64,000 nt of DNA from positions 62,001 through 126,000 of the forward strand of contig NZ_RBZV01000006.1 in the NCBI RefSeq assembly GCF_003628145.1, written 5' to 3'. Both the position numbers and the translations under genes were made by a program. The notes below the pieces were generated by a model. It did not search any database and had not been told where the DNA came from. It saw only the letters and a list, made by a program, of their open reading frames with translations. The DNA comes from Trinickia fusca (lineage in GTDB: Bacteria; Pseudomonadota; Gammaproteobacteria; Burkholderiales; Burkholderiaceae). Shown here one piece after another: positions 1 to 64,000 of the stretch. Each line of letters begins with the position of its first letter. Position 1 is the stretch's first letter.

Positions 1-452
1 TCGTACTCCGGCACGATCTGGATTGCGTCGTTGCCGCTTGTCTTGAGTACGGGGCTCAGCCATTCACCCGAGATGGCGCCCACGTCGTGAAAGAGCTGGA
101 TCAGCTTGTCCACGAGCACGAGCTCCAGCTCGGCGGATCGCGCATACGGCACCATCAGATAGATCAGATCGACCACGAGAGGCGGCGGCACGACGACTAG
201 CGCGGTGCCCTCTAGATGGGTGGCCGCGCGACGCGTCAGGGCGGGTGGCGAATTGCGCAGATACGGGTTGATTTCGGTCTGGTAAAGATAGAGCGAGAGC
301 TTCGTTTCGTCCTGACTCTCTATCTCGCCCGGCGAATCGAACACGACGGCCGACTCCGGCTCGAGCTCGGGGATGTGATGCCGGATCATCCGGCGCAGCG
401 ACTCGCTGACCGCGCGCAGGACCTGGCCGCCGTCGATGTCGGGTTGACTCAT
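1..452 (-). CDS. DUF4255 (Pvc16/Afp16-like) eCIS protein, 3' end cut by window
   Basis: The minus strand reads open from an ATG at 452 to the window edge, so the C-terminus is missing. The protein begins MSQPDIDGGQVLRAVSESL and continues with a short-helix plus strand pattern (LSLYLYQTEINPYLRN, then PPLVVDLIYLMVPYA and LIQLFHDVGAI). That arrangement is typical of the DUF4255/Pvc16 N-terminal domain, which is found at the tail-terminator position of extracellular contractile injection systems and related phage-like particles. The start overlaps the stop of the upstream gene as TGATG, which argues for translational coupling. The family call is from memory of the pattern. The eCIS assignment is supported by the DUF4157 proteins nearby. 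Confidence 0.75.
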   Translation of the reverse strand, partial: MSQPDIDGGQVLRAVSESLRRMIRHHIPELEPESAVVFDSPGEIESQDETKLSLYLYQTEINPYLRNSPPALTRRAATHLEGTALVVVPPPLVVDLIYLMVPYARSAELELVLVDKLIQLFHDVGAISGEWLSPVLKTSGNDAIQIVPEY

Positions 453-1402
453 CAGAGCGTGAACACGGTGTCGGTTTGACTGACGATCTGCGGCTGCCGG
501 TTGTTGACCTGCGCCAGCACGGAAATGTCGCTGTTGCAGGTCGTTCTCAGATAGATGTAGTTCAGATCGTGCGGCACCCAGGTGATATAGGCGTTCAGAA
601 AGAACTCGAGTGTTTGCGACCCATTGATGCTCGCACCGCTCCCGGATGGCTGCGACGTGACGAAAGACAGGGTATCCACGCCATAGGAAACCAAGGTGAG
701 CGGGATCTGCCCTTGCTGACTCGCGAGCGTGACGCCGTTCGATTCGGCGAAGTCCGGGCCGAGCGACCAGTTGACCTTGCCGAGCCCCCGCTTCGCGCTG
801 ACGATCACGTCGATCTGGTTGCCCGGCCGCGCGCCCTTGACCGTGAAGCTGACGGGACGATAGTTGAGTTCGTGCTCGTTGAGCACGGCGCTGATGCGGC
901 CGTTGCGCCACTGCACGGCGCCTTGCGAGCCGATCGTCGCCAGCACGACGGCCTCGTTGTTGAGCGTGCAATAGCCTTGCACGTAGTCGACACCGGGGCG
1001 TACGCGCAGGAACAGCGTCAGCGTGAACGAATAGCCGGCCTGCGTGCTCGTTTGAACGGCGGAGCCGGTGCGGATCGTCATCACGGCATTGTTGAATTCG
1101 ATTTGCCGAATGCATGAATCGCCCGTGGTGCTCGATGGCGTGACGTTGTACGAGAAGCCCACGCTGTCGCCCGAGCGTGCGCCTAGCGACCACGAGACAC
1201 CAACCGTCGTGAAGGTGAAGTTGAGGTTGCTGTTCGCCGCCACGTTCGCGAATTGCAGGGTGACCGGAAGCAGCTTCCAGATCTCGGTCTCGCCGCCCAC
1301 TTGTGCGCCAACTTGTGCGCCCGAGTTTGACGCGGCAACGGGGTTCGGCAATGCGGCTGGCGCGGCGGGGCCTTCCTGCGCCGAAGGCGATTCGGTAGTC
1401 AT
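452..1402 (-). CDS. Tandem beta-domain protein of the eCIS-linked cluster (316 aa)
   Basis: I do not recognise a named family. After a 40-residue Ala/Pro/Gly-rich N-terminus there are two copies of one roughly 130-residue, Thr/Ser/Asn-rich beta domain (about residues 42-170 and 180-316). Both copies share a V-(S/N)-W-S-L-G element followed by an LTLFL/LEFFL strand. The second copy aligns along its length with the small protein at 2534-2950 (GPDFAESNGV versus GPNFESSGGV). There is no signal peptide or membrane segment. AAGGGACGCAG precedes the ATG, and the stop overlaps the start of the DUF4255 gene. A structural or accessory component of the injection particle is an inference from position. 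Confidence 0.8.
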   Translation of the reverse strand: MTTESPSAQEGPAAPAALPNPVAASNSGAQVGAQVGGETEIWKLLPVTLQFANVAANSNLNFTFTTVGVSWSLGARSGDSVGFSYNVTPSSTTGDSCIRQIEFNNAVMTIRTGSAVQTSTQAGYSFTLTLFLRVRPGVDYVQGYCTLNNEAVVLATIGSQGAVQWRNGRISAVLNEHELNYRPVSFTVKGARPGNQIDVIVSAKRGLGKVNWSLGPDFAESNGVTLASQQGQIPLTLVSYGVDTLSFVTSQPSGSGASINGSQTLEFFLNAYITWVPHDLNYIYLRTTCNSDISVLAQVNNRQPQIVSQTDTVFTL

Positions 1403-1431
1403 CTGCGTCCCTTTGAGGGTGGGCGATCGGG

Positions 1432-2046
1432 TCAGCCGAGCTCGATCGCGAACGAGCTCATCCCGATCACCGTGCTGCGATCGTTGTTCGATTCCAACGT
1501 GACGCTTGCGCCTGGCGGCAGATCGACGCGACCGCGGACACTAGGTTGGTCGGTGCGCAGGTAGAGGGAGACTTGAATCTCTTGCGCATCGTTGTACGTC
1601 TGGAAATACATTTCGCGCGCATTGATGAGGAAATTGCTCACGTAGAGCACCGGGTCGATCCGGCTCGCGACGGAGAGCCCCACGAGATGGTCTCCCTCGC
1701 TGCCGTCGCTCCACATCGCCTCCTGGTCGGCCTGCAAGGTCAGGAACGCCTTGCTGTTGGCGCGCAGGTTGGCGAACGTGAGCGTCAGAGGCTTGAGCGT
1801 CCGGACCTCGCGAAAGATCCGCTCATTGAGCGCATGGCTCGCGTTCGCGATCAGATGCGCGTCGAGGAACTGCTGGTCGTCGCTCGAGAGCGCGTCGCGC
1901 TCCTTCTTGATGGACTGCATGACCGCCTCGACGTCCACGCCAAGAATTGGCGGCGGCGGCGGGGCATTGGCGGTCACGGGCGATGCCGCAATCTGGGCAT
2001 CGCCGTTTCTGGCGTCCTTGGCAAAGCGATCGTCCTTGGGTGTCAT
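1432..2046 (-). CDS. Beta-domain protein of the eCIS-linked cluster (204 aa)
   Basis: The N-terminal 35 residues are polar and end in a Pro run (PPPPP). A helical stretch follows at about 38-75 (VMQSIKKERDALSSDDQQF). The C-terminal part (about 80-204) is a beta domain. Its segments LTLTFANLRANS and INAREMYFQT match LQFANVAANS in the 316-aa protein and NAREVKVNT in the 139-aa protein, so it belongs to the same paralogous set. GGAGCAGGC precedes the ATG and only 11 bases separate it from the gene upstream in the operon. No catalytic motif is visible and the function is unknown. Its place in the operon next to a DUF4255 gene suggests an injection-particle accessory role. Confidence 0.75.
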   Translation of the reverse strand: MTPKDDRFAKDARNGDAQIAASPVTANAPPPPPILGVDVEAVMQSIKKERDALSSDDQQFLDAHLIANASHALNERIFREVRTLKPLTLTFANLRANSKAFLTLQADQEAMWSDGSEGDHLVGLSVASRIDPVLYVSNFLINAREMYFQTYNDAQEIQVSLYLRTDQPSVRGRVDLPPGASVTLESNNDRSTVIGMSSFAIELG

Positions 2047-2057
2047 GCCTGCTCCGA

Positions 2058-2441
2058 TCAGCTCGGAAACGGGATCGAGAAATCGCCGACGGCGATGTTG
2101 CCGGAACTGGAGTAACCGATGAATTGGTATCGCAATCTGACCTGGACCCCACTGAACGGGAAATTGCCCGTGAGCGCCGACCCGCCGGGCTTGATCGGCA
2201 CGACTAGTTTCACGGATTGAGGATTGCCCGACTGATTTTGTCCGGCCAGCATGGAAATCGATTGCGGCTTGACCTCAAGGGAAACGAGCGGCGCGCTGGG
2301 CTCCGGGGGGTACGGCGACTGGATCTGAATAGACTGGTTGTGCAACAGGGAAATTAAGTTGTCGCCGGACAAATTCAACTGCGCATTTAACGTGTCGTTC
2401 TCGTTGTCGGCCGTGAAAGTGAACGCAATGGTATATTCCAT
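2058..2441 (-). CDS. Small beta-rich protein of the eCIS-linked cluster (127 aa)
   Basis: I chose the ATG at 2441 (MEYTIAFTFTADN) because GCGGAGGC lies just upstream with normal spacing. A longer reading to 2516 lacks such a site. The protein has many alternating strands (SIQIQSPYPP, VSLEVKPQSISM, VQVRLRYQFIGY), no cysteine, no signal peptide and no transmembrane segment. It does not clearly carry the repeated domain of its neighbours. It sits between two members of that family in a tight minus-strand gene run, so it is probably co-expressed with them. Function is unknown. Confidence 0.7.
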   Translation of the reverse strand: MEYTIAFTFTADNENDTLNAQLNLSGDNLISLLHNQSIQIQSPYPPEPSAPLVSLEVKPQSISMLAGQNQSGNPQSVKLVVPIKPGGSALTGNFPFSGVQVRLRYQFIGYSSSGNIAVGDFSIPFPS

Positions 2442-2533
2442 AGCTAGCCTCCGCAGTGCTCTCGGTCGGCCGGATTTCGCCGTTGGCGCGCATCCGGCCA
2501 CATAAACGTGAAGCAAATATTGGAAACCAGGCG

Positions 2534-2950
2534 TTATTGCGGATTCCAGTAGAACGGCGTGAAGTTTTGATTGACGACCAAAGGCTGCGCATTGCCGACT
2601 TTAGCCGTAATTTGCACACCTGGGTCCGAACGCGAGCGAAGCGAGAACATCTGCGTATTGAGTTGTGCAACCAGATACAGATCCACCGAGAATTGCAGCG
2701 CGCTGCCGCCACCACCACTGCTCTGCGTGTTGACTTTCACTTCCCGCGCGTTGGCGTTGAAGCTGGTGAGCGGAAGATTGCCACCGCCGGATAGGCTAAC
2801 TTGAACGCCGCCAGAGCTTTCGAAATTCGGACCGGTGCTAAACGCGACTTGCGGCGTCTGCTGTTGCAGTTCGATCCAGATCGTCTGGCCAGCCTGAGCA
2901 TTGGTGACATTGAACGTCACATGTTGATACTTGACATCTTCATTAGCCAT
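2534..2950 (-). CDS. Single beta-domain protein of the eCIS-linked cluster (138 aa)
   Basis: I set the start at MANEDVKYQHVTFNV (2950), with GAAAGGGA upstream. Two in-frame ATGs at 2986 and 3016 are possible alternatives. The whole protein is one copy of the domain found in the C-terminal half of the 316-aa protein: YQHVTFNV/YRPVSFTV, GPNFESSGGV/GPDFAESNGV and AKVGNAQPLVV/AQVNNRQPQIV line up in order. It is the first gene of the minus-strand run that ends in the DUF4255 gene. No enzyme motif is present. It may be a surface, sheath-decorating or carbohydrate-binding module, but that is only a guess. Confidence 0.75.
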   Translation of the reverse strand: MANEDVKYQHVTFNVTNAQAGQTIWIELQQQTPQVAFSTGPNFESSGGVQVSLSGGGNLPLTSFNANAREVKVNTQSSGGGGSALQFSVDLYLVAQLNTQMFSLRSRSDPGVQITAKVGNAQPLVVNQNFTPFYWNPQ

Positions 2951-3199
2951 GATTGAAAAATCCCTTTCAATGAAACGGTTGAACATTACTCCATCGAGTG
3001 GATTCTCATGCTTCACTCACGCCTCAACCTGTCGCCTTATTTTTTTAGCGATTTTGCATGCGGCGCGAGGAGCAGCATGCCGCTGCTGATCAACGATATA
3101 AATAGATGATGAGGAATTCAAGTGCTTTTGACCTCACCATGATATTTTAATGTCGAGCATGACAGGTCATTCCAGGTCGGATATCGTGCCCGTCGTTTT

Positions 3200-5824
3200 T
3201 TATTTGTTGCGCATATCCGGGGAGCGTGGGAAAGCTGGACTGAAATGCACACCCGCGAAAAAGACGTAGATCTTGCGAAGGTTCCCCTCGTCGCCTGCGA
3301 CGGGCGTTACGCCGTAAGCGGTGGAGCCTTGCGAAGCAGGGACCTCATGCACGCTATACAGCGTGAACGACTCGCCCGTTCGCTGGCGCAACAACTCCAG
3401 CAAACGCGCGGCCAGCGCCGGATTGTTCAGGTCCAGATAGCCGACCGGAGCGCAAAGCCGTTCCTCGACCAATTGCGTGCGCAATTGCTGGGCTTCGCTT
3501 GCGTTCAGTTGCAGTCCCGCAGCCTTGAAGACCGAGATCAGCAGACAGTTGTCGTCGGTACCGTCCGCATATCCGATCATGAACGCCTCGTCGGCGTGGA
3601 TTCTGCGCGCCTCGGCAAGCACGCTTTCATGCAATTGTTCGGGGCCTATCCGCGCACCTTGGATCGCGACCTGATGCGTGAAAAAGGTCTTTTGTGCCGG
3701 ATCGACGCCGAAATAGCTGCCGCTGAAACTTCCGGCTCCGCTAAACGGTATGGATAGCGCTTGGCTCAACCGCTGACGCTTTAAGCCCCCCAACATCGTG
3801 TTGTGCTTCTTGAAGTAGTTTTGGGATTCCATCTCGAACGCTTCATACCCGCTGCCATGGATGAACCTGCGTCCGTACTCCTCCTGCTCGGCCTTGGTGG
3901 CCTTGGGAAATCGATCGCGGATGGTGGCGAGTTTCGTCCCGCTCTTGTCTGAGCGCTCGTTGAACGTGCGATTGATGATGACGTTCGTCAAACCGGTGTG
4001 ATCCTGCGATGCCTTGCCCCGCAACGCGTCGTGTGCGAGACGAGAGAGGTCTGTGCCGACAGTCAGGTTCTGAAAGTCCGTCAGAAACGAGACGTTGCGC
4101 TGAGGATGCCGGTTGTTCTGTGCATCGACGAGCAACTGCGCGAGGGCGTCGGCGCGCACGTCTTCCGCTTCTTCGTTGGTCAGCGGGCGCCCCTGCGCAG
4201 TTTGGATCTCTTCGATCATCCTGCTCAACACACCTCCGTAGTACTGCTCAAGTTCATCGGCGGCGTATTGCGCAAGCCGTTTGGCCAAGAGCGTGTATTC
4301 GGCGCCGTTGTCTCCGAACTCCAGAGGCTCTCCGGAAACCGGGCTCGGCCGCGCAGCGGCCGTCGCATCGATGAAGAGGTTCGGCTCAGGCGCGTAGGGC
4401 AGCAGCGGGTCCAGCCGCGCGTACATATCGCGAAACCGCATGTCCTTCGCGATGGTCTCGGAAAAACCGGCGAGCGCCTGATCTTCGATTTTCTTGCCGA
4501 TCGCCCCCTTGTCGCTCTCGCTGACACGAGCCATCACGTCCTTGACGAGCTTCTCTTGCGGTTGCGGACGGTAGCCTCCGGCGATCATGAGCGGTCGATC
4601 CGGCGGCATCGGCTCGGTATCGTCATCCATCTGCTGCGCGCCGGACCCGATACCGGACAGCGTCTCGTCGAGGACATGGAAGATGTGCCGCCCCTCATCG
4701 GTTCCGGCCGCCCTTGAGCCGGTGTCGAAGTCCTGGATGGACACGTAGGGGTGGTAGCCTTGCGACGTGAAGTATCGCGTCAGATCGCGTGTTTCATCGC
4801 TGTGCAGGACCTGATTGCGCATGTCCCCGTAAGGGAAGTTGCCGCTGAATGTCGAGCGCACGATGGCGATCGCGAACGGCGTCCCGGCGATCAGTTGTCG
4901 CGCTTGGGCGATGGCTTTGTCGAGGTCGCCTTGCGCGGATTCCGGCGCGTTGATCCCGAACACCAAGGCGACACGGGCCACATCGCCGGGACTCAACCCT
5001 TCGGTGATCGCTTTGACGACGTCTGGAATCTTCTCCACCTCGCTATACGACAGAATCGCGTTCACGATGTAAGCGAGCTGGCCGAACTTCTCCGACGAGC
5101 GTTCCGCGAGCTCGGCGCTCGACGTGTTGTCCGGTTCAGTCTGGAGGAGGGCTTTGAAGGCGTCGAATTGCGCGTTGCCGAATGCTTGAACGACCCCGGG
5201 GCTGCATGCAGCCTGGTGCAGATTCTGCGGGATCGGCTGCTGAGCTGATACGCCAGCAGGCAATCGCTGCGCTCGTGTTCCCATGCGCTCAGCGTCTGCC
5301 TCCAGCGCCGGGCTCGCATTCAATCCCGTGCGGCCGACGAAGCGCTCGGGTTCGACTTCTCCGCGCTTTTGCTGCACGACGTGCCAGGCCTCGTGCGGCA
5401 AATGCCGTTCCTGGCCTGGCCCGAGGTAAATGTCGAGGCCCCGAGTGTAGGCTAGCGCGCGCAACGCAGCGGGCCTCGACGAGCGGTAATGGACGCTGAC
5501 GTCGTGCATGGCCACGCTGGACAGGCGTTCGATTCCAGCCTTGAGCGGTTCAGGAAGTCCCGTGCCGGGGGATGGAACCGCTGGTGTAGGGGCATCGCCC
5601 GGTTCGTGGCTGGAGCCGAGGCTGCCTGGCAATGGGGACGATGGCTCGCGGCGCTGAATGACGCTGCTCGTGTAGCGGCCGCCGCCCATCGCCGTCAATC
5701 GACCGACCGCTTCCGGCGCCGCGGTGGTGGGCCGCTCCGGCGCTCGGGCAGCCGCGGCCTCATGAGAGCGCGTTGCGCCGGGGCGGCCGGGCTTCGCCAG
5801 AGGAGGGCTGCGATCGGTTGCCAC
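3200..5824 (-). CDS. DUF4157 eCIS cargo protein with papain/OTU-like C-terminus (874 aa)
   Basis: This is a large multidomain protein with a GTG start. Residues 1-90 are a disordered Ala/Pro/Arg-rich leader. Residues about 90-195 are the eCIS-associated DUF4157 domain with zincin-like HEAWH at 144-148 followed by VVQQ. A central region contains PYVSIQDFDTGSR, an acidic D-x-D-like motif that could bind a metal or nucleotide-sugar, but I cannot name that fold. Near the C-terminus TDDNC (Cys760) followed by LLISVFKAAG, and GVHFSPAF (His860), have the spacing of a Cys/His pair in an OTU- or papain-like protease. DUF4157 proteins are known cargo of eCIS particles, so a toxin or effector role is likely. 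The enzymatic activity is inferred. Confidence 0.8.
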   Translation of the reverse strand: MATDRSPPLAKPGRPGATRSHEAAAARAPERPTTAAPEAVGRLTAMGGGRYTSSVIQRREPSSPLPGSLGSSHEPGDAPTPAVPSPGTGLPEPLKAGIERLSSVAMHDVSVHYRSSRPAALRALAYTRGLDIYLGPGQERHLPHEAWHVVQQKRGEVEPERFVGRTGLNASPALEADAERMGTRAQRLPAGVSAQQPIPQNLHQAACSPGVVQAFGNAQFDAFKALLQTEPDNTSSAELAERSSEKFGQLAYIVNAILSYSEVEKIPDVVKAITEGLSPGDVARVALVFGINAPESAQGDLDKAIAQARQLIAGTPFAIAIVRSTFSGNFPYGDMRNQVLHSDETRDLTRYFTSQGYHPYVSIQDFDTGSRAAGTDEGRHIFHVLDETLSGIGSGAQQMDDDTEPMPPDRPLMIAGGYRPQPQEKLVKDVMARVSESDKGAIGKKIEDQALAGFSETIAKDMRFRDMYARLDPLLPYAPEPNLFIDATAAARPSPVSGEPLEFGDNGAEYTLLAKRLAQYAADELEQYYGGVLSRMIEEIQTAQGRPLTNEEAEDVRADALAQLLVDAQNNRHPQRNVSFLTDFQNLTVGTDLSRLAHDALRGKASQDHTGLTNVIINRTFNERSDKSGTKLATIRDRFPKATKAEQEEYGRRFIHGSGYEAFEMESQNYFKKHNTMLGGLKRQRLSQALSIPFSGAGSFSGSYFGVDPAQKTFFTHQVAIQGARIGPEQLHESVLAEARRIHADEAFMIGYADGTDDNCLLISVFKAAGLQLNASEAQQLRTQLVEERLCAPVGYLDLNNPALAARLLELLRQRTGESFTLYSVHEVPASQGSTAYGVTPVAGDEGNLRKIYVFFAGVHFSPAFPRSPDMRNK

Positions 5825-6407
5825 GTCGGGGATGCCCTGTTCTCGTTCGTGGAGCGGGTGGCGAATCGCGTCGGCCGACTACAACCGTTGTTCATTATGC
5901 TCGGACGAGGGCGCTGCCGGCTGCTCCGCCGTCAAGCGGAGAATTTACTTTTGGGTAGCCGGTCTATCCAGCTGCCAAGATTGACAGGGCTGGTGCAACG
6001 CCTCGGTTTGTTTGGTCAATCTGAGTTACCGATGCCTCACGTTTTCGGTTCGATTGCGCAACCAGCGGTTGCACACAAGAAAATCCGGTCAAAGTGCTCA
6101 TTGATTTCGAGATTTTTTACGCCCTGAGTCTCATCGCTTTGCTTAGCTTCGAAACCGCCGCGCCCCGTCGGCGGCCTGACCTCATCCCTGGGCGAAAACG
6201 AATTGTTCGGGGCCGACTGTTTAATGCCGATTCAGGGCAGTTTTTTACTCCGGGAAATATGCTATTTTCGTTGAGCGCGAGGTGAGGATCGGACATCTGG
6301 CCATACTCAGCATAGGCAAGGACGGTTCTGATAAGCGAGAATTAAAAACCTGCATTGCCAATAGCTTCGCGTCGCACGGCGTTCAGACAACGATAAGGAT
6401 CGTGCAA
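5825..6407. other. Divergent intergenic region between two eCIS cargo genes
   Basis: This is the 583-base space between the minus-strand 874-aa gene and the plus-strand 456-aa gene. I see no convincing gene in either strand. The part from about 5935 to 6290 is richer in A/T than its surroundings and probably carries back-to-back promoters. I could not assign -35/-10 boxes with confidence. Confidence 0.4.
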
Positions 6408-7778
6408 ATGACCCGTGAACCGCCCTGTCTCAAACCGCATAGACGCCATCGGATAAACGTTGCAGCAAGCCCGACTGATGCTCCGGTGGTAATACAGCAA
6501 CGCAGCGACAATCACGTCACCGCGATGGCTGCTTATCACTACGCGTCCTCCCCGATACGGCGGGCAGCGCCGGATATCAATTCAACCGGCCTGCCGGACG
6601 ATCTGAAATCCGGGATTGAAAACCTTTCCGGCTTGCCGATGGACAAGGTCAAAGTCCACTACAACTCCGCCAGACCGGCCCAAATGCGGGCGCTGGCGTA
6701 TGCGCAGGGAGCCGATATCCATCTCGCCCCAGGACAGGAAAAGCATCTCCCGCACGAAGCCTGGCATCTGGTACAGCAGGCCAAGAGGAGGGTCAGGCCC
6801 ACACTGCAGATGGGGGCGGGGACGCCAGTCAACGATGACAAGGGGCTGGAACATGAGGCCGATGTGATGGGGGCGAGAGCATCCCAGATGCGCAGCGATT
6901 CCGTGCCTTTGAATTTGCGCGCCTCTCATCCGCAAGGGCCAATGCCGGGCGGAGTGGTGCAGCGCGTGCTTGACGAAGACTTCGAGCACGGGGGGGAGGC
7001 AACGGAGGAGCAAACGGCGACGTGTAGAACCTTCGCCCAACAGGTGAGCGCTTTTGTCGATCGGGCTTACGACGAGCTGATGACGGGCCACGTAGGGGAA
7101 TGGAAAGGCGCCCGGTGGGTGGCGTTCCTCGAGCTCCTCCAGAGAAATAGCCCGATGGCGTTGACCCACGCCGGAAACGCCATCGAAGAACGCGTCTACG
7201 TCCTCATGCGTGCAGCGAAGATGCCAGCGCCCTGGACTGAGCAGCACTCCGATGGCATGGGCGGCGCCTCGAAGCCGGACATCGTTATCAACCTTGCGGG
7301 AGGGACTGTTGAGGGGTTGGTCGACATTACCTCCGATCGCGGCCACATCCTCGGCAAGGCGGGCGGTTGGACAACGAGCAAGCGCTATGTCTACGTGGCG
7401 GAGGCGTACTATCCATCGATCCGGGCGGAGCACCTGCCGATCATCCGCGCAGCCGTGGAAGCGAACGGAATGGACGCGGACCGGGTTAGATTACTGATCG
7501 AGGCCGCCGACGCCGAACGCGCGGACAAGCAACGCAAAAAGCAGGATGCCGCTACCAAAGCGCGGAACGTGCTCAATATGTACCCATCGTTCGCCCGCTA
7601 CGTGGAGGCCGAGCACATGGGGAACGCCACGCAGGCCGGGAAATACCTGTTGAAACACGGGATACGCGTCAAGGGAATGAAAGTTCCGAAACGCCGCGGG
7701 GCGCGATCCCTGGAAGTCATCAAGGCCGCCAGGAACAAGGCGCGGAAGGCTAAGGCTGCAAAGGAAGTAGTGAGCTAG
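6408..7778 (+). CDS. DUF4157 eCIS cargo protein with putative nuclease-like C-terminus (456 aa)
   Basis: I chose the ATG at 6408 (MTREPPCLKP) because AAGGAT lies 8 bases upstream; an upstream GTG at 6282 has no such site. Residues about 60-160 form a DUF4157 domain closely similar to that of the 874-aa protein, with HEAWH at 116-120 and LVQQ. A GGVVQR element follows at about 181-186. The C-terminal domain contains KPDIVINL (about 289-296), GLVDITSD (303-310) and K317. That is loosely like the D...(D/E)xK layout of restriction-fold nucleases, though the match is weak. The last 60 residues are very Lys/Arg/Ala-rich. Likely cargo of a contractile injection particle; activity is unproven. Confidence 0.75.
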   Translation: MTREPPCLKPHRRHRINVAASPTDAPVVIQQRSDNHVTAMAAYHYASSPIRRAAPDINSTGLPDDLKSGIENLSGLPMDKVKVHYNSARPAQMRALAYAQGADIHLAPGQEKHLPHEAWHLVQQAKRRVRPTLQMGAGTPVNDDKGLEHEADVMGARASQMRSDSVPLNLRASHPQGPMPGGVVQRVLDEDFEHGGEATEEQTATCRTFAQQVSAFVDRAYDELMTGHVGEWKGARWVAFLELLQRNSPMALTHAGNAIEERVYVLMRAAKMPAPWTEQHSDGMGGASKPDIVINLAGGTVEGLVDITSDRGHILGKAGGWTTSKRYVYVAEAYYPSIRAEHLPIIRAAVEANGMDADRVRLLIEAADAERADKQRKKQDAATKARNVLNMYPSFARYVEAEHMGNATQAGKYLLKHGIRVKGMKVPKRRGARSLEVIKAARNKARKAKAAKEVVS

Positions 7779-7812
7779 GATTTCCTGATCTGTGCGATTC
7801 ACAGACATTGTT

Positions 7813-8115
7813 TCACTTTCTTGAAGGCCGTTTTCTTGGCGTGTCGAAACCTGTGCCACCGATAGGAGACACGGGTTCCGACACGCGCCGATGATGTTCG
7901 GCAAGGATCTTGTCGACACGCCATTCGCAGTGCCGAATTCGCTCTTTCCTCTCATCGTACGCGCCTTCCACGTCCGCCGCGAGAGGAGTGACGTCGCCCA
8001 ATTCTGCGATGCGATCGACGGGCGCTTTGCCACCAAGCGAGCCATGTGGGCAGCGCCAGTTGAGGCGAATTGCCATTCCTCCATTCGCTGTTCGATCGCG
8101 TCCTCGGTAGGAGCA
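7813..8115 (-). pseudogene. IS481-type transposase, C-terminal remnant
   Basis: In the minus frame ending at 7813 the peptide contains LNWRCPHGSLGGKAPVDRI and then AYDERKERIRHCEW. This is the typical C-terminal end of IS481-family DDE transposases (NW-x-RPHGSLGGKTPxDR...KERI). Nothing upstream of about 8115 in this frame continues the transposase, because the sequence switches to inovirus rep DNA. It is therefore a short leftover marking the left edge of the phage island. No inverted repeat could be defined. Confidence 0.6.
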
Positions 8116-8139
8116 TGGCGGGCCCAGAACTCGTTCAGG

Positions 8140-8908
8140 TTTCAGCGTGCGGGTGCGGCGGCACTTCCAGGAGATTCGAGCACTGCCTAGGGGCGCACAG
8201 GGCAAGCGTGAAATCGCTGAGGATGAGAGCGAGCAAGACGCTTCGGTCAAAGCGGCGAAGTCGCTGCAAACGTCGATCGGGCGCTCCAAGCGGATGATCC
8301 GCAAGCGGTGCAAGGCGATCCGTGCCGATCGCGTGCTGACGCTCTCGACGCGTGCAAACGAAACGCGCATCGAGGTATGGGCCAAGTGGTGGGACGCCTT
8401 CCGACGCCGGCTCGATGCGATGCAAGACTTCCATTACGTGGCCGTGCTCGAGCGGCAGCAGCGTGGTGCTTGGCACATTCACGTGGCCGTAAGTGGTCGA
8501 CAGAACTGGAAGCTGTTGCGCTCGATCTGGCTGTCGGTGATCAGGAAGTCGGGCACGGATGGCACGGTGAACGACAGCTTTCGAGGTAGCAAGGCAAACG
8601 CTATTTTCAAGCGGATCGGCGGCAAGGGCAGGGCCATGCGGCATCGAATCGCCACGTACATCGCGAAGTACGTTGGCAAGGACGCGGACGCGACGACGTT
8701 CAACAAGAAACGGTACTGGACGAGCCGGGGCATTGCGTTGCCCGAAGTAACGACATACGCGCATCTCGGCCCGGAGTTCGGCGCACGTGATGCCGTCGTG
8801 GCTGCCCATCAATGTGCGCTCGGCAATGGCGCAACGTGTGATGGAGCACAGTTCTACTAGAACCAGGGAATAGGGGTGTTTTGGATGGCGACCGGAAATA
8901 CAAACTGA
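8140..8908 (+). pseudogene. Inovirus HUH replication protein, truncated copy
   Basis: The reading from 8147 is nearly identical to residues 83-333 of the intact rep at 20186-21187. It keeps the HUH-type AWHIHVAV motif and the catalytic-Tyr segment YIAKYVGK. Two lesions make it a pseudogene: the first about 80 codons are missing at the junction near 8140, and a TAG replaces the TGG Trp codon near the end (QFY then stop at 8860), removing 16 residues. The rest of the reading is still open, which suggests recent decay. Confidence 0.8.
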
Positions 8909-9452
8909 ATTAAATGTTCATATCAAACTCTCGTTCACGAAAGGTGGACAAAATAAAATATCCAGCTCGCGTGCAAGCCAAGGAAAAGTCAAGCGTCAGA
9001 ACACAAATAATTCAGTTGAAAGTCATTGGATGCCCCACTACTATTGGTAGTGTTTCCCGGGGGTGAGTACTACATGTTGTGCCCGCATGATTGCGACAAT
9101 TAGGGAGCAAAGGGGGCAGCTATGAGGCGGGAAGGCAAAGGGAATTTGGGGGATTGTGGTGCAAACACGCTCCCCCATTTTGAGCGGTTTCGGTAAGCGC
9201 TGTTCTGAAAATCGCCCTCGGTCTGCAGCAATCGGAGTGTAGTTTTCCGTTAGACCTTGTTCAAGGCCAAACACAGCGCACATCTTCTCGAAAAAGTAGT
9301 GTTCGAGAGGAGCATGGCTCGTAAGCATGCGCTGACGAGCAACACCTAGTGACTCCGTGAGGAGTGCTCATGGGACCACGCTATAGCGTGGCTCCTTGTT
9401 TGGTCGACTGCCGGCAATATCTGCATGGTCGGTCTTTGTTCAAGGAAACGTT
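8909..9452. other. Gene-poor spacer in the inovirus remnant
   Basis: The stretch between the rep remnant and the DUF2622-like gene has lower GC than its surroundings. A 95-codon minus-strand ORF (9041-9328) exists but has no ribosome site and matches no family I know, so I do not call it. The region contains a perfect 16-bp palindrome at 9377-9392. In the intact prophage the equivalent slot holds an unrelated DUF6602 gene, so this looks like a variable cargo position. Confidence 0.4.
9377..9392. repeat. Perfect 16-bp palindrome
   Basis: CCACGCTATAGCGTGG is fully self-complementary. It lies 61 bases before the DUF2622-like gene. It could be an operator for a dimeric regulator or part of a single-strand hairpin in phage DNA. 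It is not followed by a T-run, so it is not a classical terminator. Confidence 0.6.
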
Positions 9453-9758
9453 ATGACTGATTTCTTGGTAAGAATTGAATTAATTCACAACCCAGCGACG
9501 CCGACTGAGGACGACTACAAACATCTTCATCAGCGAATGGAAGCCGCCGGGTTTAACCGTACGATCGTGGGCAGTAGCAATCAAAAGTTAGCTTTACCAC
9601 CAGCTGAGTACTTTGGCTCTGGCGTCATCGACATTTTGAATGTCAGGGCCATTGTGGTTAAGGCTGTTTCGAACGGACTTAGGGGCGGGTTGTCATTCCG
9701 TGTGTTTGTTGCTGAGGTGAGGACCTGGGCGTCGCATAACCTCGCGCCAGCAGCATAG
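9453..9758 (+). CDS. DUF2622-like small protein (101 aa)
   Basis: I set the start at MTDFLVRIELI (9453), with AAGGAAACG upstream. The N-terminal pattern (VRIEL, then DDYKHLHQRMEAAGFNRTI and a LPPAEYF strand) resembles DUF2622 proteins, small ferredoxin-like-fold proteins of unknown role often found in mobile elements. There is no signal peptide or membrane segment. A strong terminator follows 26 bases later. The gene occupies the slot that carries a DUF6602 gene in the intact prophage, so I read it as exchangeable phage cargo. Confidence 0.6.
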   Translation: MTDFLVRIELIHNPATPTEDDYKHLHQRMEAAGFNRTIVGSSNQKLALPPAEYFGSGVIDILNVRAIVVKAVSNGLRGGLSFRVFVAEVRTWASHNLAPAA

Positions 9759-9783
9759 CTCGTAGCGGAATTGCATTCTGTTG

Positions 9784-9812
9784 CGCCGGCCCGAATGGAC
9801 CGGCGTTTTTTT
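9784..9812 (+). terminator. Rho-independent terminator after DUF2622-like gene
   Basis: CGCCGG pairs with CCGGCG across a 10-base loop and is followed by seven T residues. It separates the DUF2622-like gene from the PAAR/partner pair. Confidence 0.85.
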
Positions 9813-9930
9813 GCGTCTCAGTGAGCCATCGATAATTCCATTCACTTAGCATGAGCCGCAAAAATCATTCGACAAATTCTTGAAATACTCTAAACATTTC
9901 TGGCTCGAAAACTACCAGGACGCCCGAAAA

Positions 9931-10566
9931 ATGCAGCGTTGCTACCTCCGCAAGGGTGATAAGTCATCCGGTAATGGCGTGGTGCAGGAAGGCATAGACG
10001 GTATGACGTGCGATGGTGCCGAGCTGACGTTCCTCGGCGCCAAAGTTGACTGCCCAGCATGCAATTCGACCGGAGCAATCGTAGCCAAGGGGCCGCGTTG
10101 GCCCGATGACAATTTCATGGGTAAGCGGCCGGCATTAGACGGCGATATTTGCGTGTGCGGGTGTTCGCCTCAGCCGGTCATGCACGCGAGCCAGACGAGG
10201 ATGTTTGAGTCATACACGTCTGGTGAACTTGCAGCAATGGGATTTGCTGACGGTGGTCGTCCCGTCGCGAGGGCGGAAGCATCGGCGGTGCCGGTTGCTC
10301 AGCCTGCCGATACACCTGCCGCTTTGCCAGCATCTACTTTCGAGGGCGTGCAGCCATTCGCTTACACTGGCGCTCTCGGAAATGGTCCGGTCGGTGAGCT
10401 GGCTGCTCGTGGTGTAAGCGAGCACGGTGAAGCTGAGTGCAATGACCAGTATGAACGCGAGATGGACGAATGTATGGCGTATCGGAGCGCCATGGGCGGG
10501 CAACGGTTTATGGATGCCTGTTCACAGCGTGCGTTTGAAAATTACCAGCGATGCAGGGGGTACTAA
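9931..10566 (+). CDS. PAAR-domain effector-like protein, copy 1 (211 aa)
   Basis: I set the start at MQRCYLRKGDKSS (9931). An upstream TTG reading at 9880 is weaker. Residues about 1-95 form a PAAR domain (LRKGDKSS, then GMTCDGAELTFLGAKV and CGCSPQPVMHASQT), the type that caps the spike of type VI secretion or other contractile machines. An Ala/Pro-rich linker follows. The C-terminal 45 residues are a compact four-Cys module ending YQRCRGY. The stop overlaps the next ATG (TAATG). The N-terminus is almost identical to the copy at 22341-22976 while the C-terminus and the downstream partner differ. That is the pattern of polymorphic toxin/immunity pairs. Toxicity itself is not shown. Confidence 0.75.
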   Translation: MQRCYLRKGDKSSGNGVVQEGIDGMTCDGAELTFLGAKVDCPACNSTGAIVAKGPRWPDDNFMGKRPALDGDICVCGCSPQPVMHASQTRMFESYTSGELAAMGFADGGRPVARAEASAVPVAQPADTPAALPASTFEGVQPFAYTGALGNGPVGELAARGVSEHGEAECNDQYEREMDECMAYRSAMGGQRFMDACSQRAFENYQRCRGY

Positions 10567-10826
10567 TGGCGGAACACCCGGACAAAAAGTGCGTGGTGGT
10601 GATGTGGTCTGACGAAAAACAGGCGCTGGTTTCTTACACGCTTGAAGTTGATAAAGTGCTTGCCGTGACACAACGCCTTTTTCCGCTCGAATTGCCGCTT
10701 GAGGATTACGACTACAACCTCGACGACGAGTTTGTGCGTCGATTTGGCGGGGCAACGTTGAATTTGCTGGCGCTGTCGAATCCTGAGCTTAAGCCGCATC
10801 TCAAGTTCACGCCGGCTAAGGATTGA
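10566..10826 (+). CDS. Putative partner/immunity protein of PAAR copy 1 (86 aa)
   Basis: The ATG overlaps the PAAR stop by one base (TAATG), which is strong coupling. The protein is small and acidic in the middle (PLEDYDYNLDDEFVRRFGG) with no signal peptide. It is a diverged homologue of the 105-aa protein at 22976, sharing PLEDxxxxxDDxFxRRxGG. In PAAR-effector neighbourhoods the gene directly downstream of a variable C-terminal module is commonly an immunity protein, and I infer that role here. A chaperone or adaptor is an alternative. Confidence 0.65.
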   Translation: MAEHPDKKCVVVMWSDEKQALVSYTLEVDKVLAVTQRLFPLELPLEDYDYNLDDEFVRRFGGATLNLLALSNPELKPHLKFTPAKD

Positions 10827-10861
10827 ATGCCAGCCCTGGCGGCCGGCTGGTGACGACTCGA

Positions 10862-11022
10862 TTACGCGATGTCGAGTCGAAGCTGGATTGCGAACTGTTC
10901 CTCATTTGCTGCGGGCCGTGGCCGAATGACTGGCTGCGGCTTCCGCGAGCGCTGTTCTTGCTCGATGGCAGTCAGCCCCATCTGATCCCGGATCAGATCG
11001 CGTTCGAGCAATCGTAAGCGAA
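10862..11022 (-). pseudogene. Inovirus regulator, 3' half only
   Basis: The minus strand encodes the same C-terminal half as the 111-aa protein at 23310-23645 (LRLLERDLIRDQMGLTAIEQ, then NEEQFAIQLRLDIA and a stop). Homology stops at about 11022, where a truncated insertion sequence begins. The N-terminal half with the putative DNA-binding part is gone. Confidence 0.75.
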
Positions 11023-11027
11023 TACGC

Positions 11028-11861
11028 ATTGGCCCCGGTCACTGTGCTGATGCCGCGCAGCCGCAGCTCCTTCACCAGCCGGTCCTGCAGCGTCAAGTGC
11101 GCGCGCCCCTTGGCGGAGTTCGTGTTGGCGCAGAACGTGTCGATATTGAGCTCGTACATGGCCCGCCCGAAGTGCGTCACGCTGCTGCCGGTTTCATCGG
11201 CTTTAGTGCTGCGAAACACGCTGGCCTTGTCGCTGTAAAAGGCCTGCGGCTTGCCGTAGCGCTCCAGATACGCGCGCGTCGCCTCGAAATAGCTGAAGGT
11301 CGACTCGGTGGCCGTAAAGTGCAGCGCCATCAGCCGGCTCGTCGCATCGTCCACATACACCAGCAGCGTGCAGGCCGGCGCCCGCTCCTCGAACCAGGCA
11401 TGCTCGCTGCCGTCGATCTGGATCAGTTGCCCCAGGCACGCGCGGCGGGCCCGCGGCTGATAGATCTTGGGCGGGCGCTGCCGGCGCGGCACCCACAGGC
11501 CGGCGTCCGTCATCAGCTTCCTGACGGTCTCCTTGGCCAGCTGGATACCGTGGCATTCCCATAGCTTCTCGCAGGCCAGCGTCGGACCGAAGTCCGCGTA
11601 GCGGTCTCGGATGATCGTCAGCGCTCGCCGGGCCACATCCTCGTCCAGCCGGCGATTGCCTCGGCAGCCACGCTTACGCGAGGCCAGTCCCGCTGCGCCA
11701 AGCTCCCGGTAGCGCTCGATCAGCCGCTCGACTTGACGCACCGTCAGCCCGAGGCGCTCAGCCGCGCGCCCAGGCTTGAGCCCCATGTCCACCACGGCCT
11801 GGATCACCTTCAAGCGGTCGAGTTCTCGCATGTTCAATGTCACCAGTGCAGTCGAATGCAT
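11028..11861 (-). pseudogene. ISNCY-like transposase, 3' truncated
   Basis: I set the start at MHSTALVTLNMRELDR (11861), preceded by CGGAGCCGGCC. A helix-turn-helix region (GLKPGRAAERLGLTVRQVER) is followed by a DDE-type core (QIDGSEHAWF and FYSDKASVFR). The segment that normally carries the third acidic residue in a GRVER context reads KGRAHLTLQ here, so the catalytic Glu seems lost. After GISTVTGANA the frame runs out of transposase sequence into the regulator remnant in a wrong frame, giving an artefactual C-terminus down to 10902. It is inactive on both counts. Confidence 0.7.
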
Positions 11862-11950
11862 GGCCGGCTCCGTTGTCCCGCAGGGAGCTGCCAAGCATAC
11901 CGAGGTCAAAACGCGACATTTCTAAATAGCCAGAACACGACATTTGCATA
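11028..11950 (-). mobile_element. Truncated ISNCY-type insertion sequence
   Basis: This holds one transposase gene reading leftward, cut at about 11028 where it joins the regulator remnant. The outer right side (11905-11950) holds two copies of a CGACATTT motif, typical of the repeated bases at an IS end. No matching left end was found, so it is a one-ended fragment abutting the phage attachment-like site at 11967. Confidence 0.55.
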
Positions 11951-11966
11951 TAGCTCTAACAACAAA

Positions 11967-11994
11967 AAAATTGATAATTGGGAAGAGGTCAAAT
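11967..11994. other. dif-like attachment site, left (attL candidate)
   Basis: The 28-base site has 11 bases ending in GATAA, the 6-base centre TTGGGA, and an 11-base arm AGAGGTCAAAT. The centre and the outer half of the right arm are identical to the site at 23790. The layout of two 11-base arms around a 6-base centre is that of XerC/XerD dif sites. Confidence 0.6.
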
Positions 11995-12011
11995 GCTCAC
12001 TAACGCACCTA

Positions 12012-12308
12012 TTACGCGGCTGAGAGCACCGTAAATAGGCGATTCAAGGCGTTAGTGAGCAAGCGAAAACCCGCTGCGACCATCTCTTTCAAAGGTTTAC
12101 GCTTTTCCTCTTCGCGCACCATGATCAACATCACGTCGCCAAGTGATACGTTGGCCTCCCTCGCGAACTTCGCAGCCGTCGTGTAGTCCGGTAGACGTTC
12201 GCCCTTCACATAGCGGTCTAGTGACTTTTGAGCGATGCCCATTTCCTTCGCCGCTCGGTTCACGCTTCGGCCGTTCAGCACGCTCTCTATCAATTCTTCA
12301 TACGTCAT
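12012..12308 (-). CDS. Inovirus helix-turn-helix repressor (98 aa)
   Basis: I set the start at MTYEELIESVLNGR (12308), with GGAG upstream. An XRE/Cro-type helix-turn-helix is visible at about residues 15-45 (SVNRAAKEMGIAQKSLDRYV), with a short helical C-terminus. The gene points away from the early phage genes, and two 12-bp inverted repeats lie in its promoter region. This is the standard arrangement of a phage repressor that controls its own gene and the lytic or early promoter. Confidence 0.75.
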   Translation of the reverse strand: MTYEELIESVLNGRSVNRAAKEMGIAQKSLDRYVKGERLPDYTTAAKFAREANVSLGDVMLIMVREEEKRKPLKEMVAAGFRLLTNALNRLFTVLSAA

Positions 12309-12331
12309 AGGAATCTCCGATTGATGAACTT

Positions 12332-12367
12332 GTCCGAACGGACTAGTATTCATTTGTCCGATCGGAC
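12332..12367. promoter_or_regulatory. Twin operator sites between repressor and early genes
   Basis: Two near-identical palindromes, GTCCGAACGGAC (12332-12343) and GTCCGATCGGAC (12356-12367), lie 24 bp apart centre to centre in the divergent promoter region. Helical phasing and position fit cooperative dimer binding by the repressor encoded at 12012-12308. Confidence 0.75.
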
Positions 12368-12450
12368 TTAGGCCGGTCAGCCTTAGTCCAGATGGTCTGC
12401 CCGAAGTCTAGCAGCACCTCGGAAAAGGTAAACCCCGTAGGAGGTCTTGG

Positions 12451-12753
12451 ATGGAGTGTGCTTTGACGTTGCTGACGCTGATGTACCGGGATGAAGTCGA
12501 TGAATCGACACTTTCGCGCGGATATGCAGCTGTTCGTGACCTGTTGGCCGTCTCCGGTGGTGCGCCGGTTGCCTTCGTCGATCGGCTGGAAAACGGGGCG
12601 AGATTCCTTCGCGTCTTGTGCAACGGGCGGGTGCCCTGGCGTCGTGTGAGGGATGGTTGGTGCTCGGTTCTACCCGGCAGCGCATCGGTGGACAAGATTC
12701 GAAGCGCTGCGGTGCTTGATGTGCTGGCCGGGTGCGAATCGATTTTGCGTTAG
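12451..12753 (+). CDS. Inovirus early protein of unknown function (100 aa)
   Basis: An excellent ribosome site (AGGAGG, 6 bases) precedes the ATG. The protein MECALTLLTLMYRDEVDES... has no recognised domain, signal peptide or clear membrane span. It is the first gene to the right of the twin operators and is likely repressed by the neighbouring helix-turn-helix protein. Its stop overlaps the stop of the convergent minus-strand gene. An early regulatory or replication-accessory role is a guess from position. Confidence 0.6.
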   Translation: MECALTLLTLMYRDEVDESTLSRGYAAVRDLLAVSGGAPVAFVDRLENGARFLRVLCNGRVPWRRVRDGWCSVLPGSASVDKIRSAAVLDVLAGCESILR

Positions 12754-13016
12754 TCGTCGTACTCGTAGAAGCCGAGTAGCGCAAGGTAGTCGCGAAAGCG
12801 CTTTTGCGTTTCGACGAATGGCAGTGCGGAGTAGTTCGCCCATACCAAGCCGATTCGCTCCTCGTCGTCTCTCGTTATTACGACTGCAACTTCGTTTTCG
12901 TGCTTTGCGATTTCCGAGCTGAGGAATGCCCAAGCGTCCTTTTGGTTGCTGGAGCCTTCGTCGAACTCCTTAGCAACGGTGCCGACCACTATTTGAGCGA
13001 TGTATGGCGTATCCAT
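12750..13016 (-). CDS. Small acidic hypothetical protein (88 aa)
   Basis: This minus-strand gene is convergent with the preceding ORF; their stop codons share bases. MDTPYIAQIVVGTVAKEF... reads like a small soluble alpha/beta protein with an acidic tail (YEYDD). It is divergent from the gene at 13091, with 74 bases between them that could hold two promoters. A plus-strand ORF (12804-13205) covers the same bases but has poorer composition. The ribosome site is weak. I favour a real gene, possibly a phage moron, without a known function. Confidence 0.45.
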   Translation of the reverse strand: MDTPYIAQIVVGTVAKEFDEGSSNQKDAWAFLSSEIAKHENEVAVVITRDDEERIGLVWANYSALPFVETQKRFRDYLALLGFYEYDD

Positions 13017-13090
13017 ATTGCAACTCGTGAATTGGGAAGCAACGAATATAACGCACCAGACGTGTCGGTTTCACAAACTGAGGACTATAG

Positions 13091-13324
13091 ATGGCCGTAT
13101 ATCGAGTGTATGCGTACACGAGCTGCGGGCACCACCGAATCGGCGCGGTGCAGATCACGGCTCGTAATCCGTGGGACGCCTGTGAGAAGGGGCGTGAGCA
13201 GTTGAAGCAACAAGGGATCACAGCCGAGCTAGCCCGCGTCATCCCGGTTGAGGCCGATGGGCGCATGAATCCATTTCGGTTGTACTGCGTCGGTTCCGGT
13301 GCAGCGCGGGATATGCGCGCCTAG
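13091..13324 (+). CDS. Small inovirus protein (77 aa)
   Basis: GAGGACTATAG precedes the ATG. The protein MAVYRVYAYTSCGHHRIG... is a compact alpha/beta-looking polypeptide with Cys and His near the N-terminus (SCGHH) and a helix (DACEKGREQLKQQG). I recognise no family. It lies in the replication/early part of the prophage ahead of the ssDNA-binding protein, and a terminator-like hairpin follows it. Confidence 0.6.
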   Translation: MAVYRVYAYTSCGHHRIGAVQITARNPWDACEKGREQLKQQGITAELARVIPVEADGRMNPFRLYCVGSGAARDMRA

Positions 13325-13369
13325 TTGTAGCCAATCGCGCACTTTACCCTCGGAAAGCGCGGTTGTTTT

Positions 13370-13407
13370 GCGGGCGAGTCGAGTCAGATTGACCGCCCGC
13401 CTTTTTT
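13370..13407 (+). terminator. Rho-independent terminator inside the early region
   Basis: GCGGGCG pairs with CGCCCGC across a loop that adds a GTC/GAC extension, followed by CTTTTTT. It lies between the 77-aa and 68-aa genes and could set a step-down of transcription into the next genes. Confidence 0.75.
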
Positions 13408-13433
13408 AGCGATGGGGCGAAAGCGGGGAAGCC

Positions 13434-13640
13434 ATGGCGAAGTGTCTGAATGATGAGGTAACGCCGGATTTGTTTTCCGGCCAGCTTGCCGAGCAGGCGC
13501 GGTCGTTGCCGGCAGACGTTCGCCGAAGAGATACGTGGTCGCTTCCGGTCGAAGTTGTAGTAGAGCTGTGCGCGTGGTGCGGTGTCGATCGCGCGGGCAG
13601 TTGCGGTGCATGCAGTGATCTGAGAGCAAGCAAGCGTTAA
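13434..13640 (+). CDS. Small Cys-rich inovirus protein (68 aa)
   Basis: GGGGAAGCC precedes the ATG. The C-terminal half carries a CAWC...CGAC cysteine set (about residues 46-61) spaced like a small zinc knuckle. No family is recognised. It lies just upstream of the ssDNA-binding protein gene, so a DNA- or RNA-binding early function is plausible but unproven. Confidence 0.55.
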   Translation: MAKCLNDEVTPDLFSGQLAEQARSLPADVRRRDTWSLPVEVVVELCAWCGVDRAGSCGACSDLRASKR

Positions 13641-13727
13641 TCAAACCGCGCTGAATGCGCAAACGTGTAGGGCATCGCGAGTCGATCAGCCTATTTGAGT
13701 AGCACTACTAATTTTTCGGAGTATCGA

Positions 13728-14045
13728 ATGAACAAGCAAAAACTGTCGGTCCTTCAAGTCATCAAGCGTTCGGGTATTGCGAAGCGCACGGGCAACCCTT
13801 GGGAGATCTACGCGGCGCAATGTGTGCTTGAGCAGGACGTGGAGGGGCAAAAGCAGATCCTCGTCGGCACGATCAATTTGCCCGATCACCTCAAGGCCAT
13901 CGATGCAGGCGAGTACCTAGCCGACTTCGCGTTCGCACAGTCGATGGACGGCAAGCTCGAACCGCGCATCACGTCGCTGCAACCGTTCGGCATGCCCACT
14001 GCAAAGCCCAAGGCGGGTGCGGGGGTAGGGGGAGCAGCGGCTTAA
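13728..14045 (+). CDS. Inovirus single-stranded DNA-binding protein (105 aa)
   Basis: I set the start at MNKQKLSVLQVIKRSG (13728), with GGAGTATCGA upstream. The protein has a beta-rich core (NPWEIYAAQCVLEQ, KQILVGTINLPDHL) and a flexible Gly/Ala/Lys-rich tail, as in filamentous-phage gene V-type and inovirus ssDNA-binding proteins. It would coat the single-stranded genome made by rolling-circle replication. The position immediately before the major coat gene is canonical. Confidence 0.75.
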   Translation: MNKQKLSVLQVIKRSGIAKRTGNPWEIYAAQCVLEQDVEGQKQILVGTINLPDHLKAIDAGEYLADFAFAQSMDGKLEPRITSLQPFGMPTAKPKAGAGVGGAAA

Positions 14046-14106
14046 CGCTCGCTGGTTCGCTGGGTCGCTGAATGGGCGGCCTAGCTCACCGATCACGTTG
14101 AGAGTC

Positions 14107-14139
14107 GAATCGTTCGAAGCTGGCCCGATCGGACGATTC
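14107..14139 (+). promoter_or_regulatory. Operator-like site upstream of major coat gene
   Basis: GCCCGATCGGAC (14123-14134) matches the operator at 12356 in 11 of 12 bases. It is partly enclosed by an inverted repeat GAATCGT/ACGATTC (14107-14113, 14133-14139). It lies 34 bases before the coat ATG, so the same repressor may also control the structural genes. Confidence 0.5.
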
Positions 14140-14172
14140 CTAACGGACGGGCTAAATCAGGGAGAAGAAGAA

Positions 14173-14397
14173 ATGACAAAAAAGAAGCTGTTGGTGGTGG
14201 GTCTTGGTCTGGCGGCAGCGGCCGGCAGTGCAATGGCGGATGCGGCGGGCGCGCCGGCGAGCACGATTGACACGACGGCGGCTGTGCAGCAGATCAACGG
14301 CCTGACGGTGGGGATTTCGGCGATCGGCGGAGCACTAATTGCGGTGGCAGTCCTTGCGCTGGGTTACCGGCTTATGAAGGGCTTCGTGGGCCGGTAA
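14173..14397 (+). CDS. Inovirus major coat protein precursor (74 aa)
   Basis: I set the start at MTKKKLLVVGLG (14173), after AGGGAGAAGAAGAA. A signal peptide ends at AMA before DAAG. The mature 50-residue protein has a short amphipathic N-terminus, one membrane helix (ISAIGGALIAVAVLALGY) and a basic C-terminus (RLMKGFVGR). This is the classic pVIII architecture. A terminator right after the gene would give a high level of this short transcript relative to the downstream genes. Confidence 0.85.
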   Translation: MTKKKLLVVGLGLAAAAGSAMADAAGAPASTIDTTAAVQQINGLTVGISAIGGALIAVAVLALGYRLMKGFVGR

Positions 14398-14418
14398 TAG
14401 GCTCAGTGCGTGTGCCAG

Positions 14419-14447
14419 GGGCGTTTCTGCAAGGGGACGCCCTTTTT
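14419..14447 (+). terminator. Terminator after major coat gene
   Basis: GGGCGT pairs with ACGCCC across a 12-base loop and is followed by five T residues. An attenuating terminator directly after the major coat gene is typical for filamentous phages. Confidence 0.75.
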
Positions 14448-14462
14448 GTTTGAGGGGGCGTG

Positions 14463-14723
14463 ATGCCGGGCTTTTCGGAGGTGGTCTGCGGGCCGGGTGG
14501 AGCAAGCGGCGTGACGTATGCGCAGATTGGCGGGCAGCAGGTCAGCTGTGGCGTGGATAGCGCAGGCCATACCTTGTTTGTGCAGGTGCGCACGATCGAC
14601 GACCAGGCCGCCGACGGCTCGACGACGGGGCTTGCAGTGGGCGGAGCCATGTTGCTCGTCATGGCGACGGCTTGGGTTGTCCGAGTTCTGAGGGCATTCA
14701 TCGATAGCAGTGGGGAGGCGTAA
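14463..14723 (+). CDS. Inovirus minor coat/membrane protein (86 aa)
   Basis: I chose the ATG at 14463, 7 bases after GAGGGG. A GTG at 14460 is too close. The N-terminal part is polar with two Cys (VVCGPGG, VSCGVD). A membrane helix lies at about residues 57-75 (LAVGGAMLLVMATAWVVRVL). The stop overlaps the next ATG (TAATG). It is a small virion or assembly protein between the major coat and adsorption proteins. Confidence 0.7.
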   Translation: MPGFSEVVCGPGGASGVTYAQIGGQQVSCGVDSAGHTLFVQVRTIDDQAADGSTTGLAVGGAMLLVMATAWVVRVLRAFIDSSGEA

Positions 14724-14797
14724 TGACTTGGTTCTATGTGTCGTTCGGGTGCGTCGTGGCGACCTGCTACGCCGTGGGGCTGATTCTGTTTCTGTGA
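14723..14797 (+). CDS. Tiny inovirus membrane coat protein (24 aa)
   Basis: This is a 24-codon ORF found by reading the bases between two phage genes. It starts MTWFYVSFGCV and ends GLILFL, so it is nearly a single membrane helix. Its ATG overlaps the previous stop as TAATG and its stop is followed by GAGGGG, the ribosome site of the adsorption gene. Size and position match pVII/pIX-type end-cap proteins. Confidence 0.7.
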   Translation: MTWFYVSFGCVVATCYAVGLILFL

Positions 14798-14805
14798 GGG
14801 GCACA

Positions 14806-16335
14806 ATGATTCGCGTACTCGCGGCGTTCGTTCTGTGTATGGCTATTGGATTGGCGCAGGCGCAGACCCCTGTCGTGGCGTGGACGAGCGACACGTCTTA
14901 TATCGTGTTCGACGGCACGCCCAAGGCGAACATCATCGGCAGTGGCATAGTGCGCGGATCGCAGGTGGCCCTCGGTAAGCCGCAGATCGAGACGGGCGCG
15001 CTCGTGACCGGTAAGGCGATCTCGCGTGGGTACAAGGCGGCCGATTCGGTGATCGCAAACACGGTCAAGGGGATCGGTTCGGCCTTGGCAGCGGACGTTG
15101 TTGCAGGCCTAACGTGCGGTGCCGGTGGGCTTTGGGGATTCGTCGGCTGCGCGGCACTCAGTGCGGTCGTCCAAGCTGCTGTTTTCCTCGGGGTCGATCG
15201 GCTCTGGTCGTGGCTCTTCAATCCCACCACGAAAAACGTCACATACGTGAACCAAGGGCCGCCGGCTACCTATTTCGGCGCCTACGTCTACGCGAACCCC
15301 ACGGACCTGAGCAGCACGCAGAGCTACGAAGTCGACTTCGTAAGCCTTGCCGATGCGGCCACGTATTGGGCACAGAACGCGTCATTGCATGGACAAGCGC
15401 AACTGTCGAGCGGCGCCGCGGCGAAGAGTCAGCCGGCGTATGCGTACACGTTCAAAGGCACTTGTACCGTTTCGCCTCTGCCGGGTGGTGGCGTTAACTG
15501 CGCGATGAACGACCAAGATTTAACGGGCGTATACGGTTCGGGGCAACAGCAGGTGCAGTTCATCGTCGGCACCGGTACTGCGCCGAATCTACAACCGGCG
15601 CTTGGCGCCTCTATGCAAGGCACAACGTCAAGCCTGTCGGCAGCTGTTACCGCGCTCCCATCTTCTGAGTTGTCGCAAAGAGCCGATCCGCAAACGACGG
15701 CTAGCATGGTCAATGCGGCATGGCAGCGGGCTTCTTCGCGCCCTGGCTATACCGGCGTGCCCTATGACCCCGCGAACCCTATTACCGCGTCGGACGTGAC
15801 TTCGTGGGAAGCCAGCAATCCGACGTTTGCGCCCACGGTTGGCGATGTGCTGGGCGTCGGCCCCGGCTCGGCAGGCCAAGGCAATAGCTCTTCTCAGGTC
15901 GGTTACATCCCGTCGAGCGGCGTAGCTTCCGATGGCTCAGGCCCAAGCGGTAGCACGGGTACCGGCTCTGGGACCGGTACGGGTTCAGGGACAGGCTCCG
16001 GCACTGGTACAGGTGCTGGTTCGGGCTCCGGGGCATCGTCGCCGTCGACGACCGATCCCTGCACGATCAATCCTGCCTCTCTGCTTTGTGCGCAGTGGGG
16101 AAGTGCATCAGCCGGGGCGCTGCCGTCGAATACCGTGAATGTGGGTTTATCGCCGTGGCGGATCGGGCCGGCCACCGCGAGCTGTCCCGCTCCGGTGACG
16201 TTCAGTCTGTTCGGGCAGCCGTATGCGATTGACTATTCACCGGTCTGCACGCTTGTACAGAAGGTAGCGCCGCTGGTCGCTGCGCTGGGTGGGATAGCGG
16301 CCGCAATGATTGTCATTGGAGGAGTGAAGTCATGA
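14806..16335 (+). CDS. Inovirus adsorption (pIII-like) protein (509 aa)
   Basis: I set the start at MIRVLAAFVLCMAIGLAQAQ (14806), with a signal peptide cleaved after AQA. The large extracellular N-terminal part contains a hydrophobic stretch (about 95-125). A long Gly/Ser/Thr linker (alternating GTGSG) lies at about residues 385-410. The C-terminus is a membrane anchor ending MIVIGGVKS. This is the architecture of filamentous-phage attachment proteins: receptor-binding domains, Gly-rich linker and C-terminal anchor. The stop overlaps the next gene (ATGA). Confidence 0.75.
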   Translation: MIRVLAAFVLCMAIGLAQAQTPVVAWTSDTSYIVFDGTPKANIIGSGIVRGSQVALGKPQIETGALVTGKAISRGYKAADSVIANTVKGIGSALAADVVAGLTCGAGGLWGFVGCAALSAVVQAAVFLGVDRLWSWLFNPTTKNVTYVNQGPPATYFGAYVYANPTDLSSTQSYEVDFVSLADAATYWAQNASLHGQAQLSSGAAAKSQPAYAYTFKGTCTVSPLPGGGVNCAMNDQDLTGVYGSGQQQVQFIVGTGTAPNLQPALGASMQGTTSSLSAAVTALPSSELSQRADPQTTASMVNAAWQRASSRPGYTGVPYDPANPITASDVTSWEASNPTFAPTVGDVLGVGPGSAGQGNSSSQVGYIPSSGVASDGSGPSGSTGTGSGTGTGSGTGSGTGTGAGSGSGASSPSTTDPCTINPASLLCAQWGSASAGALPSNTVNVGLSPWRIGPATASCPAPVTFSLFGQPYAIDYSPVCTLVQKVAPLVAALGGIAAAMIVIGGVKS

Positions 16336-16469
16336 GAAACGGGCTCATCGTGGGTGGTGTATGCGTGGTGCTGCTGGTGCTGTGCTTGGCGCTCGCGTGG
16401 CATGGGCTGTCAGCCCTGTCGGGTGCTGAAGCACAAGCAAGTGACAGCATGATGGAGCGCCTGAAATGA
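16332..16469 (+). CDS. Small inovirus membrane protein (45 aa)
   Basis: This was found by hand between the adsorption and DUF2523 genes. It reads MRNGLIVGGVCVVLLVLCLA... with one membrane helix and a polar C-terminus ending MMERLK. It overlaps the gene on each side by 4 bases (ATGA both times), strong evidence that it is translated. It is a probable minor virion or assembly component. Confidence 0.7.
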   Translation: MRNGLIVGGVCVVLLVLCLALAWHGLSALSGAEAQASDSMMERLK

Positions 16470-16744
16470 CCATCGCAGCATGGCTCATGTCGCTCGTCGG
16501 GCCGATGATCATTCAGGGGCTGATAGCGCTTGGTGTCGGCGTGCTGACGGTGACGGGGATTGACCTTGCGGTGAACACGGCGCTCGGCTGGGTGAGTACG
16601 AACGTCGGCGGCATTCCTAACGATTTGTTGTCGATACTGGCGCTTAGTGGGCTGTTCCAGGCCATGAGCTACATCGGCGGAGCGATCACGGCGCGCGTCA
16701 CGCTGGCGGGTGCGTCGGCTGCCAAGAGGTGGTTCATCAAATGA
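16466..16744 (+). CDS. DUF2523 / pVI-like minor coat protein (92 aa)
   Basis: MTIAAWLMSLVGPMIIQGLIALG... is hydrophobic with three probable membrane segments and a basic C-terminus (AAKRWFIK). This matches the DUF2523 family, which in inoviruses occupies the pVI position between the adsorption protein and Zot. It overlaps both neighbours by 4 bases. It probably helps cap and release the virion together with the adsorption protein. Confidence 0.8.
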   Translation: MTIAAWLMSLVGPMIIQGLIALGVGVLTVTGIDLAVNTALGWVSTNVGGIPNDLLSILALSGLFQAMSYIGGAITARVTLAGASAAKRWFIK

Positions 16745-17643
16745 TTACGCTCATTACCGGCGTGCCCGGCTCGGGTAAGACGCTCTACGCCGTGTGGTTG
16801 GCACGCAAGCTCGTGAAACAAGGTCGGCGGGTAGTCGTCGACGGCATCCGTGATCTGGCGATCGATCATGTGCAGGTCGATGAGGCATGGGTGCGTCAAT
16901 GGCCCGAGCATGTGCAGCCGAACGACGTGGTGATCATTGATGAAGTGCAGCGCTATTGGCCGCCCGTGAGCGTGAGCACCAAGCCGACCGAAGACATAGA
17001 AAAGCTGCACGTGCACCGGCATTTCGGCGTCGACTTCATCCTGATTACCCAGCACCCTCAGCGGATGAACAAGACAATCCGCGATCTGGTTGGGCGGCAT
17101 GTCCACGTGCGGCGGATGCTCGGCATGAACAAAGCGCTGCTTTATGAGTGGGATAGCACGCGCAATCCGAACGGCAGTCTCAAGGATGCAGTAAAGACGT
17201 GGTGGGCCTATCCCAAGGACGTTTTCAAGCTGTACACGAGCGCCGAACTGCACACGAAGCCGAAGGCCGTGGTCCCGAAAGTGCTCTTTGTTATCCCCGT
17301 GGCGCTCGTTGCACTGGTCGTGTGCGTGTGGCTCGGATACCGGAGTGTCGTGGGCATGGGCACGAAGTCGAACGGTGCAGCCGTTCCGAGCCCTGCGGCT
17401 GCCGGGCCGACATCCGCTCCTGTTGAGGTGCGTAGCGATGGATGGCGTTTGGTCGGCGCCTACGCGATTGACGGCATGCCTTATGTGCTGTTGGCCGATG
17501 CCGCAGGACGGGTGCGCTCAGTGCCGCGCGAAGGGTTTCGTGGCGAAGGTCTGCGTCTTGAGGGGGCGGTCGACGGCGTGCAGGTGGCTGTATGGACCGG
17601 CGTTGAGCAGCCGGCAAAGATGCTCGGGGGAACGGGGAAATGA
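16741..17643 (+). CDS. zot: Zot / pI-type assembly ATPase (300 aa)
   Basis: I set the start at MITLITGVPGSGKT (16741). The Walker A motif is GVPGSGKT (residues 7-14) and Walker B is VVIIDE (about 63-68). A single membrane helix at about 181-200 separates the cytoplasmic ATPase from a periplasmic tail. This is the zonular occludens toxin family, the inner-membrane ATPase that drives filamentous phage extrusion. It overlaps its neighbours on both sides by 4 bases. Confidence 0.9.
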   Translation: MITLITGVPGSGKTLYAVWLARKLVKQGRRVVVDGIRDLAIDHVQVDEAWVRQWPEHVQPNDVVIIDEVQRYWPPVSVSTKPTEDIEKLHVHRHFGVDFILITQHPQRMNKTIRDLVGRHVHVRRMLGMNKALLYEWDSTRNPNGSLKDAVKTWWAYPKDVFKLYTSAELHTKPKAVVPKVLFVIPVALVALVVCVWLGYRSVVGMGTKSNGAAVPSPAAAGPTSAPVEVRSDGWRLVGAYAIDGMPYVLLADAAGRVRSVPREGFRGEGLRLEGAVDGVQVAVWTGVEQPAKMLGGTGK

Positions 17644-19007
17644 GGAAGCTGGTCGGGTTGCTGCTGCTGTGGGCGTCGTGGTGTGGTGCCGTCGAGAATG
17701 CACTGCTGCCGCAGGGCATACCGCCGTTGCCGACGCTGCCGGGTGTGCCGTCTGCACCGCCCGCTCCGTTACACATGCACGGCGGCGCATTTGATCTGCG
17801 GTTCGTGAACGTGGGCCAGTTGGTCGACCTGCTTTACGGCGAAGCACTGCACGTGCCGCACGTGATCTCTAATGAGGTGTTGCAGGATCAGCGGCTGGTG
17901 TCGTTCCAGTGGGACGGCAAGCGCGACGAGCTGCACGACTTCGTGCGGGTGTTTTTGGAGTCGCAGGGCTTCAAGGTCGAAACGCGCGACGGTGTGGATT
18001 TCATCGGTCGACGAGCGGACACCACGAAGGGCACACCGCCCGCGCACTATGTCTATCACGCGAAGCACCGTTCAGCCGCGTATCTCGTGCAGGTGCTCGG
18101 GCCATTGTTCGCTTCGCGCGGGGCGGTTGGTGTGCTGCCGGGTGCACTCGACTTGTCTAGCGCGGGTGCCCCCGATAGCGCCTCGTCAACGGCCGGCATG
18201 CTGCCTGCGTCGAACGATCGAGCGGCAACTACTCGCGTGCCGAGCGTGACCGCAGCGGAGCAGCTTGTCGCTTCCGGCGATGAGGTCGTGTTCTTCGGCT
18301 CGGCCGATGATGTGGCGCAGCTCAAGGCGATCTTGCCCGAGCTGGATGTGTCGCCCGGTGAGCTGGTCGTACGTGGCTGGGTCTATGAAGTCACTGAAAA
18401 CGACTCCAAGAGCAGCGCGTTTTCGATCGCGGTGAACGTGCTGGGTGGGGCGCTTTCGATCTCGAATGGTGACACGACGGCCGATCGCAATTCCTTGCGT
18501 TTTGCGGGGCCGCATATCGATGCGGCGATCACGGCGTTAAACGGCACGACCAACTTCCGGCAGATCAGCAACCCGCATGTGCGTGTGCAGTCGGGGCAGC
18601 ACGTACGGCTGAATGTGGGCGCACAGGTGCCGACGCTCGGCAGCGTCAGCTACCAGGGCACGAGCGGTGCGCCGGTTCAATCCGTGACGTACCAGGACGC
18701 AGGCTTGATCTTCGACGTGCTGCCGTCGATCGTCGGCGACTCAATCGATATGGCGGTCGACGAGCAGCTGTCCGACTTCGTGGCGACGACGACCGGCGTT
18801 GCGGGCTCGCCGACCAAGCACACGCGCGAAATGAAGACCAGCATGCGCATGGCTGATGGCGAGGTCGTCGTGATTGGCGGTTTGACGCAGGACACGGCCA
18901 GCGACGCCCGTAATCGCTTCCCATGGCTGCCGTCGTTTCTCGACGGTAAAGGCGCGAGCAAGGGTCGCACGGAAATCGTGCTCGTGTTGCAGGTTCAAAA
19001 GGTGTGA
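17640..19007 (+). CDS. Inovirus secretin (pIV / GspD-like, 455 aa)
   Basis: A signal peptide (MRKLVGLLLLWASWCGA) is followed by N-domain sequence and a C-terminal secretin domain. The latter has the typical VRVQSGQHVRLNVGAQVP and GEVVVIGGLTQ segments (about residues 310-330 and 405-420). It forms the outer-membrane channel through which virions leave. Many inoviruses borrow a host secretin, so carrying one makes this phage self-sufficient for exit. The last 13 bases overlap the convergent 70-aa gene. Confidence 0.85.
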   Translation: MRKLVGLLLLWASWCGAVENALLPQGIPPLPTLPGVPSAPPAPLHMHGGAFDLRFVNVGQLVDLLYGEALHVPHVISNEVLQDQRLVSFQWDGKRDELHDFVRVFLESQGFKVETRDGVDFIGRRADTTKGTPPAHYVYHAKHRSAAYLVQVLGPLFASRGAVGVLPGALDLSSAGAPDSASSTAGMLPASNDRAATTRVPSVTAAEQLVASGDEVVFFGSADDVAQLKAILPELDVSPGELVVRGWVYEVTENDSKSSAFSIAVNVLGGALSISNGDTTADRNSLRFAGPHIDAAITALNGTTNFRQISNPHVRVQSGQHVRLNVGAQVPTLGSVSYQGTSGAPVQSVTYQDAGLIFDVLPSIVGDSIDMAVDEQLSDFVATTTGVAGSPTKHTREMKTSMRMADGEVVVIGGLTQDTASDARNRFPWLPSFLDGKGASKGRTEIVLVLQVQKV

Positions 19008-19207
19008 GCGCGCAGTAGGTGGCTGCTGACTGCGTAAAGGCCGATCAGAACGGCAAGCCAAAAGGCAAGGGCGGGAGCGTAGCGGCGGATTCGATGCGGC
19101 TTATGCAGGTGCTGTAGCGCGGGGTGGACGTATCCGGATTGCGCCGGCTTTGGGTTCGCTCGGCGTTTCATTTCTTCTCGGTACCAGTCGCGATCGTCCA
19201 GGCTCAT
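18995..19207 (-). CDS. Small minus-strand phage membrane protein (70 aa)
   Basis: MSLDDRDWYREEMKRRANP starts after GAGGAATAA, a good ribosome site. A basic N-terminal half is followed by one membrane helix (YAPALAFWLAVLIGLYAVS). It is transcribed against the structural operon and is convergent with the secretin gene. The DRDWYRE start recurs in Burkholderiales mobile elements, though I cannot name the family. A superinfection-exclusion or immunity role is possible but only a guess. Confidence 0.6.
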   Translation of the reverse strand: MSLDDRDWYREEMKRRANPKPAQSGYVHPALQHLHKPHRIRRYAPALAFWLAVLIGLYAVSSHLLRAHTF

Positions 19208-19265
19208 TTATTCCTCGGCGTTTTGTTTCGGCGCATTGTAGCCGAGCGTAACTAGGAGAGCCGCT

Positions 19266-19553
19266 CTAGCGCCGGGCAGCTTTGAGCAAGCCTTGGAGCA
19301 AGTGGCCGTCGTAGTCCATGACGCGAGCCACGAGACTGCGCATGTTGCGGCATACGAACTGCCGACCGTCGGGGCGTGTCCAGGTGAAGTAATTGCCCTT
19401 GCGGATGAGCGGCCGGATGTATAGGCGAAGGTTCAATTGCCGCCAGGGCGTGAGCGGTGCCCGGCGCTTGATGGACGCGCGGCGCTTGGGCTTGGCGAAC
19501 CAGAAAGGGGCCGTTGCGATGCCGCCGATAAGAAGCAGGGAAAGCTGAATCAT
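19266..19553 (-). CDS. Minus-strand phage protein with N-terminal membrane helix (95 aa)
   Basis: I set the start at MIQLSLLLIGGIATAPFWF (19553), with GGAGCGCACC upstream. One N-terminal membrane segment is followed by a very basic body (PKRRASIKRRAP) and a C-terminal alpha/beta stretch. It is cotranscribed with the 70-aa gene. No family is recognised. The two genes form a small minus-strand unit at the right of the structural genes, next to the structured intergenic region. Confidence 0.6.
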   Translation of the reverse strand: MIQLSLLLIGGIATAPFWFAKPKRRASIKRRAPLTPWRQLNLRLYIRPLIRKGNYFTWTRPDGRQFVCRNMRSLVARVMDYDGHLLQGLLKAARR

Positions 19554-19640
19554 GGTGCGCTCCAAGGTGTTGAGGCTGCCGGGCCGTTAGATTCAGGAGC
19601 CCGGCCAACCCGGTTTTTCCCGCACAGCCGTAGCGTTTGT

Positions 19641-19842
19641 GCTTGCCGCCAGTCCGCCGAGTTCTTTCGCCCGCTGCCGAGGTAGAGCGCGGCCGAACGC
19701 GGGTCAAGGGGGAGGGTTTGTAAAAGTCGTGCCGTTCGACTTTTACGGATACCCCCTTGAAGGCGCACCGCGCCGGCCAGCGGGCGGACGTGCGCTACCG
19801 TGCCCGGCTAATGGCGAAGAACTCGGCGGACTGGCGGCAAGC
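19641..19842. repeat. 30-bp inverted repeat flanking the origin hairpin
   Basis: The arm at 19641-19671 (contains GCCGCCAGTCCGCCGAG) is the reverse complement of 19813-19842 (contains CTCGGCGGACTGGCGGC) apart from one extra A. On single-stranded phage DNA this would fold into a long stem with the 19705-19759 hairpin in its loop. Confidence 0.75.
19705..19759. repeat. Nested hairpin in the intergenic region
   Basis: GTAAAAGTCG (19720-19729) pairs perfectly with CGACTTTTAC (19737-19746) over a 7-base loop. An outer pair CAAGGGGG (19705-19712) and CCCCCTTG (19752-19759) extends it. It is a candidate packaging signal or origin hairpin. Confidence 0.75.
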
Positions 19843-20007
19843 GAGCGATGACGATGGCGCGGGAAAAACGCCGCGCGGCGAGCGCCCACAGCGCGCAGCG
19901 CTCCGTCTAGGGTGTGTAGACGTGTTGGGCCGGAGCAGAGGCTCGTAGATGGCGCGTAGGACGGCTGGCCGATGGTGTTGAGGACGAGTAGGGCGCGAGC
20001 GTGCGCG

Positions 20008-20055
20008 GGCCTCCAGCGAGCCGGAGGCCGCAGAGGCCGGCGCGCGCAGCGCGCC
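20008..20055. repeat. Two GC-rich stem-loops before rep
   Basis: GGCCTCC/GGAGGCC (20008-20014, 20023-20029) and GGCGCG/CGCGCC (20039-20044, 20050-20055) form adjacent hairpins. Neither is followed by a T-run, so they are more likely origin structure than terminators. Confidence 0.6.
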
Positions 20056-20130
20056 TAAACTTGTACCTCTAACACTTAACGGAAACGAGCCGCAGCAGGG
20101 CTCTAGCAGGACCGCAGAAGGTAGCAACAG

Positions 20131-20167
20131 AAAAGAAAAACCCGGCGATCGTTGGCGCGATCCCGGG
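20131..20167 (-). terminator. Minus-strand terminator in front of rep
   Basis: Read leftward, CCGGG-GATC pairs with GATC-CCGG (20141-20167) and is followed by a T-rich run (complement of the A-run 20131-20140). It points against rep and would end a transcript started inside or just before the rep coding sequence. Confidence 0.65.
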
Positions 20168-20185
20168 CGGTGACAAACATCGGAT

Positions 20186-21187
20186 ATGAGGGTATCCAAC
20201 GTGAGCAAGCCCATTGTAGTTGATGGCGTGGTTGTCGGGTATGAGCGTCCTGACGTTCGTTCGCTGGAAAGCTGGGATGAGGAGTACAGCAAGCCGGGCG
20301 CTGTGCTCGATGCACACGAGCGTGGTGAGGTGTTGCCCGATTTCGTCGACGGCTCATGCTGGGATGAATACGTCGTGCGCACGCAACGGTTCGAGGATGG
20401 GCAGCAAGAGGTGGCCGCCTTCAGCGTACGGGTGTGGCGGCACTTCCAGGCTATTCGAGCACTGCCTAGGGGCGCACGAGGCAAGCGTGAAGTCGCTGAG
20501 GGTGAGAGCGAGCAAGACGCTTCGGCCAAAGCGGCAAAGTCACTGCAAACGTCGATCGAGCGCTCCAAGCGGATGATCCGCAAGCGGTGCAAGGCGATCC
20601 GTGCCGATCGCATGCTGACGCTTTCAACGCGGGCAAACGAAACGCGCATCGAGGTATGGGCCAAATGGTGGGACGCATTCCGGCGTCGCCTCAATGCGAT
20701 GCAAGACTTTCATTACGTGGCCGTGCTCGAGCGGCAGCAGCGTGGCGCTTGGCACATTCACGTTGCAGTCAGCGGTCGGCAGAACTGGAAACTGCTGCGC
20801 TCGATCTGGCTGTCGGTGATCAGGAAGTCGGGCACGGATGGCACCGTGAACGACAGCTTTCGTGGCGGCAAGGCTAACGCCATCTTCAAGCGTATCGGCG
20901 GCAAGGGCAGGGCCATGCGGCATCGGATCGCCACATACATCGCGAAGTACGTCGGCAAGGACGCGGACGCGACAACGTTCAACAAGAAGCGTTACTGGAC
21001 GAGCCGGGGCATCGTGCTGCCAGAGACGACCACGTATGCGCATCTAGGCCCGGAGTTTGGCGCACGTGACGCGGTGGTGGCCGCGCATCAATGCGTCCTT
21101 GGTAACGGCGCGACGTGTGACGGGGCTCAGTTCTACTGGAACCAGGGAATAGGCGTGTTTTGGATGGCAACAGGAAATACAGAATGA
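20186..21187 (+). CDS. Inovirus HUH rolling-circle replication protein (333 aa)
   Basis: A Rep-type endonuclease. The HUH-like motif AWHIHVAV lies at about residues 193-200, with the catalytic-Tyr motif TYIAKYVGK at about 252-260. The N-terminal 80 residues are acidic and unlike any domain I know. A GTG at 20201 with GAGGG upstream is an alternative start. It would nick the phage origin and start rolling-circle synthesis. The truncated copy at 8140-8908 is nearly identical over the shared part. Confidence 0.85.
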   Translation: MRVSNVSKPIVVDGVVVGYERPDVRSLESWDEEYSKPGAVLDAHERGEVLPDFVDGSCWDEYVVRTQRFEDGQQEVAAFSVRVWRHFQAIRALPRGARGKREVAEGESEQDASAKAAKSLQTSIERSKRMIRKRCKAIRADRMLTLSTRANETRIEVWAKWWDAFRRRLNAMQDFHYVAVLERQQRGAWHIHVAVSGRQNWKLLRSIWLSVIRKSGTDGTVNDSFRGGKANAIFKRIGGKGRAMRHRIATYIAKYVGKDADATTFNKKRYWTSRGIVLPETTTYAHLGPEFGARDAVVAAHQCVLGNGATCDGAQFYWNQGIGVFWMATGNTE

Positions 21188-21359
21188 ATTTCGAAAGGCG
21201 CATCCCGACCCGATAAAGTCATCGCGCGTTTCGGAGGTGAATATCAGTTCGTCCACGCATCGGGGTCGCTCGTCAGTACATCACCTGTTAAGAACTGATA
21301 GCACCAAAGGGTGCCAGTAGAGAGTATGCTTGCGTAGGCAAATACGCTCACACGACGAG

Positions 21360-22136
21360 ATGACCACTCCATACTTTGACTTTATAACTAGTTTGATCGG
21401 GGCTGCGAAGGCTGAGGCGGACAAGCTAGCGGCTCATACGGGCCATCACGGGCTGTCCGGGGAGATACGGGAGTTGGCGGCGAAAAGGTGCATCGAGCCG
21501 TTTCTTACTCAGAGCTTCCGATGCGGAAGCGGAAAGGTGATCGATTCACTCCAAAATAAGTCCGACCAAGCGGATATTGTCGTCTATCACAAAAGGACAG
21601 CGCCCCCCGTGTTCTTCAGCGGTCAGCTCGGGCTATTCCCCGTTGAGTGTGTCAGGTATGTATTCGAGGTCAAATCTACGCTCACCGCTACGGAGATTAG
21701 GGACGCAAACAAGAAGTTTCGCGCAATCGCCGGGTTGAAGTCGTATCCAAAGAGGGAAGCAGATGGTTCGATAACATGCGGCTCGATGCCTGCAACCGTG
21801 CTGCTTGCTTTCTCCTCCGACATTGCCGGTGATGAGTTGGAAAGATATTTAAAGTACACGGAGGATCATTTCCCACCATGTGTGGTCCTTTGTGTTTTGG
21901 GTAAAGGCTATTGGTTTTTTGCAGATGGAAAATGGCATGGAGCGCAGGTCGTCCCGAATATGCCGCCATATGCCGAATTCGCCTTGTTCATTACCGGACT
22001 AATGAATACACTTAGCTCGGAGGAGTGCACCATAAGGCCATTCAATCCCGGACCTTACGTTGATGCCGCTGATGTTATTTTGCAAGCCATGAATTTAAAA
22101 GACATGGACACCCCACCACCTTTCTTCCGCAATTAG
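21360..22136 (+). CDS. DUF6602-like nuclease-fold cargo protein (258 aa)
   Basis: I set the start at MTTPYFDFITSLIGAA (21360); a TTG at 21330 is possible. Features are a helical N-terminus, then HHGLSGEIRELAAKR, DQADIVVYHKR and YVFEVKSTL. The D...ExK spacing (DIVV, then FEVKS) is that of PD-(D/E)xK restriction-fold proteins, and the layout matches DUF6602. The gene sits between rep and the PAAR pair, the slot held by a DUF2622-like gene in the remnant phage, and its GC content is visibly lower. Likely phage cargo; defence against other phages is an attractive but untested role. Confidence 0.65.
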   Translation: MTTPYFDFITSLIGAAKAEADKLAAHTGHHGLSGEIRELAAKRCIEPFLTQSFRCGSGKVIDSLQNKSDQADIVVYHKRTAPPVFFSGQLGLFPVECVRYVFEVKSTLTATEIRDANKKFRAIAGLKSYPKREADGSITCGSMPATVLLAFSSDIAGDELERYLKYTEDHFPPCVVLCVLGKGYWFFADGKWHGAQVVPNMPPYAEFALFITGLMNTLSSEECTIRPFNPGPYVDAADVILQAMNLKDMDTPPPFFRN

Positions 22137-22340
22137 AATTGAATAGCCGCCTCCGGTTGAATTCAACGTTTGAATGTCAGAGTAATGGCGCTAGCGAATG
22201 ATGCCTCATAGTCGTTAAGCATCAACGCTGCATCGCACAAATTCCATTTATTCAATCAGCATTTTTCAAAAAAATCATTCGACAAATTCTTGAAATACTG
22301 CAAACATTTCGGGCTCGAAAACCACAGGGGTGCTCGGAAA

Positions 22341-22976
22341 ATGCAGCGTTGCTACCTCCGCAAGGGTGATAAGTCATCCGTTAATGGCGTGGTGCAGGAA
22401 GGCATAGATGGTATGACATGCGATGGTGCCGAGCTGACGTTCCTCGGTGCCAAAGTTGGCTGCCCAGCATGTAATTCAACCGGAGCAATCGTAGCCAAAG
22501 GGCCGCGCTGGCCTGACGATAATTTCATGGGTAAGCGGCCGGCATTAGACGGCGATATTTGCGCATGTGGGTGTTCCCCTCAGCCGGTCATGCACGCGAG
22601 CCAGACGAGGATGTTTGAGTCATACACGTCTGGTGAACTTGCCGCAATGGGATTTGCTGACGGTGGTCGTCCCATCGTGAGGACGGAAGCATCGGCGGTG
22701 CCGGTTGCTCAGCCTGCCGATACACCTGCTGCTGTGCCAGCATCCACTTTCGAGGGCGTACAACCGTTCGCGTACACTGGCGCTTTCGCTAGTGGTCAGG
22801 TCGACGAGCTGGCGGCTCGGGGAGTGAGTGAGGAAGACGAGGGTGAGTGTTTCTCGCAATATGAGGAGGATATGGAGGCCTGTAATGCGGCCCGCGCCAT
22901 GTATCAAAGTCCGGCCTATTTTCAGAGCTGCGCGCAACGGGCTTTCCAGCGGTATCAACAGTGTAGAGGCTACTAA
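22341..22976 (+). CDS. PAAR-domain effector-like protein, copy 2 (211 aa)
   Basis: I set the start at MQRCYLRKGDKSS (22341), with AGGGG upstream. The PAAR domain and Ala/Pro linker are nearly identical to copy 1 (9931-10566), including the DNA and about 70 bases upstream. From about residue 150 on it diverges to EGECFSQYEEDMEACNA and ends YQQCRGY, keeping four Cys and the final CRGY. The stop overlaps the partner start (TAATG). A conserved delivery domain with a variable C-terminus and a matching variable partner is the polymorphic-effector pattern. Which machine would carry it is unknown. Confidence 0.75.
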   Translation: MQRCYLRKGDKSSVNGVVQEGIDGMTCDGAELTFLGAKVGCPACNSTGAIVAKGPRWPDDNFMGKRPALDGDICACGCSPQPVMHASQTRMFESYTSGELAAMGFADGGRPIVRTEASAVPVAQPADTPAAVPASTFEGVQPFAYTGAFASGQVDELAARGVSEEDEGECFSQYEEDMEACNAARAMYQSPAYFQSCAQRAFQRYQQCRGY

Positions 22977-23293
22977 TGGAAGCAAAGCCAAAAACATGCG
23001 TTATTACGCTTTTCAACGAAGAAACTAAATCTATTTCCTATCATCACGTCTCGCAAACAGCCGTTGCGGAGGCGCTCGCGAAAAGTACTAGCGTTGATGT
23101 ACCTCTGGAAGATTTTGGCTTTAAGGTAGACGATGATTTCGCGCGCCGGCTCGGTGGGATGATTCTGCTGATCCTTGCCGGACGGTCGCCATTTTTGAAA
23201 GAGCACCTTGCTCTAACTACTGAGGGCGCTTCCGGCGCGACGGACACGCCGTCTGCCGAAAAGCGCTCGTGGTTCTGGCGAAAGCGCCAGTAA
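22976..23293 (+). CDS. Putative partner/immunity protein of PAAR copy 2 (105 aa)
   Basis: Coupled by TAATG to the PAAR gene. It is homologous to the 86-aa partner of copy 1 through VPLEDFGFKVDDDFARRLGG, but has diverged and carries an extra basic tail (EKRSWFWRKRQ). The divergence parallels that of the PAAR C-terminus, which supports a matched pair. It is cytosolic by sequence (no signal peptide). Confidence 0.65.
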   Translation: MEAKPKTCVITLFNEETKSISYHHVSQTAVAEALAKSTSVDVPLEDFGFKVDDDFARRLGGMILLILAGRSPFLKEHLALTTEGASGATDTPSAEKRSWFWRKRQ

Positions 23294-23309
23294 TGCTTGG
23301 TTTGATGTG

Positions 23310-23645
23310 CTAGGCGATGTCAAGTCGTAGCTGAATGGCGAACTGTTCCTCATTGGCTGCGGGCCGTGGCCGAATGACTGGCTGCGGCTTTTTCAAGCGC
23401 TGTTCTTGCTCGATGGCAGTCAGCCCCATCTGATCCCGGATCAGATCGCGTTCGAGCAGTCGTAAGCGAAGTACGGCAACGGCCCAGGGCGGAATGACCG
23501 CTTGGCCGCTCATCCAGCTTTTGATCGTGCGCTCATGGCGCTGTAGTGTGCGGCAAAGGTACCGCATCGGAAGGCCGTTGGCGTAGTACAGGAACTCGGC
23601 TAAGGGTGCGGCGTTGTGCCGCGTAAGTGGCTTGCGGAAGGTCAT
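23310..23645 (-). CDS. Inovirus regulatory protein (111 aa)
   Basis: MTFRKPLTRHNAAPLAEFLYY... starts after GAGAGATCAGT. A helix-turn-helix-like stretch (MRYLCRTLQRHERTIKSWMSG, about residues 27-46) is followed by VIPPWAVAVLRLR and a polar tail. It resembles small phage-encoded DNA-binding proteins that recognise their own operators. It reads leftward, convergent with the PAAR pair, at the right end of the prophage. The remnant phage keeps only its 3' half. Confidence 0.65.
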   Translation of the reverse strand: MTFRKPLTRHNAAPLAEFLYYANGLPMRYLCRTLQRHERTIKSWMSGQAVIPPWAVAVLRLRLLERDLIRDQMGLTAIEQEQRLKKPQPVIRPRPAANEEQFAIQLRLDIA

Positions 23646-23687
23646 ACTGATCTCTCAAGGCTAATTCTTATGCGCTTCAGATGTAAG

Positions 23688-23710
23688 AAGCCGCTTAACA
23701 ATAGCGGCTT
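23688..23710. repeat. Perfect stem-loop upstream of the phage regulator
   Basis: AAGCCGC pairs with GCGGCTT over a 9-base loop, 43 bases upstream of the regulator ATG. No T-run follows on either strand, so an operator is more likely than a terminator. Confidence 0.5.
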
Positions 23711-23789
23711 GGGCGTCGAGAGTTGGTGTAGTTTCGTGGGGAGCGTGTCGTGAGCACTTGATCTTTCAATTATCTTACAATATGACCAA

Positions 23790-23817
23790 AAGTTCGATAA
23801 TTGGGATTATGTCAAAT
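23790..23817. other. dif-like attachment site, right (attR candidate)
   Basis: An 11-base arm ending GATAA, the centre TTGGGA and the arm TTATGTCAAAT. The right arm matches the XerD arm of the E. coli dif site (TTATGTTAAAT) in 10 of 11 bases, as I recall that site. The centre is identical to the left site at 11967. Confidence 0.65.
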
Positions 23818-24232
23818 TACATATGACTTCCTCCGCCCCCCTCAGATAGCTCTTCACGCCGCCGACGTTCGGCGCGACTTCACTTGTCGCAGCCTCTGGT
23901 CGACGCTCGGCACGCGCGCGGCTCCAATCGAGTGCGGCAAGCGCCCGCCGCATATTTCGCAGCGCGTTGTAGATATAACGCGGCATGACGCGCCTTCACT
24001 GTCCCTTCTTGCGCCTCTCGTCGGAGTTGACGCTCGCATTAGTGTCGTGCTGGGTGCGCTTCTGATCTTCGAGTAGTCCTGCCATGTCGTCCGCGCACTC
24101 CTCCTCGACAGCAAAAACAGCCGCTTCGCCAATCGATACGCGGCTTCGCCCCCTCAGGCGCCGGCATCTGATTAGCTCGATACCGTTAGCACTGCCAATG
24201 CCTACCATGGGTTGTTAAAAAAGGGGATCAAA
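23818..24232. other. Region right of the prophage with two weak minus-strand ORFs
   Basis: Two overlapping-style minus ORFs lie here. One (23996-24208, 70 codons) ends in a charged tail (NSDERRKKGQ). The other (23807-23986, 59 codons) starts MPRYIYNALRN after AAGGGACAG and its stop falls inside the dif-like site. Neither matches a family I know. They could be remains of a gene interrupted by the phage, or chance ORFs. Confidence 0.3.
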
Positions 24233-25216
24233 TTGTTTAACAACAGTACACCAGTAGGGCCATCGACCAGCTCCAGTTATTCGGAGCATTCGTTCGATGA
24301 TCAAAGTGGTCCGCCATCGTACCTACCGGGTGATCTATCGCGTCAACAATTACCTCGTGATGATCGCCTACCGCAGCCGCGCAGCAGCACGGTACCGGCG
24401 ATGCCTAATTCCGCCTTCGCGCAGACATACCGCAGCGTGAGGTTGAACGGCATCCTGTCACAAAGCGCGATGCAAAACAGGCATATCGGATATGCACCGT
24501 CGAACGATGGCGTAGTTCAGCGCGGCGACGTCGACGTCACCCGAGTGCCGCAAAGTTCTAACCAGGAACAAGCTCTAGCGCATGCTATGTACGCCGTCTC
24601 AGCCCCGCATAACGGCGCGTTTTCGGTCGCACTGGAGCGCGCGGGCCATGGTCCATTGGATATGGAGACACGGCAACAGACGGCAGATGAAATCGAGGGG
24701 GCGCTGTCTGAACAGCAACGCGGACAGCTTCAGGAACTCATGGAATACATGAACATGTCCCGCGATCAGGCCCTTAGTCTTGTCGCGCAATCGAACTCAG
24801 CCCCGGAACTGACCGCGACCGGTCGGCAACAGGCCAGCCAGCGCATGGAAAACACGTTTATGGTGACGGCTTGGGCTGATACACCATCCACGCAAGCGAC
24901 GCCACATGAAACCACGAGGAGTGGCATCGCGCCTTCGCAATTCACTAGTGTCATGGTGCCCGAGCAACATGCCCATGAAGCCGACGCTGTAGACCAGATC
25001 CTTAGCGCCCAGGGCCACCTTGCTGGGCCACGCATGCAGTCGGTGCCTAGCGTCATGGGGATAGAGCCGCATTTTCAGCGAACGAACGGCGACATTCATT
25101 CGGTCACTGGCGTTCCCGCGCCGGACTACCATACGGGTATAGCGCATCAGGCGCTCCAAGGTGCAGTCGACGTGCACCTTGTGAAGACGGAATTTCCGCG
25201 GCCCCACGACGAATAG
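24233..25216 (+). CDS. eCIS cargo-like protein lacking DUF4157 (327 aa)
   Basis: I chose the TTG at 24233 (LFNNSTPVG) because GGGG lies 6 bases upstream; a TTG at 24212 is possible. The first 90 residues are a disordered Ser/Pro/Arg-rich leader. An NDGVVQRGD element follows, like the GGVVQR that comes after the DUF4157 domain in the 456-aa protein. The body is helical (TADEIEGALSEQQRGQLQEL) with a C-terminal GIEPHFQ...DYHTGIAHQALQGA region and no recognised catalytic motif. There is no HEAWH. I read it as a cargo protein or a derivative that lost DUF4157. Function is unknown. Confidence 0.55.
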   Translation: MFNNSTPVGPSTSSSYSEHSFDDQSGPPSYLPGDLSRQQLPRDDRLPQPRSSTVPAMPNSAFAQTYRSVRLNGILSQSAMQNRHIGYAPSNDGVVQRGDVDVTRVPQSSNQEQALAHAMYAVSAPHNGAFSVALERAGHGPLDMETRQQTADEIEGALSEQQRGQLQELMEYMNMSRDQALSLVAQSNSAPELTATGRQQASQRMENTFMVTAWADTPSTQATPHETTRSGIAPSQFTSVMVPEQHAHEADAVDQILSAQGHLAGPRMQSVPSVMGIEPHFQRTNGDIHSVTGVPAPDYHTGIAHQALQGAVDVHLVKTEFPRPHDE

Positions 25217-25394
25217 CCTCACGCTGACGCCACCGCGTTCTCATTCCGAGGAAACGGCGGCACAGAATCGAATGGGACAGTAGTAGATCAACCCGTTGGC
25301 GCGTTCCATGCGCCCTTTCGGTAGCTACTCGCGACGACGCAGCCAAAGATAGAAACTGGTAACGTGCTGGCAACTTGCGAAATTGAGAGATTTC

Positions 25395-26198
25395 ATGCCT
25401 TTCGACAGCCCCCAGCACGGCATCTTGGACGACACACAGATTCAGCATTTCATTAGGAATGGTTTCGTCCGCATCGAACGAGCCTTCCCACGTGATTTGG
25501 CAGAGAAGGCGCGTGCGATTTTGTGGCGGGACACCGGCTGCGATCCGAATAACCAGGCGACTTGGACCGAGCCTGTCATACGGCTTGGTGTATATGGTCA
25601 AGAACCTTTTGTCCAAGCAGCCAACACGCCGGTCCTCCGCGCGGCCTTCGACCAGCTTGTCGGTACAGACCGTTGGCTGCCCTGTACGGCGATAGGGACG
25701 TTCCCGGTTCGATTTCCCTCGCTGCGGGATCCTGGTGACGCCGGCTGGCATGTGGACATGAGCTTCGATTGGGAAAAGCCTGATTTCATGGACTGGCGGG
25801 TTAATGTCAGCTCGAAGGGCCGCGCCCTGTTGATGCTTTTCCTGTTCTCCGACGTAAATGAGCAGGATGCGCCTACTCGCATTCGCGTGGGATCCCATCT
25901 CGATGTCGCACGCATGTTGAAACCGGCCGGCGAGGCGGGCCTGACCACGCGTGAGTTGGTTGCCCAACTGCCGGAAACGGAAAGCCGGACGGAAATACTG
26001 GCCACCGGCGACGCCGGGACGGTCTATCTCTGCCATCCGTTCCTCGTTCACGCGGCGCAGCCACACCGGGGCTCGCAGCCGCGCTTCCTAGCGCAGCCAG
26101 CTCTGATACCACGCGAGCCGTTGAGTCTGGAACACGCGAATGCCGCTTACTCGCCGGTCGAGGCTGCCATTCGGCTCGCGCTAGATTACACGGCATAG
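25395..26198 (+). CDS. PhyH-type Fe(II)/2-oxoglutarate dioxygenase (267 aa)
   Basis: I set the start at MPFDSPQHGILDD (25395), with GAGAGATTTC upstream. The N-terminus DTQIQHFIRNGFVRIERAFP is the usual opening of the phytanoyl-CoA dioxygenase superfamily. The metal ligands are the HxD of GWHVDMS and the distal His in FLVHAAQPHRG, with an Arg nearby (QPRFL) for 2-oxoglutarate. It probably hydroxylates a small molecule, but the substrate cannot be told. It stands alone between the cargo-like genes. Confidence 0.8.
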   Translation: MPFDSPQHGILDDTQIQHFIRNGFVRIERAFPRDLAEKARAILWRDTGCDPNNQATWTEPVIRLGVYGQEPFVQAANTPVLRAAFDQLVGTDRWLPCTAIGTFPVRFPSLRDPGDAGWHVDMSFDWEKPDFMDWRVNVSSKGRALLMLFLFSDVNEQDAPTRIRVGSHLDVARMLKPAGEAGLTTRELVAQLPETESRTEILATGDAGTVYLCHPFLVHAAQPHRGSQPRFLAQPALIPREPLSLEHANAAYSPVEAAIRLALDYTA

Positions 26199-26326
26199 TT
26201 TCATTTTTTTGGATCGACGGCTTGTGCTGCGTCCAGTAGTCGCTGAGCTCCGAGCAAGCTAACGCGTATTTCGGCGGAATGTTGCAGACCAATTACCAGG
26301 CACGACGGCGCTCACGGCATTTGCAA

Positions 26327-26701
26327 TCAATGAGCGCCCGCTGTCAGCTTATGCTCCAACGCCTGAAGATCATCAACGAACCAGATCGCGCTGCCCCGAT
26401 TGGTCTCATACACCAGCGAGCGCAGTGCGTTGCTGCGCATCTGCCAATGACTGATGTCGCCGATGATCGCGAGCTTCAGACCATAGTTGACCAGCTTTTG
26501 CGTAATATTCCCCAGCAAGCGCGTTTCAAGTCGAAAGAAATCGTCGTGTATTGCCTGAACCGGCAAGGCCAGCCACGTTGCTTCATGCTCCCAGGCCGTG
26601 CTAATTAGCGCAATGGCGTCCTCCTCGCACGACAGGATAGTCGCGCTGTCCGAGTAAATAAGCACGCTGTGCTTGCCAATATTCTGACTTCGATAAGCCA
26701 C
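26327..26701 (-). CDS. DUF4180 protein (124 aa)
   Basis: I chose the GTG at 26701 because GGAGG precedes it at normal spacing; a TTG at 26722 also exists. The sequence has the DUF4180 pattern: DAIALISTAWEHEATWLALP, DDFFRLETRLLGNITQKLVNYGLKLAIIGD, then RSLVYETNRGSAIWFVDD. The fold is probably STAS/Rossmann-like; the biological role is unknown. No partner gene is next to it. Confidence 0.8.
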   Translation of the reverse strand: MAYRSQNIGKHSVLIYSDSATILSCEEDAIALISTAWEHEATWLALPVQAIHDDFFRLETRLLGNITQKLVNYGLKLAIIGDISHWQMRSNALRSLVYETNRGSAIWFVDDLQALEHKLTAGAH

Positions 26702-26788
26702 CAACCCTCCTCCATGGATCAAATGTTTGCAGCAAGAATTATCAATTGCTCGGTAATTCTAGCTACTTCGCGTGTCGCGTCTATTTTT

Positions 26789-27070
26789 CGCACGCCCCAC
26801 CAATCCGAGCATGGCCAGCCTTGCGGCCGCTCCGACTCCGACGACAAAGCGTATCTCAGCTTAGCGCACGAACTGATTCATGCGAAACGAATCCTCAAAG
26901 GCGAACTCGCACACGGATCCAAGGCGCTCACACAGATGAACGAACAGCTCGGCTCAGCCGAAAAGAACGAGGAAGAGCGAGCGGTTGGCCTAGGGAAGTA
27001 CAAAAATGCCACCCCATCAGAGAACTCGATTCGGATCGAACAGGGCGAGCAGGTCAGGACCCGTTACTGA
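26789..27070 (+). pseudogene. M91 (NleD/HopH-like) metallopeptidase effector, C-terminal remnant
   Basis: The open frame carries LAHELIHAKR (HExxH zinc motif) and then EERAVGLGKY, SENSIRIEQG and RTRY. That order is characteristic of the M91 family of injected zinc proteases. The N-terminal half of such a domain, and any delivery domain, is missing, and there is no start with a ribosome site. The region upstream belongs to the divergent DUF4180 gene. It looks like the broken end of another cargo gene. Confidence 0.6.
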
Positions 27071-27347
27071 GGTCTTGCGTGCTTCGGTCGCCAGCTGGAT
27101 CACACCAGAAGGCAGCCAGCTGGTTTAGGTGTTGATTGGAGCCCTGCAAGGCTGATAATCGCGGGCGCGTAACACGTGCGCTGGCGCGTGCCCATATATT
27201 TCGCATTCCAAATTATTTACCTCTCTCCCCCGAACCTGGTAATCGCAGCCAGCGTACGCCCACTGTTGACAAAAATTCAGAGTCACATCCACACCGGCCA
27301 CTACAGTGACGGAAAGTCAATGTTTATCGCTGTAGAACGAGGTGGCA

Positions 27348-28091
27348 ATGCTGGCCCTGAGCGACATCGAGGTGGTGCGAGAAGTATCCGAGGCGATGCG
27401 CGCCGGGCAGGTCTTGCTTGCCACACAGCCGGTACGGAGCGTCTTCGACACCGAGCTCGAGCTATACCGCGAATGCCTCGCGCGGCTTTCACGCACAAGC
27501 GGCGAAATCCTCTATCCCGCCAGCTTCATTCCTAGCCTCGAGCGGTTGCAGATGATGCGCGACTTCGACGCTCACGTCGTGTCGCAGGCGATCGAGCAGT
27601 TGCGCCAACACCCCCACCTCTGCCTCGGCGTCAATATTTCCGCTCAAAGCGCGACGATCGACGAGATCTGGGGACCTACGCTCGCGGCACTCGAGCAAGC
27701 GCCGGCCGTTGCGCGCAGGCTCATCGTCGAAATCACCGAGTCGGCACCGATGGAGCGAGGCCGCGGACGCCAGTTTTGTGCCCGGCTCCAACACCTCGGA
27801 TGCCGCATCGCCGTCGACGACTTCGGTGTCGGCTTCGGCGTTCACACCGCCATGGAAATCACGTCCCCCGATATCGTCAAGATCGCGGGCAGTCTCGTGA
27901 CGGAGGCCGGCAAAAGCGCGGGGACGACAGCAAGGCTCGCCCGCATGATCTCGCTCGCGGCAAGCACGGCCAAACACGTCATCGCCGAAGGAGTGGAAAG
28001 CCTCGCCGACCTTCACGTCGTGCAGCAAGCCGGCGCGGGATGGGTACAAGGCTATTACCTCGGCACGGCGGCACTCGAGCAGCGGCAATAA
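27348..28091 (+). CDS. EAL-domain protein (247 aa)
   Basis: I set the start at MLALSDIEVVREV (27348), with GAGG upstream. It is a stand-alone EAL domain without sensor domains. Signature segments are NISAQS, VEITES, DDFGVGF, AEGVES and WVQGYYLG. The eponymous EAL motif reads ECL (YRECLARL), and the KID segment reads KIA. The Glu is kept, so weak cyclic-di-GMP phosphodiesterase activity is possible, but it may be a c-di-GMP-binding or protein-binding variant. Three small genes follow closely and may form an operon. Confidence 0.8.
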   Translation: MLALSDIEVVREVSEAMRAGQVLLATQPVRSVFDTELELYRECLARLSRTSGEILYPASFIPSLERLQMMRDFDAHVVSQAIEQLRQHPHLCLGVNISAQSATIDEIWGPTLAALEQAPAVARRLIVEITESAPMERGRGRQFCARLQHLGCRIAVDDFGVGFGVHTAMEITSPDIVKIAGSLVTEAGKSAGTTARLARMISLAASTAKHVIAEGVESLADLHVVQQAGAGWVQGYYLGTAALEQRQ

Positions 28092-28108
28092 GCCCGCGCA
28101 AGGAGCAG

Positions 28109-28417
28109 ATGGTGGATGCACTCATGGGAACGATCGATCGGCCCGATGCTGCCGGACGATTGAGCGGCGATCCGGCGTCGGTGAAGACGGAGGCCGAACT
28201 GCACAGGCTGCGCACCACGGTTCACACCTTGCTGCAGCGAGGCATCGGAGAGAGCGGAGACGAGTTGGACGAGTTGCAACTCGCGCTGGCCGCCTATGAC
28301 GCCGGCATTGCGCGGCGGTTTTACGGCAGAGATTCGTCCATCGCGCATGGCTTGCGGATGAAGTTCGAGTCGATGCTCAGGGCCGCAGCCGACACGCTCC
28401 ATCGTGGCCCGGAGTGA
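28109..28417 (+). CDS. Small helical protein downstream of EAL gene (102 aa)
   Basis: AAGGAGC precedes the ATG (a GTG at 28112 is better spaced). MVDALMGTIDRPDAAGRL... is mostly helical (TEAELHRLRTTVHTLLQRG and DELDELQLALAAYDAGIARR), with no membrane segment. No family is recognised. It lies 18 bases after the EAL gene and 20 before the next, so it is likely cotranscribed. Confidence 0.65.
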   Translation: MVDALMGTIDRPDAAGRLSGDPASVKTEAELHRLRTTVHTLLQRGIGESGDELDELQLALAAYDAGIARRFYGRDSSIAHGLRMKFESMLRAAADTLHRGPE

Positions 28418-28436
28418 GTTCGAGGAGGGAAAGACC

Positions 28437-28622
28437 ATGTTGCATGATCTCGTCGGTTCTCTGAGAGTCGTCTACGAACAGGCCCGCGACCGCCACGACC
28501 GGCACGCGATGGATGTCGCAGCGCAGGCGATCTCCTATGCCGTGTCCGGCCATCGCGAGCTGGCGCTGGACGCGATCGCCCGCAGCGGTTTGATCATGGA
28601 GAGCACCGATGGACATGCTTGA
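28437..28622 (+). CDS. Small helical protein (61 aa)
   Basis: GAGGAGGGAAAGACC precedes the ATG. MLHDLVGSLRVVYEQARDR... is all-helical and charged. It overlaps the next gene by 14 bases. Function is unknown; with its neighbours it resembles tiny proteins found in phages and mobile elements. Confidence 0.6.
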   Translation: MLHDLVGSLRVVYEQARDRHDRHAMDVAAQAISYAVSGHRELALDAIARSGLIMESTDGHA

Positions 28623-28788
28623 CAAGATGGTCTCATGGGAAGACGGCACGCTTGCCCCGTCGGCGGTCATCGAGATGATGCAGGAACTCATCGATTCCGG
28701 CGAAATCGAGCATCAGTCGGACACCTACCAGTTCATGGCCCGAGCGCTCGTAGATGCCGCATTGTGCCGTCCCAGGCTCGTTCATTGA
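28609..28788 (+). CDS. Small phage-type protein (59 aa)
   Basis: This was found by hand. It starts MDMLDKMVSWEDG and continues VIEMMQELIDSGEIE and FMARALVDAALC. That pattern (short loop, then ELIDSG and a C-terminal helix) is common in small uncharacterised phage proteins of about 60 residues. It overlaps the preceding gene by 14 bases. Role unknown. Confidence 0.6.
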   Translation: MDMLDKMVSWEDGTLAPSAVIEMMQELIDSGEIEHQSDTYQFMARALVDAALCRPRLVH

Positions 28789-28974
28789 CGCTGCGGGCCG
28801 CCCTGCTCGCTCGGCTAGCCGGTACGTGTCCGGATTGTCTTTTTGAGATAAGTCTGATTAGCTACGGCCTGTCCGCGCGCTGGCACTGCGCTGTCGGAAC
28901 GGTCGTGGGTGAGAGCCTTGCAGCAGAACACGTCGCCGCGATTCCATCGCAGTAAGCGACCCCTGAATTACCTC

Positions 28975-30372
28975 ATGAAGAACACCCACATACGTGTCAT
29001 TGCGTTCGTCGCATTGGCCGCCGCGATTCTCGGCGTTTCGCCCTCCTACGCGGAGCGCCTCGGTACACCCGAGGCCACCGTGAGTTACGTCACGAAAGAA
29101 GGCGACACGCTATTGGCGGTCGCGGACCACTACCTGCGCGGCGTCGACGCTTGGCACGCGCTCGCCCGACTCAACAAGCTCGACGCACCGCGCCGCCTGC
29201 CCGCCGGCCTCGTGCTGAAGCTGCCCGCCAGACTGCTGCGGCACGAACTGCTGACGGTGCGCGTGGCCGCTCTCAGCGGACCGGTTGAGCGTTCGTCCGC
29301 AAATGGTCCATTCACGCCGTTACAGCCCGACGCGTCGATCGTCGAGGGCGAGACCGTACGCACGGGGCAAAACGGCTTCGTGACGCTCGAATTTGGCGAC
29401 GGTACGCATACCAGCCTTCCGCCGAACAGCACGATCGAACTCCATACGCTGCGCAAGACGGCGCTGACGGGCGCCACGGAACGCGTAATCGATTTGCAGC
29501 GTGGCGAGGTGGTCAACGGCGTCACGCACGCGACCCGCAAAGACGATCGTTTCGAGATTCACTCGCCTTCCGTCGTCGCCGGCGTGCGCGGCACACATTT
29601 CCGCGTGAACTACGAGCGCTCGGCCACCATGGTCGAAGTGCTCGACGGTACCGTCGCCGTCGACGAGGCTGGCCAGGCAGAGAGCGAAGCGCCGATCGCG
29701 TCGGCGATCCCCTCGTCGGCGCCGTTTTGTCCGATGCCGTCAACGTTGCAGCTCGTGCACGGCGGGTTCGGCAACATCACGCGCGAGTCAGGCAGCGTGG
29801 GCGCGCCGGTGAAGCTGTTACCCCCACCGGAGCTGACGGACCCAGCCAAAATCCAGGACGAAGCGACGGTCGCTTTCGACGTTGCGCCGCTGCCGGCGAG
29901 CCGCGGCTATCGTTTGCAGATCGGCCGCGACGCGGACCTGCTCGACGCGATTCGCGAAGCGCGGGTCGACGGGCCGCACGCGTCGTTCACCGATCTGCCG
30001 GACGGCACTTACTTCCTCCGCATTTCGGCCATCGACGCCGAGGGCCTCGAGGGGATGCCGCGCATAGTCGAGTTCGAGCGCCAGCGTGACGAGTTGACCG
30101 CGACCTCCGCGCGGCGCGAGGGAAGCCGCGACTATGAATTCCAGTGGTCGCTCGCCCACTCGGCCGCCGAGGCTCACTTTCGGTTCGTGCTCGCGCATAC
30201 CGCTGATTTGCGCGACCCGATCGTCGATCGGGTCGACCTTGCGGATCAGCGCATCGCCGTGGAGAACTTGCCGCCAGGCGTCTATTACTGGACGGTCATC
30301 GCCGAGCGCTTCACGGGCGGGCAGCTCCGTGAAATGGCAAGCGGCGTTCGCTCGTTCACGCTCGCCGATTGA
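28975..30372 (+). CDS. Exported LysM-FecR domain protein (465 aa)
   Basis: I set the start at MKNTHIRVIAFVALAAAIL (28975), a signal peptide cleaved after SYA. Residues about 40-90 form a LysM domain (VTKEGDTLLAVADHYL). Residues about 100-235 form a FecR domain (RTGQNGFVTLEFGDGTHTSL and SPSVVAGVRGTHFRV). Two fibronectin-like repeats follow (PDGTYFLRISAIDAEG and PPGVYYWTVIAE). It is a periplasmic, peptidoglycan-linked sensor-type protein. The histidine kinase gene starts 12 bases downstream, so the two probably form one signalling unit. Confidence 0.85.
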   Translation: MKNTHIRVIAFVALAAAILGVSPSYAERLGTPEATVSYVTKEGDTLLAVADHYLRGVDAWHALARLNKLDAPRRLPAGLVLKLPARLLRHELLTVRVAALSGPVERSSANGPFTPLQPDASIVEGETVRTGQNGFVTLEFGDGTHTSLPPNSTIELHTLRKTALTGATERVIDLQRGEVVNGVTHATRKDDRFEIHSPSVVAGVRGTHFRVNYERSATMVEVLDGTVAVDEAGQAESEAPIASAIPSSAPFCPMPSTLQLVHGGFGNITRESGSVGAPVKLLPPPELTDPAKIQDEATVAFDVAPLPASRGYRLQIGRDADLLDAIREARVDGPHASFTDLPDGTYFLRISAIDAEGLEGMPRIVEFERQRDELTATSARREGSRDYEFQWSLAHSAAEAHFRFVLAHTADLRDPIVDRVDLADQRIAVENLPPGVYYWTVIAERFTGGQLREMASGVRSFTLAD

Positions 30373-30384
30373 CGGGGCACCCGC

Positions 30385-32814
30385 ATGAACTTCGACCCAC
30401 GCACGCCGTTCGCCTGGCTCGGGCGCATCTTTCGGTTCAGCCGGCCTGGCGGGCGGCGTTTTTTCACCGAGTGGTTTGCGATAGGCTCCCTCGGGCTCGC
30501 CACGATCCTCATCACCTCGGTCGGTCATTTGGCGACCGGCGCCGGCTGGTTCGTCTACGATCGGCTCCTGCGCCTTCAATCGTGCCCCGTGTCGCCCGAC
30601 ATCGTGATTCTGGAAATCGACAACGAGAGCATCGCGCGGCTCGGGCGCTGGCCCTGGCCGCGCGATGTGCATGCACGACTGATCGGCGCATTGGCGAAAG
30701 CCCGCCCTGCCGCCGTCGTCTACGACGTGCTGTTCACCGAGCCGTCGGAACATGACGCGGCGCTGGCCAAGGCGATGGCCGCCGTGCCGACGTACCTGCC
30801 GGTGCTGCTGTCGCCCGAGGCGCGCGATGGCAGTCGCGTGACGCAAGCGCCGGTCGCGCCCCTCGCGAAAGCGAGCGCCGCGCTCGGCCATATCAATCTC
30901 GAAGTCGACCCCGACGGGATCGTGCGCAGTGTCGCGCTGACCGAGCACGATGGGCAGACGCCCTGGCCCGAACTCGTCGTGCCCGTCTTCGAAGCGATCA
31001 GGCACGGCACGGTCAAGATCGCGCCTCCGCTACAGGGTTCACCCAGTGCTATCGATCCGGCCCGGTCGAGCGACACTGACACACGTGTTCTGATTCCGTT
31101 CAGCAGCCGGTTTTCGGCGTCATACCCGAGAGTATCGTTCGCGCGCGTGTTGAACGGCGAGGTCCCGCCCGAGATGCTGCGCGGCAAGATCGTCTTCATC
31201 GGCGCGACCGCGGCCGGCCTTTACGATCTTTTCGCCACGCCTGCGTCGGGCGAATTGGGGCCGATGCCTGGCGTGCTCGTGCACGCCAATTTGCTCGACA
31301 CGCTGTTGACGGCGCGTGAGATCTATCTGGTCGGCGGGCTTGCGTTGTTTCTTGCCTCGATCTTGCCGTTCGGCGCGATGCTGGCGGGCTTTCTCGTGTT
31401 GTCGCCCCGCCGCTCGTTGCTGCTGACGGGTCTTCTCTGCGTGGCGATGGCGACAATCAGCGCGGCATTACTCCACACCGTACACATCTGGCTGTCGCCG
31501 GTACCGGCGATTGCCGGGATGGTCGTCGTCTACCTGCTCTGGAACTGGCGACGGCTAGAAATGACGATGTCGTACCTGCGCGGCGCGCTGCAACAGCTCG
31601 CCGACGAGCCATGCCTGCTGCCGGAAGCATCGAGCCCGCCGCCGGAATTTGCCGGCGACGTGCTCGAGCAGCACATCGCGCTGATGTCGCGGGCGTCGGA
31701 GCGCGTGAAGGACATGAGGCGCTTCGTCTGGGACAGTTTGAACGGCGTTCCCGAGCCGATTCTCGTATCGGATCGACGCGGCGTCGTGTTGCTCGCGAAT
31801 CAAGCGGCACGCACGCATTTTCTGGCGCTGGGTGCGCCCTCGCCGGACGGCCGAACGCTCTGCTCCGCGCTCAGCGGCCTCGAGCTGGTCAAGACGGTCG
31901 ACGAAACGCCTGGCATCGACGCCTACGCGCGCGCCAACTGGCCTACGTTGCTCGATCCGAGACGTCCTGGCCATGAATCGATACTGGAGTGCGGCGTCGA
32001 AGTGCGCGACCGAAACGAGCGTGATCACCTGCTGCGTTACGCGAAGTGCCGCAATGCGCAGGGCGAGATCACAGGATGGATCGCGGGGCTCGTCAACGTG
32101 ACGGCGCTGCATGCCGCCGAGCGGCAGCGCGAGGAAGCGCTGCGCTGGCTCTCGCACGACATGCGCTCGCCGCAAGCATCGATTCTCGCGCTCGTCGAGG
32201 TCGAGCAGGCGCGGGCCGACTCCGACCGCGTGCGCGATGTGCTCACGCGCGTCGAACGGTATGCGCAGCGCACGCTGAAGCTCTCCGACGATTTCGTGCA
32301 GTTGGCCCGCGCGGAATCGCAAGTCTATGTATTCGAACCAGTGAATTTCCCCGATCTCGTGATCGACGCGAGCGACGAGGTATGGCCTCAAGCGCGAGCG
32401 AAACGGATCGAGTTCGACATGCAGTTCCTCGGCCACGAGCATTGGGTCCGCGTCGATCGGTCTCTGATGACGCGTACGCTCGTCAACATCCTGAACAACG
32501 CGATCAAGTACAGTCCCGCCAATACGCGCGTTGCGTGCACCGTCGAGACGAAGGAGCAGACACCCTCGCGCGTGCAATGCACGATCCGCGACCAGGGCTA
32601 TGGCATTACACCGCAAGCGCAAACCCATCTGTTCGAGCGTTTCCGGCGTTTTCGCACGCCGGCGCAACCCCAGGTGAGCGGTACCGGTCTCGGCATGGCG
32701 TTCGTGCAGACCGTCGTCGCGCGGCACGGTGGCGAGGTGTCGGTCGAGAGTCAGATCGGCAAGGGCACGACGTTGATCGTCTCGCTACCGTTGTCGAGCG
32801 AACCGGCCGCCTGA
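30385..32814 (+). CDS. CHASE2 sensor histidine kinase (809 aa)
   Basis: A membrane segment at about 32-50 is followed by a periplasmic CHASE2 domain (about 60-300, VILEIDNESIARLGRWPWPR), three membrane helices (about 305-390), a PAS-like domain (about 445-570), and a kinase core. The phospho-acceptor is His591 in WLSHDMRSP. The ATPase has an N box (NILNNAIKYSP) and GTGLGMAFVQ. It is cotranscribed with the FecR protein. The nearest response regulator (40593) lies beyond the two-partner secretion genes and is a plausible partner. Confidence 0.88.
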   Translation: MNFDPRTPFAWLGRIFRFSRPGGRRFFTEWFAIGSLGLATILITSVGHLATGAGWFVYDRLLRLQSCPVSPDIVILEIDNESIARLGRWPWPRDVHARLIGALAKARPAAVVYDVLFTEPSEHDAALAKAMAAVPTYLPVLLSPEARDGSRVTQAPVAPLAKASAALGHINLEVDPDGIVRSVALTEHDGQTPWPELVVPVFEAIRHGTVKIAPPLQGSPSAIDPARSSDTDTRVLIPFSSRFSASYPRVSFARVLNGEVPPEMLRGKIVFIGATAAGLYDLFATPASGELGPMPGVLVHANLLDTLLTAREIYLVGGLALFLASILPFGAMLAGFLVLSPRRSLLLTGLLCVAMATISAALLHTVHIWLSPVPAIAGMVVVYLLWNWRRLEMTMSYLRGALQQLADEPCLLPEASSPPPEFAGDVLEQHIALMSRASERVKDMRRFVWDSLNGVPEPILVSDRRGVVLLANQAARTHFLALGAPSPDGRTLCSALSGLELVKTVDETPGIDAYARANWPTLLDPRRPGHESILECGVEVRDRNERDHLLRYAKCRNAQGEITGWIAGLVNVTALHAAERQREEALRWLSHDMRSPQASILALVEVEQARADSDRVRDVLTRVERYAQRTLKLSDDFVQLARAESQVYVFEPVNFPDLVIDASDEVWPQARAKRIEFDMQFLGHEHWVRVDRSLMTRTLVNILNNAIKYSPANTRVACTVETKEQTPSRVQCTIRDQGYGITPQAQTHLFERFRRFRTPAQPQVSGTGLGMAFVQTVVARHGGEVSVESQIGKGTTLIVSLPLSSEPAA

Positions 32815-32860
32815 AATCTCGGACATCGCCAAGGCCGGAAAAACCAGAGAAAGGAGGACC

Positions 32861-33490
32861 ATGAGGAAAGGCTTCATGCCTGCCGCCATCGCGGTGGCAG
32901 CGTTGGTGGGGATGTTGGCGGGCTGTGCCGACGTGAGAACCGATGTGCATGCAACGGCCTCGTCCGGGTTTGCCGACGGCGAGCGGACCTACGCGCTCGC
33001 GCGCACCCGTGCGCTGTCGCGCGACGTCGGGCCGGTTCAAATCCGTTATGAGGCGCTCGTGCGCGAAGAACTGGCACGGCAAGGATTCATGGCAGCACCG
33101 GCCGACACTGCGCACTATCTCGTGTCGCTCACCTATGAGGCGCGTGGCGCCGGGGTCGTCGTCGCACGCGCCGAGTGCGCGGCAAGCGACGGATGCGCCG
33201 ACCCGGCTGCGCGGGCGAGTGGGTCGCGAAGCTCCGGTTCGACCGTTCACTCACTGACGCTACGCTTCTTCGAGGGAAGCAGTGGCCGAGAGGTCTACAA
33301 GGTGACGGCGTCGCGGCGCGAGCGGGACACCGACCCGGCCAGCGCGATCCCCTATCTGGTGAAGAGCGCGCTGGCCCGGCTGCCGTACCAGGGCCATGCG
33401 GATTGGTCGATCCAGTTCAAGGACGGCAACGGCAGCAGCGACACGGGGCCGGACGTCGTGACTGTCGAGCCGGCCGACGCGTCGCGTTGA
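32861..33490 (+). CDS. DUF4136 lipoprotein (209 aa)
   Basis: AAAGGAGGACC precedes the ATG. A signal peptide ends in the lipobox LAGC (Cys22). The body matches DUF4136 (GERTYALART, then IRYEALVREELARQGF and YLVSLTYEARG). It is a probable periplasmic-facing lipoprotein of unknown role. It follows the kinase by 46 bases and is convergent with the TpsA gene. Confidence 0.8.
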   Translation: MRKGFMPAAIAVAALVGMLAGCADVRTDVHATASSGFADGERTYALARTRALSRDVGPVQIRYEALVREELARQGFMAAPADTAHYLVSLTYEARGAGVVVARAECAASDGCADPAARASGSRSSGSTVHSLTLRFFEGSSGREVYKVTASRRERDTDPASAIPYLVKSALARLPYQGHADWSIQFKDGNGSSDTGPDVVTVEPADASR

Positions 33491-33513
33491 ATCGATTCGT
33501 CATCGATTCGTGA

Positions 33514-36500
33514 CTAGCGCAACATCGGCTGCGGACAATCGTCGATCGGCAGTGCCTTGGCGCCCGGTGGCACGCGCATGCCTCCCTTCGCGCAATAAAG
33601 CTTGGTAGGCACCGCCCCCCGCTGCGCAAGCGTGGCGGACTCAGGGCTTTGGGTGACAGAGATCTTGTCGTCGGGCGCACTCGCGGTCGCAGTCTCGCTC
33701 GCTTGTTGCCCGGCGTCGCGCGCGTCGTCCACGCCTCTCGAGGCAGACTCGTTCCATCCCCAGGGAGCAGCCACCAGATTCGATCGACCAGGCTCGACGC
33801 GCGCCCCCGGCTCCGCTCCGCCCGACGCCGTTTGAGTCGAACCGGCCGGCGCCGGGACGACCTCGACAGGGGCCACGCGCAACCACACCATATACGACGA
33901 AGCGATGCTCGCCGAGGTCCGCGCGGTCCGATCGGCCAACACGTAGTTGCCCGCGTCGGCACCGCCGAGCGTGATGTTCGAGACGAAGACAGGCTTGTTC
34001 TGCCCCACGTCCGGCGTGCCGAAGGTGCCGTCGGCCGATGCGACGAAAACCTGGTCGCCCGGCAACAAGCAAGGGATGCCGGCCTGCAGCTTGTTCAGCG
34101 TGGCTGCCGTCGTGCCGTCGTAGACCTTGTCGTTCGCGGTGATGCCCGTCACGGCCGGAATCGTCAGCGGGCTGATGCTGCCGCCTACCGTCGGGCTCGG
34201 TAGCACGATGGCATAGTCACTTGGCCTGCCCGTCCCGGCGAAGCTCACGTTCACGGTGGCGGAGTCGAACGTGGCCGTGCTCGCCGTTTCGACGTCCTTG
34301 CTGTTGTAGTCGCCGGTGCCCGTCACGCCGGCCAGTTGATCGCCCGGAGCCAGATTCGCTGCGGTGGCACCTTCGATCGTGGCCGCCGTCGTCCCGTCGT
34401 AAACCTTGTTCACGTTATCGAGCGTCACGGTCAGCGGACGCGGTTCGATCATGGCCTGGGTCGGCTGCACCAAGATCACGCGATAGTTCGACAGGTCGCT
34501 GCGGCTCAACGCGACATTCATGTCGGACATCTTGAACGTTGCCGACGTCGCGTCGATCACGTGGGCGCTGTTATACGCCCCCGTGCCGGTGATGCTCGTG
34601 ACCGTGTCGCCGGCGACGAGCCCCGTCGTGCTCGTCGCCGGCTCGACGATGCCGCCGTTCGCATACGCGACGTTCGTCGCGTCATACACCTTCATGACCG
34701 CGCCGAGATCGATCGTCAGGTCACGCGGCACGATCGTGCCGGCGGCATTCGCATAAGCGATGCTGTAGTCGGCCAACGTGCTGCCGTTGCTGCCGCTCAC
34801 CCCCACGCCGCTGCCATTGACGACGAGCGTCGAATTGTACGGACCCTGTGCATTGGGTGACGTAAACGCCTGGGTCAGTCCCGTCAGGCTGTCACCCGCC
34901 ACGAGGCCGTTGATATTCGTCACGCTTTGACTGCTCGACGTCGTGCCGTCGTACACCTTCGTATCGGAGCTCGCCGTCACCGTGACTGCGCGCGGCGTGA
35001 TGTTGATGTTCGGGCTCGGCCCCTCGACGAGCGTACGGTTGTAGCCAGCAGCATTCCACGTCACGCCGCCGCTCGTGTACGTCGTGGCGCCGGAAAAAGG
35101 CGTCGTCACCGTGAGGTTCGAGCCGACCTGCGAGGTGTTGTAGACGGCGTGCGCGAAGTCCATCCCAGTCGTGCCGCTGAACGTGTCGCCATCGATGGCG
35201 CCTCCCAGCGAGGCATTCGCGTAGTTCACCGCTGTGGCGGCTTGCGTCGTGCCGTCGTAAGCCTTCGTGGCCGTGAGGTTCGACACGGTGGCGACGGGTG
35301 CCGCGCGGTAGTAGTAGTTACGCGTGCCCGCCACCGCGCCGGATGTGCTACTTGCTGACGCATCGTAGGTCTTGTATCGGGCGCTGCCCGTCGCTCCGCT
35401 GATCCGCGCATCCAATGTCGCGGTGTTCGGATTGCCCGAGAAGATCGTCACTGTCCCGTTCGCCCCGACACTGACCGGCACGCTCAACGTAACGTCTCCC
35501 CCGCTCGCCGTGCCCGCGGGCTGCGTCACGCCAGCCTCGAGATTCAGGCTGCTCGCAGCACCCGTCAGCTTGATGAGGCGATCGACATTCAAGCCGCCGC
35601 CGATGAATGCAGCAACGTTGCCCGTGCCCGAGATTCCCGCAGCATTGCTCACGAGGCTGCTCAGATTCTGCGTGTTGGAAAAATCGAAGACCAGGTTGCC
35701 GTTGTCCGTCACCACGCCCGTGCCCAAGTTACCGGTCGTGCCATCGTTACCGACCTGGAGCGTACCGGCGCTGACGAGCGTCGTACCTGTATAGGTGTTG
35801 TTCCCGGTGAAGATTTGCGTGCCCGTGCCGGCCTTGACGAAGTTGCCGGGGCCCGTGAGCGAGCCGCCGAACAAATCCGCGCCGCCGTTCGCCAAGCCTG
35901 CGGTAAGCGTGGTGCCCGCGCCCGACATGTTGATCGTCCCGCCCGAGGTGCCGGTCAGCGCGCCAATGGTCATATTCGAGCCGGTAAAGAATGTGCCTCC
36001 CGTCACGTTCAGCTTCGCCGTCGGCTCATTGACCGGGGCCGTACTGCCGTAATACGGCAAACGGAAATCGGTGTTGTTGGCGTAGTTGACCGAAACGTTT
36101 CCGCCCGTCACGTTCAGCGTGCCCGTGCCCCAACCGTCCGGGGAATTGATCTGGACCCAGTACGCTCCGCCGCCGCTCGAGGCGTTGATCGTGCCCGAGA
36201 AGTTCGCCATCGGGCCGTAGATGTCCAAGAGGCTTCGGTAGCCGTCCGCCGTGAAGACCGTGACGTTCCCCGATCCGGTAAAGCCGGACATGAACGTCAG
36301 CCCCTGTTGGTATTGATTGCCGGACATCGTAACGCTGCCCGTCCCAATCCATCGCACGGGCGAATTCACCGACGTATAGGTGTCGCCGCAAGTAAAGCAA
36401 GCGGTAGTGATCGACGAATTGTTCATCGTCAACTGAGAACCGAACGTATAGCTGCCGTACGGCGCGAGATTCAGCGTCGAGTTCACGAACGTCGCCGACG

Positions 36501-38340
36501 ATACGCCGTTGAGGCTGCCGAGCGAAACAGTCGTATTATTCGCCGTGAAAGCGCCCGTCAGGTTCGGCTCCGTGACGGTCCAGCTTCCGCCATTGAGCGT
36601 CAGGTTGCCGGCCCCTGCGATGTTTCCGCTGAGCGTGCCGGTGCCGGTGATCGTCGACGTGATGCCGCCGCCGACATGGTACGTGCCGGAGAGATTCACG
36701 TTGGCCGCATTCAGCGTCAGCGCGCCTGCCCCGTTCACGTTCACGTTCGCCGCATCGCTGATCGTATTGCTCGCGCTGAGCACGACGTTGCTGCTCGCGA
36801 GCTCGGCGGAGAGCTGGCCGTCGGTGATCGTTCCGTTCGTCGACGAATTCAGCGCGTCGACCTGAGCGCTCGTGCTACCTCCCGCCGCGCCGCTGACGAT
36901 GGAGATGTTCAGCGGATCGAGCAGCAACGTGCCCCAAACGCCATACGGTGCACGCAGATCCACGGGCTGCACGGGATGAAACACGAGGTCTTGCTTGCCC
37001 GACACCTCCACCCATCCACCGTCGCCTCCGAACGATCCACCGCGCGCCGCTACGCTGCCGGCAAAGTCGGTACGCTCGTCGGACCAGAGCACCACCGTAC
37101 CGCCGTTTCCGTGGCCGGTGGCCGACGCGTCGATCGATACGTCCGGCCCGACCGTCGTCGTCTGCGCATGCGCCAGCGTACCCGCTCCATGAAAATCGCC
37201 GCCCACGCGCACGTTGCCGCCGCCCGCGTCCCCACGTGCGTCGATCGTCGTGCCGCCGAGCAACGCGATGTCCGCGCCCGTGATCGTCACGTTACCGCCG
37301 TGCTCCCCCGCGTTCAGTCCGGTCACGTCGACGGTCGCATCCTTCAGCACGACGGTACCCGCGTCCGGTGCGTCGCCGCCATCGAGGATCACCTGGCCGT
37401 TTTTCGTGCCGATCGAGTGCGCCCGCAGCACGCCCGACAGATTCATGACGCTTCCTTGCAGCATGTCGCGCCCACGCGCCGTCAGCACGACCTGGCCGCC
37501 GTCGGCCGCGATCAAGCCTTGATTGGCGATCAGCGCGTTCAGCGTCGTACCGTCGACCTGCACGTTCGTTCGCCCGGCGTTGTCGAGCGCGAGGGTGACG
37601 TTCGCGCCAGCCGCCAGCGCTGCCGTGCCGCCCGTCGCGCTGATCGTGCCCAGGTTCGTGACGCGATCCGCCGCCAGTACGATGAATCCGCCGTTCACGG
37701 CCTTCAGGCTGCCCTGATTGATCACCTCGCCCGGTACCCCAGCTCCTGTACCGGTAAACCGATAGTTGCCGGCCTCGAAATCAGCCTCGCTGATGGTCTT
37801 GGTCGTCGCAAACAACCCGCCGACGTTCACCTCGGCCGTCCGGCCGAACAGCACGCCGGCCGGATTGACGAGAAACACCTGCCCATTCGCCTGCAAGCTG
37901 CCGTAGATTTCCGAGCGGCTACCGCCCAGCACGGTGTTCAGCGCCACCGAGCTCGCCGACGGTTGCTGGAACACGACGGTGTTGCCGGCCCCGATGTTGA
38001 AGCTGTTCCAATTGATCGAAAGCTTCGGCGTGTTCTGCGTGACCGTCATCTGGGTGCCCGATGTGGCGATGCCTCCGCGGCCACCCACGATCGCACCTCC
38101 AGTCGGCAGCGTCTGCGCCTGCGCAAGCCCTGCCACGAGCGTTCCCATTGCCAGCGCGGCAGCCAAGCTGATCGAGCGCATCGCGAAGCGCCGAGCCGCA
38201 AGCAAGCGCGCAACTGCGCTAGCGCCCCCTGCTGAGCCTGCTCGCGCGCCGCCCTTTCCACGTCCTCGCGCTGTCTCCGCGACCGCCGTGAGGCAGCCGC
38301 TCCTCTTGCTGAATACGAGACGAAAAAGATGTTGATTCAT
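33514..38340 (-). CDS. TpsA exoprotein, filamentous-haemagglutinin type with YDG repeats (1608 aa)
   Basis: It begins with an extended signal peptide (MNQHLFRLVFSKRSGCLTAV, ESPR type, cleaved near AQA). A two-partner secretion domain follows (about residues 75-320, with NSFNIGAGNTVVFQQP, NPAGVLFGR and NQGSL). Then come beta-helix sequence, an autotransporter-type repeat (NTYTGTTLVSAGTLQVG), and five YDG-type repeats (four YDG, one YDA) at about 1030-1480. The C-terminus has a Cys pair (C1583, C1602), like HMW1-type adhesins that stay anchored to their TpsB pore. It is likely a surface adhesin. Its TpsB is 21 bases downstream of... the start, encoded at 38362-40155. Confidence 0.88.
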   Translation of the reverse strand: MNQHLFRLVFSKRSGCLTAVAETARGRGKGGARAGSAGGASAVARLLAARRFAMRSISLAAALAMGTLVAGLAQAQTLPTGGAIVGGRGGIATSGTQMTVTQNTPKLSINWNSFNIGAGNTVVFQQPSASSVALNTVLGGSRSEIYGSLQANGQVFLVNPAGVLFGRTAEVNVGGLFATTKTISEADFEAGNYRFTGTGAGVPGEVINQGSLKAVNGGFIVLAADRVTNLGTISATGGTAALAAGANVTLALDNAGRTNVQVDGTTLNALIANQGLIAADGGQVVLTARGRDMLQGSVMNLSGVLRAHSIGTKNGQVILDGGDAPDAGTVVLKDATVDVTGLNAGEHGGNVTITGADIALLGGTTIDARGDAGGGNVRVGGDFHGAGTLAHAQTTTVGPDVSIDASATGHGNGGTVVLWSDERTDFAGSVAARGGSFGGDGGWVEVSGKQDLVFHPVQPVDLRAPYGVWGTLLLDPLNISIVSGAAGGSTSAQVDALNSSTNGTITDGQLSAELASSNVVLSASNTISDAANVNVNGAGALTLNAANVNLSGTYHVGGGITSTITGTGTLSGNIAGAGNLTLNGGSWTVTEPNLTGAFTANNTTVSLGSLNGVSSATFVNSTLNLAPYGSYTFGSQLTMNNSSITTACFTCGDTYTSVNSPVRWIGTGSVTMSGNQYQQGLTFMSGFTGSGNVTVFTADGYRSLLDIYGPMANFSGTINASSGGGAYWVQINSPDGWGTGTLNVTGGNVSVNYANNTDFRLPYYGSTAPVNEPTAKLNVTGGTFFTGSNMTIGALTGTSGGTINMSGAGTTLTAGLANGGADLFGGSLTGPGNFVKAGTGTQIFTGNNTYTGTTLVSAGTLQVGNDGTTGNLGTGVVTDNGNLVFDFSNTQNLSSLVSNAAGISGTGNVAAFIGGGLNVDRLIKLTGAASSLNLEAGVTQPAGTASGGDVTLSVPVSVGANGTVTIFSGNPNTATLDARISGATGSARYKTYDASASSTSGAVAGTRNYYYRAAPVATVSNLTATKAYDGTTQAATAVNYANASLGGAIDGDTFSGTTGMDFAHAVYNTSQVGSNLTVTTPFSGATTYTSGGVTWNAAGYNRTLVEGPSPNINITPRAVTVTASSDTKVYDGTTSSSQSVTNINGLVAGDSLTGLTQAFTSPNAQGPYNSTLVVNGSGVGVSGSNGSTLADYSIAYANAAGTIVPRDLTIDLGAVMKVYDATNVAYANGGIVEPATSTTGLVAGDTVTSITGTGAYNSAHVIDATSATFKMSDMNVALSRSDLSNYRVILVQPTQAMIEPRPLTVTLDNVNKVYDGTTAATIEGATAANLAPGDQLAGVTGTGDYNSKDVETASTATFDSATVNVSFAGTGRPSDYAIVLPSPTVGGSISPLTIPAVTGITANDKVYDGTTAATLNKLQAGIPCLLPGDQVFVASADGTFGTPDVGQNKPVFVSNITLGGADAGNYVLADRTARTSASIASSYMVWLRVAPVEVVPAPAGSTQTASGGAEPGARVEPGRSNLVAAPWGWNESASRGVDDARDAGQQASETATASAPDDKISVTQSPESATLAQRGAVPTKLYCAKGGMRVPPGAKALPIDDCPQPMLR

Positions 38341-38361
38341 GATTGGTTTCCCGGCTCGGAC

Positions 38362-40155
38362 TCAGAAGAAGACTCGTGCTTGCAGCCATAACCAGCTGCG
38401 CGAGTCGGGCTCCGAGGTATCGCGCTCTCCGCCTGCATCGCGCATCGCCCACATGACGTTGACTTGATAGCGGTCCCTGCGGCGCAGCTCGACACCGATC
38501 CCCGTGCCGCCGAGCGTGCGGTGCGCGGGCCCGCTGTAGCCGGTCCACGGGCTGTGGTTCACGTCGATCCATCCTTCGTCGCGAAATACGGAGAACGTCA
38601 CATCGCTGCCGCCCACGAGCGGCGTGGCGATCGAATAGCGCAGTTCGAGCGTCGCGAGCACACCCTCATCGCCGGGCGCTTCGCCGACCGGATAGCCGCG
38701 CACACCGCTCGGGCCCCCGAGGTAGAGCTTTTCGGCCGAATCGAGGTTCGTGCTCGAGAGTTGTCCCTGCATCGCGCCGTAAAGGCTCAGGCGGCGCGTC
38801 GCGCCGAAATAGGCGAGCGTCTGGTCGCGCGAAACGTTCGCGTTGAGCTTGCTGAAACGGCCTGCCGCGTTGGGCATGCCCGCGGCCAACGGCGTGCCGC
38901 CATAAACGAGGTTGCCTTGCGTGACTGACGCGCTGTATGCGGTGGCGCCCCCGCCGCCGAGCCCGTCGAGAGCATTGCCGTCGAGGCTCAAGCCAACGAG
39001 CTGCTCCCGCTTTCTCGTCGTGATGTCGGTCACGTCGTCGACAAGCCATTTGACGCCGCCGCTCACGCGCCCCGTCAGGGTGTTGTTCGGGTGCCGTACC
39101 AGCGGGTAAGTCGCGTAGGCCATCGCCGTGTCGCCTCGGCCGTGCGCGTTCGTGACGTCGAACGGCGCGCCGAGCGTGTAAAGAAAATGCGCGTAGTCGA
39201 GACCGACACGCCAGCCGTCGTAGCCGACCGGCAGGCTGTAGTCGACGGTGCCGGCCGTTGCGCCCCGCCCCGACGTCACCATATCCGCGGTGGCGAGGTC
39301 GCCGATGCCGAGCGGATTGTTCCAGCGCACGTCGGCCGTTCCGCGCGTACGCCCCGTGTATTTGTTGCCGAAGTCGTCGACGCCGAGTGCCGCGACGACT
39401 CTCTGGCCCGGCTCCGCATTCAGCGTGAAATTGGTCGTGCCTTCTAGCGAACCGGGGGCAAGCGTGCCGGACGTGCTCGCCACGCCGGGCAGATCAGCGA
39501 CGACGCCGAGCGCGCGGTCGAGCCGGTCGCGCGTGAGCCCCGTGCCCACGCAATCGGGCATCGTACGGCCGCAGAGCGCCTCGTTCTCGAAACGGAGCAG
39601 CCGTTCAGGGGCATAGCTCGCGTGCTCACCGATGCGGGTCCGATCGAGCTGGCCTTCGAGCACCGCGATCGTCACGACGCCGTCCGTCACAGCCTGGCGC
39701 GGCACGTAGGCAAGCGCGGCGAGGTAGCCTTGCTGGCGATAGAGATGCGTGACCGCGCTGGCGAGTGCGTCGAGTTCGCCGAGCGTCGCTGACTTCTCCT
39801 CCGTCCCGGCGATCTGCGGAATGGCGCGGCGCAAAGCGGCTTCCTCGATGTGGGCGTTGCCCTTGAAATGAATCATCCTGACGAATACCGTCGCGCCCCC
39901 CTTACCCTCGGTGGGCTCAGCAGGCGCCGGCGGTTCCGTCACGCCCTGGCTTCGCCCTTGCGAGGGTTGCGGCAAGGCAGGTACGTTCTCGCGCAGCAGT
40001 TGTCCGGCATCCGGGCGCTGCGCTTGCTGTGCGAGCGCAGGACACGCGCTGGATACGGCGACACTCGCGGCGAGTGCGACCCACGCGGACTGCCCGGCAC
40101 GCGACCAAGGCAGACCCTGCCCGCGAATGCGCGCACTTAGGAAAAGCTCTTTCAT
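38362..40155 (-). CDS. TpsB transporter, FhaC/ShlB family (597 aa)
   Basis: I set the start at MKELFLSARIRGQ (40155). A signal peptide (cleaved after ALA) is followed by a Pro/Gln-rich linker. POTRA domains lie at about 80-240 (IHFKGNAHIEEAALRRAI and YLAALAYVPRQAVTDGVVTI). A 16-strand barrel contains the conserved SGVRGYPVGE loop element (about residue 485). It is the outer-membrane pore that secretes the TpsA encoded just downstream in the same operon. Confidence 0.9.
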   Translation of the reverse strand: MKELFLSARIRGQGLPWSRAGQSAWVALAASVAVSSACPALAQQAQRPDAGQLLRENVPALPQPSQGRSQGVTEPPAPAEPTEGKGGATVFVRMIHFKGNAHIEEAALRRAIPQIAGTEEKSATLGELDALASAVTHLYRQQGYLAALAYVPRQAVTDGVVTIAVLEGQLDRTRIGEHASYAPERLLRFENEALCGRTMPDCVGTGLTRDRLDRALGVVADLPGVASTSGTLAPGSLEGTTNFTLNAEPGQRVVAALGVDDFGNKYTGRTRGTADVRWNNPLGIGDLATADMVTSGRGATAGTVDYSLPVGYDGWRVGLDYAHFLYTLGAPFDVTNAHGRGDTAMAYATYPLVRHPNNTLTGRVSGGVKWLVDDVTDITTRKREQLVGLSLDGNALDGLGGGGATAYSASVTQGNLVYGGTPLAAGMPNAAGRFSKLNANVSRDQTLAYFGATRRLSLYGAMQGQLSSTNLDSAEKLYLGGPSGVRGYPVGEAPGDEGVLATLELRYSIATPLVGGSDVTFSVFRDEGWIDVNHSPWTGYSGPAHRTLGGTGIGVELRRRDRYQVNVMWAMRDAGGERDTSEPDSRSWLWLQARVFF

Positions 40156-40592
40156 CACCAACTCGTTTGTAGTGGAATTTGTTCGGAGATGCGGCTTCCC
40201 CATCCCTTGGGCGCATGTGTCGCGCGAGCGGGTTGGGTGTGCGGAGGGTCGACGCGTAAGTCTCACGTTCACACCGCGCATATTTCTCGTTCGAGGTATT
40301 TCTATAATCGCGTCGCCGCCTGGCAACAATGCGAAGAATTGTCAATTGACCGCCACCACCACAAGCAGTGCTAATTGATGGGACCGGTACCTTTTTCATC
40401 ACCGAGCGCGGAAACCTCTCGATTACCCGGAGAATCGCGTCACACGCATCGTCAATTTCCATTTATCGTGCGATGATTTCACTGCGCCTCACTAGATCCG
40501 CGCGCAGCGTAAATTCTCTCAGTACTCCTGTAAAACATTGCTCAACGCATGCGCAAACCGACGAGACGTATTGGTCCGTGTTGCCCTCGAGA
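40156..40592. promoter_or_regulatory. Divergent promoter region, tpsBA versus response regulator
   Basis: This is the 437-base space between tpsB (minus) and the OmpR-type regulator (plus). Its middle part is AT-richer than the genes. No credible gene is seen, although the regulator frame stays open back to 40368. Both promoters must lie here, so the regulator may bind it. Confidence 0.5.
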
Positions 40593-41333
40593 ATGAATAT
40601 GAAGATTGCCTTACTGGAAGATGACCCGGAACAATCCCAGCGCATTAGCGGAGTCCTGCGTGGCGAAGGCCACGAATGCAGCGCTTTCGGCGATGGCAGC
40701 GTCCTGATCCGGCAGTTGAAGCGTGAGACGTTCGATCTGCTGCTGCTCGACTGGCGGACCCCCGGCGTCACCGGCTACGAGGTCACGGCGTGGGCGCGCG
40801 CAAACTTGAGCGTGCATGTCCCGATCGTCTTCCTGACCAGCCGTGCGCTCGAGGTCGACATCGTGGCGGGGCTCACGGCCGGAGCCGACGACTACATGGT
40901 CAAGCCGATCCGGGGTGCCGAGCTGCTCGCTCGCATTACTGCGTTGCAGCGCCGCATCAACCTCGAATCTGCGCAAGCGGACCGCGTGATTGCCGCGGGT
41001 AAATACCGAGTCGACCCGAAAAGCCGCTGCTGCTACCTGCGCGACGAGCCCGTCGAGCTGACCTGCAAGGAGTTCGACCTGACGCTGCTGCTCTTTCAGC
41101 ACATCGGCCGCGTGCTCTCGCGCGAGCATATCGGTGGGGCGATCTGGGGGCACGGCCCCGAATCCATCTCGCGCACGCTCGACACGCATATGTCGAGAAT
41201 TCGCATCAAGCTCGAATTACGCTCGGAGAACGGCGTGAAGCTGACGCCCGTCTACGGACAAGGCTATAGGCTCGATGTCGTGGCCGATCTTCCGCAGGAC
41301 GCTGACGAACCCAAAGAGTACGGGGCGGGCTGA
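40593..41333 (+). CDS. OmpR-family response regulator (246 aa)
   Basis: I set the start at MNMKIALLEDDPEQ (40593); an ATG two codons later is equally possible. The receiver domain has acidic DD near residue 10, phospho-acceptor Asp53 (LLLLDWRTPG) and the conserved Lys (MVKPIRG). The C-terminal winged helix has CKEFDLTLLLFQHIGRVLSREHI. It is divergent from tpsBA and has no kinase beside it. The CHASE2 kinase at 30385 is the nearest candidate partner. It probably controls the adhesin genes. Confidence 0.88.
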   Translation: MNMKIALLEDDPEQSQRISGVLRGEGHECSAFGDGSVLIRQLKRETFDLLLLDWRTPGVTGYEVTAWARANLSVHVPIVFLTSRALEVDIVAGLTAGADDYMVKPIRGAELLARITALQRRINLESAQADRVIAAGKYRVDPKSRCCYLRDEPVELTCKEFDLTLLLFQHIGRVLSREHIGGAIWGHGPESISRTLDTHMSRIRIKLELRSENGVKLTPVYGQGYRLDVVADLPQDADEPKEYGAG

Positions 41334-41459
41334 CCACCCCATTAAATCCCGCACGATCGCACGGCTTCCTACTGGCGCACCGGACGATGCTGTTTGCGCT
41401 TTTCGGCCCCAGCGGGATTGCCACACCTTGCGCCACGCCGAGGCCGTTTTCGCATCGAA

Positions 41460-41482
41460 CGCCAAGTCAAGACGACTTGGCG
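41460..41482. repeat. Perfect 9-bp stem-loop downstream of lipoprotein gene
   Basis: CGCCAAGTC pairs with GACTTGGCG over a 5-base loop. It sits 7 bases past the stop of the minus-strand lipoprotein gene. There is no T-run, so it may be a weak terminator or an mRNA-stabilising structure. Confidence 0.5.
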
Positions 41483-41489
41483 AGCGTGC

Positions 41490-41777
41490 TTAACGTGCGT
41501 TTGCCGCCCTCGCGGCTTGCTTCACTTCGTAACTCGCCTGGTCCAGCAGGTGCTCCGCGGAATCCGCATGCCCACCCAATTGGTATTCGTTGGCTGCCTG
41601 AGCTGCGCGCAGTTCGTTATAAGCACTCTGGATATGGGCCTGTGCAGCAGCCAGATGAGGATGGCGGCCAGCGCTGATGTCCTGCTCGGGCGGCGGCGGA
41701 ACTTGCGCGCACGCAGAAAGAACCGCCCCGCTGAGGCCGATGGACACGAGAATTGCTGCAACGCTCTTGACTTTCAT
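41490..41777 (-). CDS. Small alpha-helical lipoprotein (95 aa)
   Basis: AAGGAGAGTAGGAA precedes the ATG. A signal peptide ends in a lipobox LSAC (Cys23). The mature part begins with a Pro run and continues as an Ala/Gln-rich helical region (AAAQAHIQSAYNELRAAQAA, SAEHLLDQASYEVKQAARAA). This resembles DUF4398-type small lipoproteins of the outer membrane. Function is unknown; it may be a stress or envelope gene. Confidence 0.75.
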   Translation of the reverse strand: MKVKSVAAILVSIGLSGAVLSACAQVPPPPEQDISAGRHPHLAAAQAHIQSAYNELRAAQAANEYQLGGHADSAEHLLDQASYEVKQAARAANAR

Positions 41778-41862
41778 TTCCTACTCTCCTTCTCGGTTGA
41801 GAATTTCTAAGCACTACGAACTAAAAACTTTAAAAAAAGACCTTGGGTAGCGTGGCGCCTTT

Positions 41863-42009
41863 TCAGTCTGCCCAGCAATGGTGGCCATAGGGCCCCGGGT
41901 GTGAGCCCGGAGGGCAAACGAGACCTGTGACGGGACTAACGACACATCCACCTAGCGTCGCTAGCGCGATGAATCCAATAACCACTATGACAGCATTAAC
42001 CTTAGGCAT
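41863..42009 (-). CDS. Tiny lipoprotein (48 aa)
   Basis: Found by reading the gap between two minus-strand genes. GGAGGGCAT directly precedes the ATG. The peptide MPKVNAVIVVIGFIALATLG is a signal sequence with lipobox LGGC. The mature tail has PPGSHPGPYGHHCW, a Gly/Pro/His-rich motif seen in small proteobacterial lipoproteins. It is probably an envelope lipoprotein of unknown role. Confidence 0.7.
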   Translation of the reverse strand: MPKVNAVIVVIGFIALATLGGCVVSPVTGLVCPPGSHPGPYGHHCWAD

Positions 42010-42075
42010 ATGCCCTCCGGCAAAAAGCATCGAGGCGACAAGCTTCTTCGATGATCAAAAATTTAAATATAAACC

Positions 42076-42426
42076 TCAATAGCCGATTTGATCGCTGACA
42101 CCGTTCAATTGCCGATTGATTTGTTGCTGTTGCAGCTGGTCCAGATGTGAAGTGCCGTTTGCTCGTGCGTCTGCGCGTTCCTCCTCCAAGATGGAGTGGA
42201 CTTCCCCGTGCTCGGCACGGGCCTGCTGCGGCGTTATCTCACCATTCCAGAGTTCGTGGTTGATCCTCCGATTTTGGTTATCGACACGAGCGTTGTCATA
42301 GGCACGCCATGGATGGGAGTCCGACCATCCCGGGTGGTTATAGGCCGTCCATGGATCGGCCTGAGCCGAACTAGCCAGGACGGAGCCGAAGACGATCAAA
42401 ATACCGAAGGCCGACTTGAGATTCAC
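42076..42426 (-). CDS. Small exported protein (116 aa)
   Basis: I chose the GTG at 42426 (VNLKSAFGILIVFG), with GGGG upstream; an upstream start at 42453 lacks a site. A signal peptide is cleaved after AQA. The mature protein is polar, with repeated Trp/His (DPWTAYNHPGWSDSHPWRAY) and then a helical C-terminus (EVHSILEEERADARANG, QQQQINRQLNGVSDQIGY). It is a soluble periplasmic protein of unknown function. The flanking DNA is AT-rich. Confidence 0.7.
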   Translation of the reverse strand: MNLKSAFGILIVFGSVLASSAQADPWTAYNHPGWSDSHPWRAYDNARVDNQNRRINHELWNGEITPQQARAEHGEVHSILEEERADARANGTSHLDQLQQQQINRQLNGVSDQIGY

Positions 42427-42663
42427 ATTAATTCCCCATATCCATCGAATCAATTAAATTCACGATCATTTCGCCACCACATTCGAAATATCGCCCCAAT
42501 GCTTCGAAATGAAGTGTAGAGAAATAATGCCGGACGATTGTATATAAACCAGTGAAAACTGAAACAAGATGTAGCACCGGACCGGGAATTTGCAAAAATT
42601 CACAGTCCCGGCATGCTTGGAGCGCGAAAACGACCGTGTCTTGGCGATATCTTCCATGGCCAG

Positions 42664-44346
42664 CTAGCTCGCTATTGGCCGAGTAACAATGTGAGTCAAT
42701 TCCCGTGCAATGCGCTCGATGGGGTCCCGCCAGTCATCGGCGACAGATTGGTGAAAGACGCGAACCAAGCCGTACCAGCGGCTCCCCGATTGGCGGGCTG
42801 GCCAGCGCCAATCGCCGAATCGCCGATTGAGAAGCCAGACTGGGAGTCCCATCGCGCCTGCAACATGGACGGGTGCGGAATCGATTGTGATCAGCAAGTC
42901 GAGGCCGGCAAGCAAGCCGGCCAAATCCAGAAAATCTCTCACGCCACGATCCGCGCAACAGATGCCTTGCGTGTCCTCCGACAGACCCGGTTGGACACGA
43001 ACCCAGTCGATGGTCCCCGCGAATCGGTCGATGAGCGGCCTGAGCGAATCGAACGACAGCGAGCGCCGCGCATCCTCGACGTGCGTGTGCTTGCCGGCCC
43101 AGCATAGGCCGACACGCAGCCGTCGCGCACCGGAAGGCCGATGTGGAACGAGCTGTGAGGACACCCGATCGCACCATGCGCGGCAAAGCGCATCAGGCAC
43201 TCGAATATAGGGCTCGGCAGCGAAGTCGAAGTCGGCCGAACCGGCAACGCCGAGACGGTGCGGCAAGCTGCACAACGGCACATGCCAGTCGAACGCCGGG
43301 ATCGAATCGCCGAACGCGATGACGTCGTCCACGCCCGCGACCGTGGCCGCCAGGCGCGCCAAAGGCCTGTTAGTCCCGAACACGACCTTCGCGGCGCCAA
43401 GCGCCTTGAGCCGTGGCGCGAAACGCAAGAACTGCATCTGGTCGCCATAGCCCTGCTCGCCCATCACGAGCACCGTTTTTCCGGAGAGATTTTCCCCACG
43501 CCACACCCGATCGACCTGCTCGTCCGTCCACCCCGCATCATGGCCCCACCAGAGCAGGCGGCTTTCATATGTCGCGAAACCGTCCTGCCAGCGCTCATCG
43601 GACAGCAAGGCCAGCGCCAGCTCCCAAGGAACCCAGTTCGGCACCTGCGGCAACTCCCGCAGCGTCGGATAGTGTCCCGCAACGGCGTGACATGCCGCAC
43701 GCTTGCGCGCCTCCCACTCGTACAGCCTGTGCGAGAAGGCGCCGCGCGCCGCGGCTTCGCTCAAGACGTCGATACGTTCATGATCCAGACCGAGACGCCA
43801 GGCTGCCCGGGCAAGCGCCACAGCAACCGTATCGGCTTCCTCCGGCGTATGCCGTCCATTCTTCGCGCTGCGCCACCCTTCGCGCAGCAGCGGTATTCCC
43901 GAGCCGGGACAGTCGTCCTCGCCCAGTTGCGCATAGGCGACAAGGAACTCGATCCGTCCTGGATGGCGCCGAAACGCCTCCAAGACCGTTGCGCGATATT
44001 CATCGTCGTGGTCAAGTTGCCTGAGCATGGCGAGGAGATTGCGCCAGCCCGATCCATAGCCGGGCTCGGCGGCCGTGAGCAAACGCAGATGATGCAGCGC
44101 CTCTTCGTGCCGTTGCTGCTGAAACAGGATCGCGGCCAGATTGTTGCGCCAGCGATGACCGTCGACGGGTTGCGAGGCAAGCCGCTCGAGCCAGTCCACG
44201 ATGCTGCCTCCCTGCCCCGCCTGCAGGCAAAGATCCGCGTAGCGCGCGAGGACGGCCATATCGTCCGGATGACGCGCCATGCGTTCTCTGGCTGCCTCAA
44301 CGAGCGCGCCGGGCGGGACGGCCGCCAGATCCGGGAGGTTGCTCAT
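42664..44346 (-). CDS. TPR protein with glycosyltransferase-like C-terminus (560 aa)
   Basis: I set the start at MSNLPDLAAVPPG (44346), which overlaps the stop of the upstream gene (ATGA). TPR-type helical repeats span residues 20-220. The C-terminal half holds ENLSGKTVLVMGEQGYGDQMQFLRF, WDWHVPL-type core, RLRVGLCWAGKHTH and DLLITIDSAPVHVAGAMGLP. This is the GT-B-type domain (GT9/GT41-like) of TPR-linked glycosyltransferases that often modify adhesins or flagellins. It is the last gene of the adhesin operon and closely resembles the two GT halves of the fusion protein before it. Confidence 0.8.
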   Translation of the reverse strand: MSNLPDLAAVPPGALVEAARERMARHPDDMAVLARYADLCLQAGQGGSIVDWLERLASQPVDGHRWRNNLAAILFQQQRHEEALHHLRLLTAAEPGYGSGWRNLLAMLRQLDHDDEYRATVLEAFRRHPGRIEFLVAYAQLGEDDCPGSGIPLLREGWRSAKNGRHTPEEADTVAVALARAAWRLGLDHERIDVLSEAAARGAFSHRLYEWEARKRAACHAVAGHYPTLRELPQVPNWVPWELALALLSDERWQDGFATYESRLLWWGHDAGWTDEQVDRVWRGENLSGKTVLVMGEQGYGDQMQFLRFAPRLKALGAAKVVFGTNRPLARLAATVAGVDDVIAFGDSIPAFDWHVPLCSLPHRLGVAGSADFDFAAEPYIRVPDALCRAWCDRVSSQLVPHRPSGARRLRVGLCWAGKHTHVEDARRSLSFDSLRPLIDRFAGTIDWVRVQPGLSEDTQGICCADRGVRDFLDLAGLLAGLDLLITIDSAPVHVAGAMGLPVWLLNRRFGDWRWPARQSGSRWYGLVRVFHQSVADDWRDPIERIARELTHIVTRPIAS

Positions 44347-47300
44347 CTCACATCGGTCGACACGTCGGCCGGTATGGCGACATGCTCGTCCCGCCTCCAG
44401 CTCGTCAATGCTTGCGCCAGCTCTTCGAGCGGTTCCACCCAGCTCAGATGCAGCTTCTGCCGAAAGATGCGCATGCTCGGATACCAGCCGGTCGTCGCGG
44501 CCCGAGCTCCCCAGCGCCAATCCGTCGAAATCCGATTCAGCATCCAGACGGGTTTGCCCAGCGCGGCAGCCAGATGAGCCACGGCCGTATCCACGGTGAT
44601 GACGAGATCCAGTTGCTCGACGAGCGCCGCCGTTTCCGCGAAATCGACGAGTTCGTCACTCACGTCGACCATCCCGGGCCAGTCCTCCGCCTCCGGTGCA
44701 CAATCGCCGACCTGAAGGCTGACCCACAAAATGCCCGGCACCTGTGCCAACGCCCCGCGCATTTCAGCGAGCGGAATCGAACGAAGCCGGTCGGCCGGGT
44801 AGATCTTGCGTCCCGCCCAGACGACGCCGATCCTTCGCAGTCCTGTCATCGCCGGGAAGCGCTCGCGCCATGCCGCTCGCGCGCCCTCTGGCGCACGCAG
44901 GTACGGAAACGCCGGGCGCAGATCAGCCGTCGTCGACACGCCAAGCCGGTGTGCGAGACTCATGAGCGGGCACAGATAGTCGAACGGCGGGCGGCGCGAA
45001 TCATCGAGCGGCACGGTCTGATCGACGCCAGGCGTAATCTCGAGCAGCCGCGCGAGCGGAGCCGACGCGCCGACGAGCACCGTCGCCCCGCGCCGCTTGA
45101 GCTCGGGCAGATAGCGCAGGAACTGGATCACGTCGCCATACCCTTGTTCGGGGAGCAACAGGATGCGTTTGCCGTCGAGCGGCTCGCCGCGCCAGAGCAA
45201 CGTTCGATATTCGTCGCCCGTCATGCCGCTGACGGTCTGGTGCTCCTGACGGACTTCGTAACCGGCGAACCCGCTCGCGTAATCGCCCTCGGCGAGCGAG
45301 ATCAACGCGTTGTTCCAATCCGGGCCGAAGCCCAGATCGATCGTTTGCAGTTCGGCGCGGAAGGGTTGCGTCGCCATCGTTTGCCGCACCGTGGCCATGC
45401 GCGGCTGCAACTCCTTCTTCATCTTCTCGCCCGACGCGGCCAGTGCCTCGCTGTTCAAGCGCCGCGCCTCATCGTAGCGTTGCTGCCGGTTCATCGTCAC
45501 CGCCAGATTGACTAGCACGCGGTAGTCGCGACGAATCGTCAGCGCGCGCCGCAGCGCCTCTTCCGATTCGCCCAGGCGATCGACGCGCTCGAGAACGGTG
45601 CCGAGCGCGAACAGCGCCTCCATGTGCTCAGGCTCGATGTCGAGCGCACGCTTGAGCGCCGCTTCGGCCGGCTCGTACGATTTGAGGTGGTGATAGACGA
45701 GCCCGAGCATCACGTGCGAGCCCGCCAGCTCGGAATGTGCCTCCACATAGCGGCGCGCGAGCGCGAGCGCCTTGTCGTACTGCTGCGTGCGCAGATAAAA
45801 CTGGATGCCGTTGTTCAGCGCCCCGGCATGTGTCGGGTCGAGCTCGAGCGCTTTGTCGAGGTCCGCCTGGGCATCGTCGCGCCGCTCCAGCGCGGCATGG
45901 GCCGGGATCAGATTGGCATGGCTTTCGGGAAGCTCCGGGTGTTGATCGCGCAACCATTCGAACCGGCGAAGGGACGCTTCGAACTCGCCGGCGTCCAACG
46001 CGATTTCGGCGCTCAACAGCACGATGTCCGGCTGCGTCGGCGCGAGTTGTGCAGCGCGGCACGCATGTTCGAACGCCTGTGCCGTATTGCCCTTCTGCCG
46101 GCGCAGCCGTGCCAGATTGGCCCAGCCCGTATGGAACGCCGGGTCGCACGCCACCGCTCGCACCATGTCGTCTTCCCGCGCCGGGTCGTCTTCGGCGCGC
46201 GCGGCCGCGCGGTTGCTGTACGCCACCGCATAGTCCGGGCGCAGCTCGATCGCGCGATCCAGGTAGCCGCGAGCCGCAGCAGCGTTTGCCGACAACAGCT
46301 CGAGCGCGCCAGCATGGCAAAGCGCCTTCGTCGAGTCAGGATGGTCCAGGAGGTACGCGTCGATCAACGGGCGTGCCTCGTCGAGTTTCGAGGCGCCCAA
46401 GGCCAACTCGATCGCCTTCAGCCGTTCAAGCGCGTCAGCGCGCCCGCGCTCGGTCGGGGCCAGCGTTTCGCCCGGCACGCGCGCATCACACCCGCGTGAT
46501 ACCGAATGTTGTGCCAGACGCTCGCGCGCCTCAGCGACCGCCCCGCTCCAATCGTTCAGCGTCTTCTGCCGAACCTGCTCGACAGACGCGTACCAAACGC
46601 CGTCATCGCGCAACAGCTGCCAGCGATATTCGCTGCCGAAGCGATTGAGCAGGATCGCCGGCATGCCGAGCGCGCCCGCCAGATGCACGGAGGCGGTATC
46701 GACGCAGATCACGACGTCGAGCGCTTTCATCGCCGCAGCGGTGGCGGCGAAGCTGTCGAGCATCACCGACCAGTCGACCACGCCGTTCGCCACCGCCAGC
46801 GCCGCGCAGTCGTTCGCACGCGGCCCCACCTGCAAGCTGTAGAAGCGCACGCCCGGAAGCGGCGCCGTCAACGTTCTGACGATGGGCTCAGCGAGCGAGC
46901 GCTGACCATCGAGCAGCATCTCGGGCTTGCCCGCGTAGACGATCCCCACGGCCAGGGCGTTCTCCGCAAGGCGATGCGACCGGAAACGCGCGACGGTGTC
47001 GGCGTCGCACGACAGATACGCGCCCACGGCCTCCGGTTGCGCCACGCCGAGTTCGTTCACGCGATGGTGCAGACTCAGAATCGAGACGTAGTAGTCGAAC
47101 GCAGCGGGCTCCTCCCGCCAATCGCAAATGACGATCTTCTCGCCCAAGTCGGCGAAGCTCGTTTCGAACAATGCGCGCACCGATGCATCGGCAGGCAGCA
47201 GGACGCAATCGGCCATCGCCGCCAGACGACGAACATGCCGCAGCCCTTGGAAGACATCGCCATAGCCCTGTTCCCACAACAGCAGCAAGCGCTTCCCGCG

Positions 47301-48758
47301 CAGCGGCTCACCGCGCCACATGCGCTTCGCGCGGCGCGCGTCGAAGCCCGGCACGAACGCGCTGCCGAGTCGCCATTCGAGCAATCGCAAGCCTTCCGTC
47401 GTCCGGCCGAGCGCGAGCAGCGCCATGCCGAGCCGCGCATGCATGCTTTCGAAGATCGGCCGGTTCTCGATGCGGCTCCGATAAGGCGCATTCAAGCCCT
47501 GCCCCGGGGCTGCAAGCGAGACGTCAGCCGGTTTCGTCAAATCCGGCAGCAGCTTCGTGCAGGCTTCGTCGACGAACGCTTGTGCCGCGTCGGCCTTCTC
47601 CATCGCAATCAGGCAATTGGCAATGTTGACGCGCGAATCGAAGTGTTCGGGCGAGCGCGACAGCACCTCGCGATACGCTGCTTCCGCCCCCGCCGCGTCG
47701 CCCATCGAATAACGCATCGCTGCGAGCCCGCCGTAGGCCGTCAGGTAAGCCGGATCGGCCCGAACCGCGTTCTCGAACGCCGCTCGCGCTTGCGGAAACC
47801 GCCTCAGCTCGCCGTAACAGCAGCCCAGGTTGTTCCAGGCGGCCGGATTGTCCGGCGTATGAGTGAGGAGCCGCTCCAGAATGTCGGCGCACTGGGCATA
47901 GCGCGCCGAATCGAGGTAGAGGCGTTCGAGCACGTCCATGGCGACGCAGTCGTTCGGCTCCTTCAGCAGCGCCTCGAGCGCCTTGCGCTCGCTCGCGTCG
48001 CGGTGCCCGCCTTCGAGCAACGCCAGCGCCTCACGGCCGAGCGGCGCATCGAAACGGCCCAGTTGCGACGAACCATTCGATGACGGCACCCGCGCGCCAG
48101 TGCCAGTGCCAGTGCCAGTGCCAGTGCCAGCGGCCTCGGGCGTCGCCGTGGCCTGGCGCGGCGCCGTGCCCAGCCGCTTGCGCAGCACGATCTCGATCGC
48201 GCATTCGGCATTCGGCTGCAACGTCTGATCCTGGTCGGCCATCCGGTTGTCGAAGAACTCGCGCACGAGCTGAATCCGCTCGACCTCGACGGCGCCCGAC
48301 ATCTTAGTCACGAGATCGAGCACATTGACCGAGCGCGGCGACCAGCTCATGCCCGCATCCTTGTGGATCGTGAACGTCCACTTGTGGTCGGGATTGAAGC
48401 GGCTCGGAAACACGCCCTGCTCGTACATGTCCTCGTCGGGTACGCTCACGACGAGGTAGCCATTGGGCTTGACGACGCGAATCCAATTCGCGAGGGCCTC
48501 GGCGGGATCGCGCATGTGCTCGAGGCAATGCGACGAGTGGAGGAAGTCGAAGCTCCCGTCCGCCACGCCCGCGAGCAATTGCGCGTCGCCGTCGGGCAAG
48601 TCCCACCCGCGCACCGACCGCAACGCCGGGAACAGCGGTAGATAGCGCCCGAGCGTATCCGGCCCGGCACCGACATCGATGCCGTCGCCGACGAAGTACC
48701 GGCACAGAAAATCGCCGTCACGATAGCGGCGCTTGGCCGCTTTGCTTTGTTCGTACAT
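44343..48758 (-). CDS. Methyltransferase / TPR / double glycosyltransferase fusion (1471 aa)
   Basis: A three-part protein. Residues about 1-190 are a class I SAM-methyltransferase (GDGIDVGAGPDTLGRYLP, FDFLHSSHCLEHM, VVKPNGYLVVSVPD). A Gly/Thr repeat linker follows (about 211-222). Residues about 230-420 are TPRs, then a GT-B domain (RGKRLLLLWEQGYGDVFQGL, DVVICVDTASVHLAGALGMP). A second TPR block (about 790-1150) and a second GT domain complete it (GKRILLLPEQGYGDVIQFL, DLVITVDTAVAHLAAALGKP). The ribosome site is GAGG, 7 bases from the ATG. It probably glycosylates, and perhaps methylates, the giant adhesin of the same operon. Confidence 0.8.
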   Translation of the reverse strand: MYEQSKAAKRRYRDGDFLCRYFVGDGIDVGAGPDTLGRYLPLFPALRSVRGWDLPDGDAQLLAGVADGSFDFLHSSHCLEHMRDPAEALANWIRVVKPNGYLVVSVPDEDMYEQGVFPSRFNPDHKWTFTIHKDAGMSWSPRSVNVLDLVTKMSGAVEVERIQLVREFFDNRMADQDQTLQPNAECAIEIVLRKRLGTAPRQATATPEAAGTGTGTGTGTGARVPSSNGSSQLGRFDAPLGREALALLEGGHRDASERKALEALLKEPNDCVAMDVLERLYLDSARYAQCADILERLLTHTPDNPAAWNNLGCCYGELRRFPQARAAFENAVRADPAYLTAYGGLAAMRYSMGDAAGAEAAYREVLSRSPEHFDSRVNIANCLIAMEKADAAQAFVDEACTKLLPDLTKPADVSLAAPGQGLNAPYRSRIENRPIFESMHARLGMALLALGRTTEGLRLLEWRLGSAFVPGFDARRAKRMWRGEPLRGKRLLLLWEQGYGDVFQGLRHVRRLAAMADCVLLPADASVRALFETSFADLGEKIVICDWREEPAAFDYYVSILSLHHRVNELGVAQPEAVGAYLSCDADTVARFRSHRLAENALAVGIVYAGKPEMLLDGQRSLAEPIVRTLTAPLPGVRFYSLQVGPRANDCAALAVANGVVDWSVMLDSFAATAAAMKALDVVICVDTASVHLAGALGMPAILLNRFGSEYRWQLLRDDGVWYASVEQVRQKTLNDWSGAVAEARERLAQHSVSRGCDARVPGETLAPTERGRADALERLKAIELALGASKLDEARPLIDAYLLDHPDSTKALCHAGALELLSANAAAARGYLDRAIELRPDYAVAYSNRAAARAEDDPAREDDMVRAVACDPAFHTGWANLARLRRQKGNTAQAFEHACRAAQLAPTQPDIVLLSAEIALDAGEFEASLRRFEWLRDQHPELPESHANLIPAHAALERRDDAQADLDKALELDPTHAGALNNGIQFYLRTQQYDKALALARRYVEAHSELAGSHVMLGLVYHHLKSYEPAEAALKRALDIEPEHMEALFALGTVLERVDRLGESEEALRRALTIRRDYRVLVNLAVTMNRQQRYDEARRLNSEALAASGEKMKKELQPRMATVRQTMATQPFRAELQTIDLGFGPDWNNALISLAEGDYASGFAGYEVRQEHQTVSGMTGDEYRTLLWRGEPLDGKRILLLPEQGYGDVIQFLRYLPELKRRGATVLVGASAPLARLLEITPGVDQTVPLDDSRRPPFDYLCPLMSLAHRLGVSTTADLRPAFPYLRAPEGARAAWRERFPAMTGLRRIGVVWAGRKIYPADRLRSIPLAEMRGALAQVPGILWVSLQVGDCAPEAEDWPGMVDVSDELVDFAETAALVEQLDLVITVDTAVAHLAAALGKPVWMLNRISTDWRWGARAATTGWYPSMRIFRQKLHLSWVEPLEELAQALTSWRRDEHVAIPADVSTDVR
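48096..48131. repeat. In-frame hexanucleotide repeat in the fusion gene
   Basis: Five perfect GCCAGT units (48096-48125) and a sixth GCCAGC encode alternating Gly-Thr in the linker between the methyltransferase and the first TPR block. Slippage would add or remove two residues without breaking the frame. Confidence 0.85.
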
Positions 48759-48777
48759 GATTGCGCCTCGCCGTCCT

Positions 48778-50190
48778 TTAGCGTTCCGTCATGGCCTTCG
48801 TCATGCCACGAACGATGGGTCGCAAGATGTAGGACATGATCGTTCGATGCCCCGTGATCACGTCGACCTCGGCGACCATCCCCGGCAGGATGTTCAGGTT
48901 GCCGACCTGCGTGCTGACGATGTTCCTGCGCGTGCGCACTTCGATCTTGTAGTAGAGATTCCCGGTACGCTCATCGGCCTGACTGTCGGGGCTGATCAGC
49001 TCGACCTTCGCGTCGATCGTGCCAAGCGCGCCCGAGTCGAAGGCCGTGATCTTCACCTTCGCCTCGTCGCCGAGCTTGATATAGGCGATGTCCTGCGGCT
49101 GAACGCGCGCTTCGATGAGCAGCGTGTCGTTGATCGGCACGATGTCGACGAGGCTCTTGCCGGGCGAGGCCACGCCGCCGATCGTCGTGATGTGCAACGT
49201 CTTGACGATGCCTGCCACGGGCGAGCGGATCAGCGTCCGTTGAAGAATGTCCTGCTTGCCCGACAGCGTGCCCTCGAGCGCGTTGAGCTGGATTTGCTTC
49301 TTCGCCAGATCCTCGCGCGCCTCGCTGCGGAACGTCGACGTCCTTTCGTCGATGCGGCGGCTCATCTCGGCAATCTGGGCACCGGCTTGCGCGGCGCCTT
49401 CCCGGGTCTGGATGACCTGCGCGCTCAGATTTCCTCGCTCGCGCTGCAGATTGATGATTTCGACGGGCGCCACGGAACCGACGGAGACCAGCGGCTGCAT
49501 GCGCTGAATCTGCTCGTCGAGCAAGCGCAAGTTGTTCTCGTACTGCGGGATGCGCCCGCGGTAGTCGGCGGCCTCCGCCTGTTTGGCCGCGCGCTGCTCC
49601 TGCAAGACCTCGATCGACGACGCAAGCGCCGACGCGCGTTGCGCGCGCACGCGCTCCTCCTCGGCGATCACGTCGGGCTTCAAACCGGCCGGGTAGGACG
49701 GGTCCTTGCCATCGGCCTCCGCCGAAAGCCGTGCAATCGCAGCCATCAGGCCGTCGCGCGTCGCGGCTTGCTCGGTCACGGCTCCTTGTGCGACCACCGG
49801 GTCGAGCCGTACCAGCGGCTGATCCTTGGCGACCAGTTGCCCTTCCTTGACGAGCAGTTCCCGCACGACGCCGCCTTCGAGCGTCGAGAGCTGCTGCACG
49901 GTCGTCGAAGGAATAACGTGCCCCTGCCCTGAAGCGATGATGTCGATCTTGAAGATCGTCGCCCAAAGGATCAGTGCCAGGATCAACGCGAGCATCACGC
50001 ACGGAATCAGGGCTGCGGCGCGACGTGCCGGCGCGATCGAGGCCTCCTCGAGACCGATGGCGCTCAGGCTGGAAAGACGCCGACGCCCGTCGGGCTCCGC
50101 TTCGAACGCGTGCTGCTCGAAAAACGAGAAGATGGCATCGGCGATGCGCAGAAATGGCGAGAAAACGCGCTTGGCAACGGTCGAGATCAT
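48778..50190 (-). CDS. HlyD-family type I secretion adaptor (470 aa)
   Basis: A cytoplasmic N-terminus is followed by one membrane segment at about 62-82 (PCVMLALILALILWATIF) and the HlyD signature region (GHVIPSTTVQQLSTLEGGVV). A long coiled-coil hairpin spans about 150-300, then the beta-barrel part (GKSLVDIVPINDTLLIEARV) and a C-terminal GMVAEVDVITG. It spans the periplasm between the ABC exporter and the TolC-type porin. Its start overlaps the ABC stop (ATGA). Confidence 0.9.
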   Translation of the reverse strand: MISTVAKRVFSPFLRIADAIFSFFEQHAFEAEPDGRRRLSSLSAIGLEEASIAPARRAAALIPCVMLALILALILWATIFKIDIIASGQGHVIPSTTVQQLSTLEGGVVRELLVKEGQLVAKDQPLVRLDPVVAQGAVTEQAATRDGLMAAIARLSAEADGKDPSYPAGLKPDVIAEEERVRAQRASALASSIEVLQEQRAAKQAEAADYRGRIPQYENNLRLLDEQIQRMQPLVSVGSVAPVEIINLQRERGNLSAQVIQTREGAAQAGAQIAEMSRRIDERTSTFRSEAREDLAKKQIQLNALEGTLSGKQDILQRTLIRSPVAGIVKTLHITTIGGVASPGKSLVDIVPINDTLLIEARVQPQDIAYIKLGDEAKVKITAFDSGALGTIDAKVELISPDSQADERTGNLYYKIEVRTRRNIVSTQVGNLNILPGMVAEVDVITGHRTIMSYILRPIVRGMTKAMTER

Positions 50191-52478
50191 TTCGCCCCCT
50201 TTGCATTCGCTTCGTCGGCCGCACTGGCTTTTCCACCCGAGAGCTTCGCCAGCACCTCGTCGCGCGGACCGTCGAGCACGACGCGTCCCGAGTCGATCAC
50301 CACGATGCGCGACACCAGTTGTAGAAATGCGGGCCGATGCGTGACGACCACGAGTGTCTGATCGACGAGCGATGTCTTCAACGCGTGCACGAGACGATTC
50401 TCCGCATCGATATCGAGCGAGCTCGACGGTTCGTCGAGGAGGATCGCGTGCGGGTCGTTCAACAACAGCTGCGCGAGCCCGACCACCTGCTTCTGCCCTT
50501 CCGACAATCCCCGCCCGCGTTCGCCGAGGCGCATCGAATAGCCGTCCGGATGCGTTCTCGCGAAATCGTCGACGCCCGAGATGCGCGCGGCTTGCAGCAC
50601 TTTGTGGTCGGATGCATCGGGGTGGCCGAGCGTGATGTTTTCCTTCAACGAGCCCGATACCAGAAGCGGGTTTTGCTGCAGATAGCCGACGACTTTGCGT
50701 CGCGTGACGACATCGAGTTGTCCGAGATCGACGTCGTCGTAGAGGATGCTGCCGCGCATCGGCACGAGCACACCCGCGATCAGCTTCAAAAGCGTGCTCT
50801 TGCCGGAGCCCATGCGCCCGAGAATCGCGACACGCTCGCCCGCGGCGATATGCAGCGACACGTTGGCGAGCGTCGCGCGTCCGCTCCGGTGCGCGGGATA
50901 GGCAAAGCTGACGTCATTGAGCGTAACGGCGCCGCTGAAATCATCGCGTGCGACGAACTCACGCTCCTCCTGCGTGACGCGCGGTATCTGAAAGAAGCGC
51001 GAAATGAATCCCGCCGCGATGCGTGCGTTTTCGAGCCGCATGCCGAGCGAGACGATCGAGAGAAACGGCGCGAGCGCGCGCCCGGCCAGCATGTTCGCGG
51101 CGATGAGCCCGCCCAGCGTGATCATCTTCTCGCCGACCATCCATGCGCCGACGCCGAGCAGCATCAGGCTCTCCAACTGCATGCAGGATGCCGTCACGCC
51201 CGAGACGAACTGCGTGAGCAGGCGGCTCGTCCCCGACGCGATGGCGGCCATCGCACTCTGATCGCGCCAGCGCCGCCGCAGCACGCGCTCGCCGCCGACC
51301 GCGCGAACCGTTTCGAGCGCGTTGATCGTTTCGACGAGCGTACCGTGGCGCTCCTGGCCGAGCTGCATCGACTGCTGGCTCGAACGCTGCACCGAACCCT
51401 GCAAGCGCCACAGCAACGCCAGGAGCAGCAATACCCAGAACACGGGCACCCATCCCAGATGCCCTGCCACGACGAACACCATCGCGAGTGCGATCAGGCC
51501 GAACGGCAAGTCGATGAGCAACAGGAGGATGCCCGACGTAAAGACTTCCTGGACCGTCCCGAAGCCTCTGAGCATGTCCGCCTGCGTGCCCGCCGCACCG
51601 GACCACGCCTCGAGCTTGATGTCGAGCAGATGTTCGAAGATGCGGCGCGACAGGACGATGTCGATCCGGCGAGCCGTTACGTCGATAATGTAGGCCCGCA
51701 CCTCTCGCAGCACGAAGTCCGCTGCAATGGCGATCAGCATGCCGATCATCAAGGTAACGAGCGTGGCCGTCGCCCCGTTGGGTGCCACGGTGTTGAAGAT
51801 CACCATGGAAAAGAACGGCATCGCAAGGCCCAGCAGCGTCGAGCCGAGTGACGCGATGAGCGCGTAGCGGAACGCCGACTTTTCGGCCAGCAAGACATCC
51901 CAGAGCCAAGCCATCTGCTCCTTGCCCGGCAGGCGCCAAGCGCTCTGCGCGCCGCTCGTCGCCGAATACGGCACGCGGTCTACTCTGAGCCACAGCACAC
52001 CGTCGCCTTGCGGCACCTGATCGGCCTGGTACTCGAAGAATTGGCATCGCCCCGTCGCATCGAAGCGAAACGCCCGCCGCTCATGGCTCATCTCGACGCG
52101 CGGGAAGAACAGCACCTGATCCTGCGCAGCGTCGGTGTCGACGGCAATCCATTGCGCCGATCCGAGTTCCGGCCGTTGTCCGGCCTTCACGGTTTCCACC
52201 ACGAGCCCAAAGGCCTTGGCCGCCTCGATCAAGCCGATCACGTCGACTTGCCCCAGCGCATCGCGGCCGTCCGTCAGCCCGGCCAGCATCGCGTCGAGCG
52301 AGACACCGCGCCCCAACGCCCGGCCAGCCTCCGTCACCGCGGCGGCCAGCATCCGATGGACGCGGGCGAGCGGAGGCAGCGCCTCACTGTCGCCGTCGAG
52401 CATTCCCCCGATACGTTCCACGGCCACCGTGCCGTCTTTCTGCGTCGAATCCTCGATCGCCGGAATTGCGTCGCTCAT
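50187..52478 (-). CDS. Type I secretion ABC exporter, LapB-like (763 aa)
   Basis: I set the start at MSDAIPAIEDSTQ (52478). The N-terminal C39-like domain (about 40-170) lacks the catalytic Cys, as in exporters of RTX-type adhesins. Six membrane helices lie at about 200-460. The nucleotide-binding domain has Walker A GRMGSGKST (about residue 555), signature LSEGQKQ and Walker B AILLDEPSSS. It would energise export of the giant adhesin of the same operon. Confidence 0.9.
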   Translation of the reverse strand: MSDAIPAIEDSTQKDGTVAVERIGGMLDGDSEALPPLARVHRMLAAAVTEAGRALGRGVSLDAMLAGLTDGRDALGQVDVIGLIEAAKAFGLVVETVKAGQRPELGSAQWIAVDTDAAQDQVLFFPRVEMSHERRAFRFDATGRCQFFEYQADQVPQGDGVLWLRVDRVPYSATSGAQSAWRLPGKEQMAWLWDVLLAEKSAFRYALIASLGSTLLGLAMPFFSMVIFNTVAPNGATATLVTLMIGMLIAIAADFVLREVRAYIIDVTARRIDIVLSRRIFEHLLDIKLEAWSGAAGTQADMLRGFGTVQEVFTSGILLLLIDLPFGLIALAMVFVVAGHLGWVPVFWVLLLLALLWRLQGSVQRSSQQSMQLGQERHGTLVETINALETVRAVGGERVLRRRWRDQSAMAAIASGTSRLLTQFVSGVTASCMQLESLMLLGVGAWMVGEKMITLGGLIAANMLAGRALAPFLSIVSLGMRLENARIAAGFISRFFQIPRVTQEEREFVARDDFSGAVTLNDVSFAYPAHRSGRATLANVSLHIAAGERVAILGRMGSGKSTLLKLIAGVLVPMRGSILYDDVDLGQLDVVTRRKVVGYLQQNPLLVSGSLKENITLGHPDASDHKVLQAARISGVDDFARTHPDGYSMRLGERGRGLSEGQKQVVGLAQLLLNDPHAILLDEPSSSLDIDAENRLVHALKTSLVDQTLVVVTHRPAFLQLVSRIVVIDSGRVVLDGPRDEVLAKLSGGKASAADEANAKGAK

Positions 52479-52512
52479 GTTTGCTTGTCCTGTTGTGTCA
52501 TCGCTGCTGCGC

Positions 52513-53394
52513 TTATCGGGTCCGACCGGCATCCAACGATCGTCGGTCCTGAGAGACTTCCGGCGGCCCGGCCAGGACGGTGCTGTTCGACCCCGTGGTG
52601 TCACGCCAGAACGACATCTTGTCGAGACGTTGGAACAGATCGGGCGGAAGCAAGGTCGGGCGTGAAACAGTCCGAACCTCGGAACTCACGCTATGCAGCC
52701 CAGGCACGCCCAGGGCGTGATCGAATTTGTCGATGCTTTCTTGATCCGCCATCTCCAAGCCGGTAAACCGATGTTCGAACATGGGTTCGCCGATGAAGTC
52801 GTAGACGGCTCGTAACGCGCGCTGCGGATCGGTTGCCAAGTACGTGTATTCGAGCAGGAGCAAACGGTCCGACTGTTCGCCGTAGAAGCCCTCTCGCGTA
52901 ACGTTCCATGACGCCCCTACAATGCGATCGGCACGCATCAGCGTATCGGTACGGCTGTAGACACTGCGTGCCTCCGTCCCGTCGTTGAAGAATGACGGAA
53001 TGGCTGTCTGATTCTTGCGGAACAGCCGCTCGAGACTATCGACGACCCAAGCGAGGCTGCGCACGCAGACGATCATCTTCGATTCCGGGAAAATCGTGCT
53101 GACGAGCGGCAGCAAAACAGGCCAGCTTCGATTCGAATCGAAGATCATCGTCTTGCCCGACTGCACAGCCTGCTCGTAGTAGCTCTTGAACACCCCCTCG
53201 TAGAGACGGCTTCTCAGGTCGTCGCTCATGATCGGATAGTGTTCATTCGGAATGCTGATTGATTGCCGAATGGCTGAAACGATGCCGAAAATAGGGCTCG
53301 TGATCGTGGCGTGGAAGCGCGGGTTCTGCGCCAGCAGTGTCGACAGCAAGGTCGAGCCTGCGCGGGGCAGGCCGCATATGAAGTGAGCTTTCAT
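52513..53394 (-). CDS. Sulfotransferase-family protein (293 aa)
   Basis: The N-terminus FICGLPRAGSTLLSTLL is the PAPS 5'-phosphosulfate-binding loop. A second PAPS-binding segment is near KMIVCVRSLAWVVDSLERLF, and FDSNRSW lies in the core. It is cytoplasmic, with no signal peptide. It lies between the ABC exporter and the oxygenase gene, 34 bases before the exporter, so it belongs to the adhesin operon. The likely substrate is the adhesin or its glycan, but a small molecule cannot be excluded. Confidence 0.82.
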   Translation of the reverse strand: MKAHFICGLPRAGSTLLSTLLAQNPRFHATITSPIFGIVSAIRQSISIPNEHYPIMSDDLRSRLYEGVFKSYYEQAVQSGKTMIFDSNRSWPVLLPLVSTIFPESKMIVCVRSLAWVVDSLERLFRKNQTAIPSFFNDGTEARSVYSRTDTLMRADRIVGASWNVTREGFYGEQSDRLLLLEYTYLATDPQRALRAVYDFIGEPMFEHRFTGLEMADQESIDKFDHALGVPGLHSVSSEVRTVSRPTLLPPDLFQRLDKMSFWRDTTGSNSTVLAGPPEVSQDRRSLDAGRTR

Positions 53395-53446
53395 CGTGTT
53401 GTGTAATGTTTTGTTATTCGGCGTGACGGCATTCCTTCAAATGCCG

Positions 53447-53917
53447 TCACGCCGAACAAAGAAAGCCGAAAGACAGAATGATTCGCGGCCGGTCGCCCAA
53501 CACAGCTGTCGTACCGTGCAACTTCAAGCCGGCATCCACGCGATAGATTCCGCCCTCGGGAACGTCCAGAATTTCGTTGTCGATAATCGGCTGCCCCCCC
53601 GCCTGCGGCTTGGAGATCATCACGTTGAAGCGCGTGTGGATCAGCCCGCCCTGATTCGGGTCCCGATGCATGTGCACCGCTCCCCCCCTGGTAATCAAGC
53701 TGCACAAGTCGCGGTAGAGTGGCTCCGGCGGCGTATTCCGCAAACCGAATCGCTCGATGATCGATAGCTTGATTTTCCAGACCTCAGCCGGAACGTTCGT
53801 GAATAAATGCAAACTCGCGAACTGACGCCCGAACCCGTTCGGCTGGAAACGTCGTACGTTTGCCAGTGCCCACGCACGTATCGGTTCCAGCTTGGTCTCA
53901 TCGAATAACGGTTCCAT
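53447..53917 (-). CDS. Small Fe(II)/2-oxoglutarate hydroxylase (156 aa)
   Basis: I set the start at MEPLFDETKLEPIR (53917), with GGGGGCGAG upstream. The metal-binding HxD-type motif is HMHRDPN, with the distal His in KLHGTTAV and the cosubstrate Arg in RPRIILSFGF. A GGIYRVDAG segment is typical of double-stranded beta-helix oxygenases that hydroxylate amino-acid side chains. It lies 84 bases downstream of the adhesin stop and before the sulfotransferase. Hydroxylation of the adhesin is an attractive inference. Confidence 0.7.
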   Translation of the reverse strand: MEPLFDETKLEPIRAWALANVRRFQPNGFGRQFASLHLFTNVPAEVWKIKLSIIERFGLRNTPPEPLYRDLCSLITRGGAVHMHRDPNQGGLIHTRFNVMISKPQAGGQPIIDNEILDVPEGGIYRVDAGLKLHGTTAVLGDRPRIILSFGFLCSA

Positions 53918-54001
53918 CTCGCCCCCGCATCGCAACAACCGCCGCCAGCCGACCGAGCGCCGCGAAAGTGCGGCGCAAGGCGCGGCAAGCGGCAGCGCGG
54001 A

Positions 54002-57000
54002 CTACAACCCCGACCCTGGCACGCCGCCGTGAGTCAGATGGATGTTGTGGTTGACGATGACCTGAACGTTCGAGCCACTGAACTCATAGATGTCATACGT
54101 CTGCATCGCGCCGTGGACATCGTTGTGATTGACGTGTCCGACAAGCGACCAGTTGCCCGTCAATCCCGCACTTGCGCCAGCCTGAGCGATCGGCGTGAAG
54201 GCCTCGAAGTCCAGCGTGTTCGTGGCGTTGCCGTCGATCACCCACTGCTTCATCGGCACGTTCGGCCCGAGCGGCGTGGTCCGGCCGCCATGCGATCCCG
54301 TATAGCTGGCGTCCCACGTTGATCCCGACCACGTTTCGCCGTTACCGCCGCCATCGAGGAACACCCCCATGCTCGACGTGTCGAGCACGCTCCGGATGTC
54401 GAACTTCAACGTATTGCCGTTGCCGTTCAAATCGAAGCGTTCGATGTTGTGGATGTGGGCGTTCAGATCGCTGCCGTTGGTGGCGATCGTCAAGTCCAGG
54501 GTGGCATTGACGGTGTTGTGCGTATCGAATTGCAGCGTGTTGATATGACCTTGCTGCACGATGCCGCCGTCCCAGCGCGAACCGGGCGTATCGAAATTGG
54601 CGATGTTGTCGCCGTTCACCACCAAGGTGTTGTTGCCGCCACCGCCCTGGAGTACGTCCACACCGCCATTGCCGACGAGTGTCGCGTTGCCCGGCCCGCC
54701 GACCAGCTGGTCAGAGCCGGACGTACCGGTCACCGTGTTGTTGCTCGCGCTCCAGCTATTGGTGTAGCTGGACGCGAAGGGCATCGGCGAACCCGGCGCC
54801 GCCGTGCCGCCTGTCTGGCTGTTCGCGCCATAAACCACTTCGACCTTACCCGCGTTCGAACCGTCGGTCGTGTCGCCCGCATTGCCGAGCACCACGTCCC
54901 ACAGACCATCGCCATTGATGTCAGAGAACTGAACGGGTCCACCGCTCGAATTGTTGAGCAGCTCCAGATGGTTCGGCTGCTGAAACCAGCTCGTGCCGTA
55001 GTTGGCGTATTTGCCCGGCTGATAGTCAGGGCTCCCCCACAGAACATAGTATTGGCTGCCGCTTTGGTAAACCGTGTCCTGGTAGCCGTCGCCATTCAGA
55101 TCCGCCCGCAGGATGGGAACGCCAAGGTTCATCGGATATCCAGTGTTCCCCGAGAAATTCGTGTTCGTCGGGTCGCCTATGATGAACCCCATGGCATTCG
55201 GCGTATTGCTGGCCATTGCGTTGTACAGCGCGTCGACGGACAGCGTGGGGATGCCGCCCGGGTCGTTCAGGTGCGTATGGACGTAGTTGGCGAGCCACTT
55301 GCCGTCGATGACGAAGTCGAAGGTATTGGGATTGCCCGAGTTGGCGCCGGCCGAGCTGCGGCAGGAAATCACGAGATCGTCGTACCCGCTGCCAGTCAAA
55401 TCCATCGACTTGATCTGGTAGCCGAACTGGTCACCCGCGTTGGTCGCGCTGTTCCAGGTGATGTAGAAGCCCTGTCCCGGCTGGAGGTTGTTGACATCAA
55501 CCCCCGTCCCGTCATTGCGGCCGAAGATGATGGCCACACGACCGTTGTTGGCCCGAGTGTTGAACGAGCCGTCGGCCTGGCCGACGGCAATGTCGGTCAA
55601 TCCGTCTCCCGTGAGACAGCCGATCGGCTGGGCCCACAGGTCCTGCGGCGTGTAATAGCCGTCGCCTTCGCCGAGCGGATGCAGCGCATCGGTGCTATAG
55701 ACGTAAAAGCCCTTGTTCGCGGCCAGGTTCATCGACGTGCCAGGCAGCGTCAGGTTGTCCAAGCCGACGGGGGAGCTCGGCGTGTAGCCGACGATCAGGT
55801 CGCCATAGGTCGTGGGGGAACCGCCACCGCTGCTTCCCGTCCCGCCGTCCGTCCAGAAGAGATCCGGGCGACCGGCGCCATTGATATCGTAATAAGGTGC
55901 GAGCTGACCAAACACCGCAGTATTGGTGGGAGCCCCCCCTCCGTGATAGGCGGTATCGGTGTGAAGCGGCACATAGAACTGCGTTGTCGTGCCACTCGTG
56001 AGCGTGGAGCCAGTCAACGACTGCGCCCATCCGCCGGAGCCAAGCGCCTCGTTGTAGATGACCTCCGCGACAATCTGAGGACTGCCTTGGGAGTAGCCGC
56101 CAATCCTGTTTGCGGCGACAAGCTCGCTATGACCGTCGCCGCCCATGTTGGAGGTGAACGTATAGTTGGCGAGCGCAAGCGCCATGCCGGTCCAGGCATA
56201 CCCGCCGGTCGCCGCCCCGGCACCATGAGCTTCCCCCCATCCGGGCGCGGTACCAACGTTTTGCAGGTCGACAAAGCCCGTTCCATTAGCGGCAGTGTTC
56301 TCCTGTCCGTCAACCACATACACCATGCCGTTGTTGTTCGCCGCGCCGCTGCCGGGTGCCCACAGGAACAGATCGCGCGTCCCGTCCCCGTTCAAATCAT
56401 CGCCGACGAGAACGGTCGAGCCAAGCTGCGCGTTCGGCCGCCCCAATTGGCGATAGACCTGCACGCCGTTGCCGAGCCACGTATTCGTGCTCGTGTTGTT
56501 CGCCTCCGTCCACAGATCCTGGTTGACGTGGGCAGCGTTTTCGGTGCCGGTGAGGACGTCGACATTCGGCGTATTGGTGAAGCCGACGTCTCCGGCCGGA
56601 TTACGGACCTGCAACTCCACCGTCATCTGATTGATCGGCAGGTAGGTGTTCTGCCAATTGTTGTTGGCATAGAACGTTGCGGGCGCCACCCAGGTCGTCA
56701 GCGTCGGCGTGTTGCCGGCCGTGACCGTGAGGTCGGCCGCTTGCAGCGTATAGGTGGTTTCCGACGTCGCCGTGGTCAATCCCGTGCCACTGGCATACGT
56801 AAAGGTGAAGTCGACGACGACGATGTCGCCCGGCTTGCTCTTGGATGCCGTGGTCGGGTCGATCTGGAAGTAGACGGGCACACCGGTATGGCCACCCGAC
56901 ACGTTGTAGATCTCCGCCGCGCTCAAACCGTTCGCCAGCGCGGGGATGCCGACCGGTTGCGCATAGTAGTTCGAGCTGGCGCCGGCCGGTGTCTGTACCT

Positions 57001-60000
57001 GCACAAAGCGTGCGTTCGCGACTTGTGTTTCGATCGTGACGGCGAGATTGGACGACATCGCCGATGTATTGCCGGCGAGATCGACTTGGTAGGCCGAATA
57101 GGAATACGTCCCATCGGCCTGAGATGCCGGATCGGTGAATTGCCAAGCCCCCGAACCATTCGACGTCGCCTGGCCGATGGACGCGCCATTGCGATAGACG
57201 ACGATCAGCGACCCCGGCTCCTCGACGGTGCCGGCGAGAATGGGCTGCGTCGCCATCGTCAAGTCGTCGGTCGTGTTGCCGAAATTGGCGCTGCCTCCTC
57301 CGCCGGAATTCGTGCCTGTGCTCCAGTTGGGACTGCCCGTGTACATCGTGTCGTTCTGCAACGTGAACGTCGGTGCCACCGTGGTGCGGTCGATGACGAC
57401 CTGGAACACCGGCGAGATCGCCGACGTGTTGCCCGCCGGGTCGATCTCGCGCGTGACATACGAGTAGGTGCCGTCCGATGCCGGCGCGGCGAAGGTCGAG
57501 AACGTGAATGACCCGCCCGCGCCTGCCTGGGTGTGCGCCACCGAGGTCGAGGTCGTGATGCTGCCCGACACGGTGAGCTGGTAGAGATCGACCGCTGAGC
57601 CAGGATCCTCGCCTGTGCCCTCCATCGCGAGGGTGTGCGAGTTAGTGCGGGCGTCCGAATTGGTGCCGGAGGTCCCGACGCCGAACGAATCGGTGGCTGG
57701 CGTCAACGAGGTGATCGTCGGCGTCGGGCAATCGGTGTCGATCGTCACGAGCACCGGCGCATCGAAGGTCGACGTATTGCCCGCCACGTCCACCTGCTGC
57801 GCCTGGAACGTGTGGACCCCATCGAGCATCGGCGAGGCTTGAATCGTGTACGAGCCGGTCGACGAATCGGCCACGACCGTGCCGATCGTGGCGCCGTCCT
57901 GCACGACGGTCACGTGCGCACCGGGCGTCGCGACGCCGACCATGAGCGGCGCGGTGACTCTCGTCAAGCTGTCACTGTTGGTCCCGGTCGTGCCGGCGCC
58001 GAACGTATCGTTGGTCGACAAGAGCGTCAGCGAAGGCGGCGCGACATGGGTGTCGACGACCACCTGAATCGGCACGGCAGGCGCACTGGTGTTGCCGGCC
58101 ACGTCGACCGCCACGGCCGAAACCGTGTACGTTGCGTCGGGCATGGAGGTCGGTGTGAGCGACCAGCTACCCGAGGCGCCGACAGTGACGACGCCGAGCG
58201 TCGCGACTGTCGTACCGTTGTTGGCCGTGAGGATGACGGCGTCCTGATAGGCGGCCTGCCCCGTGAAGATCGGCGTCGTGTCGTTCGTGATCCGGTCGGT
58301 GTTGCTGAAGCCCGAGTCCGAGCCCGGCGTGATCTGCAAGTTGGTCGGCGCCGGATCGTTGGTGTCGATCTGCACCGTGAGGCCCGCCGATAGCGAGCCG
58401 GTGTTGCCGGCCGGATCGACATAGCGCGACTGGATGAAGTGCGTGCCCGGGAACAGGTTGCCCGACGACACCGTCCAGGTCGAGCCGACCGCGCCGAGCG
58501 AGGTGGCAGAGCCGATCAGCGCGCCGTTGTCGTAGAGCAGCACCTCGCCGCCCGCCACTTGGTTGACACCCGTGAAGCGGGGGCCCAGGACGTTGGTGAT
58601 GTCGTCATGGTTGGTCCCGTTCGCGTTTAGCGGCGAGAAGCTGTCGTCGACCTGGAGCAAGGCCGGTGTCGTGCCCGCCGTGGCGACCGTATCGACCGTG
58701 ACGACGACATTGGCCGGCGCCGATTTGTTGTTCGCAATGTCGTACGAGGTCACGCTGAACGTGTGCGCACCGTCCGCGAGCGAGCCGAGCACTTGCAAGC
58801 TCCAGGCGCCGCTCGAGTTGGTGGTTGCCACGCCGATCGTCGTCGTGCCCTCCTTCACCAGCTCTTCCGTGCCGGCGACGGCCGTCCCCGTGAGCCAGGG
58901 GTTGGTGATGTTCGTGAGACCGTCCGAGTTGGTCCCCGTGGTGCCGCCGCCGAGGCTGTCAGAGTACGAGGCAAGCTGGGCAACCGGTGTCGGAGGTGTG
59001 GCGGTATCGATCGTCACCGCGAGCGCCGGACCCATCGCACTCGTCAAGCCGGTCATCGGATCCGAGACTTTGACCGTCACTTGATGAACACCATCGGCCA
59101 GCGACGTCGCGTCCTGAATCGTCCAGTTGCCGTTGCCGCCCGCGACGCCATGGCCCACGGACACACCATCCACGAACAGCGTGACGTTGAACCCGGCACC
59201 CGTCGTGCCGGTGAAATGTGGCGTCGTCACACGCGTGATGTCGTCGTTGTTCGTCGAGTCGATCGGCGCGGTATCGTCTGCGGTGAGCAACACCGGCGCG
59301 GGTGGCGTCGTGACTTGTTGGGCAATGGAGATCGGCGCAGCGGCCGACGTGTTCGTATTGCCCGCGATATCGACCGCTACGGCCGTGATCGTGTGCCCGC
59401 CCGGGCTCAGCGTATTGGTCTGGATCGTCCAGTGGCCCGTGCTGTCGGCATTGCCGACGCCGACGACCACGCCGTTGTCGAGCAGGCTGATCGCGGCACC
59501 GGCTTCGGCCGTGCCCGTGAAATCAGGCCGGGTGTGCGTCGTCGTCGTCGCATTGACGTCGGCGTCTGCCGGTATCAGCACCGGGGTGCTCGGCGGCGGC
59601 GTCGAGTTGTCGATGACCACCACGTCGGCGGCCGACGTGCTCGACGTATTGCCGGCCGGATCGATCGCCACCGCCACGAGGCTGTGCGAGGTACCCGCAG
59701 CCGAACCCGACAGCGGGCTCGACAGCGCGGTCGACCAGGTGCCGTTGTTGCCTGCCACGGCCTCGCCGACCGAGAGCGTCGTGCCGCCCGTCACGTCGTA
59801 GAGCTGCACGTAGGCGCCGGCCTCGGCCGTGCCGTTGAACGTCGGCTGCGTCACCGATGTGATGTTGTCGTGGTTCGTGCCCGTGGTGCCCGTGCCGAAC
59901 GTGTCCGACGAGGGAGACAGCGTGAGCGTCGGCGTCGATGTCGTAGTGTCGATCGTCACCGGCAACGGCGCCGAGGCCGCGCTCGTGTTGCCTGCGGGAT

Positions 60001-62791
60001 CGACCGACGTCGCGGTCAGGCTATGTACGCCATCGGCGAGCGAGGCCGTGTGGATCGTCCAGCCGCCGTTCGCATCGGCCGTCGCTTGACCCACCGAGAC
60101 GGTGCCGTCCATCAACGTCACCACGTCGCCAGACTCGGCCGTGCCCGTGATCGTGACCTGGCTGTCCTTCGTCAGACCGTCACTCGCGGTGCCCGCCGTG
60201 CCGACGCCGAACGTGTCGTCCACGAGATGCAGGTTCGCCGGCTTCGGATCGAGCGTGTCGAGCGTCACCGTCGTCGCCGCGCTCAGCGTCGAGGTGTTGC
60301 CGGCGATGTCGACTTGCTGCGCCGTGACTTGATATTGCCCATCCGCGCCGAGCGCGTTGCTCTGAATCGTGTAGTGGCCGCCCGCATCGGCGTTGCCATG
60401 ACCGATCGACAAGCCGTTCGCATACAGCGTGACGAGCGAACCCGCTTCCGCGCCGCTGCCCGTGAAGACCGGTGTCGTGACGTTCGTGATGCCGTCCGTG
60501 TGCGAGACGCCCGAATCCGAACCCGGATCGAGCGTAGGCGCCGCTAGCGGCGCTGCGGCGTTGTCGATGACGACGACGTCGGCCGCCGACGCGCTCGACG
60601 TGTTACCGGCCGGGTCGATCGCCACGGCCACGAGGCTGTGCGAGGTACCCGCATCCGAACCCGAGAGCGGGCTCGCAAGGGTTGTCGTCCAGGATCCGGT
60701 CGCATCGGCTGTCGCTTGTCCCACGGAAACCGTCGTACCGCCCGTCACGTCATAGAGCTGCACATAGGCGCCCGGATCGGCCGTGCCATTGAACGTCGGT
60801 TGCGTCGCCGACGTGATGTTGTCGTGGTTCGTGCCTGTCGTGCCCGCGCCGAACGTATCCGACGATGACGAGAGGGCGAGCGTAGGCTTCGGCGCGTCCG
60901 TATCGATCGTCACCGGCAGCACCGCCGACGCTGCACTCGTGTTGCCTGCCGCATCGGTCGAGGTTGCCGTCAGGCTATGCACGCCGTCCGCGAGCGAGGC
61001 CGTGTTGATCGTCCAGCCGCCGTTCGCATTGGCCGTCGCCTGCCCCACCGAGACCGTGCCGTCCATCAGCGTCACCACGTCGCCGGCTTCAGCAGTCCCA
61101 GTGATCGTGATCTGACTGTCCTTCGTCAGGCCGTCACTCGCGGTGCCCGCCGTGCCAACGCCGAAGGTATCGTCTACGAGGTGCAGGTTGGCCGGCTTGG
61201 CATCGAGCGTGTCGAGCGTCACCGTCGTCGCCGTGCTCAGCGTCGACGTGTTGCCGGCGATGTCCACTTGTTGCGCCGTGACTTGATACTGCCCATCGGC
61301 GCCCAGTGCGGTGCTCTGAATCGTGTAGTGGCCGGTCGCGTCGGCATTCGCCTGCCCGATCGACATCCCGTTCGCGTACAGCGTGACGAGCGAGCCGGCT
61401 TCCGCGCCACTGCCCGTGAAGACCGGCGCGGTGACATTCGTGATGCCGTCCGTATGCGAGACGCCCGAATCCGAGCCCGGATCGAGCGTGGGCGCCGCCA
61501 ACGGCGCGATGACGGTATCGAGCGTGACGCCCAACGAGACCGACGTACTCGTATTGCCGGCCCGGTCGACCGCATAGCTCGTGAAGGTATTGCTGCCCTC
61601 CGTCATCGCCTGCGACACCTGTACCGTGTACTGGCCGTTGACGTCGGCAATCGCCGATACGGTATGCCCCTGAGCATCGGACACATAGACGGTATCGCCG
61701 GGATGGGCGGTCCCGATCAGAGACGGCAGCTTGACGTTGGTAATGTCGTCGCTATTCGTGCCGCTCGTGCCGACGCCGAAGGAATCCGAGCTCGGGGCCA
61801 GCTGCAGCGTAGGCGTCGTGGCGTGGGTGTCGATCACCACGCTCGTCGGCGCCGACAGCGAACTCGCCAAAGGGCCTTGCTGGGCCTGGAACACGACGTT
61901 GTAGGTACCGTCGGCCATCGGAGCGCTGGGCGTGATCGTGAATTGCCCGTTGCTGTCGGTTGGCGCCGTGCCGAGCGACACCAGGTTCCCGTGCCCGTCG
62001 ACGGCATAGGCCGTGATGAGCGCACCGGCTGGTCCGCTGCCGACCAGTTGGGGCTGCGTGACGTTCTGGATGACGGGTGCGCCCGGCGTGGGATCCTTGT
62101 CGCCGGGGGAAAGCAGGAAGTTCGGTGTAGCCGGCACACTAGGCGCCTGCGCGGCCGATGCAGGCCCATTCAGGCCCGACGGCCCAAACCCGCCGCCGTG
62201 AACATCCCCAATCCCGAATTCGTCGTTGGACGGCACATCGATGTACGGGTCAATCGGCTTCTCGCTAAGACGTGCCAGATATTCGGGGGTCTCGTCGGTC
62301 GTGCGCACGTCCGTGCGCAAGTCGCCCATCAGCCCGGAGTCGCCGAGGCCCGCGTTCTTGATGCCGGAGGTGGTGACGTCACCCATGACCTGCCCCGTCA
62401 CCGTGTCGCTCTGAAGTGACTCGTCACCGGCCGCGTTCATGAACGGTCGCAATCCAAACGCGCCGCCCTGGCCTGGCGCAGCAACGCCTTGAAGTTGCAC
62501 CCCTGCCGGCAGCTCGAACTTTTCATTGCCTTGTTCGGTGGCAACGAGCGGTTGAGCGCCGAGCCGAATGACGACACTCTCATCGGCAAGCTGCGCGCCG
62601 ACGTTGGGCAGGACAGCCGATTCGTCCGGCGTGTGCACGACCAGGTCGCCACCATCGCGCGCAATCGTCGAATTGGCGGGCAGGCTCGAAATGATGAGCT
62701 CGTCGCCCTTTTCCAGGCCGGCTTCTTTCAGTTGCTCCAACGTCGTCGGTGCAACCTTGCCCCCACGCATTAACATCACTTTCGTCGTCAT
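54002..62791 (-). CDS. Giant type I-secreted adhesin with Ig-like and FG-GAP-like repeats (2929 aa)
   Basis: I set the start at MTTKVMLMRGGKVAP (62791), with GGAG upstream. The N-terminal 230 residues have a small conserved head (TLEQLKEAGLEKGDELIIS). About 16 bacterial Ig-like repeats follow (each ending VTIDT-like and carrying AGNTS), to about residue 1900. The C-terminal part holds about seven FG-GAP/dockerin-like calcium motifs (DDLNGDGTRDLF, DINGDGLWDVV), suggesting a beta-propeller. A short RTX-like stretch (SGSDQLVGGPGNATLVGNGG) and a C-terminal type I signal region complete it. No signal peptide is present, as expected for this route. Likely a biofilm or cell-cell adhesin. Confidence 0.88.
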   Translation of the reverse strand: MTTKVMLMRGGKVAPTTLEQLKEAGLEKGDELIISSLPANSTIARDGGDLVVHTPDESAVLPNVGAQLADESVVIRLGAQPLVATEQGNEKFELPAGVQLQGVAAPGQGGAFGLRPFMNAAGDESLQSDTVTGQVMGDVTTSGIKNAGLGDSGLMGDLRTDVRTTDETPEYLARLSEKPIDPYIDVPSNDEFGIGDVHGGGFGPSGLNGPASAAQAPSVPATPNFLLSPGDKDPTPGAPVIQNVTQPQLVGSGPAGALITAYAVDGHGNLVSLGTAPTDSNGQFTITPSAPMADGTYNVVFQAQQGPLASSLSAPTSVVIDTHATTPTLQLAPSSDSFGVGTSGTNSDDITNVKLPSLIGTAHPGDTVYVSDAQGHTVSAIADVNGQYTVQVSQAMTEGSNTFTSYAVDRAGNTSTSVSLGVTLDTVIAPLAAPTLDPGSDSGVSHTDGITNVTAPVFTGSGAEAGSLVTLYANGMSIGQANADATGHYTIQSTALGADGQYQVTAQQVDIAGNTSTLSTATTVTLDTLDAKPANLHLVDDTFGVGTAGTASDGLTKDSQITITGTAEAGDVVTLMDGTVSVGQATANANGGWTINTASLADGVHSLTATSTDAAGNTSAASAVLPVTIDTDAPKPTLALSSSSDTFGAGTTGTNHDNITSATQPTFNGTADPGAYVQLYDVTGGTTVSVGQATADATGSWTTTLASPLSGSDAGTSHSLVAVAIDPAGNTSSASAADVVVIDNAAAPLAAPTLDPGSDSGVSHTDGITNVTTPVFTGSGAEAGSLVTLYANGLSIGHGNADAGGHYTIQSNALGADGQYQVTAQQVDIAGNTSTLSAATTVTLDTLDPKPANLHLVDDTFGVGTAGTASDGLTKDSQVTITGTAESGDVVTLMDGTVSVGQATADANGGWTIHTASLADGVHSLTATSVDPAGNTSAASAPLPVTIDTTTSTPTLTLSPSSDTFGTGTTGTNHDNITSVTQPTFNGTAEAGAYVQLYDVTGGTTLSVGEAVAGNNGTWSTALSSPLSGSAAGTSHSLVAVAIDPAGNTSSTSAADVVVIDNSTPPPSTPVLIPADADVNATTTTHTRPDFTGTAEAGAAISLLDNGVVVGVGNADSTGHWTIQTNTLSPGGHTITAVAVDIAGNTNTSAAAPISIAQQVTTPPAPVLLTADDTAPIDSTNNDDITRVTTPHFTGTTGAGFNVTLFVDGVSVGHGVAGGNGNWTIQDATSLADGVHQVTVKVSDPMTGLTSAMGPALAVTIDTATPPTPVAQLASYSDSLGGGTTGTNSDGLTNITNPWLTGTAVAGTEELVKEGTTTIGVATTNSSGAWSLQVLGSLADGAHTFSVTSYDIANNKSAPANVVVTVDTVATAGTTPALLQVDDSFSPLNANGTNHDDITNVLGPRFTGVNQVAGGEVLLYDNGALIGSATSLGAVGSTWTVSSGNLFPGTHFIQSRYVDPAGNTGSLSAGLTVQIDTNDPAPTNLQITPGSDSGFSNTDRITNDTTPIFTGQAAYQDAVILTANNGTTVATLGVVTVGASGSWSLTPTSMPDATYTVSAVAVDVAGNTSAPAVPIQVVVDTHVAPPSLTLLSTNDTFGAGTTGTNSDSLTRVTAPLMVGVATPGAHVTVVQDGATIGTVVADSSTGSYTIQASPMLDGVHTFQAQQVDVAGNTSTFDAPVLVTIDTDCPTPTITSLTPATDSFGVGTSGTNSDARTNSHTLAMEGTGEDPGSAVDLYQLTVSGSITTSTSVAHTQAGAGGSFTFSTFAAPASDGTYSYVTREIDPAGNTSAISPVFQVVIDRTTVAPTFTLQNDTMYTGSPNWSTGTNSGGGGSANFGNTTDDLTMATQPILAGTVEEPGSLIVVYRNGASIGQATSNGSGAWQFTDPASQADGTYSYSAYQVDLAGNTSAMSSNLAVTIETQVANARFVQVQTPAGASSNYYAQPVGIPALANGLSAAEIYNVSGGHTGVPVYFQIDPTTASKSKPGDIVVVDFTFTYASGTGLTTATSETTYTLQAADLTVTAGNTPTLTTWVAPATFYANNNWQNTYLPINQMTVELQVRNPAGDVGFTNTPNVDVLTGTENAAHVNQDLWTEANNTSTNTWLGNGVQVYRQLGRPNAQLGSTVLVGDDLNGDGTRDLFLWAPGSGAANNNGMVYVVDGQENTAANGTGFVDLQNVGTAPGWGEAHGAGAATGGYAWTGMALALANYTFTSNMGGDGHSELVAANRIGGYSQGSPQIVAEVIYNEALGSGGWAQSLTGSTLTSGTTTQFYVPLHTDTAYHGGGAPTNTAVFGQLAPYYDINGAGRPDLFWTDGGTGSSGGGSPTTYGDLIVGYTPSSPVGLDNLTLPGTSMNLAANKGFYVYSTDALHPLGEGDGYYTPQDLWAQPIGCLTGDGLTDIAVGQADGSFNTRANNGRVAIIFGRNDGTGVDVNNLQPGQGFYITWNSATNAGDQFGYQIKSMDLTGSGYDDLVISCRSSAGANSGNPNTFDFVIDGKWLANYVHTHLNDPGGIPTLSVDALYNAMASNTPNAMGFIIGDPTNTNFSGNTGYPMNLGVPILRADLNGDGYQDTVYQSGSQYYVLWGSPDYQPGKYANYGTSWFQQPNHLELLNNSSGGPVQFSDINGDGLWDVVLGNAGDTTDGSNAGKVEVVYGANSQTGGTAAPGSPMPFASSYTNSWSASNNTVTGTSGSDQLVGGPGNATLVGNGGVDVLQGGGGNNTLVVNGDNIANFDTPGSRWDGGIVQQGHINTLQFDTHNTVNATLDLTIATNGSDLNAHIHNIERFDLNGNGNTLKFDIRSVLDTSSMGVFLDGGGNGETWSGSTWDASYTGSHGGRTTPLGPNVPMKQWVIDGNATNTLDFEAFTPIAQAGASAGLTGNWSLVGHVNHNDVHGAMQTYDIYEFSGSNVQVIVNHNIHLTHGGVPGSGL
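59600..61515. repeat. Tandem 0.95-kb module duplication in the adhesin gene
   Basis: Two consecutive units of about 955 bp (about 60555-61515 and 59600-60555) each encode the same three Ig-like domains, starting APLAAPTLDPGSDSGVSHTD. The protein copies differ at only a few positions. This is a recent in-frame duplication that lengthened the stalk. Confidence 0.75.
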
Positions 62792-62928
62792 GGAATAGTC
62801 TCCAAGTCGCAAGGCCGCTGACCCGCCATGCGGGTCAAGCCGTACATACGTCCACTAATCAAGAACTGCCGCCAGGTTGTTTCGAAGTCGAAGCCCCGGT
62901 CAGGCGCGAATGGCACTTCGGTTTCGAT

Positions 62929-64000
62929 TCAGCTGGGAAGTCGACTGCCCGGGTTCGTCGGAGGTTGAACCGGATCGCTTGCCGGCTTCGCGTCGGCCGG
63001 CGCTTCCAACAGATTGGGCGGCGCCACGTCGACGGGTGCCGGCGTGGGTGCCGGCGGCACGATCAGAGGCTTCGCATCGACTGCGCCTGCCACCGAGCTC
63101 GACGACGACACAGGCGTATCGAATAGGACCTTACGTTTGGTGAGCTCGCCCACCACGTCGCCACGAGGCAGACCGTCAGGCGGATTCATCGATGCGATGC
63201 GGCCGGGGAAGAAATTGCGCACGGGAGCCGGCCCGATCGGACCGCGTTCCGACTCCGGCACCGGGAACACGTCCACCATCAGCCCCGAGCTCTCGAGCAG
63301 CGTGTAGCTCGCGACCACTTCGCGCATACGCAAGTTCAGCAAGGCGGTGGCCGCGCGGGCGCGCGAATAGTAGGCGTTCGACAGGCCGCTGACGGCCTCA
63401 TCGGACATCGACTGTGTCGCGAACGACTGCTGCCGTTGCTTCAGCACCTCATCGGACAGCCTCAGCGTTTCATTGAGGATCGCTTCGCGCCCCTTGGACG
63501 CGGCGAGCGCATCGCGGGAGATGCGGATGTTGCGCTCGACCTCGCGCATCGCGCGTTCGTTGTCGGCCTCGCTCTTCTCTTTCAGGAACATCTTTTCGGC
63601 GATCGAATTGCCGTAAGCCGAGCCCCACAGCGTCCAGGTCACGTTGATACCGACTTCGTAGCCGCGCCCGTTATAGGGCTGCGTCGTGCCCTGGGTCGAG
63701 AACAGCCGGTTGTCGTTGTAGCGGGCGTAAAAGTTGAGCTTCGGCAGACGATCGGCCTTCATGCTCTCGACCGCATAGGCGGCTGCCTGAATCGTCTTCA
63801 GGTTCGCCATGATTTGCGGATGGATCGAATAGGCGAGCCGAAGATTGTCGTCGAACGAAAGGCAGGCAAGATCACGCGTATAGATGCCGGATATTCCGGG
63901 TTCGACGAGATCCTCGGGCGGCTCCAATCCTGTCAGCGTTCTATAGGTCGTATTGACTTCGTTCAGCTGACTCAGAATGTCTTCGCGATCGGCCATGACT
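62929..64000 (-). CDS. TolC-family outer-membrane protein, 5' end outside window
   Basis: The frame is open to the window edge; the ATG at 63996 lies inside the coiled-coil part, so the true start is beyond 64000. Helical alternation (NLKTIQAAAYAVESMKADRLPKL, ERAMREVERNIRISRDALAA) and a WTLWGSAYGN turn match the second half of a TolC-type porin. The C-terminal about 70 residues are a long Pro/Ala/Val-rich tail (VPPAPTPAPVD). It would complete the exporter for the adhesin encoded 138 bases downstream. Confidence 0.8.
   Translation of the reverse strand, partial: VMADREDILSQLNEVNTTYRTLTGLEPPEDLVEPGISGIYTRDLACLSFDDNLRLAYSIHPQIMANLKTIQAAAYAVESMKADRLPKLNFYARYNDNRLFSTQGTTQPYNGRGYEVGINVTWTLWGSAYGNSIAEKMFLKEKSEADNERAMREVERNIRISRDALAASKGREAILNETLRLSDEVLKQRQQSFATQSMSDEAVSGLSNAYYSRARAATALLNLRMREVVASYTLLESSGLMVDVFPVPESERGPIGPAPVRNFFPGRIASMNPPDGLPRGDVVGELTKRKVLFDTPVSSSSSVAGAVDAKPLIVPPAPTPAPVDVAPPNLLEAPADAKPASDPVQPPTNPGSRLPS

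Follow-up and report, generated by a model that had tools for sequence, protein, structure and literature searches.

A giant adhesin operon of type I secretion type in Trinickia fusca that carries candidate modifying enzymes, and the recurrence of its sulfotransferase family beside giant surface proteins

The 6.1 Mb draft genome of Trinickia fusca holds the 64-kb window analysed here, a term by which we mean the whole stretch of DNA under study. We found on its minus strand, in this order, genes for an OmpA/BamE-like protein, an outer membrane channel (OEP), a giant adhesin, an oxygenase-like protein, a sulfotransferase, an ABC exporter, an HlyD protein, a methyltransferase/TPR/GT9 fusion and a further TPR/GT9 protein (Table 1). 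Each of them is a minus-strand open reading frame called as coding by the codon-based caller, which also supplied the gene calls at the other loci; the score of the oxygenase gene is weak. The OmpA/BamE-like and OEP genes begin outside the window, and the OEP frame, which continues past the window end, is 610 aa in full. Divergent from the operon and 1.8 kb outside the window lies a CysC gene (contig 127843-128496; Pfam 4.5e-60), encoding APS kinase, the enzyme that makes PAPS. An earlier note on this DNA had described one minus-strand cluster of adhesin, exporter parts and modifying enzymes, and the open reading frames, coding calls and Pfam/NCBIfam matches agree with it, although its range, 44343 to 62791, leaves out the TPR/GT gene at 42664-44346, the OEP and OmpA/BamE-like genes and the divergent CysC gene. 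The tight coupling claimed there is seen in two ATGA overlaps, between the ABC and HlyD genes (50187/50190) and between the fusion gene and the second TPR/GT9 gene (44343/44346), both taken from the ends of the open reading frames, but not between the oxygenase and sulfotransferase genes, which are separated by a 52-bp gap holding most of a strong hairpin.

Table 1. Features of the adhesin operon, with positions in the window and the evidence for each
Feature	Position	Strand	Evidence
TolC-like outer membrane channel (OEP), C-terminal part	62929..63999	-	PF02321 1.4e-21
T1SS-type giant adhesin, 2929 aa	54002..62791	-	Big_13/Big_6 repeats, FG-GAP, RTX (Pfam)
Oxygenase-like protein, 156 aa, likely ATG start 53917	53447..53917	-	phrog_13746 1e-7; H84-x-D86, H134, R145
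Intercistronic hairpin, 21-pair stem	53414..53459	-	-38.2 kcal/mol, z -6.77
Sulfotransferase, 293 aa, RaxST/TPST-like	52513..53394	-	PF13469 1.4e-15, PF00685 5.7e-9
T1SS ABC exporter, likely ATG start 52478	50187..52604	-	ABC_membrane + ABC_tran
HlyD membrane fusion protein	48778..50190	-	TIGR01843 9e-106
Methyltransferase/TPR/GT9-like/TPR/GT9-like fusion, 1471 aa	44343..48758	-	Pfam/NCBIfam
Second TPR/GT9-like protein	42664..44346	-	TPR + sub-threshold GT9

Upon examining the adhesin, we observed 16 Big_13 stretches plus FG-GAP and RTX matches (Pfam), no match to DUF4347 by Pfam or by HMM, and a composition with 13.6% Thr and 8.6% Ser. The best NCBIfam match of the ABC protein is TIGR03375 LssB (620.5 bits, below the cut-off of 693.1), and no Peptidase_C39 match was found in it at E <= 0.01. 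The marks of a giant type I adhesin, namely Ig-like repeats, RTX and a dedicated ABC/HlyD/OEP set, are all present, with the TIGR03375 match remaining below its cut-off. The locus has in common with LapA/BapA-type adhesins the Ig-like repeats, RTX, an LssB-type ABC, HlyD and a TolC-like OEP in one operon, whereas it additionally has sulfotransferase, oxygenase and methyltransferase/GT genes and CysC, none of which, to our knowledge, belongs to LapA/BapA operons. For a different T1SS adhesin family, the accessible text of the describing paper does not contain the word 'sulfotransferase' (PMC12153261).

The operon is not shared across the genus: its ABC protein occurs at E <= 1e-100 in one of 11 genus genomes (the own genome only) and its sulfotransferase at E <= 1e-5 in two of 11. 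A genus mate carries two sulfotransferase copies, 42% and 37% identical and located elsewhere than the window operon, one adjoining CysC and an AMP-binding/PP-binding gene and the other adjoining a C39-type ABC gene. The T. fusca genome has four matches to CysC at E <= 1e-20; no other copy closer than 58% to the locus CysC was found in the 11 genus genomes, and the copy therefore looks local to the locus.

Next, we investigated the oxygenase-like protein. It has no match to PF05118 (Asp/Asn beta-hydroxylase), the single PF05118 match of the genome lying outside the operon, about 73 kb off on the same contig; comparison with PDB sequences gave nothing credible, and an AlphaFold model made without an alignment reached a mean pLDDT of 35.5. 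The protein does match a family without assigned function, phrog_13746 (1e-7). A relative with 32% identity, from genome G105 (L015:8367-8765), matches the same family at 2.3e-36 and PF13640 (2OG-FeII_Oxy_3) at 3.2e-4 (22.0 bits, cut-off 27). Residues H84, D86, H134 and R145 of the window protein fit the HxD...H...R pattern usual in 2OG-Fe(II) oxygenases, and all four are conserved in the relative. We thus place the protein provisionally in the 2OG-Fe superfamily, with phrog_13746 and the G105 relative as the only intermediates; the small 2-oxoglutarate oxygenase proposed before has the motif, the phrog family and this relative in its favour, whereas direct comparison of the protein with Pfam and NCBIfam gave nothing credible. 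The gene is nearly unique: among 398 genomes of the family we found the own copy and one weak match (G105, with no adhesin in the 17 kb fetched around it), among 398 genomes of the phylum the own copy and one short weak match with an internal stop, and among plasmids, phages and viral contigs no relatives. G+C around the gene is lower, at 0.58.

The sulfotransferase is the best-supported part of the cluster. PAPS motifs are kept in a 16-row alignment, and R11 and S120, which lie within the two motifs (5'-PSB and 3'-PB), are invariant in two alignments. When its profile was compared with solved sequences, the best match was human TPST1 (6.5e-13), and Foldseek with the AlphaFold model (20-row alignment; pLDDT 89.3) returned tyrosylprotein sulfotransferases at all of ranks 1-13 (best E 8.6e-9, TM about 0.6, 16-20% identity), human TPST1/TPST2 being the best fold and profile match. 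Heparan 3-O-sulfotransferases appeared only at E 2.4e-4, beneath two sulfotransferase domains of polyketide-type enzymes. TPST are Golgi enzymes with acidic-tyrosine targets, and their catalytic Glu follows the 5'-PSB. The stretch of the window family aligned with that region reads MTSP in most rows, in a part where the alignment is weak, so a tyrosine acceptor is not firmly established. Metazoan-type acidic tyrosines were considered as a target and set aside: tyrosines with at least three acidic neighbours number 3 in the window adhesin compared with 3.4 expected from shuffles, and 17 compared with 58.1 expected in the first 40, by name order, of 57 large giant-cluster proteins, a set that includes the window adhesin, so that neither set is enriched. 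Other residues with a hydroxyl group, Thr and Ser, abound in the window adhesin. The sulfotransferase matches phrog_27463 at 1.5e-35, and no relatives were found in viral contigs. In a 42-row tree it forms a long branch (1.63) that hangs from an open fork beside, and not within, the main clade (24 named-locus rows), with the program warning that the placement of long rows is unsure; three DUF4347-linked sulfotransferases (L028, L094, L129) also fall outside that clade.

To place this family, a genome collection of 84,980 species was scanned, in which at least 593 stretches matched and 500 were confirmed; the best 80 of these, 59 from Pseudomonas by title and 21 other, were kept, so that the set is weighted towards close relatives and does not sample the family at random. 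We found that in 77 of the best 80 of 500 loci the next same-strand gene after the sulfotransferase gene is a member of the giant-protein cluster, the exceptions being L052, L062 and L084, and the pairing holds at 18 of the 21 loci outside Pseudomonas. Within the 77 downstream genes of this set, 55 encode 1500 aa or more, 17 stay below that length and are truncated at a sequence end, and 5 are smaller. Same-strand pairs whose second gene reaches at least 1500 aa make up 55 of 80 when a sulfotransferase lies upstream, compared with 1 of 580 other pairs of the best-80-of-500 loci. With an HMM built from four Pfam-marked stretches, DUF4347 was detected in 76 of the 80 downstream genes compared with 2 of 856 other genes at the same best-80-of-500 loci, and both of the latter lie beside a sulfotransferase gene; one of the four downstream genes without a match is cut to 120 aa. 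These findings support a link between the sulfotransferase and giant surface proteins beyond this one locus.

The surroundings of the pair differ among the best 80 of 500 loci. Both tested giants of this set have Big_12 or Big_13, whereas in relatives from the surveys by taxonomic rank DUF4347 is combined either with DUF4214 and ESPR or with an autotransporter barrel and fn3; the export route thus seems to vary, with DUF4347 and the sulfotransferase as the constant parts. A set of three HlyD-like proteins, of which the longest matches M50, occurs at 55 of 80 loci, GNAT at 53 and OEP at 44. APS kinase (CysC) is present at 28 of 80 loci, a count with no background rate. A cluster of Asp_Arg_Hydrox plus Nif11 was observed at 31 of the best 80 of 500 loci, 29 of them Pseudomonas, and a second sulfotransferase at 26, the tested one scoring 23.9 bits to PF13469, below the cut-off. 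The hydroxylase adjoins the second sulfotransferase at 23 of these 80 loci, 22 of them with overlapping frames, and its profile, compared with solved sequences, best matches L-proline cis-4-hydroxylase (6.6e-17). The theme of an oxygenase, a sulfotransferase and a giant protein therefore recurs. The counts for CysC, for the hydroxylase and the second sulfotransferase, and for the PMT_2 genes given below are BLAST clusters with Pfam run on 1-4 representatives each and no background rate, and neighbours scored as absent may lie beyond the fetched DNA, since the stretches are limited and 17 giants are cut at sequence ends.

Samples drawn by taxonomic rank are less biased than the best 80 of 500, and in them we find the family at E <= 1e-25 in 9 of 349 genomes of the order, the own included. 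Five of these positives adjoin a giant gene (own, G659, G600, G570 and G696), G570 and G600 being shared with the best-80-of-500 scan; in G433 two sulfotransferase copies stand beside an M10 protein, ABC and HlyD; and in three positives from one genus no giant gene was found within the 9.7-20 kb fetched. The class survey gave 3 of 369 genomes, again with the own included. In G823 the sulfotransferase adjoins a 2195-aa DUF4347/autotransporter protein, and in G1309 it adjoins a 566-aa gene resembling the Pseudomonas giant, with a second, distant copy (29%) adjoining a 1792-aa TPS-domain protein. Further members were observed on a Caballeronia plasmid in the order M10 protein-ST-CysC-ABC-HlyD, near type I exporter parts in Undibacterium (L084), on a Nostoc plasmid between a calcium-binding protein and CysC, and on two plasmids of acetic acid bacteria with neither a calcium-binding protein nor CysC beside the sulfotransferase. 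The family also stands in other contexts, as the AMP-binding/PP-binding neighbour in the genus mate and the three copies without a giant indicate.

The two TPR/GT9 genes show a different distribution. Relatives of the C-terminal TPR/GT part of the fusion are present in 11 of 11 genus genomes, with 3-9 matches each at E <= 1e-30. Their context was taken from ten places among the listed genus matches: at three of these loci (L114, L117, L118) three tandem TPR/GT genes immediately precede a gene encoding 2457 aa or more, which has no match to the window proteins and, in the one tested, no Pfam family, and at L120 the distance between such a large gene and a TPR/GT gene is about 3 kb. A role of TPR/GT9 enzymes on surface proteins is thus conceivable, without a tie to the window adhesin.

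The earlier note had suggested a search for conserved co-occurrence of the modifying enzymes with adhesins of this kind, and had named frequent occurrence of the enzymes without the adhesin in related genomes as a refutation; the surveys give a divided answer. Co-occurrence is supported for the sulfotransferase by the 77 of 80 pairings (best 80 of 500) and by 55 of 80 compared with 1 of 580 control pairs; it is not supported for the oxygenase, with the own copy and one weak match in each of the two 398-genome sets; and for the glycosyltransferases the refuting case was observed, TPR/GT9 relatives being in 11 of 11 genus genomes compared with 1 of 11 for the ABC protein. The pairing of oxygenase and sulfotransferase recurs with an enzyme of the Asp/Asn-hydroxylase type (31 of 80, 23 adjacent; best 80 of 500), but the window oxygenase itself is nearly unique. 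The overall interpretation in the note was right in outline for the sulfotransferase and plausible for the oxygenase, and weak for the glycosyltransferases.

We consider it about an even chance (roughly 0.5) that the locus encodes, in one operon, a giant adhesin exported by type I secretion and the enzymes that modify it. The RaxST-like sulfotransferase would most likely sulfate the adhesin in the cytoplasm, before or during export, from PAPS that CysC encoded next door would supply; the small 2OG-Fe-type oxygenase would probably hydroxylate the adhesin; the TPR/GT9 proteins would probably glycosylate the adhesin or another surface protein; and the adhesin would leave through the ABC-HlyD-OEP exporter. 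Gene content, gene order, protein families and the recurrence of the sulfotransferase beside giant surface proteins are observed, whereas the adhesin as the substrate, where in the cell it is modified, on which residue and in which order are our inference.

The closest precedent is Rax. In the accessible text of two sources, RaxST is a tyrosine sulfotransferase encoded in an operon with RaxA/RaxB and using PAPS from raxP/raxQ, it was modelled on TPST2, with Arg-11 and Ser-118 essential, a C39 peptidase is part of RaxB, and the substrate RaxX is a double-glycine peptide of 60 residues (PMC4216712, PMC6637879). Homologues of RaxST with about 40% identity are described there across proteobacteria and cyanobacteria, mostly without raxA/raxB and presumably with other substrates (PMC6637879). 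R11 and S120 of the window protein correspond to Arg-11 and Ser-118 of RaxST by place, not by alignment with RaxST. The RaxX-RaxST-RaxA-RaxB system of Xanthomonas oryzae resembles the window operon in that genes for type I exporter parts accompany that of a PAPS-dependent sulfotransferase and that PAPS is drawn from separate enzymes, and the coupling of a sulfotransferase to a type I exporter is thus already known; the window operon differs in its 2929-aa adhesin, in an ABC protein without a C39 match and in the additional oxygenase and GT genes. The DUF4347 giants of Pseudomonas and others likewise have the same sulfotransferase family beside a giant surface protein, and some of these loci add CysC and an oxygenase, whereas their N-terminal domain and their exporter set are different (in many, OEP together with three HlyD-like proteins, one of which has M50), type V parts are present in two tested survey loci, and their oxygenase shows no detectable close kinship to that of the window. 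Carry-over from these loci to the window is by family only, because the window adhesin lacks DUF4347 and its sulfotransferase is an unplaced long branch.

A first alternative is that the sulfotransferase acts on a glycan, either a sugar placed on the adhesin by the TPR/GT9 proteins or another surface carbohydrate, as NodH-type and 3-OST-type enzymes sulfate sugars. Two GT genes lie within the operon, a PMT_2-cluster gene lies upstream of the sulfotransferase at 32 of the best 80 of 500 loci (all Pseudomonas; one member Pfam-tested), and tandem TPR/GT genes precede the large gene at 3 of 10 genus loci, as described above. We nevertheless hold a glycan acceptor to be rather unlikely: the best structure and profile matches are protein tyrosine sulfotransferases, with the heparan enzymes lower in the ranking, and when neighbours at the sulfotransferase loci are clustered, neither of the window GT genes is present in any of the 30 largest clusters.

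We judge it unlikely that the genes merely share a hotspot for surface genes and that the substrates of the sulfotransferase and the oxygenase are others, either small molecules or polysaccharides. The near uniqueness of the oxygenase and the G+C of 0.58 around it fit such a hotspot, as do the family member beside CysC and an AMP-binding/PP-binding gene and the three giant-less copies from one genus; yet same-strand adjacency with one protein type at 76-77 of the best 80 of 500 loci, and the control comparison of 55 of 80 with 1 of 580, argue against it.

A two-step version, as put forward in the earlier note, in which the adhesin is first hydroxylated by the oxygenase and the new hydroxyl then receives a sulfate or a sugar from the sulfotransferase or a GT, would be a special case of the adhesin-modifying operon and seems doubtful to us. 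The oxygenase gene lies directly upstream of the sulfotransferase gene in the window, and the PF05118-type enzyme adjoins the second sulfotransferase at 23 of the best 80 of 500 loci; this adjacency, almost wholly from Pseudomonas, is the main independent support for oxygenases and sulfotransferases acting jointly on giants. Hhalign of the window oxygenase with the Pseudomonas hydroxylase matches up the HxD and H/R positions of the two proteins at E 0.0086; the probability is only 4.7%, however, the window protein has no PF05118 match, and sulfotransferases of TPST-like fold can use tyrosine directly.

Returning to the adhesin as the preferred substrate, one broader proposal, which we regard as speculative and improbable as it stands, is a widespread bacterial system that hydroxylates and sulfates giant surface proteins: an oxygenase would introduce a hydroxyl (in Ca-binding Ig-like repeats, for instance, at Asp, Asn or Pro) and the adjacent sulfotransferase would turn it into a sulfate ester, with RaxST as a specialised offshoot of an older adhesin-sulfating family. 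If true, the sulfated hydroxyls would give a densely anionic fibre. The sulfotransferase relatives beside giants hint at overlooked sulfation of bacterial surfaces, and the near-constant pairing of sulfotransferase and DUF4347 among the best 80 of 500 loci offers a candidate substrate for RaxST homologues; sulfation of biofilm or contact-fibre proteins, if real, would add a new layer to the chemistry of bacterial surfaces. A full-text search whose scope mostly excludes subscription journals found no paper that pairs sulfotransferases with giant adhesins or with DUF4347.

Finally, the hairpin between the oxygenase and sulfotransferase genes overlaps the oxygenase stop codon, has no T-run and is not among the terminator-like sites. 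It was considered as a repeat element and rejected, as its exact 14-bp arms occur at a single place in the genome by pattern search. Its role may be to shield or terminate part of the message of adhesin and oxygenase, which would set enzyme levels below the adhesin level.

We found that the DUF4347 stretches of the 76 partner genes, which encode giant surface proteins directly downstream of the closest sulfotransferase relatives (L033-L112, the best 80 of 500), retain a His-Gly (H 99%) and a Cys (100%). By eye, we take these residues to resemble the dyad found in clan CD peptidases of the caspase/CHAT type. DUF4347 may serve giant surface proteins as a domain for self-cutting or processing. 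Among the best-80 loci, 63 of the 77 giants carry an N-terminal LEPR motif within the first 150 aa, and in the one representative tested the third HlyD-like protein is fused to an M50-type part. The HlyD-like trio (as in L042, Pseudomonas sp. DTU12.3) with its M50-type part near LEPR giants is perhaps a so far undescribed kind of exporter.

Positions of the features discussed
Feature	Position	Remark
Example DUF4347 partner gene	L042:10759-17298	
Three HlyD-like proteins	L042:2263-6455	HlyD cluster, 55/80 loci (best 80 of 500)
Asp/Asn-hydroxylase-type protein	L042:19427-20230	Nif11 domain at C-terminal end
Hairpin	window 53414-53459	strong; overlaps oxygenase stop codon
Sulfotransferase	window 52513-53394	matches phrog_27463
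Two-partner secretion locus	window 33514-40329	adjoins operon; secreted protein and transporter on same strand

The Nif11 domain of the hydroxylase-type protein is otherwise known as a peptide leader. Within the window, the exact arms of the hairpin occur at a single site in the genome (genome pattern search), and a T-run sought at the hairpin was absent. The sulfotransferase matches its phrog family, which is of unknown function, at 1.5e-35, and related enzymes therefore exist in phages.

In three loci from genus genomes (L114, L117 and L118), three tandem TPR/GT9 genes are followed directly by a large gene whose product has 2457 aa or more; the large gene of L114, the one tested, had no Pfam match. 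The two-partner secretion protein comprises 1608 aa (TPS/YDG/PATR, with ESPR) and is encoded beside its ShlB-type transporter.
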